Below, in pieces: positions 1-64,000 of a stretch of DNA of 64,000 nt. A program made the translations under genes and the position numbers. Within the stretch, counting starts at the first letter, position 1, and the number at the start of each line of letters is the position of its first letter. Location: contig JAVGWX010000025.1 of the NCBI GenBank assembly GCA_036924085.1, positions 24,012,752 to 24,076,751 of the forward strand, written 5' to 3'. The notes beneath the pieces were generated by a model, which saw nothing but the letters and a program-made list of their open reading frames with translations, did not search any database and was not told where the DNA came from. Source of the stretch: Ariolimax columbianus (taxonomy: Eukaryota; Mollusca; Gastropoda; Stylommatophora; Arionidae).

Positions 1-1941
1 CTTCTGTGCCTGGTAGGCATCTTCTATCTCCTGGGCTATGAGGATGACCTGGTCCTCAGTGGATCTGTGCTGTCTAAAGCCGGCTTGCTGTGGGATTAGA
101 ATTCGTTTTTCTTCCAGATGCCACATCAGTCTGGTGTTTATCATCCGTTCCATCAGCTTGCCGACACAGCTCAGTAGGCTTATGGGCCTGTATCCATTCG
201 GATCTGTTTTATCTTTTCCTGTTTTTGGTACTGGTACCAGTATTGCATCCTTCCATGCCTGGGGTACAATACCCCTTTTCCAGCTTTGGTTCAGGACTGA
301 TAGTAGTTTTTTCTTCGCTGTTTGGCCCAGCCCCATCAGCATTTCGTTTGTTATCCCGTCTTTTCCGGGAGATTTCCTTTTCTTTAGTGTTCTCATAGCC
401 TCTTCCATTTCACGCATGGTTAGTTTGGCCATCATGTGCTCTTCAGGAGCCGTATTTATGTTTTCGTGTCGCTTTAGCTCTTCGCTAATGTCTGTATGCT
501 TATCTGCAGGGACCTCGATGTGGTTTGCTCTGGCATAGTGATCGACAAAGGCGTTTGCGGCTTTCTTACCTGTGATCAAGTTCTCGCCCTGCTTGATAGT
601 AATTTGTTTATTGGACGGGGTTTCGTCGTTCATGGCTCTGACTAGCTTCCATAGCTTGTTCCCTTCTTTGTCCAGGTTTAAACTTTCCGTTTTGTTTTTC
701 CAACTTTCTCTTGCTGTTTGCTTGAGAGTGTGTTTGTGCTTCGCCGTGGCGGCTTTGAGGGCGATGTTCGCCTCCATGGATTTTTCACGTTCTGCCACGT
801 TCCTAGCATTTGTTACTGCATCTTCCACTTTCTGTAACTCATCATTCCAGTAGGGCTTATAGTTTTTCCTAGCTCCTCTTGGGATGGTTTCAGTGGCGGC
901 TTGCATTATTGCCTTGCTTAGGCTCTCTACCATGGGCTTCATTTTGGTGTTTCGTGTGTTGATGGTTTCACACAGCCCATCTGTCAGGATTGCAAATCTG
1001 TCCCAGTCGGCTCGTTTGTAATTCCAACGTGGGAGCGGTTTTGTTTCCTGTGGGCCTACTTCCATGTCAATGGTTAGCCTGATCGGCCTGTGGTCGCTAC
1101 CTGCCAGTTGGTTTAGCACCTGGCGGTCTATTTTATAGTGTATGTCCTGTGTGGAGAAGGCCAAATCTGGAGTCGAGGTGGTATGCCATGTTCTTGAATA
1201 GAAGCTAGGGCTATCCTCCGGCCTATTGATTAGGGAGAGATTTGCGTCTATCTCCCAATCTTCCACTTCGTCACCTCTGCTGTCTGTGTCAGAGTAGCCC
1301 CATCTCTCCGAGTGGCTGTTGAAATCTCCAACTACTATGCAGTTGGAGTCTCTGACCTCCATACTCGAGAGCGATAGGTCTCTGTTTGGTGGTCCGTACA
1401 GATTGAAAATGCGGAGCTTCGTCTCTTGAGCCATTATGTCAACTCCTACAATTTCTGCTTGTCCGGTGTGATTGACAGGTACCGCGCTACTCGGTATGCT
1501 GTTTCTGGTCAGTATCAGGACCCCTCCTTTGTGGCCTTCTCTATCTAGACGGAAGGTCTGGTATCCTCTGATTGAGAATTTATGGGTACTGTTGAGGTGC
1601 GTTTCCTGGATACATGCCACGTCAATCTTACCTTCATGCAGGTGGTGTGTAAGGGAAAGTTTTTTGTTAATGACTCCCTCCGCATTCCACTGTAATATTC
1701 TGAGGGTCTTGAAGTTTTGGCCAATAGACGTTACCCCATAGCCATGTGCCTTGACTCCACGACACATGGGTGGGTGACCACCAGTAGTCAAGGGTGGGCC
1801 CCTTCGAGGCGTGAGGCCCGGCGCTATCGCTGCCTGGCGGGTCTCCTCAGGATGAGCGCCATACGTTTTTCGAATAGGTTGTACTGCCATCATACTGTGA
1901 TTTACGTTGCACTGTTTTGTTAGGCTTGCGGCCCCGTGCAT
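1..1941 (-). CDS. Retrotransposon ORF2: APE endonuclease + reverse transcriptase (C-terminus off window)
   Basis: This frame is open without a stop from the first in-frame ATG at 1941 to base 1 (647 codons); the upstream stop is at 1948-1950. The protein nicks target DNA and reverse-transcribes the element RNA. Endonuclease motifs are in order: LRILQWNAEG (residues about 80-89), catalytic Glu in IQETHL (111-116), a KGGVLIL segment, NLYGPPN, GDFNSH (205-210), TPDLAF and SDHRP (282-286). A charged linker of about 230 residues follows. RT begins near residue 520 with SPGKDGITNEM (from 524), YRPISLLS (from 584) and QAGFRQHRST (from 619), the RT block order of LINEs. The catalytic YADD box would lie beyond the window. 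All visible endonuclease catalytic positions are kept and no frameshift is seen, so this copy may be young. The ATG at 1941 is only a candidate; about 79 residues precede the first recognisable motif. Confidence 0.93.
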   Translation of the reverse strand, partial: MHGAASLTKQCNVNHSMMAVQPIRKTYGAHPEETRQAAIAPGLTPRRGPPLTTGGHPPMCRGVKAHGYGVTSIGQNFKTLRILQWNAEGVINKKLSLTHHLHEGKIDVACIQETHLNSTHKFSIRGYQTFRLDREGHKGGVLILTRNSIPSSAVPVNHTGQAEIVGVDIMAQETKLRIFNLYGPPNRDLSLSSMEVRDSNCIVVGDFNSHSERWGYSDTDSRGDEVEDWEIDANLSLINRPEDSPSFYSRTWHTTSTPDLAFSTQDIHYKIDRQVLNQLAGSDHRPIRLTIDMEVGPQETKPLPRWNYKRADWDRFAILTDGLCETINTRNTKMKPMVESLSKAIMQAATETIPRGARKNYKPYWNDELQKVEDAVTNARNVAEREKSMEANIALKAATAKHKHTLKQTARESWKNKTESLNLDKEGNKLWKLVRAMNDETPSNKQITIKQGENLITGKKAANAFVDHYARANHIEVPADKHTDISEELKRHENINTAPEEHMMAKLTMREMEEAMRTLKKRKSPGKDGITNEMLMGLGQTAKKKLLSVLNQSWKRGIVPQAWKDAILVPVPKTGKDKTDPNGYRPISLLSCVGKLMERMINTRLMWHLEEKRILIPQQAGFRQHRSTEDQVILIAQEIEDAYQAQK

Positions 1942-1947
1942 CCGATT

Positions 1948-2056
1948 TCAACAGGCGTTTCTGTAGGGATGCCCTCCTTAGCCTTTGGCTGTCCCCAGCC
2001 TATCTGCAAGGCAGCAGTTGTTTACGATCAGAGTTTTCTCTCCTATGGAAGTTGTC
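1948..2056 (-). other. Short gap between ORF1-like remnant and ORF2
   Basis: About 100 bases separate the ORF2 frame from the end of the ORF1-like frame on the minus strand. The in-frame stop that bounds ORF2 is at 1948-1950. I see no motif of note. In intact LINEs the two ORFs are close or overlapping, which fits. Confidence 0.4.
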
Positions 2057-2470
2057 TTACCAGACTATCGAGTCTTCACTACTCGTGTCTATAGGGTGCA
2101 ATGATGATATGATATATGAGATGGACTGGTTTACCCGGAAGAGAGGCAGTCCAGTGTGTCTGTATCCCAGGATCGTCACGTCCTGCCAGAAACGTAGCAT
2201 TTGCATTTGAGTGGGGTATCTCTTTTTCCCTTTATTTTCTTGGCTTCTATGCAGGGATGGTACGCCTAGCATTCCCCGCCACCTGGGGTGTTGACACAGT
2301 GGGGCAGGTGTGCAATGTCCGCTGGTCTGCATCTCTTCTGCGTCCAGTATGATAGTTATATGGCTGATAACGTACAGAGGTAGATATCGTAGCCGGAGTG
2401 CATTCAGCCAGAGGACAAGCCTGGTAATGTCACCGAGATGTTGTTCGCCTGGTGTGCGGACAACTCTCAT
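2057..2470 (-). pseudogene. Decayed ORF1 (gag-like) C-terminal remnant, tentative
   Basis: A 137-codon minus-strand frame lies where the ORF1 C-terminus should be. It contains TRLVLWLNALRL and RYLPLYVISH, which recall the stretch just before the zinc knuckles in LINE gag proteins, then a lone SGHCT that looks like half of a CCHC knuckle. Another frame of the same bases (about 2230-2300) reads CVNTPGGGEC, a stop, then AYHPCIEAKKIK, which resembles the last knuckle (CxxCxGxH...C) with its spacing broken. I infer an ORF1 disrupted by frameshifts and substitutions. The similarity is by eye to the family pattern and could be coincidence. Upstream, a frame at about 3085-2905 (with YLVIDKQKPS) and one at 2917-2651 may be earlier fragments of the same gene. 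Confidence 0.4.
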
Positions 2471-2605
2471 GGTCGGTGGTTGAGTCTTGACAGTTCACAG
2501 TGAGGTGGCTGCTCTACTGTTTTCGACACCCCGACCAGGTACTAAGTCTTTGGTTGGTGTTTTTTCGCACCCCATCGCCGTATAGGGTGAGTATCAAGCA
2601 GTTGT

Positions 2606-2629
2606 CCGCCCGCTTTGACTTGCGGGCGG
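2606..2629. other. Perfect 8-bp hairpin
   Basis: Arms CCGCCCGC (2606-2613) and GCGGGCGG (2622-2629) pair perfectly around an 8-base loop. The stem is all G-C. It sits in the retrotransposon 5' region, and its function is unknown. It could be an RNA structure of the element or a chance GC-rich palindrome. Confidence 0.6.
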
Positions 2630-2663
2630 CAAGGACCTCTTACTGTGGCTCTACCTGATAGGG

Positions 2664-2681
2664 CTGGGGCGCAAGCCCCAG
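2664..2681. other. Perfect 7-bp hairpin with GCAA tetraloop (plus-strand reading)
   Basis: CTGGGGC (2664-2670), loop GCAA (2671-2674), GCCCCAG (2675-2681). GCAA is a GNRA tetraloop when read as plus-strand RNA. On the minus strand, the sense strand of the retrotransposon, the loop reads TTGC, so the GNRA property would matter only in antisense RNA. Role unknown. Confidence 0.6.
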
Positions 2682-2731
2682 GTCCCGAGCATGTAGGAGC
2701 CCCCCATTGCAGTGGTGCTGAGATTTTGGGC

Positions 2732-2766
2732 GGGATTGCGGCTTACAAGGGTTCGGTCGCAATCCC
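2732..2766. other. 9-bp hairpin with 17-base loop
   Basis: GGGATTGCG (2732-2740) pairs with CGCAATCCC (2758-2766). It is the third stem in 160 bases of the element's 5' region, so the cluster may be a folded 5' UTR. No known RNA family is recognised. Confidence 0.55.
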
Positions 2767-3143
2767 CCACATGGTAGCCTCGCGCCCTTGGCTTATCAGC
2801 CTGGTACGTGAACCAAAGTGTCTGCGGCTCCTCTCGATTTGAGCTGGTTTTCCGTAGCAACGCCCAGTCATTTGTAGGGTAAAACTGACCTGTCTTCAGA
2901 TGATCTATTTCCAGCACCCGTTCACTATTTGGTCAGACGAACTTATTGAGGGCTTTTGTTTGTCAATGACCAGGTATTTGAAATCTGCGGTTTCTGCAGA
3001 GTTAAAACACGATTTTCGTAGCGTTCTTTCATTTGAGTGTTTGAGAGCTGACTTGTCATCCGTGAGTCTAATACCAGCGTACGTTCATTATTAGACCCAA
3101 ACGGCAGTGCTCTCGATTTGTCAGTTGTTCTACAGTATAGGGC

Positions 3144-3320
3144 GAACTATTTAATAGGCTAGAGTCTCGTTCGTTATCGGAATTAACCAGACAAATCGCT
3201 CCACCAACTAAGAACGGCCATGCACCACCACCCACCGAATCAAGAAAGAGCTATCAATCTGTCAATCCTTACAGTGTCCGGACCGGGTGAGTTTTCCCGT
3301 GTTGAGTCAAATTAAGCCGC

Positions 3321-3369
<49 letters not shown>

Positions 3370-4536
3370 TTTGCAACCATACTTCCCCCGGAACCCAAAC
3401 ACTTTGGTTTCCCGGAAGCTGCCCGCAGAGTCATCGAAGCAACTCCTGCGGATCGCTAGTCGGCATCGTTTATGGTCAGAACTACGACGGTATCTGATAG
3501 TCTTCGCGCCTCTGACTTTCGTTCTTGATTAATGAAAACATTCTTGACAAATGCTTTCGCAGTAGCTCGTCTTGCGGCGATCCAAGAATTTCACCTCTAA
3601 CGCCGCAATACGAATGCCCCCGTTTGTCCCTGTTAATCATTACCTCCAGTTCCGAAAACCAACAAAATAGAACCGAGGTCCTATTCCATTATTCCATGCA
3701 CCATTATTCAGGCAGCCGAGGCCTGCTTTGAACACTCTAATTTTTTCAAAGTAAACGCGCCGGCCACCCAGGACGCTCAGCGAAGAGCACCCGTGGGAGA
3801 GAGCCGGCAGACGGTAGGGCAGGAGACAACGGGCAGTGAACCGGCGCGAGCCGGACCGCCCGCCTGCGCCTGAGATCCAACTACGAGCTTTTTAACTGCA
3901 ACAACTTTAATATACGCTATTGGAGCTGGAATTACCGCGGCTGCTGGCACCAGACTTGCCCTCCAATAGATCCTCGTTAAAGGGTTTAAAGTGTACTCAT
4001 TCCAATTACGGGGCCTCGAAAGAGTCCCGTATTGTTATTTTTCGTCACTACCTCCCCGTGCCGGGAGTGGGTAAGTTGCGCGCCTGCTGCCTTCCTTGGA
4101 TGTGGTAGCCGTTTCTCATGCTCCCTCTCCGGAATCGAACCCTGATTCCCCGTTACCCGTTACAAACATGGTAGGCATGTCACGTACCATCGACATTTGA
4201 TAGGGCAGACATTTGAAAGATGCGTCGCCGGCACATGAGGCCATGCGATCAGCACAAAGTTATCCAGAGTCACCAGTGGGGACGCCGCAACCCCGCGAGG
4301 GGAAACGACGATTGGTTTTGAACTAATAAAAGCGCTCTTTCCGCGAAGGTCGGAGCTTAGTAAGCATGTATTAGCTCTAGAATTGCCACAGTTATCCAAG
4401 TAGGATCGTGTCATCTAAGGAACCTCGACTGATTTAATGAGCCATTCGCGGTTTCACCGTGAGACAGTGTGAACTTAGACATGCATGGCTTAATCTTTGA
4501 GACAAGCATATGACTACTGGCAGGATCAACCAGATA
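3144..4536 (-). rRNA. 18S small-subunit rRNA gene, 5' portion, truncated at its 3' side
   Basis: Read on the minus strand, the gene starts at about 4536 with TATCTGGTTGATCCTGCCAG, the universal eukaryotic 18S 5' end. It continues through the block GCCAGCAGCCGCGGTAATTC (about 3935-3955), GAAATTCTTGGATCG (about 3580), AAAGGAATTGACGGAAGGGC (about 3343-3363), TTGTCTGGTTAATTCCG and GAGACTCTAGCC (near 3160). The V4 region (about 3755-3885) is GC-rich and long. After about 3143 the expected CTTCTTAGAGGGAC block is missing and retrotransposon sequence begins. About 1390 of the usual 1800 or so bases are present, and I saw no lesion in the retained part. With the insertion it cannot give a mature 18S unless the element is removed, so it is a dead or inserted rDNA unit. 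The sequence style suggests a spiralian animal. Confidence 0.95.
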
Positions 4537-5171
4537 TCTGTCGGAGACGTACGTACTGCGCACACCGGTCGGCGGAGGAAGGGTGTGTAAAATGCCTCAC
4601 TGGGACGGCCGCAGGGACCGACTGACGGGACGGACGGACGGTTGTTCCACCCGTCCCTCACTCCGTCGACCTAGGACCGCCTGACAGGGGCCTTCTACAC
4701 GCACCAGACGACCGACCGACCGGGCTCGCTCGAGGAGGGATGGCAGCGCTCTGTGCAGAACGGATCCCAACGACCTCGGCGACGAATTTCACTGGGACTA
4801 GAGACACCATTTGGCCTGCCCTTCTCCCCTTCTCCGTAGGGAGAGAGAGAACGCAGGGCCTCGAGGCAACGATTCCTGCTTTCCATTTGCCGGTCACAAG
4901 CTCTTTGCGAGAGTCGGACCACCAGCGAGACGTACTGTCGAGCTCTGCTATAAGCCTTAGAGAAATCACCACGGACGGACCACGTTTCCTGATACGGACC
5001 AGACTAGGGCACCTCGGTGGAGGAGCCACTACCACAAACCGCACCCAATTCGCACTACGGGGAAAGGCAGGCGAGCGTTTTCCGCAAGCCCGCGCTATCG
5101 CTCCGCCTGGCGGGACTGAGATCGCTTTACCAACACTGGTTGAAATTGAGTCGCTGCGGCGAGACAACTAC
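4537..5171 (-). other. Putative 5' external transcribed spacer of the rDNA unit
   Basis: This is GC-rich unique sequence directly upstream of the 18S 5' end and ending at the satellite. It has short tetranucleotide runs typical of transcribed spacers: GACGG/ACGG repeats at about 4624-4641 and GACC repeats at about 4709-4723. Frames are open on both strands here (for example 4658-5167 minus and 4740-5201 plus), but they overlap each other, lack recognisable domains and start in spacer sequence, so they are taken as chance. No Pol I promoter can be named by eye, since these are not conserved between phyla. If transcription starts in this unit, the start is either here or within the satellite. 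Confidence 0.65.
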
Positions 5172-8160
5172 CCCAGTTTAGTTTGGTTCAAATTGGTTTA
5201 GTTTGGTTAAGATTGGTTTATTTTGGTTAAGATTGGTTCAGTTTGGTTTAAGATTGGTTTAGTTTCGATAAGATTGGTTTAGTTTTGTTAAGATTCGTTT
5301 ATTTTATTTAAGAATGGTTTAGTTTGGTTACGATTGCTTTAGTTTGGTTAAAATTGGTTTAGCTTTGTTAAAATTGCTTTAGTTTGGTTACGATTGGTTT
5401 AGTTTCGTTAAGATTGCTTTAGTTTGGTTAAGATTGGATTAGTTTTGTTAAGATTAGTTTAGTTTAGTTAAGATTGATTAAGCTTTTTTAATAATGGTCA
5501 AGTTTGGTTAAGATTGTTTTAGTTTGGTTAAGATTAGTTTATTTAGTTAAGATTGATTAAGCTTTTTTAATATTGGTCTAGTTTGGTCAAGATTGGTTAA
5601 ACTTTGTTAAGATTGGTTTAGTTTGGTTGATTGATTTAGTTTAGTTAACATTTGTTCAGTTTGGTTAAGATTGGTTTAGTTTGGTTAAGATTAGTTTAGT
5701 TTGGTTAAGATTGGTATGGCTTGGTTAAGATTGATTTAGTTTGGTTAAGATTGGTTTAGTTTGGTTAAAATTGATTTAGTTTGGTTAAGATTGCTTTAGT
5801 TTGCTTAAGATTTGTTTAGTTTGGTTTAGATTGTTTTAATTTTGTTAAGATTGGTTTAGTTTGGTTACTATTGGTTTAGTTTGGTTAAGATTGGTTTAGT
5901 TTGGTTAAGATAGATTTAGTTTGTTTAAGATTGCTTTAGTTTGGTTAAGATTGGTTTATTTGGTTAAAATTGCTTTAGTTTGCTTAAGATTTGTGTAGTT
6001 TGGTTAAGATTGGTTTAGTTTGGTTAAGATTGGTTAAGTTTGGTTAAGATTTAAGTTAGTTTGGTTGAGATTGGTTTATTTTGGTTAAGATTGGTTTAGC
6101 TTGGTTAATATTGGTGTAGTTTAGTAATAATTTTTTTTGCTTGTTCAAGATCCGTTTAATTTGGTTAAGATTGTTTTTTTTGGTTAAGATTGGTATAGTT
6201 TGGTTAAAATTGGTTTAGTTTGGTGAAGATTGGAATAGTTTCGTTAAGATTGATTTAGTTTGGTTTAGTTTGGTTAAGATTGGTTTAGTTTGGTTAAGAT
6301 TGGTTTAGTTTCTGAAAGATTGGTTTAGTTTGGTTAATATTGATTTTATTTGCTTAAGATTAGTTTAGTTTTGTTAAGATTGGTTTACTTTGGTTAAAAT
6401 TGGTTTAGTTTGGTTAAGATTGGTTTAGTTTGGTTAAGATTAGTTTATTTAGTTAAGATTGATTTAGCTTTTTTAATATTGGTCAAGTTTGGTTAAGATT
6501 TGTTTAAGTTTGTTAAGATTGGTTTAGTTTGGTTAAGATTGGTTTGGCTTGGTTAGAATAGTTTTATTTTGGTTAAGATTGATTTAGTTTGGTTAAGATT
6601 GATTTAGTTTGGTTAAGATTGGTTCGTTTGGTTAAGATTGCTTTAGTTTGCTTAAGATTTGTTTAGTTTGGTTAAGTTTGGGTTGGCTTGGTTAAGATTG
6701 GTTTATTTTGGTTAAGATTGGTTTAGTTTGGTTAAGATTGGTTTAGTTTGGTTAAGATTGGTTTAGTTTGGTTAAGATTGGTTTAGTTTGGTTAAGCTTG
6801 CTTTAGTTTGGTTAAGATTGGTTTAGTTTGGATTAAGATTCGTTTAGTTTGGTTAAGATTGGTTTAGTTTGGTTAAGATTGCTTTAGTTTGGTTAAGATT
6901 GGTTTAGTTTGGTTAAGATTGGTTTAGTTTGGTTAAGATTGCTTTAGTTTGGTTAAGATTGGTTTAGTTTGGTTAAGTTTGTTTAGTTTCGTTAAGATTG
7001 GTCTAGTTTGGTTAAGATTGGTTTAGCTTGGTTAAGAGTGGTTTAGCTTGCTTAAGATTTGTTGAGTTTGGTTAAGATTGGTTCGGCTGGGTTAAGATTG
7101 GTTTAGTTTAGTTAAGATTGATTAAGCTTTTTTAAAATTGGTCTAGTTTGGTTAAGATTGCTTTAGTTTGGTTAAGATTGTTTTAGTTTGGTTAAGATTG
7201 CTTTAGTTTGGTTAAGATTGGTTTAGTTTGGTTAAGATTGCTTCAGTTTGATTAAGTTTGGTTTAGTTTGGTTAAGATTGGTTTAGTTTGGTTAAGATTG
7301 CTTCAGTTTGGTTAAGATTGGTTTAGTTTAGTTAATATTGGTGTAGTTTGGTTAAGATTGGTTTAGTTTGGTTAAGATTGGTTAAAATTGGTTTAGTTTG
7401 GTTAAGATTAGTTTGGTTTGGTTAAGATTGGTTTGGCTTGGTTAAGATTGGTTTAGTTTTGTTAAGATTAGTTTAGTTTGGTTTAGATTGGTTTAGTTTA
7501 GTTAAGATTAGTTTAGTTTGGTTAAAAATGTTTTAGTTTTGTAAAAATTGGTTTGGTTGGGTTAAGATTGGTTTACTTTGGTTAATATTGGTTTAGTTTG
7601 GTTAAAATCTGTTTAGTTTGGTTAAAATTGGTTTAGTTTGGTTAGGATTAGTTCAGTTTGGTTAAGATTGGTTTAGTTTCGATAAGAATGGTTTTGTTTT
7701 GTTAAGATTCGTTTAGTTTATTTAAGAATGGTTTAGTTTGGTTACGATTGCTTTAGTTTGGTTAAGATTGGTTTAGCTTTGTAAAAAGTGCTTTAGTTTG
7801 GTTAAGATTGGTTTAGTTTCGTTAAGATTGCTTTAGTTTGGTTAAGATTGGTTTAGTTTGGTTAAAATTGGTTCAGTTTGGTTAAGATTTCTTCAGTTTG
7901 GTTAAGATTGGTTTAGTTTTGTTGAGATTGGTTTGTTTTGGTTAAGATTGGTTTAGTTTAGTTAATATTGGTGTAGTTTGGTTATAATTTGTAAAATCCT
8001 TGTTTAAGATCGGTTTAATTTGGTTAAGATTGGTTTAGTTTGGTTAAGATTAGTTTAGTTTGGTTAAGATTGGTTCGGCTTGGTTGAGATTGGTTTAGTT
8101 TTGTTAAGATTAGTTTAGTTTAGTTAAAATTGAATTAGCTTTTTTAATATTGGTGTAGTT
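5172..8160 (+). repeat. rDNA-proximal edge of the satellite, diverged monomers
   Basis: This is the 3 kb next to the rDNA. The 20-bp register is recognisable but substitutions are frequent, and half-unit (10-bp) insertions occur, for example near 6245-6275 and 7372-7392. I found no long higher-order repeat here by eye. Greater divergence at an array edge is expected because exchange homogenises the interior. Confidence 0.7.
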
Positions 8161-9720
8161 TTGTCAAGATTGGTTTAAATTTGTTAAGATTGGATTAGTT
8201 TGGTTTCGATTGATTTTGTTTAGTTAAGATTTGTTTAGTTCGGTTAAAATTGGTTTAGTTTTGTAAAAATTGGTTTGGTTGGGTTCAGATTGATTTACTT
8301 TGGTTAAGATTGGTTCAATTTGGTTAAGTTTGGTTTAGTTTCGATAAGATTGGTTTAGTTTTGTTAAGATTGGTTTAGTTTATTTAAGAATGGTTTAGTT
8401 TGGTTACGATTGCTTTAGTTTGGTTAAGATTGGTTTAGCTTGGTTAAAATTGCTTTAGTTTGATTAAGATTGGTTTAATTTCGTTCAGATTGCTTTAGTT
8501 TGGTTAAGATTGGATTAGTTTGGTTAAGATTAGTTTAGTTTAGTTAAGATTGATTAAGCTTTTTTAATATTGGTCTAGTTTGGTCAAGATTGGTTCAGTT
8601 TCGTTAAGATTGGTTTAGTTTGGTTAAGATTAGTTTAGTTTGGTTAAGATTGGTTTAGTTTTGTTAAGATTAGTTTAGTTTAGTTAAAATTGAATTAGCT
8701 TTTTTAATATTGGTGTAGTTTTGTCAAGATTGGTTTAAATTTGTTAAGATTGGTTTAGTTTGGTTTAGATTGGTTTTGTTTAGTTAAGATTTGTTTAGTT
8801 TGGTTAAAATTGGTTTAGTTTTGTAAAAATTGGTTTGGTTGGGTTAAGATTGGTTTAGTTTGGTTAAGATTAGGTCAGCTTGGTTAAGATTGTATTAGTT
8901 TGGTTAAGAATGATTTAGTTTGGTTAAGATTGCTTTAGTTTAGTTAAGATTGGCTTAGTTTTGTCAAGATTGGTTTAAATTTGTTAAGATTGGTTTAGTT
9001 TGGTTTAGATTGGTTTTGTTTAGTTAAGATTTGTTTAGTTTGGTTAAAATTGGTTTAGTTTTGTAAAAATTGGTTTGGTTAGGTTAAGATTGGTTTACTT
9101 TGGTTAAGATTGGTTCAATTTGGTTAAGTTTGGTTTAGTTTCGATAAGATTGGTTTAGTTTTGTTAAGATTGGTTTAGTTTATTTAAGAATGGTTTAGTT
9201 TGGTTACGATTGCTTTAGTTTGGTTAAGATTGGTTTAGCTTGGTTAAAATTGCTTTAGTTTGGTTAAGATTGGTTTAATTTCATTACGATTGCTTTAGTT
9301 TGGTTAAGATTGGATTAGTTTGGTTAAGATTAGTTTAGTCTAGTTAAGATTGATTAAGCTTTTTTAATATTGGTCTAGTTTGGTCAAGATTGGTTCAGTT
9401 TGGTTAAGATTGGTTTAGTTTGGTTAAGATTAGTTTAGTTTGGTTAAGATTGGTTCGGCTTGGTTAAGATTGGTTTAGTTTTGTTAAGATTAGTTTAGTT
9501 TAGTTAAAATTGAATTAGCTTTTTTAATATTGGTGTAGTTTTGTCAAGATTGGTTTAAATTTGTTAAGATTGGTTTAGTTTGGTTTAGATTGGTTTTGTT
9601 TAGTTAAGATTTGTTTAGTTTGGTTAAAATTGGTTTAGTTTTGTAAAAATTGGTTTGGTTGGGTTAAGATTGGTTTAGTTTGGTGAAGATTAGGTCAGCT
9701 TGGTTAAGATTGTTTTAGTT
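8161..9720 (+). repeat. Tandem duplication, unit 800-820 bp
   Basis: The marker TTGTCAAGATTGGTTTAAAT occurs at 8161 and 8961, and the TCGATAAG block at 8341 and 9141 (offset 800). The TTGAATTAGCTT block lies at about 8681 and 9501 (offset 820, one extra monomer). Both offsets are exact multiples of 20, so the monomer register is preserved. A few substitutions separate the copies. Confidence 0.8.
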
Positions 9721-9722
9721 TG

Positions 9723-12700
9723 GTTAAGATTAATTTATTTAGTTAAGATTGATTTAGCTTTTTTAATATTGGTCTAGTTTGGTCAATATTGGTTTAGTTT
9801 AGTTAAGATTTGTTTAGTTTGGTTAAGATTATTTTAAATTGGTTAAGATTGTTTAGTTTGGTTAAGATTGGTTTGGCTTGGTTAAGATTGATTTAGTTTG
9901 TTAAGATTGGTTTATTTTGGTTGAAATTGATTTAGTTTGGTTAAGATTGGTTTATTTGGTAAAGATTGCTTTAGTTTGCTTAAGATTTTTTTAGTTTGGT
10001 TTAGATTGTTTTAATTTGGTTAAGTTTGGTTACGTTTGTTTTAGCTTGGTTAATATTGGTGTAGTTTGGTTATAATTTTTTTAGCTTGTTTAAGATTGGT
10101 TTAATTTGGTTAAGATTGGATTAGTTTGGTTAAGATTAGTTTAGTTTAGTTAAGATTGATTAAGCTTTTTTAATATCGGTCTAGTTTGGTCAAGATTGGT
10201 TTAAGTTTGTTAAGATTGGTTTAGTTTGGTTAAGATTGGTTTAGTTTGGTTAAGATACGTTTAGTTTAGATAAGATTGGTTTGGCTTGGTTAGAATTGTT
10301 TTATTTTGGTTAAGATTGATTTAGTTTAGTTAAGATCTATTTAGTTTGGTTAAGATTGCTTTAGTTTGGTTAAGATTTGTTTAGTTTCGTTAAGTTTAGG
10401 TTGGCTTGGTTAAGATTGTTTTAGTTTGGTTAAGATTGGTTTAGTTTGGTTAAGAGTGGTTTGGTTTGGTTAAGATTGGTTTAGTTTGGTTAAGATTGGT
10501 TTAGTTTCGTTAAGCTTTCTTTAGTTTGGTTAAGATTGGTTTAGTTTGAATTAAGATTGGTTTAGTTTCGTTAAGATTGCTTTAATTTGGTTAAGATTAA
10601 ATTAGTTTGGTTAAGATTAGTTTAGTTTAGTTAAGATTGATTAAGCTTTTTTAAAATTATTTTAGTTTGGTCAAGATTGGCTTAAGTTTGTTAAGATTGG
10701 TTTAATTTGGTTAAGATTGGTTTAGTTTGGTTAAGATTAGTTTAGTTAAGATTGATTTAGCTTTTTTAAAATTGGTCTAGTTTGGTTAAGATTGCTTTAG
10801 TTTGGTTAAGATTGGTTTAGTTTGGTTAAGATTGGTTTAGTTTGGTTAAGAATTCTTTAGTTAGTTAAGATTGGTTTAGTTTGGATAAGATTGCTTCAGT
10901 TTGGTTAAGATTGGTTTAGTTTTGTTTAGATTAGTTTAGTTTGGTTAAGATTGGTTTACTTTGGTTAAGATTGGTTTAGTTTGGTTAAAATAGTTTAGTT
11001 TGGTTAAGATTAGTTTAGTTTAGTTAAGATTGATTAAGCTTTTTTAATATTGGTCTAGTTCTGTCAAGATTGGTTTAAGTTTGTTAAGATTGGTTTAGTT
11101 TGGTTAAGATTGGTTTAGTTTGGTTAAGATTGGTTTAGTTTGGTTAAGATTGGTTTAGTTTGGTTAAGATTAGTTTAGTTTAGTTAAGATTGATTTAGCT
11201 TTTTTAATATTGGTCTAGTTTGGTTAAGATTTTATTTAAGTTTGTTAAGATTGGTTTAGTTTGGTTAAGATTGGTTTAGTTTGGTTAAGATTGGTTTAGT
11301 TTGGTTAAGATTGGTTTGGCTTGGTTAAGATTGATTTAGTTTGTTAAGATTGGTTTAGTTTGGTTAAAATTGATTTAGTTTGGTTAAGATTGGTTTATTT
11401 GGTTAAGATTGCTTTAGTTTGCTTAAGAGTTTTTTAGTTTGGTTTAGATTGTTTTAATTTGGTTAAGTTTGGTTTAGTTTGGTTACGTTTGTTTTAGCTT
11501 GGTTAATATTGGTGTAGTTTGGTTATAATTTTTTTAACTTGTTTAAGATTGGTTTAATTTGGTTAAGATTGATTTAGTTTGGTTAAGATTGAGTCAGCTT
11601 GGTTAAGATTGTTTTAGTTTGGTTAAGACTGGTTTAGTTTGGTTACGATTGCTTTAGTTTGGTTAAGATTGGTTTAGCTTGGTTTAAATTGCTTTAGTTT
11701 GGTTAAGATTGGTTTAATTTCGTTAAGATTGCTTTAGTTTGGTTAAGATTGGATTAGTTTGGTTAAGATTAGTTTAGTTTAGTTAAGATTGATTAAGCTT
11801 TTTTAATATTGGTCTAGTTTGGTCAAGATTGGTTTAAGTTTGTTAAGATTGGTTTAGTTTGGTTAAGATTGGTTTAGTTTGGTTAAGATTAGTTTAGTTT
11901 AGTTAAGATTGATTGAGCTTTTTAAATATTGGTTTAGTTTGGTTAAGATTGGTTTTGTTTGGTTTAGATTGGTTTATTTTGGTTAAGATTGCTTCAGTTT
12001 GGTTAAGATTGGTTTAGTTTTGTTTAGATTAGTTTAGTTTGGTTAAGATTGGTTTAGTTTGGTTAAAATTGGTTTAGTTTGGTTAAGATTTCTTCAGTTT
12101 GGTTAAGATTGGTTTAGTTTTGTTGAGATTGGTTTGTTTGGGTTAATATTGGTTTAGTTTAGTTAATATTGGTGTAGTTTGGTTATAAATTTTTTACCTT
12201 GTTTAAGATCGGTTTAATTTGGTTAAGATTGGTTTAGTTTGGTTAAGATTAGTTTAGTTTGGTTAAGATTGGTTCGGCTTGGTTAAGATTGGTTTAGTTT
12301 TGTTAGGATTAGTTTAGTTTAGTTAAAATTGAATAAGCTTTTTTAATATTGGTGTAGTTTTGTCAAGATTGGTTTAAATTTGTTAAGATTGGTTTAGTTT
12401 GGTGAAGATTAGGTCAGCTTGGTTAAGATTGTTTTAGTTTGGTTAAGAATGATTTAGTTTGGTTAAGATTGCTTTAGTTTAGTAAAGATTGGCTTAGTTT
12501 TGTCAAGATTGGTTTACGTTTGTTAAGATTGGTTTAGTTTGGTTAAGATGGTTTAGTTTGGTTAAGATTAGTTTAGTTTAGTTAAGATTGATTTAGCTTT
12601 TTTAATATTGATCTATTTTGGTTAAGATTTGTTTAAGTTTGTTAAGATTGGTTTAGTTTGGTTAAGATTGGTTTAGTTTGGTTAAGATTGTTTTAGTTTG

Positions 12701-13930
12701 GTTAAGATTAATTTATTTAGTTAAGATTGATTTAGCTTTTTTAATATTGGTCTAGTTTGGTCAAGATTGGTTTAGTTTAGTTAAGATTTGTTTAGTTTGG
12801 TTAAGATTATTTTAAATTGGTTAAGATTGGTTTAGTTTGGTTAAGATTGGTTTGGCTTGGTTAAGATTGATTTAGTTTGTTAAGATTGGTTTATTTTGGT
12901 TGAAATTGATTTAGTTTGGTTAAGATTGGTTTATTTGGTAAAGATTGCTTTAGTTTGCTTAAGATTTTTTTAGTTTGGTTTAGATTGTTTTAATATGGTT
13001 AAGTTTGGTTACGTTTGTTTTAGCTTGGTTAATATTGGTGTAGTTTGGTTATAATTTTTTTAGCTTGTTTAAGATTGGTTTAATTTGGTTAAGATTGGAT
13101 TAGTTTGGTTAAGATTAGTTTAGTTTAGTTAAGATTGATTAAGCTTTTTTAATATCGGTCTAGTTTGGTCAAGATTGGTTTAAGTTTGTTAAGATTGGTT
13201 TAGTTTGGTTAAGATTGGTTTAGTTTGGTTAAGATTGGTTTAGTTTAGATAAGATTGGTTTGGCTTGGTTAGAATTGTTTTATTTTGGTTAAGATTGATT
13301 TAGTTTGGTTAAGATCTATTTAGTTTGGTTAAGATTGCTTTAGTTTGGTTAAGATTTGTTTAGTTTGGTTAAGTTTGGGTTGGCTTGGTTAAGATTGTTT
13401 TAGTTTGGTTAAGATTGGTTTAGTTTGGTTAAGAGTGGTTTGGTTTGGTTAAGATTGGTTTAGTTTGGTTAAGATTGGTTTAGTTTCGTTAAGCTTGCTT
13501 TAGTTTGGTTAAGATTGGTTTAGTTTGAATTAAGATTGGTTTAGTTTCGTTAAGATTGCTTTAATTTGGTTAAGATTAAATTAGTTTGGTTAAGATTAGT
13601 TTAGTTTAGTTAAGATTGATTAAGCTTTTTTAAAATTATTTTAGTTTGGTCAAGATTGGCTTAAGTTTGTTAAGATTGGTTTAATTTGTTTAAGATTGGT
13701 TTAGTTTGGTTAAGATTAGTTTAGTTAAGATTGATTTAGCTTTTTTAAAATTGGTCTAGTTTGGTTAAGATTGCTTTAGTTTGGTTAAGATTGGTTTAGT
13801 TTGGTTAAGATTGGTTTAGTTTGGTTAAGAATTCTTTAGTTAGTTAAGATTGGTTTAGTTTGGATAAGATTGCTTCAGTTTGGTTAAGATTGGTTTAGTT
13901 TTGTTTAGATTAGTTTAGTTTGGTTAAAAT
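9723..13930 (+). repeat. About 1.2-kb segment repeated at 2979-bp offset
   Basis: A segment at about 9723-10950 recurs at about 12701-13930. Markers: TAATATCGGTCTAG at 10171 and 13150, and TTTGAATTAAG at about 10545 and 13524, both offset 2979; the offset at the left end is 2978 because of a one-base indel. A partial third copy with the same TTTGAATTAAG marker lies near 17257 (offset 3730) and again near 19624, with internal deletions. The following segment, with GATTTTATTTAAG at 11228, recurs at 14127 and 17758. Confidence 0.75.
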
Positions 13931-16900
13931 AGTTCAGTTTGGTTAAGATTAGTTTAGTTTAGTTAAGATTGATTAAGCTTTTTTAATATTGGTCTAGTTT
14001 GGTCAAGATTGGTTTAAGTTTGTTAAGATTGGTTTAGTTTGGTTAAGATTGGTTTAGTTTGGTTAAGATTAGTTTAGTTTAGTTAAGATTGATTTAGCTT
14101 TTTTAATATTGGTCTAGTTTGGTTAAGATTTTATTTAAGTTTGTTAAGATTGGTTTAGTTTGGTTAAGATTGGTTTAGTTTAGTTAAGATTGTTTTAGTT
14201 TGGTTAAGATTAGTTTGTTTAGTTAAGATTGATTTAGCTTTTTTAATATTGGTCTAGTTTGGTCAAGTCTGGTTTAGTTTAGTTAAGATTTGTTTAGTTT
14301 GGTTAAGATTGTTTTAGTTTGGTTAAGATTAGTTTAGTTTGGTTAAGATTGGTTTGGCTTGGTTAAGATTGATTTAGTTTGTTAAGATTGGTTTAGTTTG
14401 GTTAAAATTGATTTAGTTTGGTTAAGATTGGTTTATTTGGTTAAGATTGCTTTAGTTTGCTTAAGAGTCTTTTAGTTTGGTTTAGATTGTTTTAATTTGG
14501 TTAAGTTTGGTTTAGTTTGGTTACGTTTGTTTTAGCTTGGTTAATATTGGTGTAGTTTGGTTATAATTTTTTTAACTTGTTTAAGATTGGTTTAATTTGG
14601 TTAAGATTGATTTAGTTTGGTTAAGATTGAGTCAGCTTGGTTAAGATTGTTTTAGTTTGGTTAAGACTGGTTTAGTTTGGTTAAGATTGCTTTAGTTTGG
14701 TTAAGATTGGCTTAGTTTGGTTAAGATTAGTTTAGTTTAGTTAAGATTGATTTAGCTTTTTTAATATTGGTCTAATTTGGTTAAGACTGGTTTAGTTTGG
14801 TTAAGATTGCTTTAGTTTGGTTAAGATCTATTTAGTTTGGTTAAGATTGCTTTAGTTTGGTTAAGATTTGTTTAGTTTGGTTAAGTTTGGGTTGGCTTGG
14901 TTAAGATTGGTTTAGTTTGGTTAAGATTGGTTTAGTTTGGTTAAGATTAGTTTAGTTTAGTTAAGATTGATTTAGCTTTTCAAATATTGGTTTAGTTTGG
15001 TTAAGATTGGTTTTGTTTGGTTAAGATTTCTTCAGTTTGGTTAAGATTGGTTTAGTTTTGTTGAGATTGGTTTGTTTTGGTTAAGATTGGTTTAGTTTAG
15101 TTAATATTGGTGTAGTTTGGTTATACATTTTTTACCTTGTTTAAGATCGGTTTAATTTGGTTAAGATTGGATTAGTTTGGTTAAGATTAGTTTAGTTTAG
15201 TTAAGATTGATTAAGCTTTTTTAATATCGGTCTAGTTTGGTCAAGATTGGTTTAAGTTTGTTAAGATTGGTTTAGTTTGGTTAAGATTGGTTTAGTTTGG
15301 TTAAGATTAGTTTAGTTTAGTTAAGATTGATTGAGCTTTTTTAATATTGGTCTAGTTTGGTTAAGATTTGTTTAAGTTTGTTAAGATTTGTTTAGTTTTG
15401 TTAAGATTTGTTTAGTTTGGTTAAAATTGGTTTAGTTTTGTAAAAATTGGTTTGATTGGGTTAATATTGGTTCAGTTTGGTTAAGATATGTTTAGTTTCG
15501 ATAAGATTCGTTTTGTTTTGTTAAGATTCGTTTAGTTTATTTAAGATTGCTTTAGTTTGGTTAAGATTGGATTAGTTTGGTTAAGATTAGTTTAGTTTAG
15601 TTAACATTGAGTAAGCTTTTTTAATATTGGTCTAGTTTGGTCAAGATTGGTTTAAGTTTGTTAAGATTGGTTTAGTTTGATTAAGATTGGTTTAGTTTGG
15701 TTAAGATTAGTTTAGTTTAGTTAAGATTGATTTAGCTTTTTAAATATTGGTTTAGTTTGGTTAAGATTGGTTTTGTTTGGTTTAGATTGGTTTAGTTTGG
15801 TTAAGATTGCTTCAGTTTGGTTAAGATTGGTTTAGTTTTGTTTAGATTAGTTTAGTTTGGTTAAGATTGGTTTAGTTTGGTTAAAATTGGTTTAGTTTGG
15901 TTAAGATTTCTTCAGTTTGGTTAAGATTGGTTTAGTTTTGTTGAGATTGGTTTGTTTTGGTTAAGATTGGTTTAGTTTGGTTAAGATTAGTTTAGTTTGG
16001 TTAAGATTGGTTCGGCTTGGTTAAGATACGTTAAGTTTTGTTAAGAATAGTTTAGTTTAGTTAAGAGTGAATTAGCTTTTATAATATAGGTGTAGTTTTG
16101 TCAAGATTGGTTTAAATTTGTTAAGAATGGTTTAAATTGGTTTAGATTGTTTTAATTAGGTTAAGTTTGGTTACGTTTGTTTTAGCTTGGTTAATATTGG
16201 TGTAGTTTGGTTATAATTTTTTTAGCTTGTTTAAGATTAAATTAGCTTTTTTAATATTGGTGTAGTTTTGTCAAGATTGGTTTAAATTTGTTAAGATTGG
16301 TTTAGTTTGGTTTTGTTTAGTTAAGATTTGTTTAGTTTGGTTAAAATTGGTTTAGTTTTGTAAAAATTAGTTTGGTTGGGTTAAGATTGGTTTAGTTTGG
16401 TTAAAATCTGTTTAGTTTGGTTAAGATTGGTTTAGTTTGGTTAAGATTGGTTCAGTTTGGTTAAGATTGGTTTAGTTTCGATAAGATTGGTTTAGTTTAA
16501 TTAAGATTAGTTTAGTTTATTTAAGAATGGTTTAGTTTGGTTACGATTGCTTTAGTTTGGTTAAGATTGGTTTAGCTTGGTTAAAATTGCTTTAGTTTGG
16601 TTAAGATTGGTTTAATTTCATTAAGATTGCTTTAGTTTGTTAAGATTGGTTTAGTTTGGTTGAAATTGATTTAGTTTGGTTAAGATTGGTTTATTTGGTT
16701 AAGATTGCTTTAGTTTGCTTAAGATTTGTTTAGTTTGGTTTAGATTGTTTTAATTTGGTTAAGTTTGGTTTAGTTTGGTTAAGATTGATTTAGTTTGGTT
16801 AAGATTGGGTCAGCTTGGTTAAGATTGTTTTAGTTTGGTTAAGACTGGTTTAGTTTGGTTAAGATTGCTTTAGTTTGGTTAAGATTGGCTTAGTTTGGTT

Positions 16901-19900
16901 AAGATTAGTTTAGTTTAGTTAAGATTGATTTAGCTTTTTTAATATTGGTCTAATTTGGTCAAGATTGGTTTAGTTTAGATAAGATTGGTTTGGCTTGGTT
17001 AGAATTGTTTTGTTTTGGTTAAGATTGATTTAGTTTGGTTAAGATCTATTTAGTTTGGTTAAGATTGCTTTAGTTTGGTTAAGATTTGTTTAGTTTGGTT
17101 AAGTTTGGATTGGCTTGGTTAAGATTGTTTTAGTTTGGTTAAGATTGGTTTAGTTTGGTTAAGAGTGGTTTGGTTTGGTTAAGATTGGTTTAGTTTGGTT
17201 AAGATTGGTTTAGTTTGGTTAAGCTTGCTTTAGTTTGGTTAAGATTGGTTTAGTTTGAATTAAGATTGGTTTAGTTTCGTTAAGATTGCTTTAATTTGGT
17301 TAAGATTAAATTAGTTTGGTTAAGATTAGTTTAGTTTAGTTAAGATTGATTAAGCTTTTTTAAAATTATTCTAGTTTGGTCAAGATTGGCTTAAGTTTGT
17401 TAAGATTGGTTTAGTTTGGTTAAGATTAGTTTAGTTAAGATTGATTTAGCTTTTTTAAAATTGGTCTAGTTTGGTTAAGATTGCTTTAGTTTGGTTGAGA
17501 TTGGTTTAGTTTGGTTAAGATTGGTTTAGTTTGGTTAAGATTGCTTTAGTTAGTTAAGATTGGTTTATTTTGGATAAGATTGCTTCAGTTTGGTTAAGAT
17601 TGGTTTAGTTTTGTTTAGATTAGTTTAGTTTCGTCAAGATTGGTTTAAGTTTGTTAAGATTGGTTTAGTTTGGTTAAGATTGGTTTAGTTTGGTTAAGAT
17701 TAGTTTAGTTTAGTTAAGATTGATTTAGCTTTTTTAATATTGGTCTAGTTTGGTTAAGATTTTATTTAAGTTTGTTAAGATTGGTTTAGTTTGGTTAAGA
17801 TTGGTTTAGTTTAGTTAAGATTGTTTTAGTTTGGTTAAGATTAGTTTGTTTAGTTAAGATTGATTTAGCTTTTTTAATATTGGTCTAGTTTGGTCAAGTC
17901 TGGTTCAGTTTAGTTAAGATTTGTTTAGTTTGGTTAAGATTGTTTTGGCTTGGTTAAGATTGATTTAGTTTGTTAAGATTGCTTTAGTTTGCTTAAGAGT
18001 TTTTTAGTTTGGTTTAGATTGTTTTAATTTGGTTAAGTTTGGTTTAGTTTGGTTACGTTTGTTTTAGCTTGGTTAATATTGGTGTAGTTTGGTTATAATT
18101 TTTTTAACTTGTTTAAGATTGGTTTAATTTGGTTAAGATTGATTTAGTTTGGTTAAGATTGAGTCAGCTTGGTTAAGATTGTTTTAGTTTGGTTAAGACT
18201 GGTTTAGTTTGGTTAAGATTGCTTTAGTTTGGTTAAGATTGGCTTAGTTTGGTTAAGATTAGTTTAGTTTAGTTAAGATTGATTTAGCTTTTTTAATTTT
18301 GGTCTAATTTGGTCAAGATTGGTTTAGTTTAGATAAGATTGGTTTGGCTTGGTTAGAATTGTTTTATTTTGGTTAAGATTGATTTAGTTTGGTTAAGATC
18401 TATTTAGTTTGGTTAAGATTGCTTTAGTTTGGTTAAGATTTGTTTAGTTTGGTTAAGTTTGGGTTGGCTTGGTTAAGATTGGTTTAGTTTGGTTAAGATT
18501 GGTTTAGTTTGGTTAAGATTAGTTTAGTTTAGTTAAGATTGATTTAGCTTTTTAAATATTGGTTTAGTTTAGTTAAGATTGGTTTTGTTTGGTTTAGATT
18601 GGTTTAGTTTGGTTAAGATTGCTTCAGTTTGGTTAAGATTGGTTTAGTTTTGTTTAGATTAGTTTAGTTTGGTTAAGATTGGTTTAGTTTGGTTAAGATT
18701 AGTTTAGTTTGGTTAAGATTGGTTCGGCTTGGTTAAGATTGGTTTAGTTTTGTTAAGATTAGTTTAGTTTAGTTAAAATCTGTTTAGTTTGGTTAAGATT
18801 GGTTTAGTTTGGTTAAGATTGGTTCAGTTTGGTTAAGATTCGTTTAGTTTCGATAAGATTGGTTTAGTTTAATTAAGATTGGTTTAGTTTATTTAGGAAT
18901 GGTTTAGTTTGGTTACGATTGCTTTAGTTTGGTTGAGATTGGTTTAGCTTGGTTAAAATTGCTTTAGTTTGGTTAAGATTGGTTTAATTTCGTTAAGATT
19001 GCTTTAGTTTGGTTAAGATTGGTTTGGCTTGGTTAAGATTGATTTAGTTTGTTAAGATTGGTTTAGTTTGGTTGAAATTGAATTAGTTTGGTTAAGATTG
19101 GTTTATTTGGTTAAGATTGCTTTAGTTTGCTTAAGATTTGTTTAGTTTGGTTTAGATTGTTTTAATTTGGTTAAGTTTGGTTTAGTTTGGTTACGTTTGT
19201 TTTAGCTTGGTTAATATTAGTGTAGTTTGGTTATAATTTGTTTAACTTGTTTAACATTGGTTTAATTTGGTTAAGATTGATTTAGTTTGGTTAAGATTGG
19301 GTCAGCTTGGTTAAGATTGTTTTAGTTTGGTTAAGACTGGTTTAGTTTGGTTAAGATTGCTTTAGTTTGGTTAAGATTGGCTTAGTTTGGTTAAGATTAG
19401 TTTAGTTTAGTTAAGATTGATTTAGCTTTTTTAATATTGGTCTAATTTGGTCAAGATTGGTTTAGTTTAGATAAGATTGGTTTGGCTTGGTTAGAATTGT
19501 TTTATTTTGGTTAAGATTGATTTAGTTTGGTTAAGAGTGGTTTGGTTAAGATTGGTTTAGTTTGGTTAAGATTGGTTTAGTTTGGTTAAGCTTGCTTTAG
19601 TTTGGTTAAGATTGGTTTAGTTTGAATTAAGATTGGTTTAGTTTCGTTAAGATTGCTTTAATTTGGTTAAGATTAAATTAGTTTGGTTAAGATTAGTTTA
19701 GTTTAGTTAAGATTGATTAAGCTTTTTTAATATTGGTCTAGTTTGGTCAAGATTGGTTCAGTTTCGTTAAGATTGGTTTAGTTTGGTTAAGATTAGTTTA
19801 GTTTGGTTAAGATTGGTTCGGCTTGGTTAAGATTGGTTCAGTTTGGTTAAGATTGGTTTAGTTTCGATAAGATTGGTTTAGTTTTGTTAAGATTTGTTTA

Positions 19901-22900
19901 GTTTATTTAAGAATGGTTTAGTTTGGTTACGATTGCTTTAGTTTGGTTAAAATTGTTTTAGCTTGGCTAAAATTTCTTTAGTTTGGTTAAGATTGGTTTA
20001 ATTTCGTTAAGATTGCTTTAGTTTGGTTAAGATTAAATTAGTTTGGTTAAGATTAGTTTAGTTTAGTTAAGATTGATTAAGCTTTTTTAATATTATTCTA
20101 GTTTGGTCAAGATTGGCTTAAGTTTGTTAAGATTGGTTTAATTTGGTTAAGATTGGTTTAGTTTGGTTAAGATTAGTTTAGTTTAGTTAAGATTGATTTA
20201 GCTTTTTTAAAATTGGTCTAGTTTGGTTAAGATTGCTTTAGTTTGGTTAAGATTGGTTTAGTTTTGTTAAGATTAGTTTAGTTTAGTTTAGTTAAGATTG
20301 GATTAGTTTGACTAAGATTAGTTTAGTTTAGTTAACATTGATTAAGCTTTTTTAATATTGGTCTATTGTGGTCAAGATTGGTTTAAATTTGTTAAGATTG
20401 GTTTAGTTTGGTTTATATTGGTTTAGTTTAGTTAAGATTTGTTTAGTTTGGTTAAAATTGGTTTAGTTTTGTAAAAATTGGTTTGGTTGGGTTAAGATTG
20501 GTTTACTTTGGTTAAGTTTGGTTTAGTTTGGTTAAAATCTGTTTAGTTTGGTTAAGATTGGTTTAGTTTGGTTAAGATTGTTTTAGTTTGGTTAAGAATG
20601 GTTTAGTTTCTATAAGATTGGTTTAGTTTAGTTAACATTGAGTAAGCTTTTTTAATATTGGTCTAGTTCTGTCAAGATTGGTTTAAGTTTGTTAAGATTG
20701 GTTTAGTTTGGTTAAGATTGGTTTATTTTGGTTAAGATTGGTTTAGTTTGGTTAAAATTGGTTTAGTTTGGTTAAGATTTCTTCAGTTTGGTTAAGATTG
20801 GTTTAGTTTTGTTGAGATTGGTTTGTTTTGGTTAAGATTGGTTTAGTTTAGTTAATATTGGTGTAGTTTGGTTATAAATTTTTTACCTTGTTTAAGATCG
20901 GTTTAATTTGGTTAAGATTGGTTTAGTTTGGTTAAGATTAGTTTAGTTTGGTTAAGATTGGTTCGGCTTGGTTAAGATTGGTTTAGTTTTGTTAAGATTA
21001 GTTTAGTTTAACTAAGATTGAATTAACTTTTTTAATATTGGTGTAGTTTTGTCAAGATTGGTTTAAATTTGTTAAGATTGGTTTAGTTTGGTTTAGATTG
21101 GTTTTGTTTAGTTAAGATTTGTTTAGTTTGGTTAAAATTGGTTTAGTTTTGTAAAAATTGGTTTGGTTTGGTTAATATTGCTTTAGTTTGGTTAAGATTG
21201 CTTTAGTTTGGTTAAGATTGGTTTAGTTTGGTTAAGATTGCTTTAGTTTGGTTAAGATTGTTTAAGTTTGGTTAAGATTAGTTTATTTAGTTAAGATTGA
21301 TTTAACTTTTTTAATATTGGTCTAGTTTGGTGAAGATTGGTTTAGTTTAGTTAAGATTTGTTTAGTTTGGTTAAGATTGGTTTAGTTTGGTTAAAATTGG
21401 TTTAGTTTTGTAAAAATTGGTTTGGTTTGGTTAATATTGCTTTAGTTTGGTTAAGATTGTTTAAGTTTGGTTAAGATTAGTTTATTTAGTTAAGATTGAT
21501 TTAGCTTTTTTAATATTGGTCTAGTTTGGTGAAGATTGGTTTAGTTTAGTTAAGATTTGTTTAGTTTGGTTAAGATTGGTTTAGTTTGGTTAAGATTGGT
21601 TTAGTTTGGTTAAGATTGGTTTGGCTTGGTTAAGATTTATTTAGTTTGGTTAAGATTGGTTTAGTTTGGTTGAAATTGATTTAGTTTGGTTAAGTTTGCT
21701 TTAGTTTGGTTAAGATTGGTTTATTTGGTTAAGATTGCTTTAGTTTGCTTAAGATTTGTTTAGTTTTATTTAGATTGTTTTAATTTGGTTAAGTTTGGTT
21801 TAGTTTGGTTACGTTTGTTTTAGCTTGGTTAATATTGGTTATAATTTTTTTAGCTTGTTTAAAATTGTTTTAATTTGGTTAAGATTGATTTAGTTTGGTT
21901 AAGATTGGGTCAGCTTGCTTAAGATTGTTTTAGTTTGGTTAAGACTGGTTTAGTTTGGTTAAGATTGTTTTAGTTTGGTTAAGATTGGCTTAGTTTGGTT
22001 AAGATTAGTTTAGTTTAGTTAAGATTGATTTAGCTTTTTTAATATTGGTCTAATTTGGTCAAGATTTGTTTAGTTTAGATAAGATTGGTTTGGCTTGGTT
22101 AGAATTGTTTTATTTTGTTTAAGATTGATTTAGTTTGGTTAAGATTAGTTTAGTTTGGTTAAGATTGGTTCGGCTTGGTTAAGATTGGTTTAGTTTTGTT
22201 AAGATTAGTTTAGTTTAGTTAAGATTGAATTAGCCTTTTTAATATTGGTGTAGTTTTGTCAAGATTGGTTTAAATTTGTTAAGATTGGTTTAGTTTGGTT
22301 TAGATTGGTTTTGTTAGTTAAGATTTGTTTAGTTTGGTTAAAATTGGATTAGTTTTGTAAAAATTGGTTTGGTTGGGTTAAGATTGGTTTACTTTGGTTA
22401 AGATTGGTTTAGTTTGGTTAAAATCTGTTTAGTTTGGTTAAGATTGGTTTAGTTTGGTTAAGATTGGTTCAGTTTGGTTAAGATTGGTTTAGTTTGGTTA
22501 AGATTGCTTCAGTTTGATTAAGATTGGTTTAGTTTGGTTAAGATTAATTTAGTTTGGTTAAGATTGATTCAGTTTGGTTAAGATTGGTTTAGTTTAGTTA
22601 ATATTGGTGTAGTTTGGTTAAGATTGGTTTTGTTTGGTTAAGATTGGTTTAGTTTGGTTAAAATTGGTTTAGTTTGGTTAAGATTAGTTTAGTTTGGTTA
22701 AGATTGGTTCGGCTTGGTTAAGATTGGTTTAGTTTTGTTAAGATTAGTTTAGTTTAGTTAAGATTGGATTAGTTTGGTTAAGATTAGTTTAAATTTGTTA
22801 AGATTGGTTTAGTTTGGTTTAGATTGGTTTAGTTTAGTTAAGATTACTTTAGTTTGGTTAAAATTGGTTTAGTTTTGTAAAAATTGGTTTGGTTGGGTTA

Positions 22901-25816
22901 AGATTGGTTTACTTTGGTTAAGATTGGTTCAGTTTGGTTAAGATTGGTTTAAGTTTGTTAAGATTGGTTTAAGTTTGTTAAGATTCGTTTAGTTTGGTTA
23001 AGATTGGTTTAGTTTGGTTAAGATTAGTTTAGTTTAGTTAAGATTGATTTAGCTTTTTAAATATTGGTTTAGTTTGGTTAAGATTGGTTTTGTTTGGTTT
23101 AGATTGGTTTAGTTTGGTTAAGATTGCTTCAGTTTGGTTAAGATTGGTTTAGTTTTGTTTAGATTAGTTTAGTTTGGTTAAGATTGGTTTAGTTTGGTTA
23201 AGATTGCTTTAGTTTTGTTAAAATTAGTTTAGTTTGGTTAATATTGGTTTAGCTTGGTTAAGATTGGTTTAGTTTGGTTTAGTTTGGTTAAGTTATGTTA
23301 AGCTTGGTTAATTTAGTTAAGATTGGTTTACTTTGGTTAAGATTGGTTTAATTTGGTTAAGATTGGTTTAGTTTGGTTGAGATTGGTTCAGTTTGGTTAA
23401 GATTGGTTTGACTTGGTTAAGATTGGTTTAGTTTGGTTAAGATTGGTTAAGTTTGGTTAAGATAGATTTAGTTTGTTTAAGATTGCTTTAGTTTGGTTAA
23501 GATTGGTTTATTTGGTGAAAATTGCTTTAGTTTGCTGAAGATTTTTTTAGTTTGGTTAAGATTGGTTTAGTTTGGTTAAGATTGGTTTAGTTTGGTTAAG
23601 ATTGGTTTGGCTTGGTTAAGATTGATTTAGTTTGGTTAAGATTGGTTTAATTTGGTTAAAATTGTTTTAGTTTTGTTAAGATTGGTTTAGTTTGGTTAAG
23701 ATTGGTTTGGCTTGGTTAAGATTGATTTAGTTTGGTTAAGATTGGTTTAATTTGGTTAAAATTGTTTTAGTTTGGTTAAGATTGCCTTAGTTTGCTTAAG
23801 ATTTGTTTAGTTTGGTTTAGATTGTTTTAATTTGGTTAAGATTGGTTTATTTTGGTTAAGATTGGTTCAGTTTAGTTAATATTGGTTGAGTTTGGTTATA
23901 AATTTTTCAGATTGTTTAAGATCTGTTTAATTTGGTTAAGATTGGTTTAGTTTGGTTAAGATTAGTTTAGTTTAGTTAAGATTGATTGAGCTTTTTTTAT
24001 ATTGGTCTAGTTTGGTTAAGATTTGTTTAAGTTTGTTAAGATTGGTTTAGTTTAGTTAAGATTTGTTTAGTTTGGTTAAGATTGGTTTAGTTTGGTTAAG
24101 ATTGGTTTAGTTTGGTTAAGATTGGTTTAGTTTGGTTAAAATTGATTTAGTTTGGTTAAGATTTCTTCAGTTTGGTTAAGATTTGTTTAGTTTGGTTAAA
24201 ATTGGTTGAGTTTTGTAAAAATTGGTTTGGTTGGGTTAAGATTGGTTTACTTTGATTAAGATTGGTTTAGTTTGGTTAAAATCTGTTTAGTTTGGTTAAG
24301 ATAGGTTTAGTTTGGTTAAGATTGGTTCAGTTTGGTTAAGATTGGTTTAGTTTCGATAAGATTGGTTTAGTTTTGTTAAGATTCGTTTAGTTTATTTAAG
24401 AATTTTGTTGAGATTGGTTTGTTTTGGTTAAGATTGGTTTAGTTTAGTTAAAATTGGTGTAGTTTGGTTATAAATTTTTTACCTTGTTTAAGATCGGTTT
24501 AATTTGGTTAAGATTGGTTTAGTTTGGTTAAGATTAGTTTAGTTTGGTTAAGATTGGTTCGGCTTGGTTAAGATACGTTTAGTTTTGTTAAGAATAGTTT
24601 AGTTTAGTTAAGAGTGAATTAGCTTTTATAATATAGGTGTAGTTTTGTCAAGATTGGTTTAAATTTGTTAAGAATGGTTTAAATTGGTTTAGATTGTTTT
24701 AATTAGGTTAAGTTTGGTTACGTTTGTTTTAGCTTGGTTAATATTGGTGTAGTTTGGTTATAATTTTTTTAGCTTGTTTAAGATTGGTTTAATTTGGTTA
24801 AGATTGGATTAGTTTGGTTAAGATTAGTTTAGTTTAGTTAAGATTGATTAAGCTTTTTTAATATTGGTCTAGTTTGGTTAAGATTTGTTTAAGTTTGTTA
24901 AGATTTGTTTAGTTTTGTTAAGATTTGTTTAGTTTGGTTAAAATTGGTTTAGTTTTGTAAAAATTGGTTTGGTTGGGTTAATATTGGTTCAGTTTGGTTA
25001 AGATTGGTTTAGTTTCGATAAGATTCGTTTTGTTTTGTTAAGATTCGTTTAGTTTATTTAAGATTGCTTTAGTTTGGTTAAGATTGGATTAGTTTGGTTA
25101 AGATTAGTTTAGTTTAGTTAACATTGAGTAAGCTTTTTTAATATTGGTCTAGTTTGGTCAAGATTGGTTTAAGTTTGTTAAGATTGGTTTAGTTTGATTA
25201 AGATTGGTTTAGTTTGGTTAAGATTAGTTTAGTTTAGTTAAGATTGATTTAGCTTTTTAAATATTGGTTTAGTTTGGTTAAGATTGGTTTTGTTTGGTTT
25301 AGATTGGTTTAGTTTGGTTAAGATTGCTTCAGTTTGGTTAAGATTGGTTTAGTTTTGTTTAGATTAGTTTAGTTTGGTTAAGATTGGTTTAGTTTGGTTA
25401 AAATTGGTTTAGTTTGGTTAAGATTTCTTCAGTTTGGTTAAGATTGGTTTAGTTTTGTTGAGATTGGTTTGTTTGGGTTAAGATTGGTTTAGTTTAGTTA
25501 ATATTGGTGTAGTTTGGTTATAAATTTTTTACCTTGTTTAAGATCGGTTTAATTTGGTTAAGATTGGTTTAGTTTGGTTAAGATTAGTTTAGTTTGGTTA
25601 AGATTGGTTTAGTTTTGTTAAGATTAGTTTAGTTTAGTTAAGATTAAATTAGCTTTTTTAATATTGGTGTAGTTTTGTCAAGATTGGTTTAAATTTGTTA
25701 AGATTGGTTTAGTTTGGTTTTGTTTAGTTAAGATTTGTTTAGTTTGGTTAAAATTGGTTTAGTTTTGTAAAAATTAGTTTGGTTGGGTTAAGATTGGTTT
25801 AGTTTGGTTAAAATCT

Positions 25817-27565
25817 GTTTAGTTTTGTTAAGATTAGTTTAGTTTAGTTTAGTTAAGATTGGATTAGTTTGATTAAGATTAGTTTAGTTTAGTTAACATT
25901 GATTAAGCTTTTTTAATATTGGTCTATTGTGGTCAAGATTGGTTTAAATTTGTTAAGATTGGTTTAGTTTGGTTTATATTGGTTTAGTTTAGTTAAGATT
26001 TGTTTAGTTTGGTTAAAATTGGTTTAGTTTTGTAAAAATTGGTTTGGTTGGGTTAAGATTGGTTTACTTTGGCTAAGTTTGGTTTAGTTTGGTTAAAATC
26101 TGTTTAGTTTTGTTAAGATTGGTTTAGTTTGGTTAAGATTGTTTTAGTTTGGTTAAGAATGGTTTAGTTTCTATAAGATTGGTTTAGTTTAGTTAAGATT
26201 GATTTAGCTTTTTAAATATTGGTTTAGTTTGGTTAAGATTGGTTTAGTTTGGTTAAAATTGGTTTAGTTTGGTTAAGATTTCTTCAGTTTGGTTAAGATT
26301 GGTTTAGTTTTGTTGAGATTGGTTTGTTTTGGTTAAGATTGGTTTAGTTTAGTTAATATTGGTGTAGTTTGGTTATAAATTTTTTACCTTGTTTAAGATC
26401 GGTTTAATTTGGTTAAGATTGGTTTAGTTTGGTTAAGATTAGTTTAGTTTGGTTAAGATTGGTTCGGCTTGGTTAAGATTGGTTTAGTTTTGTTAAGATT
26501 AGTTTAGTTTAACTAAGATTGAATTAACTTTTTTAATATTGGTGTAGTTTTGTCAAGATTGGTTTAAATTTGTTAAGATTGGTTTAGTTTGGTTTAGATT
26601 GGTTTTGTTTAGTTAAGATTGGTTTAGTTTGGTTAAGATTAGTTTAGTTTAGTTAAGATTGATTTAGCTTTTTAAATATTGGTTTAGTTTGATTAAGATT
26701 GGTTTTGTTTGGTTTAGATTGGTTTAGTTTGGTTAAGATTGCTTTAGTTTGGTTAAGATTGGTTTAGTTTTGTTAAGATTAGTTTAGTTTAGTTTAGTTA
26801 AGATTGGATTAGTTTGATTAAGATTAGTTTAGTTTAGTTAACATTGATTAAGCTTTTTTAATATTGGTCTATTGTGGTCAAGATTGGTTTAAATTTGTTA
26901 AGATTGGTTTAGTTTGGTTTATATTGGTTTAGTTTAGTTAAGATTTGTTTAGTTTGGTTAAAATTGGTTTAGTTTTGTAAAAATTGGTTTGGTTGGGTTA
27001 AGATTGGTTTACTTTGGCTAAGTTTGGTTTAGTTTGGTTAAAATCTGTTTAGTTTTGTTAAGATTGGTTTAGTTTGGTTAAGATTGTTTTAGTTTGGTTA
27101 AGAATGGTTTAGTTTCTATAAGATTGGTTTAGTTTAGTTAAGATTGATTTAGCTTTTTAAATATTGGTTTAGTTTGGTTAAGATTGGTTTAGTTTGGTTA
27201 AAATTGGTTTAGTTTGGTTAAGATTTCTTCAGTTTGGTTAAGATTGGTTTAGTTTTGTTGAGATTGGTTTGTTTTGGTTAAGATTGGTTTAGTTTAGTTA
27301 ATATTGGTGTAGTTTGGTTATAAATTTTTTACCTTGTTTAAGATCGGTTTAATTTGGTTAAGATTGGTTTAGTTTGGTTAAGATTAGTTTAGTTTGGTTA
27401 AGATTGGTTCGGCTTGGTTAAGATTGGTTTAGTTTTGTTAAGATTAGTTTAGTTTAACTAAGATTGAATTAACTTTTTTAATATTGGTGTAGTTTTGTCA
27501 AGATTGGTTTAAATTTGTTAAGATTGGTTTAGTTTGGTTTAGATTGGTTTTGTTTAGTTAAGATT
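25817..27565 (+). repeat. Two copies of an 804-bp segment separated by 141 bp (945-bp offset)
   Basis: Copies at about 25817-26620 and 26762-27565. Markers at exact 945-bp spacing: GTCTATTGTGGTC at 25922 and 26867, GGCTAAGTTTGG at 26071 and 27016, GGTTCGGCTTGG at 26461 and 27406. A third copy starts near 29395 (marker at 29500), and an older relative of the GTCTATTGTGG marker is at 20361. Confidence 0.8.
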
Positions 27566-30500
27566 TGTTTAGTTTGGTTAAAATTGGTTTAGTTTTGTAA
27601 AAATTGGTTTGGTTTGGTTAATATTGCTTTAGTTTGGTTAAGATTGCTTTAGTTTGGTTAAGATTGGTTTAGTTTGGTTAAGATTGCTTTAGTTTGGTTA
27701 AGATTGTTTAAGTTTGGTTAAGATTAGTTTATTTAGTTAAGATTGATTTAGCTTTTTTAATATTGGTCTAGTTTGGTGAAGATTGGTTTAGTTTAGTTAA
27801 GATTTGTTTAGTTTGGTTAAGATTGGTTTAGTTTGGTTAAGATTGGTTTAGTTTGGTTAAGATTGGTTTGGCTTGGTTAAGATTTATTTAGTTTGGTTAA
27901 GATTGGTTTAGTTTGGTTGAAATTGATTTAGTTTGGTTAAGTTTGCTTTAGTTTGGTTAAGATTGGTTTATTTGGTTAAGATTGCTTTAGTTTGCTTAAG
28001 ATTTGTTTAGTTTTATTTAGATTGTTTTAATTTGGTTAAGTTTGGTTTAGTTTGGTTACGTTTGTTTTAGCTTGGTTAATATTGGTTATAATTTTTTTAG
28101 CTTGTTTAAAATTGTTTTAATTTGGTTAAGATTGATTTAGTTTGGTTAAGATTGGGTCAGCTTGCTTAAGATTGTTTTAGTTTGGTTAAGACTGGTTTAG
28201 TTTGGTTAAGATTGTTTTAGTTTGGTTAAGATTGGCTTAGTTTGGTTAAGATTAGTTTAGTTTAGTTAAGATTGATTTAGCTTTTTTAATATTGGTCTAA
28301 TTTGGTCAAGATTTGTTTAGTTTAGATAAGATTGGTTTGGCTTGGTTAGAATTGTTTTATTTTGTTTAAGATTGATTTAGTTTGGTTAAGATTAGTTTAG
28401 TTTGGTTAAGATTGGTTCGGCTTGGTTAAGATTGGTTTAGTTTTGTTAAGATTAGTTTAGTTTAGTTAAGATTGAATTAGCCTTTTTAATATTGGTGTAG
28501 TTTTGTCAAGATTGGTTTAAATTTGTTAAGATTGGTTTAGTTTGGTTTAGATTGGTTTTGTTTAGTTAAGATTTGTTTAGTTTGGTTAAAATTGGATTAG
28601 TTTTGTAAAAATTGGTTTGGTTGGGTTAAGATTGGTTTACTTTGGTTAAGATTGGTTTAGTTTGGTTAAAATCTGTTTAGTTTGGTTAAGATTGGTTTAG
28701 TTTGGTTAAGATTGGTTCAGTTTGGTTAAGATTGGTTTAGTTTGGTTAAGATTGCTTCAGTTTGATTAAGATTGGTTTAGTTTGGTTAAGATTAATTTAG
28801 TTTGGTTAAGATTGATTCAGTTTGGTTAAGATTGGTTTAGTTTAGTTAATATTGGTGTAGTTTGGTTAAGATTGGTTTTGTTTGGTTAAGATTGGTTTAG
28901 TTTGGTTAAAATTGGTTTAGTTTGGTTAAGATTAGTTTAGTTTGGTTAAGATTGGTTCGGCTTGGTTAAGATTGGTTTAGTTTTGTTAAGATTAGTTTAG
29001 TTTAGTTAAGATTGGATTAGTTTGGTTAAGATTAGTTTAAATTTGTTAAGATTGGTTTAGTTTGGTTTAGATTGGTTTAGTTTAGTTAAGATTTGTTTAG
29101 TTTGGTTAAAATTGGTTTAGTTTTGTAAAAATTGGTTTGGTTGGGTTAAGATTGGTTTACTTTGGTTAAGATTGGTTCAGTTTGGTTAAGATTGGTTTAA
29201 GTTTGTTAAGATTGGTTTAAGTTTGTTAAGATTCGTTTAGTTTGGTTAAGATTGGTTTAGTTTGGTTAAGATTAGTTTAGTTTAGTTAAGATTGATTTAG
29301 CTTTTTAAATATTGGTTTAGTTTGATTAAGATTGGTTTTGTTTGGTTTAGATTGGTTTAGTTTGGTTAAGATTGCTTTAGTTTGGTTAAGATTGGTTTAG
29401 TTTTGTTAAGATTAGTTTAGTTTAGTTTAGTTAAGATTGGATTAGTTTGATTAAGATTAGTTTAGTTTAGTTAACATTGATTAAGCTTTTTTAATATTGG
29501 TCTATTGTGGTCAAGATTGGTTTAAATTTGTTAAGATTGGTTTAGTTTGGTTTATATTGGTTTAGTTTAGTTAAGATTTGTTTAGTTTGGTTAAAATTGG
29601 TTTAGTTTTGTAAAAATTGGTTTGGTTGGGTTAAGATTGGTTTACTTTGGCTAAGTTTGGTTTAGTTTGGTTAAAATCTGTTTAGTTTTGTTAAGATTGG
29701 TTTAGTTTGGTTAAGATTGTTTTAGTTTGGTTAAGAATGGTTTAGTTTCTATAAGATTGGTTTAGTTTAGTTAAGATTGATTTAGCTTTTTAAATATTGG
29801 TTTAGTTTGGTTAAGATTGGTTTAGTTTGGTTAAAATTGGTTTAGTTTGGTTAAGATTTCTTCAGTTTGGTTAAGATTGGTTTAGTTTTGTTGAGATTGG
29901 TTTGTTTTGGTTAAGATTGGTTTAGTTTAGTTAATATTGGTGTAGTTTGGTTATAAATTTTTTACCTTGTTTAAGATCGGTTTAATTTGGTTAAGATTGG
30001 TTTAGTTTGGTTAAGATTAGTTTAGTTTGGTTAAGATTGGTTCGGCTTGGTTAAGATTGGTTTAGTTTTGTTAAGATTAGTTTAGTTTAACTAAGATTGA
30101 ATTAACTTTTTTAATATTGGTGTAGTTTTGTCAAGATTGGTTTAAATTTGTTAAGATTGGTTTAGTTTGGTTTAGATTGGTTTTGTTTAGTTAAGATTTG
30201 TTTAGTTTGGTTAAAATTGGTTTAGTTTTGTAAAAATTGGTTTGGTTTGGTTAATATTGCTTTAGTTTGGTTAAGATTGCTTTAGTTTGGTTAAGATTGG
30301 TTTAGTTTGGTTAAGATTGCTTTAGTTTGGTTAAGATTGTTTAAGTTTGGTTAAGATTAGTTTATTTAGTTAAGATTGATTTAGCTTTTTTAATATTGGT
30401 CTAGTTTGGTGAAGATTGGTTTAGTTTAGTTAAGATTTGTTTAGTTTGGTTAAGATTGGTTTAGTTTGGTTAAGATTGGTTTAGTTTGGTTAAGATTGGT

Positions 30501-31870
30501 TTGGCTTGGTTAAGATTTATTTAGTTTGGTTAAGATTGGTTTAGTTTGGTTGAAATTGATTTAGTTTGGTTAAGTTTGCTTTAGTTTGGTTAAGATTGGT
30601 TTATTTGGTTAAGATTGCTTTAGTTTGCTTAAGATTTGTTTAGTTTTATTTAGATTGTTTTAATTTGGTTAAGTTTGGTTTAGTTTGGTTACGTTTGTTT
30701 TAGCTTGGTTAATATTGGTTATAATTTTTTTAGCTTGTTTAAAATTGTTTTAATTTGGTTAAGATTGATTTAGTTTGGTTAAGATTGGGTCAGCTTGCTT
30801 AAGATTGTTTTAGTTTGGTTAAGACTGGTTTAGTTTGGTTAAGATTGTTTTAGTTTGGTTAAGATTGGCTTAGTTTGGTTAAGATTAGTTTAGTTTAGTT
30901 AAGATTGATTTAGCTTTTTTAATATTGGTCTAATTTGGTCAAGATTTGTTTAGTTTAGATAAGATTGGTTTGGCTTGGTTAGAATTGTTTTATTTTGTTT
31001 AAGATTGATTTAGTTTGGTTAAGATTAGTTTAGTTTGGTTAAGATTGGTTCGGCTTGGTTAAGATTGGTTTAGTTTAGTTAAGATTGAATTAGCCTTTTT
31101 AATATTGGTGTAGTTTTGTCAAGATTGGTTTAAATTTGTTAAGATTGGTTTAGTTTGGTTTAGATTGGTTTTGTTTAGTTAAGATTTGTTTAGTTTGGTT
31201 AAAATTGGATTAGTTTTGTAAAAATTGGTTTGGTTGGGTTAAGATTGGTTTACTTTGGTTAAGATTGGTTTAGTTTGGTTAAAATCTGTTTAGTTTGGTT
31301 AAGATTGGTTTAGTTTGGTTAAGATTGGTTCAGTTTGGTTAAGATTGGTTTAGTTTGGTTAAGATTGCTTCAGTTTGATTAAGATTGGTTTAGTTTGGTT
31401 AAGATTAATTTAGTTTGGTTAAGATTGATTCAGTTTGGTTAAGATTGGTTTAGTTTAGTTAATATTGGTGTAGTTTGGTTAAGATTGGTTTTGTTTGGTT
31501 AAGATTGGTTTAGTTTGGTTAAAATTGGTTTAGTTTGGTTAAGATTAGTTTAGTTTGGTTAAGATTGGTTCGGCTTGGTTAAGATTGGTTTAGTTTTGTT
31601 AAGATTAGTTTAGTTTAGTTAAGATTGGATTAGTTTTGTTAAGATTAGTTTAAAGTGGTTAAGATTGGTTTAGTTTGGTTTAGATTGGTTTAGTTTAGTT
31701 AAGATTTGTTTAGTTTGGTTAAAATTGGTTTAGTTTTGTAAAAATTGGTTTGGTTGGGTTAAGATTGGTTTACTTTGGTTAAGATTGGTTCAGTTTGGTT
31801 AAGATTGGTTTAAGTTTGTTAAGATTGGTTTAAGTTTGTTAAGATTCGTTTAGTTTGGTTAAGATTGGTT
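26606..31870 (+). repeat. Higher-order repeat of 2633 bp (second copy 2613 bp)
   Basis: Markers: GTCTATTGTGG at 26867 and 29500, GGCTAAGTTTGG at 27016 and 29649, TTATAATTTTTTTAGCTTG at about 28087 and 30720; all are offset 2633. After about 31065 the offset becomes 2613 because the second copy lacks one 20-bp monomer, a clean single-unit loss. The first copy includes the 804-bp segment at 26762-27565. Confidence 0.8.
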
Positions 31871-34800
31871 TAGTTTGGTTAAGATTAGTTTAGTTTAGTT
31901 AAGATTGATTTAGCTTTTTAAATATTGGTTTAGTTTGGTTAAGATTGGTTTTGTTTGGTTTAGATTGGTTTAGTTTGGTTAAGATTGCTTCAGTTTGGTT
32001 AAGATTGGTTTAGTTTTGTTTAGATTAGTTTAGTTTGGTTAAGATTGGTTTAGTTTGGTTAAGATTGCTTTAGTTTTGTTAAAATTAGTTTAGTTTGGTT
32101 AATATTGGTTTAGCTTGGTTAAGATTGGTTTAGTTTGGTTTAGTTTGGTTAAGTTATGTTAAGCTTGGTTAATTTAGTTAAGATTGGTTTACTTTGGTTA
32201 AGATTGGTTTAATTTGGTTAAGATTGGTTTAGTTTGGTTGAGATTGGTTCAGTTTGGTTAAGATTGGTTTGACTTGGTTAAGATTGGTTTAGTTTGGTTA
32301 AGATTGGTTAAGTTTGGTTAAGATAGATTTAGTTTGTTTAAGATTGCTTTAGTTTGGTTAAGATTGGTTTATTTGGTGAAAATTGCTTTAGTTTGCTGAA
32401 GATTTTTTTAGTTTGGTTAAGATTGGTTTAGTTTGGTTAAGATTGGTTTAATTTGGTTAAAATTGTTTTAGTTTGGTTAAGATTGGTTTAGTTTGGTTAA
32501 GATTGGTTTGGCTTGGTTAAGATTGATTTAGTTTGGTTAAGATTGGTTTAATTTGGTTAAAATTGTTTTAGTTTGGTTAAGATTGCCTTAGTTTGCTTAA
32601 GATTTGTTTAGTTTGGTTTAGATTGTTTTAATTTAGTTAAGATTGGTTTATTTTGGTTAAGATTGGTTCAGTTTAGTTAATATTGGTTGAGTTTGGTTAT
32701 ACATTTTTTAGATTGTTTAAGATCAGTTTAATTTGGTTAAGATTGGTTTAGTTTGGTTAAGATTAGTTTAGTTTGGTTAAGATTGGTTTGGCTTGGTTAA
32801 GTTTGGTTTATTTTTGTCAAGATTAGTTTACTTTAGTTAAGATTGAATTACCTTTTTTAATATTGGTGTAGTTTTGTCAAGATTGGTTAAAATTTGTTAA
32901 GATTTGTTTAGTTTGGTTTAGATTGGTTTAGTTTAGTTAAGATTTGTTTAGTTTGGTTAAAATTGGTTGAGTTTTGTAAAAATTGGTTTGGTTTGGTTAA
33001 TATTGCTTTAGTTTGGTTAAGATTGCTTTAGTTTGGTTAAGATTGGTTTAGTTTGGTTAAGATTGCTTTAGTTTGGTTAAGATTGTTTAAGTTTGGTTAA
33101 GATTAGTTTATTTAGTTAAGATTGATTTAGCTTTTTTAATATTGGTCTAGTTTGGTGAAGATTGGTTTAGTTTAGTTAAGATTTGTTTAGTTTGGTTAAG
33201 ATTGGTTTAGTTTGGTTAAGATTGGTTTAGTTTGGTTAAGATTGGTTTGGCTTGGTTAAGATTTATTTAGTTTGGTTAAGATTGGTTTAGTTTGGTTGAA
33301 ATTGATTTAGTTTGGTTAAGTTTGCTTTAGTTTGGTTAAGATTGGTTTATTTGGTTAAGATTGCTTTAGTTTGCTTAAGATTTGTTTAGTTTTATTTAGA
33401 TTGTTTTAATTTGGTTAAGTTTGGTTTAGTTTGGTTACGTTTGTTTTAGCTTGGTTAATATTGGTTATAATTTTTTTAGCTTGTTTAAAATTGTTTTAAT
33501 TTGGTTAAGATTGATTTAGTTTGGTTAAGATTGGGTCAGCTTGCTTAAGATTGTTTTAGTTTGGTTAAGACTGGTTTAGTTTGGTTAAGATTGTTTTAGT
33601 TTGGTTAAGATTGGCTTAGTTTGGTTAAGATTAGTTTAGTTTAGTTAAGATTGATTTAGCTTTTTTAATATTGGTCTAATTTGGTCAAGATTTGTTTAGT
33701 TTAGATAAGATTGGTTTGGCTTGGTTAGAATTGTTTTATTTTGTTTAAGATTGATTTAGTTTGGTTAAGATTAGTTTAGTTTGGTTAAGATTGGTTCGGC
33801 TTGGTTAAGATTGGTTTAGTTTAGTTAAGATTGAATTAGCCTTTTTAATATTGGTGTAGTTTTGTCAAGATTGGTTTAAATTTGTTAAGATTGGTTTAGT
33901 TTGGTTTAGATTGGTTTTGTTTAGTTAAGATTTGTTTAGTTTGGTTAAAATTGGATTAGTTTTGTAAAAATTGGTTTGGTTGGGTTAAGATTGGTTTACT
34001 TTGGTTAAGATTGGTTTAGTTTGGTTAAAATCTGTTTAGTTTGGTTAAGATTGGTTTAGTTTGGTTAAGATTGGTTCAGTTTGGTTAAGATTGGTTTAGT
34101 TTGGTTAAGATTGCTTCAGTTTGATTAAGATTGGTTTAGTTTGGTTAAGATTAATTTAGTTTGGTTAAGATTGATTCAGTTTGGTTAAGATTGGTTTAGT
34201 TTAGTTAATATTGGTGTAGTTTGGTTAAGATTGGTTTTGTTTGGTTAAGATTGGTTTAGTTTGGTTAAAATTGGTTTAGTTTGGTTAAGATTAGTTTAGT
34301 TTGGTTAAGATTGGTTCGGATTGGTTAAGATTGGTTTAGTTTTGTTAAGATTAGTTTAGTTTAGTTAAGATTGGATTAGTTTTGTTAAGATTAGTTTAAA
34401 GTGGTTAAGATTGGTTTAGTTTGGTTTAGATTGGTTTAGTTTAGTTAAGATTTGTTTAGTTTGGTTAAAATTGGTTTAGTTTTGTAAAAATTGGTTTGGT
34501 TGGGTTAAGATTGGTTTACTTTGGTTAAGATTGGTTCAGTTTGGTTAAGATTGGTTTAAGTTTGTTAAGATTGGTTTAAGTTTGTTAAGATTCGTTTAGT
34601 TTGGTTAAGATTGGTTTAGTTTGGTTAAGATTAGTTTAGTTTAGTTAAGATTGATTTAGCTTTTTAAATATTGGTTTAGTTTGGTTAAGATTGGTTTTGT
34701 TTGGTTTAGATTGGTTTAGTTTGGTTAAGATTGCTTCAGTTTGGTTAAGATTGGTTTAGTTTTGTTTAGATTAGTTTAGTTTGGTTAAGATTGGTTTAGT

Positions 34801-35736
34801 TTGGTTAAGATTGCTTTAGTTTTGTTAAAATTAGTTTAGTTTGGTTAATATTGGTTTAGCTTGGTTAAGATTGGTTTAGTTTGGTTTAGTTTGGTTAAGT
34901 TATGTTAAGCTTGGTTAATTTAGTTAAGATTGGTTTACTTTGGTTAAGATTGGTTTAATTTGGTTAAGATTGGTTTAGTTTGGTTGAGATTGGTTCAGTT
35001 TGGTTAAGATTGGTTTGACTTGGTTAAGATTGGTTTAGTTTGGTTAAGATTGGTTAAGTTTGGTTAAGATAGATTTAGTTTGTTTAAGATTGCTTTAGTT
35101 TGGTTAAGATTGGTTTATTTGGTGAAAATTGCTTTAGTTTGCTGAAGATTTTTTTAGTTTGGTTAAGATTGGTTTAGTTTGGTTAAGATTGGTTTAATTT
35201 GGTTAAAATTGTTTTAGTTTGGTTAAGATTGGTTTAGTTTGGTTAAGATTGGTTTGGCTTGGTTAAGATTGATTTAGTTTGGTTAAGATTGGTTTAATTT
35301 GGTTAAAATTGTTTTAGTTTGGTTAAGATTGCCTTAGTTTGCTTAAGATTTGTTTAGTTTGGTTTAGATTGTTTTAATTTAGTTAAGATTGGTTTATTTT
35401 GGTTAAGATTGGTTCAGTTTAGTTAATATTGGTTGAGTTTGGTTATACATTTTTTAGATTGTTTAAGATCAGTTTAATTTGGTTAAGATTGGTTTAGTTT
35501 GGTTAAGATTAGTTTAGTTTGGTTAAGATTGGTTTGGCTTGGTTAAGTTTGGTTTATTTTTGTCAAGATTAGTTTACTTTAGTTAAGATTGAATTACCTT
35601 TTTTAATATTGGTGTAGTTTTGTCAAGATTGGTTAAAATTTGTTAAGATTTGTTTAGTTTGGTTTAGATTGGTTTAGTTTAGTTAAGATTTGTTTAGTTT
35701 GGTTAAAATTGGTTGAGTTTTGTAAAAATTGGTTTG
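30245..35736 (+). repeat. Two tandem copies of a 2746-bp higher-order repeat
   Basis: Copies at about 30245-32990 and 32991-35736. Markers at exact 2746-bp spacing: ATAATTTTTTTAGCTTG at 30721 and 33467, AGTTATGTTAAGCTTGG at 32152 and 34898, TACATTTTTTAGATTG at 32700 and 35446. The AGTTATGTTAAGC marker also appears at 23291, so an older copy of this material lies at about 21.2-23.9 kb. The unit overlaps in content with the 2633-bp repeat, so the two are alternative amplifications of related sequence. Confidence 0.85.
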
Positions 35737-38700
35737 GTTGGGTTAAGATTGGTTTACTTTGATTAAGATTGGTTTAGTTTGGTTAAAATCTGTTTAGTTT
35801 GGTTAAGATAGGTTTAGTTTGGTTAAGATTGGTTCAGTTTGGTTAAGATTGGTTTAGTTTCGATAAGATTGGTTTAGTTTTGTTAAGATTCGTTTAGTTT
35901 ATTTAAGAATGGTTTAGTTTATTTATGATTGCTTTGGTTTGGTTAAAATTGGTTTAGCTTGGTTAAAAGTGCTTTAGTTTGATTAAGATTGGTTTAATTC
36001 TGTTAAGATTGCTTTAGTTTGGTTAAGATTGGATTAGTTTGGTTAAGATTAGTTTAGTTTAGTTAAGATTCATTGAGCTTTTTTAATATTGGTCTAGTTT
36101 GGTCAAGATTGGTTTAAGTTTGTTAAGATTGGTTTAGTTTGGTTAAGATTGGTTTAGTTTGGTTAAGATTAGTTTAGTTTAGTTAAGATTGATTGAGCTT
36201 TTTTTATATTGGTCTAGTTTGGTTAAGATTTGTTTAAGTTTGTTAAGATTGGTTTAGTTTAGTTAAGATTTGTTTAGTTTGGTTAAGATTGGTTTAGTTT
36301 GGTTAAGATTGGTTTAGTTTGGTTAAGATTGGTTTAGTTTGGTTAAAATTGATTTAGTTTGGTTAAGATTGCTTTAGTTTGGTTAAGATTGGTTTATTTG
36401 GTTAAGATTGCTTTAGTTTGCTTAAGATTTGTTTAGTTTGGTTTAGATTGTTTTAATTTGGTTAAGATTGGTTTAGTTTGGTTACGATTGGTTTAGCTTG
36501 GTTAATATTGGTGTAGTTTGGTTATAATTTTTTTAGCTTGTTTAAGATCGGTTTAATTTGGTTAAGATTGTATTTTTTTGTTAAGATTGGTTTAGTTTGG
36601 TTAAAATTGGTTTAGTTTGTTGAAGATTGGATAAGTTTGGTTAAGATTGGTTTGGCTTTGTTAAGATTGGTTTAGTTTGGTTAAGATTGGTTTAGTTTGG
36701 TTAAGATTGGTTTAGTTTGGTTAAGATTGCTTTAGTTTTGTTAAAATTAGTTTAGTTTAGTTAAGATTGATTTAGCTTTTTTAATATTGGTCTAGTTTGG
36801 TTAAGATTTGTTTAAGTTTGTTAAGATTGGTTTAGTTTGGTTAAGATTGGTTTAGTTTGGTTAGGATTGTTTTAGTTTGGTTAAGATTAGTTTATTTAGT
36901 TAAGATTGATTTAGCTTTTTAAATATTGGTCTAGTTTGGTCAAGATTGGTTTAGTTTAGTTAAGATTTGTTTAGTTTGGTTAAGATTGTTTTAGTTTGGT
37001 TAAGATTGGTTTAGTTTGGTTAAGATTGGTTTAGTTTGGTTAAAATTGATTTAGTTTGGTTAAGATTGCTTTAGTTTGCATAAGATTTGTTTAGTTTGGT
37101 TTAGATTGTTTTAATTTGGATAAGATTGGTTTAGTTTTGGTTACGATTGGTTTAGTTTTGTTAAGATTGGTTTAGTTTGGTTAAGATATATTTAGTTTGT
37201 TTAAGATTGCTTTAGTTTTATTAAGATTTGTTTATTTGGTTAAAATTGCTTTAGTTTGCTTAAGATTTTTGTAGTTTGGTTAAGATTGGTTTAGTTTGGT
37301 TAAGATTGGTTAAGTTTGGTTAAGATTAAGTTAGTTTGGGTTAGATTGGTTTATTTTGGTTGAGATTGGTTTAGCTTGGTTAATATTGGTGTAGTTTAGT
37401 TATAATTTTTTTAGCTAGTTTAAGATCCGTTTAATTTGGTTAAGATTGTTTTTTTAGGTTAAGATTGGATTAGTTTTGTTAAGCTTAGTTTAGTTTAGTT
37501 AAGATTGAATTTGCCTTTTTAATATTGGTGTAGTTTTGTCAAGATTGGTTTAAATTTGTTAAGATTGGTTTAGTTTTTTTTAGATTGGTTTTGTTTAGTT
37601 AAGATTTGTTTAGTTTAGTTAAAATTGGTTTAGGTTTGTAAAAATTGGTTTGGTTGGGTTAAGATTGGTTTACTTTGGTTAAGATTGGTTTAGTTTGGTT
37701 AAAATCTGTTTAGTTTGGTTAAGATTGGTTTAGTTTGGTTAAGATTGTTTTAATTTGGTTAAGATTGGTTTAGTTTGGTTACGATTGGTTTAGCTTGGTT
37801 AATATTGGTGTAGTTTGGTTATAATTTTTTTAGCTTGTTTAAGATCGGTTTAATTTGGTTAAGATTGTATTTTTTTGTTAAGATTGGTTTAGTTTGGTTA
37901 AAATTGGTTTAGTTTATTGAAGATTGGATAAGTTTGGTTAAGATTGGTTTGGCTTTGTTAAGATTGGTTTAGTTTGGTTAAGATTGGTTTACTTTGGTTA
38001 AGATTGGTTTAATTTGGTTAAGATTAGTTTAGCTTGGTTAATATTGGTGTAGTTTAGTTTTAATTTTTTTAGCTTGTTTAAGATCGGTTTAATTTGGTTA
38101 AGATTGTTTTTTTTTGGTTACGATTGGTTTAGTTTGGTTAAAATTGGTTTAGTTTGGTGAAGATTGGATTAGTTTCGTTAAGATTGGTTTAGTTTGGTTT
38201 AGTTTGGTTAAGATTGGTTTAGTTTGGTTAAGATTGGTTTAGTTTCTTAAAGATTGGTTTAGTTTGGTTATAATTGATTTTGTTTGCTTAAGATTAGTTT
38301 AGTTTTGTTAAGATTGGTTTACTTTGGTTAAAATTGGTTTAGTTTGGTTTCGATTGCTTTAGTTTGGTTAAGCTTAGTTTAGTTTAGTTAAGATTGATTA
38401 AGCTTTATTAATATTGGTCTAGTTTGGTCAAGATTGGTTTAAGTTTGTTAAGATTGGTTTAGTTTGGTTAAGATTGGTTTAGTTTGGTAAAGATTAGTTT
38501 AGTTTAGTTAAGATTGATTTAGCTTTTTTAATATTGGTCTAGTTTGGTTAAGATTGCTTTAGGTTGGTTAAGATTGGTTTAGTTTGGTTAAGATTGGTTT
38601 AGTTTGGTTAAGATTGCTTTAGTTTGGTTAAGATTGGTTTAGTTTGGTTAAGATTGCTTCAGTTTGATTAGGATTGGTTTAGTTTGGTTAAGATTGGTTT

Positions 38701-41380
38701 AGTTTGGTTAAGATTGATTCAGTTTGGTTAAGATTGGTTTAGTTTAGTTAATATTGGTGTAGTTTGGTTAAGATTGGTTTAGTTTGGTTAAGATTGGTTT
38801 AGTTTGGTTAAAATTGGTTTAGTTTGGTTAAGATTAGTTTAGTTTGGTTAAGATTGGTTCGGCTTGGTTAAGATTGGTTTAGTTTTGTTAAGATTAGTTT
38901 AGTTTAGTTAAGATTGGATTAGTTTGGTTAAGATTAGTTTAAATTTGTTAAGATTGGTTTAGTTTGGTTAAGATTGGTTCAGTTTGGTTAAGATTGGTTT
39001 AGTTTCGATAAGATTGGTTTAGATTTGTTAAGATTCGTTAAGTTTATTTAATAATGGTTTAGTGTGGTTACGATTGCTTTAGTTTGGTTAAGATTGGTTT
39101 AGCTTGGTTAAAATTGCTTTAGTTTGGTTAAGATTGGTTTAGTTTCGTTAAGATTGCTTTAGTTTGGTTAAGATTGGATTAGTTAGGTTAAGATTAGTTT
39201 AGTTTAGTTAACATTGAGTAAGCTTTTTTAATATTGGTCTAGTTTGGTCAAGATTGGTTTAAGTTTGTTAAGATTGGTTTAAGTTTGTTAAGATTGGTTT
39301 AGTTTGGTTAAGATTGGTTTAGTTTGGTTAAGATTAGTTTAGTTTAGTTAAGTTTGATTTAGCTTTTTAAATATTGGTTTAGTTTGGTTAAGATTGGTTT
39401 TGTTTGGTTTAGATTGGTTTAGTTTGGTTAAGATTGCTTCAGTTTGGTTAAGATTGGTTTAGTTTTGTTTAGATTAGTTTAGTTTGGTTAAGATTGGTTT
39501 AGTTTAGTTAAGATTGAATTTGCCTTTTTAATATTGGTGTAGTTTTGTCAAGATTGGTTTAAATTTGTTAAGATTGGTTTAGTTTTTTTTAGATTGGTTT
39601 TGTTTAGTTAAGATTTGTTTAGTTTGGTTAAAATTGGTTTAGGTTTGTAAAAATTGGTTTGGTTGGGTTAAGATTGGTTTACTTTGGTTAAGATTGGTTT
39701 AGTTTGGTTAAAATCTGTTTAGTTTGGTTAAAATTGTTTTAGTTTGGTTAAGATTGGTTTAGTTTGGTTAAGATTGGTTTGGCTTGGTTAAGATTGATTT
39801 AGTTTGGTTAAGATTGGTTTAATTTGGTTAAAATTGTTTTAGTTTGGTTAAGATTGCCTTAGTTTGCTTAAGATTTGTTTAGTTTGGTTTAGATTGTTTT
39901 AATTTAGTTAAGATTGGTTTATTTTGGTTAAGATTGGTTCAGTTTAGTTAATATTGGTTGAGTTTGGTTATACATTTTTTAGATTGTTTAAGATCAGTTT
40001 AATTTGGTTAAGATTGGTTTAGTTTGGTTAAGATTAGTTTAGTTTGGTTAAGATTGGTTTGGCTTGGTTAAGTTTGGTTTATTTTTGTCAAGATTAGTTT
40101 ACTTTAGTTAAGATTGAATTACCTTTTTTAATATTGGTGTAGTTTTGTCAAGATTGGTTAAAATTTGTTAAGATTTGTTTAGTTTGGTTTAGATTGGTTT
40201 AGTTTAGTTAAGATTTGTTTAGTTTGGTTAAAATTGGTTGAGTTTTGTAAAAATTGGTTTGGTTGGGTTAAGATTGGTTTACTTTGATTAAGATTGGTTT
40301 AGTTTGGTTAAAATCTGTTTAGTTTGGTTAAGATAGGTTTAGTTTGGTTAAGATTGGTTCAGTTTGGTTAAGATTGGTTTAGTTTCGATAAGATTGGTTT
40401 AGTTTTGTTAAGATTCGTTTAGTTTATTTAAGAATGGTTTAGTTTATTTATGATTGCTTTGGTTTGGTTAAAATTGGTTTAGCTTGGTTAAAAGTGCTTT
40501 AGTTTGATTAAGATTGGTTTAATTCTGTTAAGATTGCTTTAGTTTGGTTAAGATTGGATTAGTTTGGTTAAGATTAGTTTAGTTTAGTTAAGATTCATTG
40601 AGCTTTTTTAATATTGGTCTAGTTTGGTCAAGATTGGTTTAAGTTTGTTAAGATTGGTTTAGTTTGGTTAAGATTGGTTTAGTTTGGTTAAGATTAGTTT
40701 AGTTTAGTTAAGATTGATTGAGCTTTTTTTATATTGGTCTAGTTTGGTTAAGATTTGTTTAAGTTTGTTAAGATTGGTTTAGTTTAGTTAAGATTTGTTT
40801 AGTTTGGTTAAGATTGGTTTAGTTTGGTTAAGATTGGTTTAGTTTGGTTAAGATTGGTTTAGTTTGGTTAAAATTGATTTAGTTTGGTTAAGATTGCTTT
40901 AGTTTGGTTAAGATTGGTTTATTTGGTTAAGATTGCTTTAGTTTGCTTAAGATTTGTTTAGTTTGGTTTAGATTGTTTTAATTTGGTTAAGATTGGTTTA
41001 GTTTGGTTACGATTGGTTTAGCTTGGTTAATATTGGTGTAGTTTGGTTATAATTTTTTTAGCTTGTTTAAGATCGGTTTAATTTGGTTAAGATTGTATTT
41101 TTTTGTTAAGATTGGTTTAGTTTGGTTAAAATTGGTTTAGTTTGTTGAAGATTGGATAAGTTTGGTTAAGATTGGTTTGGCTTTGTTAAGATTGGTTTAG
41201 TTTGGTTAAGATTGGTTTAGTTTGGTTAAGATTGGTTTAGTTTGGTTAAGATTGCTTTAGTTTTGTTAAAATTAGTTTAGTTTAGTTAAGATTGATTTAG
41301 CTTTTTTAATATTGGTCTAGTTTGGTTAAGATTTGTTTAAGTTTGTTAAGATTGGTTTAGTTTGGTTAAGATTGGTTTAT
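35200..41380 (+). repeat. 1.65-kb segmental duplication at 4525-bp offset
   Basis: A segment at about 35200-36855 recurs at about 39725-41380. Markers at exact 4525-bp spacing: TACATTTTTTAGATTG at 35446 and 39971, TTTGATTAAG at 35761 and 40286, AGATAGGTTTAG at 35806 and 40331. The material in between is of other origin, so this is a displaced rather than simple tandem copy. Confidence 0.8.
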
Positions 41381-44300
41381 TTGGTTAAAATTGCTTTAGT
41401 TTGCTTAAGATTTTTTTAGTTTGGTTAAGATTGGTTTAGTTTGGTTAAGATTGGTTAAGTTTGGTTAAGATTAAATTAGTTTGGTTGAGATTGGTTTATT
41501 TTGGTTAGGATTGTTTTAGTTTGGTTAAGATTAGTTTATTTAGTTAAGATTGATTTAGCTTTTTAAATATTGGTCTAGTTTGGTCAAGATTGGTTTAGTT
41601 TAGTTAAGATTTGTTTAGTTTGGTTAAGATTGTTTTAATTTGGTTAAGATTGGTTTAGTTTGGTTACGATTGGTTTAGCTTGGTTAATATTGGTGTAGTT
41701 TGGTTATAATTTTTTTAGCTTGTTTAAGATCGGTTTAATTTGGTTAAGATTGAATTTTTTTGTTAAGATTAGTTTAGTTTGGTTAAAATTGGTTTAGTTT
41801 GTTGAAGATTGGATAAGTTTGGTTAAGATTGGTTTGGCTTTGTTAAGATTGGTTTAGTTTAGTTAAGATTGGTTTAGTTTGGTTAAGATTGGTTTAGTTT
41901 GGTTAAGATTGCTTTAGTTTTGTTAAAATTAGTTTAGTTTGGTTAATATTGGTTTAGCTTGGTTAAGATTGGTTTAGTTTGGTTTAGTTTGGTTAAGTTG
42001 TGTTAAGCTTGGTTTAGTTTAGTTAAGATTGGTTTAGTTTGGTTAGGATTGTTTTAGTTTGGTTAAGATTAGTTTATTTAGTTAAGATTGATTTAGCTTT
42101 TTAAATATTGGTCTAGTTTGGTCAAGATTGGTTCAGTTTAGTTAAGATTTGTTTAGTTTGGTTAAGATTGTTTTAGTTTGGTTAAGATTGGTTTAGTTTG
42201 GTTAAGATTGGTTTAGTTTGGTTAAAATTGATTTAGTTTGGTAAAGATTGCTTTAGTTTGCATAAGATTTGTTTAGTTTGGTTAAGATTGTTTTAATTTG
42301 GTTAAGATTGGTTTAGTTTTGGTTACGATTGGTTTAGTTTTGTTAAGATTGGTTTAGTTTGGTTAAGATATATTTAGTTTGTTTAAGATTGCTTTAGTTT
42401 TGTTAAGATTTGTTTATTTGGTTAAAATTGCTTTAGTTTGCTTAAGATTTTTGTAGTTTGGTTAAGATTGGTTTAGTTTGGTTAAGATTGGTTAAGTTTG
42501 GTTAAGATTAAGTTAGTTTGGGTTAGATTGGTTTATTTTGGTTGAGATTGGTTTAGCTTGGTTAATATTGGTGTAGTTTAGTTATAATTTTTTTAGCTAG
42601 TTTAAGATCCGTTTAATTTGGTTAAGATTGTTTTTTTAGGTTAAGATTGGATTAGTTTTGTTAAGCTTAGTTTAGTTTAGTTAAGATTGATTAAGCTTTT
42701 TTAATATTGGTCTAGTTTGGTCAAGATTGGTTTAAGTTTGTTAAGATTGGTTTAGTTTGGTTAAGATTGGTTTAGCTTGGTTAAGATTGGTTTAGTTTGG
42801 TTAAAATTGATTTAGTTTGGTTAAGATTGCTTTAGTTTGGTTAAGATTGGTTTATTTGGTTAAGATTGCTTTAGTTTGCTTAAGATTTGTTTAGTTTGGT
42901 TTAGATTGTTTTAATTTGGTTAAGATTGGTTTAGTTTGGTTACGATTGGTTTAGCTTGGTTAATATTGGTGTAGTTTGGTTATAATTTTTTTAGCTTGTT
43001 TAAGATCGGTTTAATTTGGTTAAGATTGTATTTTTTTGTTAAGATTGGTTTAGTTTGGTTAAAATTGGTTTAGTTTGTTGAAGATTGGATAAGTTTGGTT
43101 AAGATTGGTTTGGCTTTGTTAAGATTGGTTTAGTTTGATTAAGATTGGTTTAGTTTGGTTAAGATTGGTTTAGTTTGGTTAAGATTGCTTTAGTTTTGTT
43201 AAAATTAGTTTAGTTTAGTTAAGATTGATTTAGCTTTTTTAATATTGGTCTAGTTTGGTTAAGATTTGTTTAAGTTTGTTAAGATTGGTTTAGTTTGGTT
43301 AAGATTGGTTTATTTGGTTAAAATTGCTTTAGTTTGCTTAAGATTTTTTTAGTTTGGTTAAGATTGGTTTAGTTTGGTTAAGATTGGTTAAGTTTGGTTA
43401 AGATTAAATTAGTTTGGTTGAGATTGGTTTATTTTGGTTAGGATTGTTTTAGTTTGGTTAAGATTAGTTTATTTAGTTAAGATTGATTTAGCTTTTTAAA
43501 TATTGGTCTAGTTTGGTCAAGATTGGTTTAGTTTAGTTAAGATTTGTTTAGTTTGGTTAAGATTGTTTTAATTTGGTTAAGATTGGTTTAGTTTGGTTAC
43601 GATTGGTTTAGCTTGGTTAATATTGGTGTAGTTTGGTTATAATTTTTTTAGCTTGTTTAAGATCGGTTTAATTTGGTTAAGATTGAATTTTTTTGTTAAG
43701 ATTAGTTTAGTTTGGTTAAAATTGGTTTAGTTTGTTGAAGATTGGATAAGTTTGGTTAAGATTGGTTTGGCTTTGTTAAGATTGGTTTAGTTTAGTTAAG
43801 ATTGGTTTAGTTTGGTTAAGATTGGTTTAGTTTGGTTAAGATTGCTTTAGTTTTGTTAAAATTAGTTTAGTTTGGTTAATATTGGTTTAGCTTGGTTAAG
43901 ATTGGTTTAGTTTGGTTTAGTTTGGTTAAGTTGTGTTAAGCTTGGTTTAGTTTAGTTAAGATTGGTTTAGTTTGGTTAGGATTGTTTTAGTTTGGTTAAG
44001 ATTAGTTTATTTAGTTAAGATTGATTTAGCTTTTTAAATATTGGTCTAGTTTGGTCAAGATTGGTTCAGTTTAGTTAAGATTTGTTTAGTTTGGTTAAGA
44101 TTGTTTTAGTTTGGTTAAGATTGGTTTAGTTTGGTTAAGATTGGTTTAGTTTGGTTAAAATTGATTTAGTTTGGTAAAGATTGCTTTAGTTTGCATAAGA
44201 TTTGTTTAGTTTGGTTAAGATTGTTTTAATTTGGTTAAGATTGGTTTAGTTTTGGTTACGATTGGTTTAGTTTTGTTAAGATTGGTTTAGTTTGGTTAAG

Positions 44301-46500
44301 ATATATTTAGTTTGTTTAAGATTGCTTTAGTTTTGTTAAGATTTGTTTATTTGGTTAAAATTGCTTTAGTTTGCTTAAGATTTTTGTAGTTTGGTTAAGA
44401 TTGGTTTAGTTTGGTTAAGATTGGTTAAGTTTGGTTAAGATTAAGTTAGTTTGGGTTAGATTGGTTTATTTTGGTTGAGATTGGTTTAGCTTGGTTAATA
44501 TTGGTGTAGTTTAGTTATAATTTTTTTAGCTAGTTTAAGATCCGTTTAATTTGGTTAAGATTGTTTTTTTAGGTTAAGATTGGATTAGTTTTGTTAAGCT
44601 TAGTTTAGTTTAGTTAAGATTGATTAAGCTTTTTTAATATTGGTCTAGTTTGGTCAAGATTGGTTTAAGTTTGTTAAGATTGGTTTAGTTTGGTTAAGAT
44701 TGGTTTAGCTTGGTTAAGATTGGTTTAGTTTGGTTAAAATTGATTTAGTTTGGTTAAGATTGCTTTAGTTTGGTTAAGATTGGTTTATTTGGTTAAGATT
44801 GCTTTAGTTTGCTTAAGATTTGTTAAGTTTGGTTTAGATTGTTTTAATTTGGTTAAGATATGTTTAGTTTGGTTACGATTGGTTTAGCTTGGTTAATATT
44901 GGTGTAGTTTGGTTATAATTTTTTTAGCTTGTTTAAGATCGGTTTAATTTGGTTAAGATTGTATTTTTTTGTTAAGATTGGTTTAGTTTGGTTAAAATTG
45001 GTTTAGTTTGTTGAAGATTGGATAAGTTTGGTTAAGATTGGTTTGGCTTTGTTAAGATTGGTTTAGTTTGGTTAAGATTGGTTTACTTTGGTTAAGATTG
45101 GTTTAATTTGGTTAAGATTTGTTTAGCTTGGTTAATATTGGTGTAGTTTAGTTTTAATTTTTTTAGCTTGTTTAAGATCGGTTTAATTTGGTTAAGATTG
45201 TTTTTTTTTGGTTAAGATTGGTTTAGTTTGGTTAAAATTGGTTTAGTTTGGTGAAGATTGGATTAGTTTCGTTAAGATTGGTTTAGTTTGGTTTAGTTTG
45301 GTTAAGATTGGTTTAGTTTGGTTAAGATTGGTTTAGTTTCTTAAAGATTGGTTTAGTTTGGTTATAATTGATTTTGTTTGCTTAAGATTAGTTTAGTTTT
45401 GTTAAGATTGGTTTACTTTGGTAAAAATTGGTTTAGTTTGGTTTCGATTGCTTTAGTTTGGTTAAGCTTAGTTTAGTTTAATTAAGATTGATTAAGCTTT
45501 TTTAATATTGGTCTAGTTTGGTCAAGATTGGTTTAAGTTTGTTAAGATTGGTTTAGTTTGGTTAAGATTGGTTTAGTTTGGTAAAGATTAGTTTAGTTTA
45601 GTTAAGATTGATTTAGCTTTTTTAATATTGGTCTAGTTTGGTTAAGATTGCTTTAGTTTGGTTAAGATTGGTTTAGTTTGGTTAAGATTGGTTTAGTTTG
45701 GTTAAGATTGCTTTAGTTTGGTTAAGATTGGTTTAGTTTGGTTAAGATTGCTTCAGTTTGATTAAGATTGGTTTAGTTTGGTTAAGATTGGTTTAGTTTG
45801 GTTAAGATTGATTCAGTTTGGTTAAGATTGGTTTAGTTTAGTTAATATTGGTGTAGTTTGGTTAAGATTGGTTTAGTTTGGTTAAGATTGGTTTAGTTTG
45901 GTTAAAATTGGTTTAGTTTGGTTAAGATTAGTTTAGTTTGGTTAAGATTGGTTCGGCTTGGTTAAGATTGGTTTAGTTTTGTTAAGATTAGTTTAGTTTA
46001 GTTAAGATTGGATTAGTTTGGTTAAGATTAGTTTAAATTTGTTAAGATTGGTTTAGTTTGGTTAAGATTGGTTTAGTTTCGATAAGATTGGTTTATATTT
46101 GTTAAGATTCGTTAAGTTTATTTAATAATGGTTTAGTGTGGTTACGATTGCTTTAGTTTGGTTAAGATTGGTTTAGCTTGGTTAAAATTGCTTTAGTTTG
46201 GTTAAGATTGGTTTAGTTTCGTTAAGATTGCTTTAGTTTGGTTAAGATTTGATTAGTTAGGTTAAGATTAGTTTAGTTTAGTTAACATTGAGTAAGCTTT
46301 TTTAATATTGGTCTAGTTTGGTCAAGATTGGTTTAAGTTTGTTAAGATTGGTTTAAGTTTGTTAAGATTGGTTTAGTTTGGTTAAGATTGGTTTAGTTTG
46401 GTTAAGATTAGTTTAGTTTAGTTAAGATTGATTTAGCTTTTTAAATATTGGTTTAGTTTGGTTAAGATTGGTTTTGTTTGGTTTAGATTGGTTTAGTTTG
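37980..46500 (+). repeat. About 1.5-kb segment duplicated at about 7.09-kb offset
   Basis: A segment at about 37.98-39.5 kb matches about 45.08-46.5 kb. Markers: AGTTTCTTAAAGATTGG at 38241 and 45335, AGTTTGGTTTCGATTGC at 38341 and 45435 (offset 7094); ACATTGAGTAAGC at 39211 and 46285 (offset 7074, one 20-bp monomer lost). The 1933-bp tandem block lies between the two copies. Confidence 0.75.
40840..45080 (+). repeat. Tandem 1933-bp higher-order repeat, about 2.2 copies
   Basis: Markers: GATTGTATTTTTTTG at 41091, 43024 and 44957; AGTTGTGTTAAGCTTGG at 41996 and 43929; GATTGTTTTTTTAGG at 42626 and 44559. All are spaced exactly 1933 bp. The third copy breaks off near 45.08 kb. The GATTGTTTTTTTAGG marker is also present at 37444 and in every copy of the 2578-bp repeat further right, so these families share ancestry. 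Confidence 0.85.
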
Positions 46501-48512
46501 GTTAAGATTGCTTCAGTTTGGTTAAGATTGGTTTAGTTTTGTTTAGATTAGTTTAGTTTGGTTAAGATTGGTTTAGTTTGGTTAAAATTGGTTTAGTTTG
46601 GTTAAGATTTCTTCAGTTTGGTTAAGATTGGTTTAGTTTTGTTGAGATTGGTTTGTTTTGGTTAAGATTGGTTTAGTTTAGTTAATATTGGTGTAGTTTG
46701 GTTATACATTTTTTAGCTTGTTTAAGATCGGTTTAATTTGGTTAAGATTGGTTTAGTTTGGTTAAGATTAGTTTAGTTTGGTTAAGATTGGTTCGGCTTG
46801 GTTAAGATTGGTTTAGTTTTGTTAAGATTAGTTTAGTTTAGTTAAGATTGAATTTGCCTTTTTAATATTGGTGTAGTTTTGTCAAGATTGGTTTAAATTT
46901 GTTAAGATTGGTTTAGTTTTTTTTAGATTGGTTTTGTTTAGTTAAGATTTGTTTAGTTTGGTTAAAATTGGTTTAGTTTTGTAAAAATTGGTTTGGTTGG
47001 GTTAAGATTGGTTTACTTTGGTTAAGATTGGTTTAGTTTGGTTAAAATCTGTTTAGTTTGGTTAAGATTGGTTTAGTTTGGTTAAGATTGGTTCAGTTTG
47101 GTTAAGATTGGTTTAGTTTCGATAAGATTGGTTTAGTTTTGTTAAGATTCGTTTAGTTTATTTAAGAATGGTTTAGTTTGGTTATGATTGCTTTAGTTTG
47201 GTTAAGATTGGTTTAATTTCGTTAAGATTGCTTTAGTTTGGTTAAGATTGGATTAGTTTGGTTAGGATTAGTTTAGTTTAGTTAAGATTGATTAAGCTTT
47301 TTTAATATTGGTCTAGTTTGGTTAAGATTTGTTTAAGTTTGTTAAGATTGGTTTAGTTTGGTTAAGATTGGTTTATTTGGTTTAAATTGCTTTAGTTTGC
47401 TTAAGATTTTTTTAGTTTGGTTAAGATTGGTTTAGTTTGGTTAAGATTGGTTAAGTTTGGTTAAGATTAAATTAGTTTGGTTGAGATTGGTTTATTTTGG
47501 TTAGGATTGTTTTAGTTTGGTTAAGATTAGTTTATTTAGTTAAGATTGATTTAGCTTTTTAAATATTGGTCTAGTTTGGTCAAGATTGGTTTAGTTTAGT
47601 TAAGATTTGTTTAGTTTGGTTAAGATTGTTTTAGTTTGGTTAAGATTGGTTTATTTTGGTTAAGATTGGTTTAGTTTGGTTAAAATTGATTTAGTTTGGT
47701 TAAGATTGCTTTAGTTTGCATACGATTTGTTTAGTTTGGTTTAGATTGTTTTAATTTGGTTAAGATTGGTTTAGTTTTGGTTACGATTGGTTTAGTTTTG
47801 TTAAGATTGGTTTAGTTTGGTTAAGATAGATTTAGTTTGTTTAAGATTGCTTTAGTTTTGTTAAGATTTGTTTATTTGGTTAAAATTGCTTTAGTTTGCT
47901 TAAGATTTTTGTAGTTTGGTTAAGATTGGTTTAGTTTGGTTAAGATTGGTTCAGTTTGGTTAAGATTGGTTTAGTTTCGATAAGATTAGTTTAGTTTTGT
48001 TAAGATTCGTTTAGTTTATTAAAGAATGGTTTGGCTTGGTTAAGATTGATTTAGTTTGGTTAAGATTGGTTTAGCTTGGTTAAAATTGCTTTAGTTTGGT
48101 TAAGATTGGATTAGTTTGGTTAAGATTAGTTTAGTTTAGTTAACATTGATTAAGCTTTTTTAATATTGGTCTAGTTATGTCAAGATTCGTTTAAGTTTGT
48201 TAAGATTGGTTTAGTTTGGTTAAGATTGGTTTAGTTTGGTTAAGATTTGTTTAGTTTAGTTAAGATTGATTTTGCTTTTTAAATATTGGTTTAGTTTGGT
48301 TAAGATTGGTTTTGTTTGGTTTAGATTGGTTTAGTTTGGTTAAGATTGCTTCAGTTTGGTTAAGATTGGTTTAGTTTTGTTTAGATTAGTTTAGTTTGGT
48401 TAAGATTGGTTTAGTTTGGTTGACATTGGATTTAGTTTGGTTAAGATTTCTTCAGTTTGGTTAAGATTGGTTTAGTTTTGTTGAGATTGGTTTGTTTTGG
48501 TTAAGATTGGTT

Positions 48513-50942
48513 TAGTTTAGTTAATATTGGTGTAGTTTGGTTATAAATTTTTTAGCTTGTTTAAGATCGGTTTAATTTGGTTAAGATTGGTTTAGTTTGG
48601 TTAAGATTAGTTTAGTTTGGTTAAGATTGGTTCGGCTTGGTTAAGATGGGTTTAGTTTTGTTTAGATTAGTTGAGTTTAGTTAAGATTGAATTAGCTTTT
48701 TTAATATTGGTGTAGTTTTGTCAAGATTGGTTTAAATTTGTTAAGATTGGTTTAGTTTGGTTAAGATTGGTTTTGTTTAGTTAAGATTTGTTTAGCTTGG
48801 TTAAAATTGGTTTAGTTTTGTAAAAATTGGTTTGGTTAAGATTGGTTTACTTTGGTTAAGATTGGTTTAGTTTGGTTAAAGCCTGTTTAGTTTGGTTAAG
48901 ATTGGTTCAGTTTGGTTAAGATTGGTTTAGTTTCGATAAGATTGGTTTAGTTTTGTTAAGATTCGTTTAGTTTATTTAAGAATGGTTTAGTTTGGTTACG
49001 ATTGCTTTAGTTTGGTTAAGATTGGTATAGCTTGGTTAAAATTGCTTTAGTTTGGTTAAGATTGGTTTAATTTCGTTAAGATTGCTTTAGTTTGGTTAAG
49101 ATTGGATTAGTTTGGTTAAGACTAGTTTAGTTTAGTTAAGATTGATTTAGCTTTTTAAATATTGGTCTAGTTTGGTTAAGATTGGTTTAGTTTTGTTAAG
49201 ATTGTTTTAGTTTGGTTAAGATTAGTTTATTTAGTTAAGATTGATTTAGCTTTTTTAATATTGGTCTAGTTTGGTCAAGATTGGTTTAGTTTAGTTAAGA
49301 TTTGTTTAGTTTGGTTAAGATTGTTTTAGTTTGGTTAAGATTGGTTTAGTTTGGTTAAGATTGGTTTGGCTTGGTTAAGATTGATTTAGTTTGTTAAGAT
49401 TGGTTTAGTTTGGTTGAAATTGGTTTAGTTTGGTTAAAATTTGTTTAGTTTGGTTAAGATTGGTTTAGTTTGGTTAAGATTGGTTCAGTTTGGTTAAGAT
49501 TGGTTTAGTTTCGATAAGATTGGTGTAGTTTTGTTAATATTCGTTTAGTTTATTTAAGAATGGTTTAGTGTGGTTACGATTGCTTTAGTTTGGTTAAGAT
49601 TGGTTTAGCTTGGTTAAAATTGCTTTAGTTTGGTTAAGATTGGTTTAGTTTCGTTAAGATTGCTTTAGTTTGGTTAAGATTGGATTAGTTTGGTTAAGAT
49701 TAGTTTAGTTTAGTTAACATTGAGTAAGCTTTTTTAATATTGGTCTAGTTTGGTCAAGATTGGTTTAAGTTTGTTAAGATTTGTTTAGTTTGGTTAAGAT
49801 TGCTTCAGTTTGGTTAAGATTGGTTTAGTTTTGTTTAGATTAGTTTAGTTTGGTTAAGATTGGTTTAGTTTGGTTAAAATTGGTTTAGTTTGGTTAAGAT
49901 TTCTTCAGTTTAGTTAAGATTGGTTTAGTTTTGTTGAGATTGGTTTGTTTTGGTTAAGATTGGTTTAGTTTAGTTAATATTGTGTATTTTGGTAATAAAT
50001 TGTTTAGCTTGTTTAAGATCGGTTTAATTTGGTTAAGATTGGATTAGTTTGGTTAAGATTAGTTTAGTTTGGTTAAAATTGGTTTAGTTTCGATAAGATT
50101 GGTTTAGTTTTGTTAAGATTCGTTTAGTTTATTTAAGAATGGTTTAGTTTGGTTACGATTGCTTTAGTTTGGTTAAGATTGGTTTAGCTTGGTTAAATTG
50201 CTTTAGTTTGGTTAAGATTGGTTTAATTTCGTTAAGATTGCTTTAGTTTGGTTAAGATTGGATTAGTTTGGTTAGGATTAGTTTAGTTTAGTTAAGATTG
50301 ATTTAGCTTTTTTAATATTGGTCTAGTTTGGTTAAGATTTGTTTAAGTTTGTTAAGATTGGTTTAGTTTGGTTAAGATTGATTTAGTTTGGTTAGGATTG
50401 TTTTAGTTTGGTTAAGATTAGTTTATTTAGTTAAGATTGATTTAGCTTTTTAAATATTGGTCTAGTTTGGTCAAGATTGGTTTATTTTAGTTAAGATTTG
50501 TTTAGTTTAGTTAAGATTATTTTAGTTTGGTTAAGATTGGTTTAGTTTGGTAAAGATTGGTTTAGCTTGGTTAAGATTGATTTAGTTTGGTTAAGATTGG
50601 TTTAGTTTGGTTAAAATTGATTTAGTTTTGTTAAGATTGCTTTAGTTTGCATAAGATTTGTTTAGTTTGGTTTAGATTGTTTTAATTTGGTTAAGATTGG
50701 TTTAGTTTTGGTTACGATTGGTTTAGTTTTGTTAAGATTGGTTTAGTTTGGTTAAGATAGATTTAGTTTGTTTAAGATTGCTTTAGTTTGGTTAAGATTG
50801 GTTTATTTGGTTAAAATTGCTTTAGTTTGCTTAAGATTTTTGTAGTTTGGTTAAGATTGGTTTAGTTTGGTTAAGATTGGTTAAGTTTGGTTAAGATTAA
50901 GTTAGTTTGGATTAGATTGGTTTATTTTGGTTGAGATTGGTT
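48513..50942 (+). repeat. Segment A, 2430 bp, left flank of the 2578-bp block
   Basis: This segment recurs to the right of the four-copy block. Markers shared with the right copy: GATGGGTTTAG at 48645 and 61387, TTAAAGCCTG near 48880 and 61628, TGTGTATTTTGG at 49981 and 62609, TTAAGATTAAGTTAG at 50891 and 63361. The initial offset of 12742 equals 2430 plus four times 2578. Sequence just left of it (about 47.8-48.5 kb) resembles the tail of the 2578-bp unit at offset 5008 = 2430 + 2578, so the parent unit was probably A followed by one B. Confidence 0.8.
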
Positions 50943-53900
50943 TAGCTTGGTTAATATTGGTGTAGTTTAGTTATAATTTTTTTAGCTAGTTTAAGATCCG
51001 TTTAATTTGGTTAAGATTGTTTTTTTAGGTTAAGATTGGATTAGTTTTGTTAAGCTTAGTTTAGTTTAGTTAAGATTGATTAAGCTTTTTTAATATTGGT
51101 CTAGTTTGGTCAAGATTGGTTTAAGTTTGTTAAGATTGGTTTAGTTTGGTTAAGATTGGTTTAGTTTGGTAAAGATTAGTTTAGTTTAGTTAAGATTGAT
51201 TTAGCTTTTTTAATATTGGTCTAGTTTGGTTAAGATTGCTTTAGTTTGGTTAAGATTGGTTTAGTTTGGTTAAGATTGGTTTAGTTTGGTTAAGATTGCT
51301 TCAGTTTGATTAAGATTGGTTTAGTTTAGTTAAAATCTGTTTAGTTTGGTTAAGATTGCTTCAGTTTGGTTAAGATTGGTTTAGTTTAGTTAATATTTGT
51401 GTAGTTTGGTTAAGATTGGTTTAGTTTGGTTAAGATTGGTTTAGTTTGGTTAAAATTGGTTAAATTTGGTTAAGATTAGTTTAGTTTGGTTAAGATTGGT
51501 TCGGCTTGGTTAAGATTGGTTTAGTTTTGTTAAGATTAGTTTAGTTTAGTTAAGATTGGATTAGTTTGGTTAAAATTAGTTTAGTTTAGTTAACATTGAT
51601 TAAGCTTTTTTAATATTGGTCTAGTTTGGTCAAGATTGGTTCAAATTTGTTAAGATTGGTTTAGTTTGGTTTATATTGGTTTAGTTTAGTTAAGATTTGT
51701 TCAGTTTGGTTAAAATTGGTTTAGTTTTGTAAAAATTGGTTTGGTTGGGTTAAGATTGGTTTACTTTGGTTAAGTTTGGTTTAGTTTGGTTAAAATCTGT
51801 TTAGTTTGGTTAAGATTGGTTTAGTTTGGTTAAGATTGTTTTAGTTTGGTTAAGAATGGTTTAGTTTCGATAAGATTGGTTTAGTTTAGTTAACATTGAG
51901 TAAGCTTTTTTAATATTGGTCTAGTTCTGTCAAGATTGGTTTAAGTTTGTTAAGATTGGTTTAGTTTGGTTAAGTTTGGTTTAGTTTGGTTAAGATTAGT
52001 TTAGTTTAGTTAAGATTGATTTAGCTTTTTAAATATTGGTTTAGTTTGGTTAAGATTGGTTTTGTTTGGTTTAGATTGGTTTAGTTTGGTTAAGATTGCT
52101 TCAGTTTGGTTAAGATTGCTTTAGTTTTGTTCAGATTAGTTTAGTTTGGTTAAGATTGGTTTAGTTTGGTTAAAATTGGTTTAGTTTGGTTAAGATTTCT
52201 TCAGTTTGGTTAAGATTGGTTTAGTTTTGTTGAGATTGGTTTGTTTTGGTTAAGATTGGTTTAGTTTAGTTAATATTGGTGTAGTTTGGTTATAAATTTT
52301 TTACCTTGTTTAAGATCGGTTTTATTTGGTTAAGATTGGTTTAGTTTGGTTAAGATTAGTTTAGTTTAGTTAAGATTGATTTAGCTTTTTTAATATTGGT
52401 CTAGTTTGGTTAAGATTGGTTTAGTTTTGTTAAGATTGTTTTAGTTTGGTTAAGATTAGTTTATTTAGTTAAGATTGATTTAGCTTTTTTAATATTGGTC
52501 TAGTTTGGTCAAGATTGGTTTAGTTTAGTTAAGATTTGTTTAGTTTGGTTAAGATTGTTTTAGTTTGGTTAAGATTGGTTCAGTTTGGTTAAGATTGGTT
52601 TAGTTTCGATAAGATTGGTTTAGCTTTGTTAAGATTCGTTTAGTTTATTTAAGAATGGTTTAGTTTGGTTACGATTGCTTTAGTTTGGTTAAGATTGGTT
52701 TAGCTTGGTTAAAATTGCTTTAGTTTGGTTAAGATTGGTTTAATTTCGTTAAGATTAGTTTAGTTTAGTTAAGATTGATTAAGCTTTGTAATATTGGTCT
52801 AGTTTGGTCAAGATTGGTTTAAGTTTGGTTAAGATAGATTTAGTTTGTTTAAGATTGCTTTAGTTTTGTTAAGATTTGTTTATTTGGTTAAAATTGCTTT
52901 AGTTTGCTTAAGATTTTTGTAGTTTGGTTAAGATTGGTTTAGTTTGGTTAAGATTGGTTCAGTTTGGTTAAGATTGGTTTAGTTTCGATAAGATTGGTTT
53001 AGTTTTGTTAAGATTCGTTTAGTTTATTAAAGAATGGTTTAGTTTGGTTACGATTGCTTTAGTTTGGTTAAGATTTGTTTAGCTTTGTTAAAATTGCTTT
53101 AGTTTGGTTAAGATTGGATTAGTTTGGTTAAGATTAGTTTAGTTTAGTTAACATTGAGTAAGCTTTTTTAATATTGGTCTAGTTATGTCAAGATTCGTTT
53201 AAGTTTGTTAAGATTGGTTTAGTTTGGTTAAGATTGGTTTAGTTTGGTTAAGATTTGTTTAGTTTAGTTAAGATTGATTTTGCTTTTTAAATATTGGTTT
53301 AGTTTGGTTAAGATTGGTTTTGTTTGGTTTAGATTGGTTTAGTTTGGTTAAGATTGCTTCAGTTTGGTTAAGGTTGGTTTAGTTTTGTTTAGATTAGTTT
53401 AGTTTGGTTAAGATTGGTTTAGTTTGGTTGAAATTGGATTTAGTTTGGTTAAGATTTCTTCAGTTTGGTTAAGATTGGTTTAGTTTTGTTGAGATTGGTT
53501 TGTTTTGGTTAAGATTGGTTTAGCTTGGTTAATATTGGTGTAGTTTAGTTGTAATTTTTTTAGCTAGTTTAAGATCCGTTTAATTTGGTTAAGATTGTTT
53601 TTTTAGGTTAAGATTGGATTAGTTTTGTTAAGCTTAGTTTAGTTTAGTTAAGATTGATTAAGCTTTTTTAATATTGGTCTAGTTTGGTCAAGATTGGTTT
53701 AAGTTTGTTAAGATTGGTTTAGTTTGGTTAAGATTGGTTTAGTTTGGTAAAGATTAGTTTAGTTTAGTTAAGATTGATTTAGCTTTTTTAATATTGGTCT
53801 AGTTTGGTTAAGATTGCTTTAGTTTGGTTAAGATTGGTTTAGTTTGGTTAAGATTGGTTTAGTTTGGTTAAGATTGCTTCAGTTTGATTAAGATTGGTTT

Positions 53901-56900
53901 AGTTTGGTTAAGATCTGTTTAGTTTGGTTAAGATTGCTTCAGTTTGGTTAAGATTGGTTTAGTTTAGTTAATATTTGTGTAGTTTGGTTAAGATTGGTTT
54001 AGTTTGGTTAAGATTGGTTTAGTTTGGTTAAAATTGGTTTAGTTTGGTTAAGATTAGTTTAGTTTGGTTAAGATTGGTTCGGCTTGGTTAAGATTGGTTT
54101 AGTTTTGTTAAGATTAGTTTAGTTTAGTTAAGATTGGATTAGTTTGGTTAAAATTAGTTTAGTTTAGTTAACATTGATTAAGCTTTTTTAATATTGGTCT
54201 AGTTTGGTCAAGATTGGTTCAAATTTGTTAAGATTGGTTTAGTTTGGTTTATATTGGTTTAGTTTAGTTAAGATTTGTTCAGTTTGGTTAAAATTGGTTT
54301 AGTTTTGTAAAAATTGGTTTGGTTGGGTTAAGATTGGTTTACTTTGGTTAAGTTTGGTTTAGTTTGGTTAAAATCTGTTTAGTTTGGTTAAGATTGGTTT
54401 AGTTTGGTTAAGATTGTTTTAGTTTGGTTAAGAATGGTTTAGTTTCGATAAGATTGGTTTAGTTTAGTTAACATTGAGTAAGCTTTTTTAATATTGGTCT
54501 AGTTCTGTCAAGATTGGTTTAAGTTTGTTAAGATTGGTTTAGTTTGGTTAAGTTTGGTTTAGTTTGGTTAAGATTAGTTTAGTTTAGTTAAGATTGATTT
54601 AGCTTTTTAAATATTGGTTTAGTTTGGTTAAGATTGGTTTTGTTTGGTTTAGATTGGTTTAGTTTGGTTAAGATTGCTTCAGTTTGGTTAAGATTGCTTT
54701 AGTTTTGTTCAGATTAGTTTAGTTTGGTTAAGATTGGTTTAGTTTGGTTAAAATTGGTTTAGTTTGGTTAAGATTTCTTCAGTTGTGTTAAGATTGGTTT
54801 AGTTTTGTTGAGATTGGTTTGTTTTGGTTAAGATTGGTTTAGTTTAGTTAATATTGGTGTAGTTTGGTTATAAATTTTTTACCTTGTTTAAGATCGGTTT
54901 TATTTGGTTAAGATTGGTTTAGTTTGGTTAAGATTAGTTTAGTTTAGTTAAGATTGATTTAGCTTTTTTAATATTGGTCTAGTTTGGTTAAGATTGGTTT
55001 AGTTTTGTTAAGATTGTTTTAGTTTGGTTAAGATTAGTTTATTTAGTTAAGATTGATTTAGCTTTTTTAATATTGGTCTAGTTTGGTCAAGATTGGTTTA
55101 GTTTAGTTAAGATTTGTTTAGTTTGGTTAAGATTGTTTTAGTTTGGTTAAGATTGGTTCAGTTTGGTTAAGATTGGTTTAGTTTCGATAAGATTGGTTTA
55201 GCTTTGTTAAGATTCGTTTAGTTTATTTAAGAATGGTTTAGTTTGGTTACGATTGCTTTAGTTTGGTTAAGATTGGTTTAGCTTGGTTAAAATTGCTTTA
55301 GTTTGGTTAAGATTGGTTTAATTTCGTTAAGATTAGTTTAGTTTAGTTAAGATTGATTAAGCTTTGTAATATTGGTCTAGTTTGGTCAAGATTGGTTTAA
55401 GTTTGGTTAAGATAGATTTAGTTTGTTTAAGATTGCTTTAGTTTTGTTAAGATTTGTTTATTTGGTTAAAATTGCTTTAGTTTGCTTAAGATTTTTGTAG
55501 TTTGGTTAAGATTGGTTTAGTTTGGTTAAGATTGGTTCAGTTTGGTTAAGATTGGTTTAGTTTCGATAAGATTGGTTTAGTTTTGTTAAGATTCGTTTAG
55601 TTTATTAAAGAATGGTTTAGTTTGGTTACGATTGCTTTAGTTTGGTTAAGATTTGTTTAGCTTTGTTAAAATTGCTTTAGTTTGGTTAAGATTGGATTAG
55701 TTTGGTTAAGATTAGTTTAGTTTAGTTAACATTGAGTAAGCTTTTTTAATATTGGTCTAGTTATGTCAAGATTCGTTTAAGTTTGTTAAGATTGGTTTAG
55801 TTTGGTTAAGATTGGTTTAGTTTGGTTAAGATTTGTTTAGTTTAGTTAAGATTGATTTTGCTTTTTAAATATTGGTTTAGTTTGGTTAAGATTGGTTTTG
55901 TTTGGTTTAGATTGGTTTAGTTTGGTTAAGATTGCTTCAGTTTGGTTAAGGTTGGTTTAGTTTTGTTTAGATTAGTTTAGTTTGGTTAAGATTGGTTTAG
56001 TTTGGTTGAAATTGGATTTAGTTTGGTTAAGATTTCTTCAGTTTGGTTAAGATTGGTTTAGTTTTGTTGAGATTGGTTTGTTTTGGTTAAGATTGGTTTA
56101 GCTTGGTTAATATTGGTGTAGTTTAGTTGTAATTTTTTTAGCTAGTTTAAGATCCGTTTAATTTGGTTAAGATTGTTTTTTTAGGTTAAGATTGGATTAG
56201 TTTTGTTAAGCTTAGTTTAGTTTAGTTAAGATTGATTAAGCTTTTTTAATATTGGTCTAGTTTGGTCAAGATTGGTTTAAGTTTGTTAAGATTGGTTTAG
56301 TTTGGTTAAGATTGGTTTAGTTTGGTAAAGATTAGTTTAGTTTAGTTAAGATTGATTTAGCTTTTTTAATATTGGTCTAGTTTGGTTAAGATTGCTTTAG
56401 TTTGGTTAAGATTGGTTTAGTTTGGTTAAGATTGGTTTAGTTTGGTTAAGATTGCTTCAGTTTGATTAAGATTGGTTTAGTTTGGTTAAGATCTGTTTAG
56501 TTTGGTTAAGATTGCTTCAGTTTGGTTAAGATTGGTTTAGTTTAGTTAATATTTGTGTAGTTTGGTTAAGATTGGTTTAGTTTGGTTAAGATTGGTTTAG
56601 TTTGGTTAAAATTGGTTTAGTTTGGTTAAGATTAGTTTAGTTTGGTTAAGATTGGTTCGGCTTGGTTAAGATTGGTTTAGTTTTGTTAAGATTAGTTTAG
56701 TTTAGTTAAGATTGGATTAGTTTGGTTAAAATTAGTTTAGTTTAGTTAACATTGATTAAGCTTTTTTAATATTGGTCTAGTTTGGTCAAGATTGGTTCAA
56801 ATTTGTTAAGATTGGTTTAGTTTGGTTTATATTGGTTTAGTTTAGTTAAGATTTGTTCAGTTTGGTTAAAATTGGTTTAGTTTTGTAAAAATTGGTTTGG

Positions 56901-59900
56901 TTGGGTTAAGATTGGTTTACTTTGGTTAAGTTTGGTTTAGTTTGGTTAAAATCTGTTTAGTTTGGTTAAGATTGGTTTAGTTTGGTTAAGATTGTTTTAG
57001 TTTGGTTAAGAATGGTTTAGTTTCGATAAGATTGGTTTAGTTTAGTTAACATTGAGTAAGCTTTTTTAATATTGGTCTAGTTCTGTCAAGATTGGTTTAA
57101 GTTTGTTAAGATTGGTTTAGTTTGGTTAAGTTTGGTTTAGTTTGGTTAAGATTAGTTTAGTTTAGTTAAGATTGATTTAGCTTTTTAAATATTGGTTTAG
57201 TTTGGTTAAGATTGGTTTTGTTTGGTTTAGATTGGTTTAGTTTGGTTAAGATTGCTTCAGTTTGGTTAAGATTGCTTTAGTTTTGTTCAGATTAGTTTAG
57301 TTTGGTTAAGATTGGTTTAGTTTGGTTAAAATTGGTTTAGTTTGGTTAAGATTTCTTCAGTTTGGTTAAGATTGGTTTAGTTTTGTTGAGATTGGTTTGT
57401 TTTGGTTAAGATTGGTTTAGTTTAGTTAATATTGGTGTAGTTTGGTTATAAATTTTTTACCTTGTTTAAGATCGGTTTTATTTGGTTAAGATTGGTTTAG
57501 TTTGGTTAAGATTAGTTTAGTTTAGTTAAGATTGATTTAGCTTTTTTAATATTGGTCTAGTTTGGTTAAGATTGGTTTAGTTTTGTTAAGATTGTTTTAG
57601 TTTGGTTAAGATTAGTTTATTTAGTTAAGATTGATTTAGCTTTTTTAATATTGGTCTAGTTTGGTCAAGATTGGTTTAGTTTAGTTAAGATTTGTTTAGT
57701 TTGGTTAAGATTGTTTTAGTTTGGTTAAGATTGGTTCAGTTTGGTTAAGATTGGTTTAGTTTCGATAAGATTGGTTTAGCTTTGTTAAGATTCGTTTAGT
57801 TTATTTAAGAATGGTTTAGTTTGGTTACGATTGCTTTAGTTTGGTTAAGATTGGTTTAGCTTGGTTAAAATTGCTTTAGTTTGGTTAAGATTGGTTTAAT
57901 TTCGTTAAGATTAGTTTAGTTTAGTTAAGATTGATTAAGCTTTGTAATATTGGTCTAGTTTGGTCAAGATTGGTTTAAGTTTGGTTAAGATAGATTTAGT
58001 TTGTTTAAGATTGCTTTAGTTTTGTTAAGATTTGTTTATTTGGTTAAAATTGCTTTAGTTTGCTTAAGATTTTTGTAGTTTGGTTAAGATTGGTTTAGTT
58101 TGGTTAAGATTGGTTCAGTTTGGTTAAGATTGGTTTAGTTTCGATAAGATTGGTTTAGTTTTGTTAAGATTCGTTTAGTTTATTAAAGAATGGTTTAGTT
58201 TGGTTACGATTGCTTTAGTTTGGTTAAGATTTGTTTAGCTTTGTTAAAATTGCTTTAGTTTGGTTAAGATTGGATTAGTTTGGTTAAGATTAGTTTAGTT
58301 TAGTTAACATTGAGTAAGCTTTTTTAATATTGGTCTAGTTATGTCAAGATTCGTTTAAGTTTGTTAAGATTGGTTTAGTTTGGTTAAGATTGGTTTAGTT
58401 TGGTTAAGATTTGTTTAGTTTAGTTAAGATTGATTTTGCTTTTTAAATATTGGTTTAGTTTGGTTAAGATTGGTTTTGTTTGGTTTAGATTGGTTTAGTT
58501 TGGTTAAGATTGCTTCAGTTTGGTTAAGGTTGGTTTAGTTTTGTTTAGATTAGTTTAGTTTGGTTAAGATTGGTTTAGTTTGGTTGAAATTGGATTTAGT
58601 TTGGTTAAGATTTCTTCAGTTTGGTTAAGATTGGTTTAGTTTTGTTGAGATTGGTTTGTTTTGGTTAAGATTGGTTTAGCTTGGTTAATATTGGTGTAGT
58701 TTAGTTATAATTTTTTTAGCTAGTTTAAGATCCGTTTAATTTGGTTAAGATTGTTTTTTTAGGTTAAGATTGGATTAGTTTTGTTAAGCTTAGTTTAGTT
58801 TAGTTAAGATTGATTAAGCTTTTTTAATATTGGTCTAGTTTGGTCAAGATTGGTTTAAGTTTGTTAAGATTGGTTTAGTTTGGTTAAGATTGGTTTAGTT
58901 TGGTAAAGATTAGTTTAGTTTAGTTAAGATTGATTTAGCTTTTTTAATATTGGTCTAGTTTGGTTAAGATTGCTTTAGTTTGGTTAAGATTGGTTTAGTT
59001 TGGTTAAGATTGGTTTAGTTTGGTTAAGATTGCTTCAGTTTGATTAAGATTGGTTTAGTTTGGTTAAGATCTGTTTAGTTTGGTTAAGATTGCTTCAGTT
59101 TGGTTAAGATTGGTTTAGTTTAGTTAATATTTGTGTAGTTTGGTTAAGATTGGTTTAGTTTGGTTAAGATTGGTTTAGTTTGGTTAAAATTGGTTTAGTT
59201 TGGTTAAGATTAGTTTAGTTTGGTTAAGATTGGTTCGGCTTGGTTAAGATTGGTTTAGTTTTGTTAAGATTAGTTTAGTTTAGTTAAGATTGGATTAGTT
59301 TGGTTAAAATTAGTTTAGTTTAGTTAACATTGATTAAGCTTTTTTAATATTGGTCTAGTTTGGTCAAGATTGGTTCAAATTTGTTAAGATTGGTTTAGTT
59401 TGGTTTATATTGGTTTAGTTTAGTTAAGATTTGTTCAGTTTGGTTAAAATTGGTTTAGTTTTGTAAAAATTGGTTTGGTTGGGTTAAGATTGGTTTACTT
59501 TGGTTAAGTTTGGTTTAGTTTGGTTAAAATCTGTTTAGTTTGGTTAAGATTGGTTTAGTTTGGTTAAGATTGTTTTAGTTTGGTTAAGAATGGTTTAGTT
59601 TCGATAAGATTGGTTTAGTTTAGTTAACATTGAGTAAGCTTTTTTAATATTGGTCTAGTTCTGTCAAGATTGGTTTAAGTTTGTTAAGATTGGTTTAGTT
59701 TGGTTAAGATTGGTTTAGTTTGGTTAAGATTAGTTTAGTTTAGTTAAGATTGATTTAGCTTTTTAAATATTGGTTTAGTTTGGTTAAGATTGGTTTTGTT
59801 TGGTTTAGATTGGTTTAGTTTGGTTAAGATTGCTTCAGTTTGGTTAAGATTGCTTTAGTTTTGTTCAGATTAGTTTAGTTTGGTTAAGATTGGTTTAGTT

Positions 59901-61254
59901 TGGTTAAAATTGGTTTAGTTTGGTTAAGATTTCTTCAGTTTGGTTAAGATTGGTTTAGTTTTGTTGAGATTGGTTTGTTTTGGTTAAGATTGGTTTAGTT
60001 TAGTTAATATTGGTGTAGTTTGGTTATAAATTTTTTACCTTGTTTAAGATCGGTTTAATTTGGTTAAGATTGGTTTAGTTTGGTTAAGATTAGTTTAGTT
60101 TAGTTAAGATTGATTTAGCTTTTTTAATATTGGTCTAGTTTGGTTAAGATTGGTTTAGTTTTGTTAAGATTGTTTTAGTTTGGTTAAGATTAGTTTATTT
60201 AGTTAAGATTGATTTAGCTTTTTTAATATTGGTCTAGTTTGGTCAAGATTGGTTTAGTTTAGTTAAGATTTGTTTAGTTTGGTTAAGATTGTTTTAGTTT
60301 GGTTAAGATTGGTTCAGTTTGGTTAAGATTGGTTTAGTTTCGATAAGATTGGTTTAGCTTTGTTAAGATTCGTTTAGTTTATTTAAGAATGGTTTAGTTT
60401 GGTTACGATTGCTTTAGTTTGGTTAAGATTGGTTTAGCTTGGTTAAAATTGCTTTAGTTTGGTTAAGATTGGTTTAATTTCGTTAAGATTAGTTTAGTTT
60501 AGTTAAGATTGATTAAGCTTTGTAATATTGGTCTAGTTTGGTCAAGATTGGTTTAAGTTTGGTTAAGATAGATTTAGTTTGTTTAAGATTGCTTTAGTTT
60601 TGTTAAGATTTGTTTATTTGGTTAAAATTGCTTTAGTTTGCTTAAGATTTTTGTAGTTTGGTTAAGATTGGTTTAGTTTGGTTAAGATTGGTTCAGTTTG
60701 GTTAAGATTGGTTTAGTTTCGATAAGATTGGTTTAGTTTTGTTAAGATTCGTTTAGTTTATTAAAGAATGGTTTAGTTTGGTTACGATTGCTTTAGTTTG
60801 GTTAAGATTTGTTTAGCTTTGTTAAAATTGCTTTAGTTTGGTTAAGATTGGATTAGTTTGGTTAAGATTAGTTTAGTTTAGTTAACATTGAGTAAGCTTT
60901 TTTAATATTGGTCTAGTTATGTCAAGATTCGTTTAAGTTTGTTAAGACTGGTTTAGTTTGGTTAAGATTGGTTTAGTTTGGTTAAGATTTGTTTAGTTTA
61001 GTTAAGATTGATTTTGCTTTTTAAATATTGGTTTAGTTTGGTTAAGATTGGTTTTGTTTGGTTTAGATTGGTTTAGTTTGGTTAAGATTGCTTCAGTTTG
61101 GTTAAGGTTGGTTTAGTTTTGTTTAGATTAGTTTAGTTTGGTTAAGATTGGTTTAGTTTGGTTGAAATTGGATTTAGTTTGGTTAAGATTTCTTCAGTTT
61201 GGTTAAGATTGGTTTAGTTTTGTTGAGATTGGTTTGTTTTGGTTAAGATTGGTT
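50943..61254 (+). repeat. Four tandem copies of a 2578-bp higher-order repeat (B1-B4)
   Basis: Copies start at 50943, 53521, 56099 and 58677, each about 129 monomers. Independent markers confirm the exact period: GCTTTGTAATATTGG at 52783, 55361, 57939, 60517; TTAAGGTTGG at about 53369, 55947, 58525, 61103. I saw only a handful of differences. B2 and B3 share TAGTTGTAATT where B1 and B4 have TAGTTATAATT. B4 has TCGGTTTAATTTGG where B1-B3 have TCGGTTTTATTTGG. B1 has single changes near 51320. The middle copies look most alike, as expected from unequal exchange. It is the most regular and youngest-looking part of the array. Confidence 0.93.
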
Positions 61255-63412
61255 TAGTTTAGTTAATATTGGTGTAGTTTGGTTATAAATATTTTAGCTT
61301 GTTTAAGATCGGTTTAATTTGGTTAAGATTGGTTTAGTTTGGTTAAGATTAGTTTAGTTTGGTTAAGATTGGTTCGGCTTGGTTAAGATGGGTTTAGTTT
61401 TGTTTAGATTAGTTGAGTTTAGTTAAGATTGAATTAGCTTTTTTAATATTGGTGTAGTTTTGTCAAGATTGGTTTAAATTTGTTAAGATTGGTTCAGTTT
61501 GGTTAAGATTGGTTTTGTTTAGTTAAGATTTGTTTAGCTTGGTTAAAATTGGTTTAGTTTTGTTAAAATTGGTTTGGTTGGGTTAAGATTGGTTTACTTT
61601 GGTTAAGATTGGTTTAGTTTGGTTAAAGCCTGTTTAGTTTGGTTAAGATTGGTTCAGTTTGGTTAAGATTGGTTTAGTTTCGATAAGATTGGTTTAGTTT
61701 TGTTAAGATTCGTTTAGTTTATTTAAGAATGGTTTAGTTTGGTTACGATTGCTTTAGTTTGGTTAAGATTGGTATAGCTTGGTTAAAATTGCTTTAGTTT
61801 GGTTAAGATTGGTTTAATTTCGTTAAGATTGCTTTAGTTTGGTTAAGATTTGATTAGTTTGGTTAAGATTAGTTTAGTTTAGTTAAGATTGATTTAGCTT
61901 TTTTAATATTGGTCTAGTTTGGTTAAGATTGGTTTAGTTTTGTTAAGATTGTTTTAGTTTGGTTAAGATTGGTTTAGTTTGGTTAAGATTGGTTTGGCTT
62001 GGTTAAGATTGATTTAGTTTGTTAAGATTGGTTTAGTTTGGTTGAAATTGGTTTAGTTTGGTTAAAATTTGTTTAGTTTGGTTAAGATTGGTTTAGTTTG
62101 GTTAAGATTGGTTCAGTTTGGTTAAGATTGGTTTAGTTTCGATAAGATTGGTGTAGTTTTGTTAAGATTCGTTTAGTTTACTTAAGAATAGTTTAGTGTG
62201 GTTACGATTGCTTTAGTTTGGTTAAGATTGGTTTAGCTTGGTTAAAATTGCTTTAGTTTGGTTAAGATTGGTTTAGTTTCGTTAAGATTGCTTTAGTTTG
62301 GTTAAGATTGGATTAGTTTGGTTAAGATTAGTTTAGTTTAGTTAACATTGAGTAAGCTTTTTTAATATTGGTCTAGTTTGGTCAAGATTGGTTTAAGTTT
62401 GTTAAGATTTGTTTAGTTTGGTTAAGATTGCTTCAGTTTGGTTAAGATTGGTTTAGTTTTGTTTAGATTAGTTTAGTTCGGTTAAGATTGGTTTAGTTTG
62501 GTTAAAATTGGTTTAGTTTGGTTAAGATTTCTTCAGTTTAGTTAAGATTGGTTTAGTTTTGTTGAGATTGGTTTGTTTTGGTTAAGATTGGTTTAGTTTA
62601 GTTAATATTGTGTATTTTGGTAATAAATTTTTTAGCTTGTTTAAGATCGGTTTAATTTGGTTAAGATTGGATTAGTTTGGTTAAGATTAGTTTAGTTTGG
62701 TTAAGATTGGTTTAGTTTCGATAAGATTGGTTTAGTTTTGTTAAGATTCGTTTAGTTTATTTAAGAATGGTTTAGTTTGGTTACGATTGCTTTAGTTTGG
62801 TTAAGATTGGTTTAGCTTGGTTAAAATTGCTTTAGTTTGGTTAAGATTGGTTTAATTTCGTTAAGATTGCTTTAGTTTGGTTAAGATTGGATTAGTTTGG
62901 TTAGGATTAGTTTAGTTTAGTTAAGATTGATTTAGCTTTTTTAATATTGGTCTAGTTTGGTTAAGATTTGTTTAAGTTTGTTAAGATTGGTTTAGTTTGG
63001 TTAAGATTGATTTAGTTTGGTTAAGATTGGTTTAGCTTGGTTAAGATTGATTTAGTTTGGTTAAGACTGGTTTAGTTTGGTTAAAATTGATTTAGTTTGG
63101 TTAAGATTGCTTTAGTTTGCATAAGATTTGTTTAGTTTGGTTTAGATTGTTTTAATTTGGTTAAGATTGGTTTAGTTTTGGTTACGATTGGTTTAGTTTT
63201 GTTAAGATTGGTTTAGTTTGGTTAAGATAGATTTAGTTTGTTTAAGATTGCTTTAGTTTGGTTAAGATTGGTTTATTTGGTTAAAATTGCTTTAGTTTGC
63301 TTAAGATTTTTGTAGTTTGGTTAAGATTGGTTTAGTTTGGTTAAGATTGGTTAAGTTTGGTTAAGATTAAGTTAGTTTGGATTAGATTGGTTTATTTTGG
63401 TTGAGATTGGTT
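61255..63412 (+). repeat. Segment A', right-hand copy of segment A with deletions
   Basis: This repeats 48513-50942 but is 2158 bp long. The offset to A falls from 12742 at its start to about 12628 near 62609 and 12470 near 63361, so roughly 270 bp have been lost, including one deletion near 62.0 kb. It is followed by a new copy of the 2578-bp unit. Confidence 0.8.
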
Positions 63413-64000
63413 TAGCTTGGTTAATATTGGTGTAGTTTAGTTATAATTTTTTTAGCTAGTTTAAGATCCGTTTAATTTGGTTAAGATTGTTTTTTTAGGT
63501 TAAGATTGGATTAGTTTTGTTAAGCTTAGTTTAGTTTAGTTAAGATTGATTAAGCTTTTTTAATATTGGTCTAGTTTGGTCAAGATTGGTTTAAGTTTGT
63601 TAAGATTGGTTTAGTTTGGTTAAGATTGGTTTAGTTTGGTAAAGATTAGTTTAGTTTAGTTAAGATTGATTTAGCTTTTTTAATATTGGTCTAGTTTGGT
63701 TAAGATTGCTTTAGTTTGGTTAAGATTGGTTTAGTTTGGTTAAGATTGGTTTAGTTTGGTTAAGATTGCTTCAGTTTGATTAAGATTGGTTTAGTTTGGT
63801 TAAGATCTGTTTAGTTTGGTTAGGATTGCTTCAGTTTGGTTAAGATTGGTTTAGTTTAGTTAATATTTGTGTAGTTTGGTTAAGATTGGTTTAGTTTGGT
63901 TAAGATTGGTTTAGTTTGGTTAAAATTGGTTTAGTTTGGTTAAGATTAGTTTAGTTTGGTTAAGATTGGTTCGGCTTGGTTAAGATTGGTTTAGTTTTGT
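63413..64000 (+). repeat. Start of a fifth 2578-bp unit (B5), cut by the window edge
   Basis: From 63413 the sequence again follows the B unit, including the GATTGTTTTTTTAGG marker near 63486. Only 588 bp are visible. It carries the TAGTTATAATT state of B1 and B4, so it may descend from an older B copy. The array presumably continues beyond the window. Confidence 0.85.

What the first reader, a model, noticed from the sequence alone, without database searches (positions are those of the whole stretch)
4537..64000. Giant 20-bp satellite sits exactly upstream of an rRNA gene
The array begins about 635 bp upstream of the 18S 5' end, where an rDNA intergenic spacer and Pol I promoter or enhancer repeats belong, and runs at least 58.8 kb. 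As a spacer it would be exceptionally long. Otherwise it is a satellite block bordering the edge of an rDNA cluster. Either way the link between one simple unit and the rDNA locus is unusual, and I do not recognise the 20-mer as a described satellite.
Basis: partly seen in the sequence, partly recalled or inferred. Interest (0 to 1): 0.75.

Follow-up and report, generated by a model that had tools for sequence, protein, structure and literature searches.

The report
Satellite array beside broken ribosomal gene
In the DNA of what is likely a snail or slug, at least 58.8 kb of a 20-base repeat begins about 640 bases upstream of an 18S ribosomal RNA gene whose sequence stops after about three quarters of its length, so the repeat most likely marks the outer edge of a ribosomal gene cluster, a known kind of arrangement with a repeat sequence that our searches did not find in print.

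Summary
A 20-bp tandem array (GTTTAGTTTGGTTAAGATTG) runs from 5176 to the window end, 58.8 kb without interruption, and starts 639 bp upstream of the 18S 5' end. The finding does not mention that the 18S gene is interrupted: its sequence stops at about 3140 (model position about 1365 of 1831), and within the window only a diverged copy of the 28S 3' end and a gastropod-type LINE follow. No 20-mer array lies on that side. The array is built 5>10>20 bp, with recent internal duplications of 1.7-7.7 kb (one 2578-bp unit in four copies, 99.6-99.9% identical). The kilobases next to the rDNA are the least duplicated, as at an old array edge. The leader (639 bp) is shorter than the partial 5' ETS (980 bp) assembled for another gastropod. 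I read it as a satellite block abutting the outermost, likely defective unit of an rDNA cluster, turned over by unequal exchange or amplification. A giant intergenic spacer is not excluded: the 28S 3' flank of normal units could not be seen (the genome search did not complete). Satellites inside spacers and just outside rDNA clusters are known, for example AuSat in Aglais urticae. New member of a known kind; modest interest.

The parts
5176..64000 (+). 20-bp tandem array, unit GTTTAGTTTGGTTAAGATTG, runs out of the window
   Evidence: 2946 (TRF) or 2953 (own parse) copies, mean 89.3% identity to consensus, autocorrelation 0.79 at lag 20, 0.66 at lag 10, 0.52 at lag 5
50974..61257 (+). young higher-order block: 2578-bp unit, four copies
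   Evidence: pairwise identity 0.9957-0.9988
30224..35739 (+). recent tandem duplication within the array, offset 2746
   Evidence: 2770 bp at 0.9996 identity
5176..9175 (+). array edge next to the rDNA: least duplicated part
   Evidence: 10.8% of 60-mers repeated in the first 2 kb and 38% in the next 2 kb, against 0.56-1.00 in the other 28 of 30 bins; ungapped best match elsewhere 0.900 against 0.942-1.000; gapped 0.939 against 0.957-1.000
4537..5175 (-). non-repetitive leader between 18S and array, 61% G+C, presumed 5' ETS (inferred)
   Evidence: shares with the array only two overlapping 12-mers, at 5137 and 5138
3140..4536 (-). 18S rRNA gene, 5' three quarters; sequence stops at about 3140 (uncertain by roughly ten bases)
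   Evidence: RF01960, 943 bits for 3389-4533; the second match (186 bits) is clean from 3319 to about 3138 (model 1367 of 1831)
2460..2960 (-). diverged copy of the last ~500 nt of 28S rRNA, ending at the model's 3' end
   Evidence: RF02543, 108 bits, model 2906-3401 of 3401
1..1947 (-). LINE ORF: apurinic-type endonuclease, then the start of a reverse transcriptase, cut by the window start
   Evidence: PF14529, PF03372, PF00078; 61% identity to an Arion vulgaris protein

Best explanation
The array is most likely a block of satellite DNA that abuts the 5' side of the outermost, likely defective unit of a ribosomal gene cluster, and is predicted to grow and renew itself by unequal exchange and segmental amplification rather than to act as a Pol I enhancer. 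Shown: a uniform 20-bp array of at least 58.8 kb; a hierarchy of 5, 10 and 20 bp and then kilobase-sized duplications; least duplication next to the rDNA border; an 18S gene that stops at three quarters, with LINE sequence beyond. Inferred: the host is a gastropod; the LINE is what broke the 18S gene; the unit is silent; the 639-bp leader is a 5' ETS, perhaps shortened; the array is heterochromatin at the edge of the cluster. In this model the border stays un-homogenised because one side of it has no repeat to pair with, while the interior is repeatedly duplicated.
For: The 18S sequence stops at about 3140 and no further 18S match is found in the window (2860-3140 alone gives no Rfam match at E 10 or below). 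LINE endonuclease and RT follow in the same orientation. No 20-mer array on the other side of the gene: no TRF row there and only one 13-base overlap, at 5137. Duplication gradient: repeated 60-mers 10.8% in the first 2 kb and 38% in the next, 56% or more in the other 28 of 30 bins, 90% or more in 13 of 30; best match elsewhere 0.900 at the border against 0.942-1.000 ungapped, 0.939 against 0.957-1.000 gapped. Young internal copies 1.7-7.7 kb long at 99.7-100% identity (the seven longest of 31 segments). Leader of 639 bp against at least 980 bp of partial 5' ETS in the gastropod Concholepas (passages seen, PMC10797722). Precedent for a satellite right outside rDNA clusters: AuSat, Aglais urticae (passages seen, PMC10257491).
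Against: Spacer subrepeats can also be less homogenised at their borders, so the gradient does not separate the two readings. Identity to the 20-bp consensus is flat along the array (0.883-0.901), so the border is un-amplified but not decayed. The gradient is uneven: interior bins at 37, 47 and 61 kb hold only 61-68% repeated 60-mers, and with gaps allowed several interior bins score 0.957-0.972. Partners that lie beyond the window end could not be counted. ETS length differs among species. A LINE-broken unit can lie anywhere in a cluster, and the rest of the unit could continue left of the window.
Confidence: 0.6

Rival explanations
1. The array is the intergenic spacer of the normal rDNA unit, or of a subset of units, and is exceptionally long; the sampled unit merely happens to carry a LINE.
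For: Position: the array starts 639 bp upstream of 18S, where spacer subrepeats belong. Spacer satellites of very variable length are published: over 17 kb in Inachis io assemblies; As51-like repeats in characiform spacers.
Against: At least 58.8 kb without any other spacer sequence is over three times the longest spacer satellite array that I read of (over 17 kb), and longer than the longest whole 45S unit in that fish table (33,010 bp, Pygocentrus nattereri). No 28S and no second 18S within the 58.8 kb. The sampled unit looks defective, as edge units may be (inference).
Confidence: 0.25
2. The join is an assembly artefact that links a satellite contig to an rDNA fragment.
For: Both rDNA and satellites are prone to misassembly; reads could not be checked here.
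Against: The array next to the join is its least repetitive part (89% of 60-mers unique in the first 2 kb), so overlaps there are the least ambiguous; a false join would more likely fall in the homogeneous interior (inference). A unit-like 13-mer lies 39 bp before the array start.
Confidence: 0.1
3. The array is a telomere or telomere-like repeat, G-rich on the strand that points away from the rDNA.
For: Strong strand asymmetry: GC skew 0.77-0.85 inside the array; T 50%, G 24%, A 23%, C 2.6%.
Against: Mollusc telomeres are TTAGGG (recalled); a 20-bp unit with variants at each of its 20 positions and kilobase duplications is satellite-like. Whether a chromosome end lies beyond the window is unknown.
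Confidence: 0.03

Closest known systems
AuSat / IiSat, satellites in the rDNA spacers of nymphalid butterflies (PMC10257491, passages seen)
   Same: Satellite joined to major rDNA; AuSat lies both in the spacer and right outside two rDNA clusters; array length varies; rDNA units carrying R2 insertions occur in both species.
   Different: IiSat predicted monomer 157 bp and AuSat monomers 252-408 bp instead of 20 bp; median arrays about 2 kb and over 17 kb in the longest assembly, against at least 58.8 kb here.
As51 satellite of characiform fishes (PMC13170303, abstract and first part of the results seen)
   Same: Short-unit satellite in the 28S-18S spacer and also elsewhere in the genome.
PcH-Sat of the limpet Patella caerulea (PMC11121367, abstract seen)
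   Same: AT-rich satellite of a gastropod.
   Different: 179-bp unit, mainly pericentromeric by FISH, suggested to come from a SINE; no rDNA link in the abstract.
[quoted passage not shown]
   Same: A 28S-derived fragment fused to a LINE, mostly in the same orientation in the L1 case, as beside this 18S gene.
   Different: There: mammalian L1 with fragments often starting near position 3,636 of 5,035, or the 3' UTR of R2. Here: a diverged 28S 3' end upstream of a gastropod-type LINE ORF; that it belongs to the LINE is inferred.
R8, the R2-type element that inserts in 18S genes of hydra (PMC5035012, passage seen)
   Same: Non-LTR element within an 18S gene.
   Different: R2-type elements use another (restriction-like) endonuclease (recalled); this ORF has the apurinic type; whether its site is specific is unknown.

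Membership tests
Satellite DNA | Long head-to-tail tandem array of one unit | tested here: met
Satellite DNA | Internal homogenisation and higher-order duplications | tested here: met
Satellite DNA | Abundant at one or more heterochromatic loci of the genome | not testable with these tools
   The genome search on the window's own genome gave no answer in eleven calls
rDNA intergenic spacer | Lies directly upstream of 18S with a 5' ETS between | tested here: inconclusive
   Position met; that the 639-bp leader is a 5' ETS is inferred
rDNA intergenic spacer | Same repeat follows the 28S 3' end of the neighbouring unit | not testable with these tools
   The window holds no intact 28S; the 28S 3' copy at 2460-2960 is diverged and no 20-mer array follows it
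rDNA intergenic spacer | Belongs to an intact, repeated transcription unit | tested here: not met
   in this unit the 18S sequence stops at about 3140; other units were not seen
Telomeric repeat | Canonical telomeric motif as the repeat unit | tested here: not met
   the unit is a 20-mer, not TTAGGG (mollusc motif recalled)
Telomeric repeat | Lies at a chromosome end | not testable with these tools
   the array runs out of the window
rDNA-specific non-LTR element | Same insertion site in many rDNA units | not testable with these tools
   one copy seen; no related locus found in viral contigs

The most novel reading that the evidence does not exclude
The 20-mer is the spacer of this animal's rDNA: a 45S unit spaced by 60 kb or more of pure simple satellite, over three times the longest satellite-filled spacer that I read of, so that most of the nucleolus organiser would be one 20-bp repeat whose length is set by copy-number change alone.
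Probability: 0.15. Interest if true: 0.7.

Novelty: new member of a known kind. Interest (0 to 1): 0.33.

Why it matters
The outer edges of rDNA clusters are hard to assemble and, as far as I recall, seldom described at sequence level outside primates. A view of a satellite meeting the last rDNA unit would show how a cluster ends: with a broken unit, a mobile element, and an array whose border is little changed while its interior is copied. If it proved to be the spacer instead, it would be an unusually long one and make spacer length a matter of simple-repeat copy number.

Tried and rejected
Array as coding: the longest stop-free stretch is 47 codons on the + and 52 on the - strand; rejected. 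Array as structured DNA: neither strand of a 60-base piece folds (minimum free energy 0 kcal/mol); rejected. Reversed copies inside the array: 0 of 58,812 14-mers. A bacterial-type promoter and terminator scan of 4400-5400 gave no promoter-like site and one terminator-like site (shuffles: mean 1.5); it does not apply to Pol I. Search for the repeat elsewhere, exact pieces of 40 and 31 bases: 0 matches in viral contigs and 0 in genome contigs; these are virus and prokaryote collections, so this says little. Literature: no held paper prints any of 7 exact 20-base strings of the unit, of 40 possible. A search for gastropod rDNA spacers and satellites returned one unrelated paper. A wider one matched 554 papers, of which 20 were listed and one is a gastropod satellite study (PMC11121367), seen as an abstract. 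A search on rDNA spacers and satellites with 'mollus' matched 43 papers, 20 listed. A second 28S-like stretch at 2960-3140 was suspected by eye; Rfam found none at E 10 or below for 2860-3140. An ORF1 for the LINE between 1948 and 3141 was sought: no zinc-knuckle pattern in the three minus-strand frames, and no Pfam match at E 1 or below for the 145-codon frame. A BLAST self-comparison for blocks of at least 1500 bp returned no rows and was replaced by k-mer diagonals. The shared LINE/leader motif folds no better than its shuffles (82 and 43 of 200 shuffles at least as good).

Full report
What is there. The window holds, from right to left: a 20-bp tandem array from 5176 to the window end; a 639-bp G+C-rich leader (4537-5175); an 18S rRNA gene on the minus strand starting at about 4536; and, beyond its end, LINE sequence in the same orientation down to position 1. 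TRF reports 2946 copies of GTTTAGTTTGGTTAAGATTG. My wrap-around parse of 5176-64000 gave 2953 units, 427 distinct, 2789 of exactly 20 bp, mean identity 89.3% to the consensus; the worst run of ten units is 75% identical, so no foreign insert was seen.

How the array is built. Autocorrelation is 0.52 at lag 5, 0.66 at lag 10 and 0.79 at lag 20: the unit reads as four related pentamers (GTTTA GTTTG GTTAA GATTG, sharing 2 to 4 of 5 bases), which suggests successive doublings. Above that lie kilobase duplications. Of 4852 diagonal segments, 31 are at least 600 bp. The longest is 7706 bp at offset 2578 and 99.84% identity: a 2578-bp unit in four copies (50974 on; pairwise 0.9957-0.9988). Others have offsets 2746, 1933, 2633 and 4525. 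Of the 2519 60-mers of the first 2578-bp copy, 1413 also occur elsewhere in the array. G positions are the least conserved: counting each distinct unit once, 27% of G differ from consensus against about 9% of T and 8% of A.

The border. In the first 2 kb 10.8% of 60-mers recur in the array, and 38% in the next 2 kb. The other 28 of 30 bins lie between 56% and 100%: 56-67% from 9 to 21 kb, 13 of 30 bins at 90% or more, and dips to 61-68% at 37, 47 and 61 kb. The best ungapped match elsewhere is 0.900 for the first 4 kb and 0.942-1.000 beyond. With gaps it is 0.939 against 0.957-1.000, so the gradient is present but shallow and uneven. Partners beyond the window end are not counted. Identity to the 20-bp consensus does not fall at the border (0.898). 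The border is therefore little amplified, not decayed. This fits the edge of a tandem array, and it makes a false join less likely, because the sequence at the join is nearly unique (inference).

The ribosomal side. The 18S match is strong (943 bits for 3389-4533). A second match (186 bits) is clean from 3319 to about 3138, model position 1367 of 1831. Rfam nominally carries it on to 2853 across an insertion of about 170 bases, but that last stretch lies inside the region that matches 28S (2460-2960), and 2860-3140 alone gives no match at all. I therefore place the end of the 18S sequence at about 3140. The stretch 2460-2960 is a diverged copy of the last part of 28S rRNA, ending at the model's last position (108 bits). 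From 1947 down is an ORF with an apurinic-type endonuclease and the start of a reverse transcriptase. Its best relative is an Arion vulgaris protein at 61%. Of 149 hits, 120 were listed; 20 of these carry an organism name, 18 gastropods (grouping recalled) and 2 Culex, the latter weak (only 7996 candidates were scored). So the host is likely a gastropod. The 18S part matches its model well while the 28S piece is diverged. I infer that the 28S piece came with the LINE and that the LINE broke the 18S gene; one copy cannot prove it, and the 18S gene could resume left of the window.

Spacer or edge. For the spacer: the array is where a spacer belongs. Against it: this unit is interrupted; the leader is shorter than the 980 bp of partial 5' ETS assembled in the gastropod Concholepas concholepas (PMC10797722, passages); and the array exceeds the longest spacer satellite array that I read of (over 17 kb in Inachis io; PMC10257491, passages). 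In Aglais urticae the same satellite lies in the spacer and right outside two rDNA clusters, so both could hold here as well. In characiform fishes As51-like repeats sit in the spacer and the satellite is thought to have spread from there (PMC13170303, abstract and first part of the results).

Verdict. Observation confirmed; interpretation partly supported. The best reading is an edge satellite next to a likely dead rDNA unit (0.6), then a giant spacer (0.25), then an assembly artefact (0.1). The repeat was not found in print for the 7 strings tried in the held papers, but the arrangement is of a known kind.

Noticed in passing
2460-2960, minus strand: A diverged copy of the 28S rRNA 3' end (108 bits, ends at the model's last base) lies between the broken 18S gene and a LINE ORF in the same orientation; the LINE lineage may carry a captured 28S tail upstream of its ORF.
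   Followed up: partly
1816-1844 and 5088-5117: A 29-30-base GC-rich motif is shared by the N-terminal part of the LINE ORF and the 18S leader: local score 39 against a maximum of 36 in 600 dinucleotide shuffles. Meaning unknown.
   Followed up: partly
about 1774-1860, minus strand: The LINE family shares an N-terminal stretch rich in Pro, Gly and Arg ahead of the endonuclease, seen in 10 of the 12 relatives aligned.
   Followed up: no
5176-64000: G positions of the repeat vary about three times as often as T or A positions, with G>T (11.9%) and G>A (10.9%) the commonest changes among distinct units.
   Followed up: no
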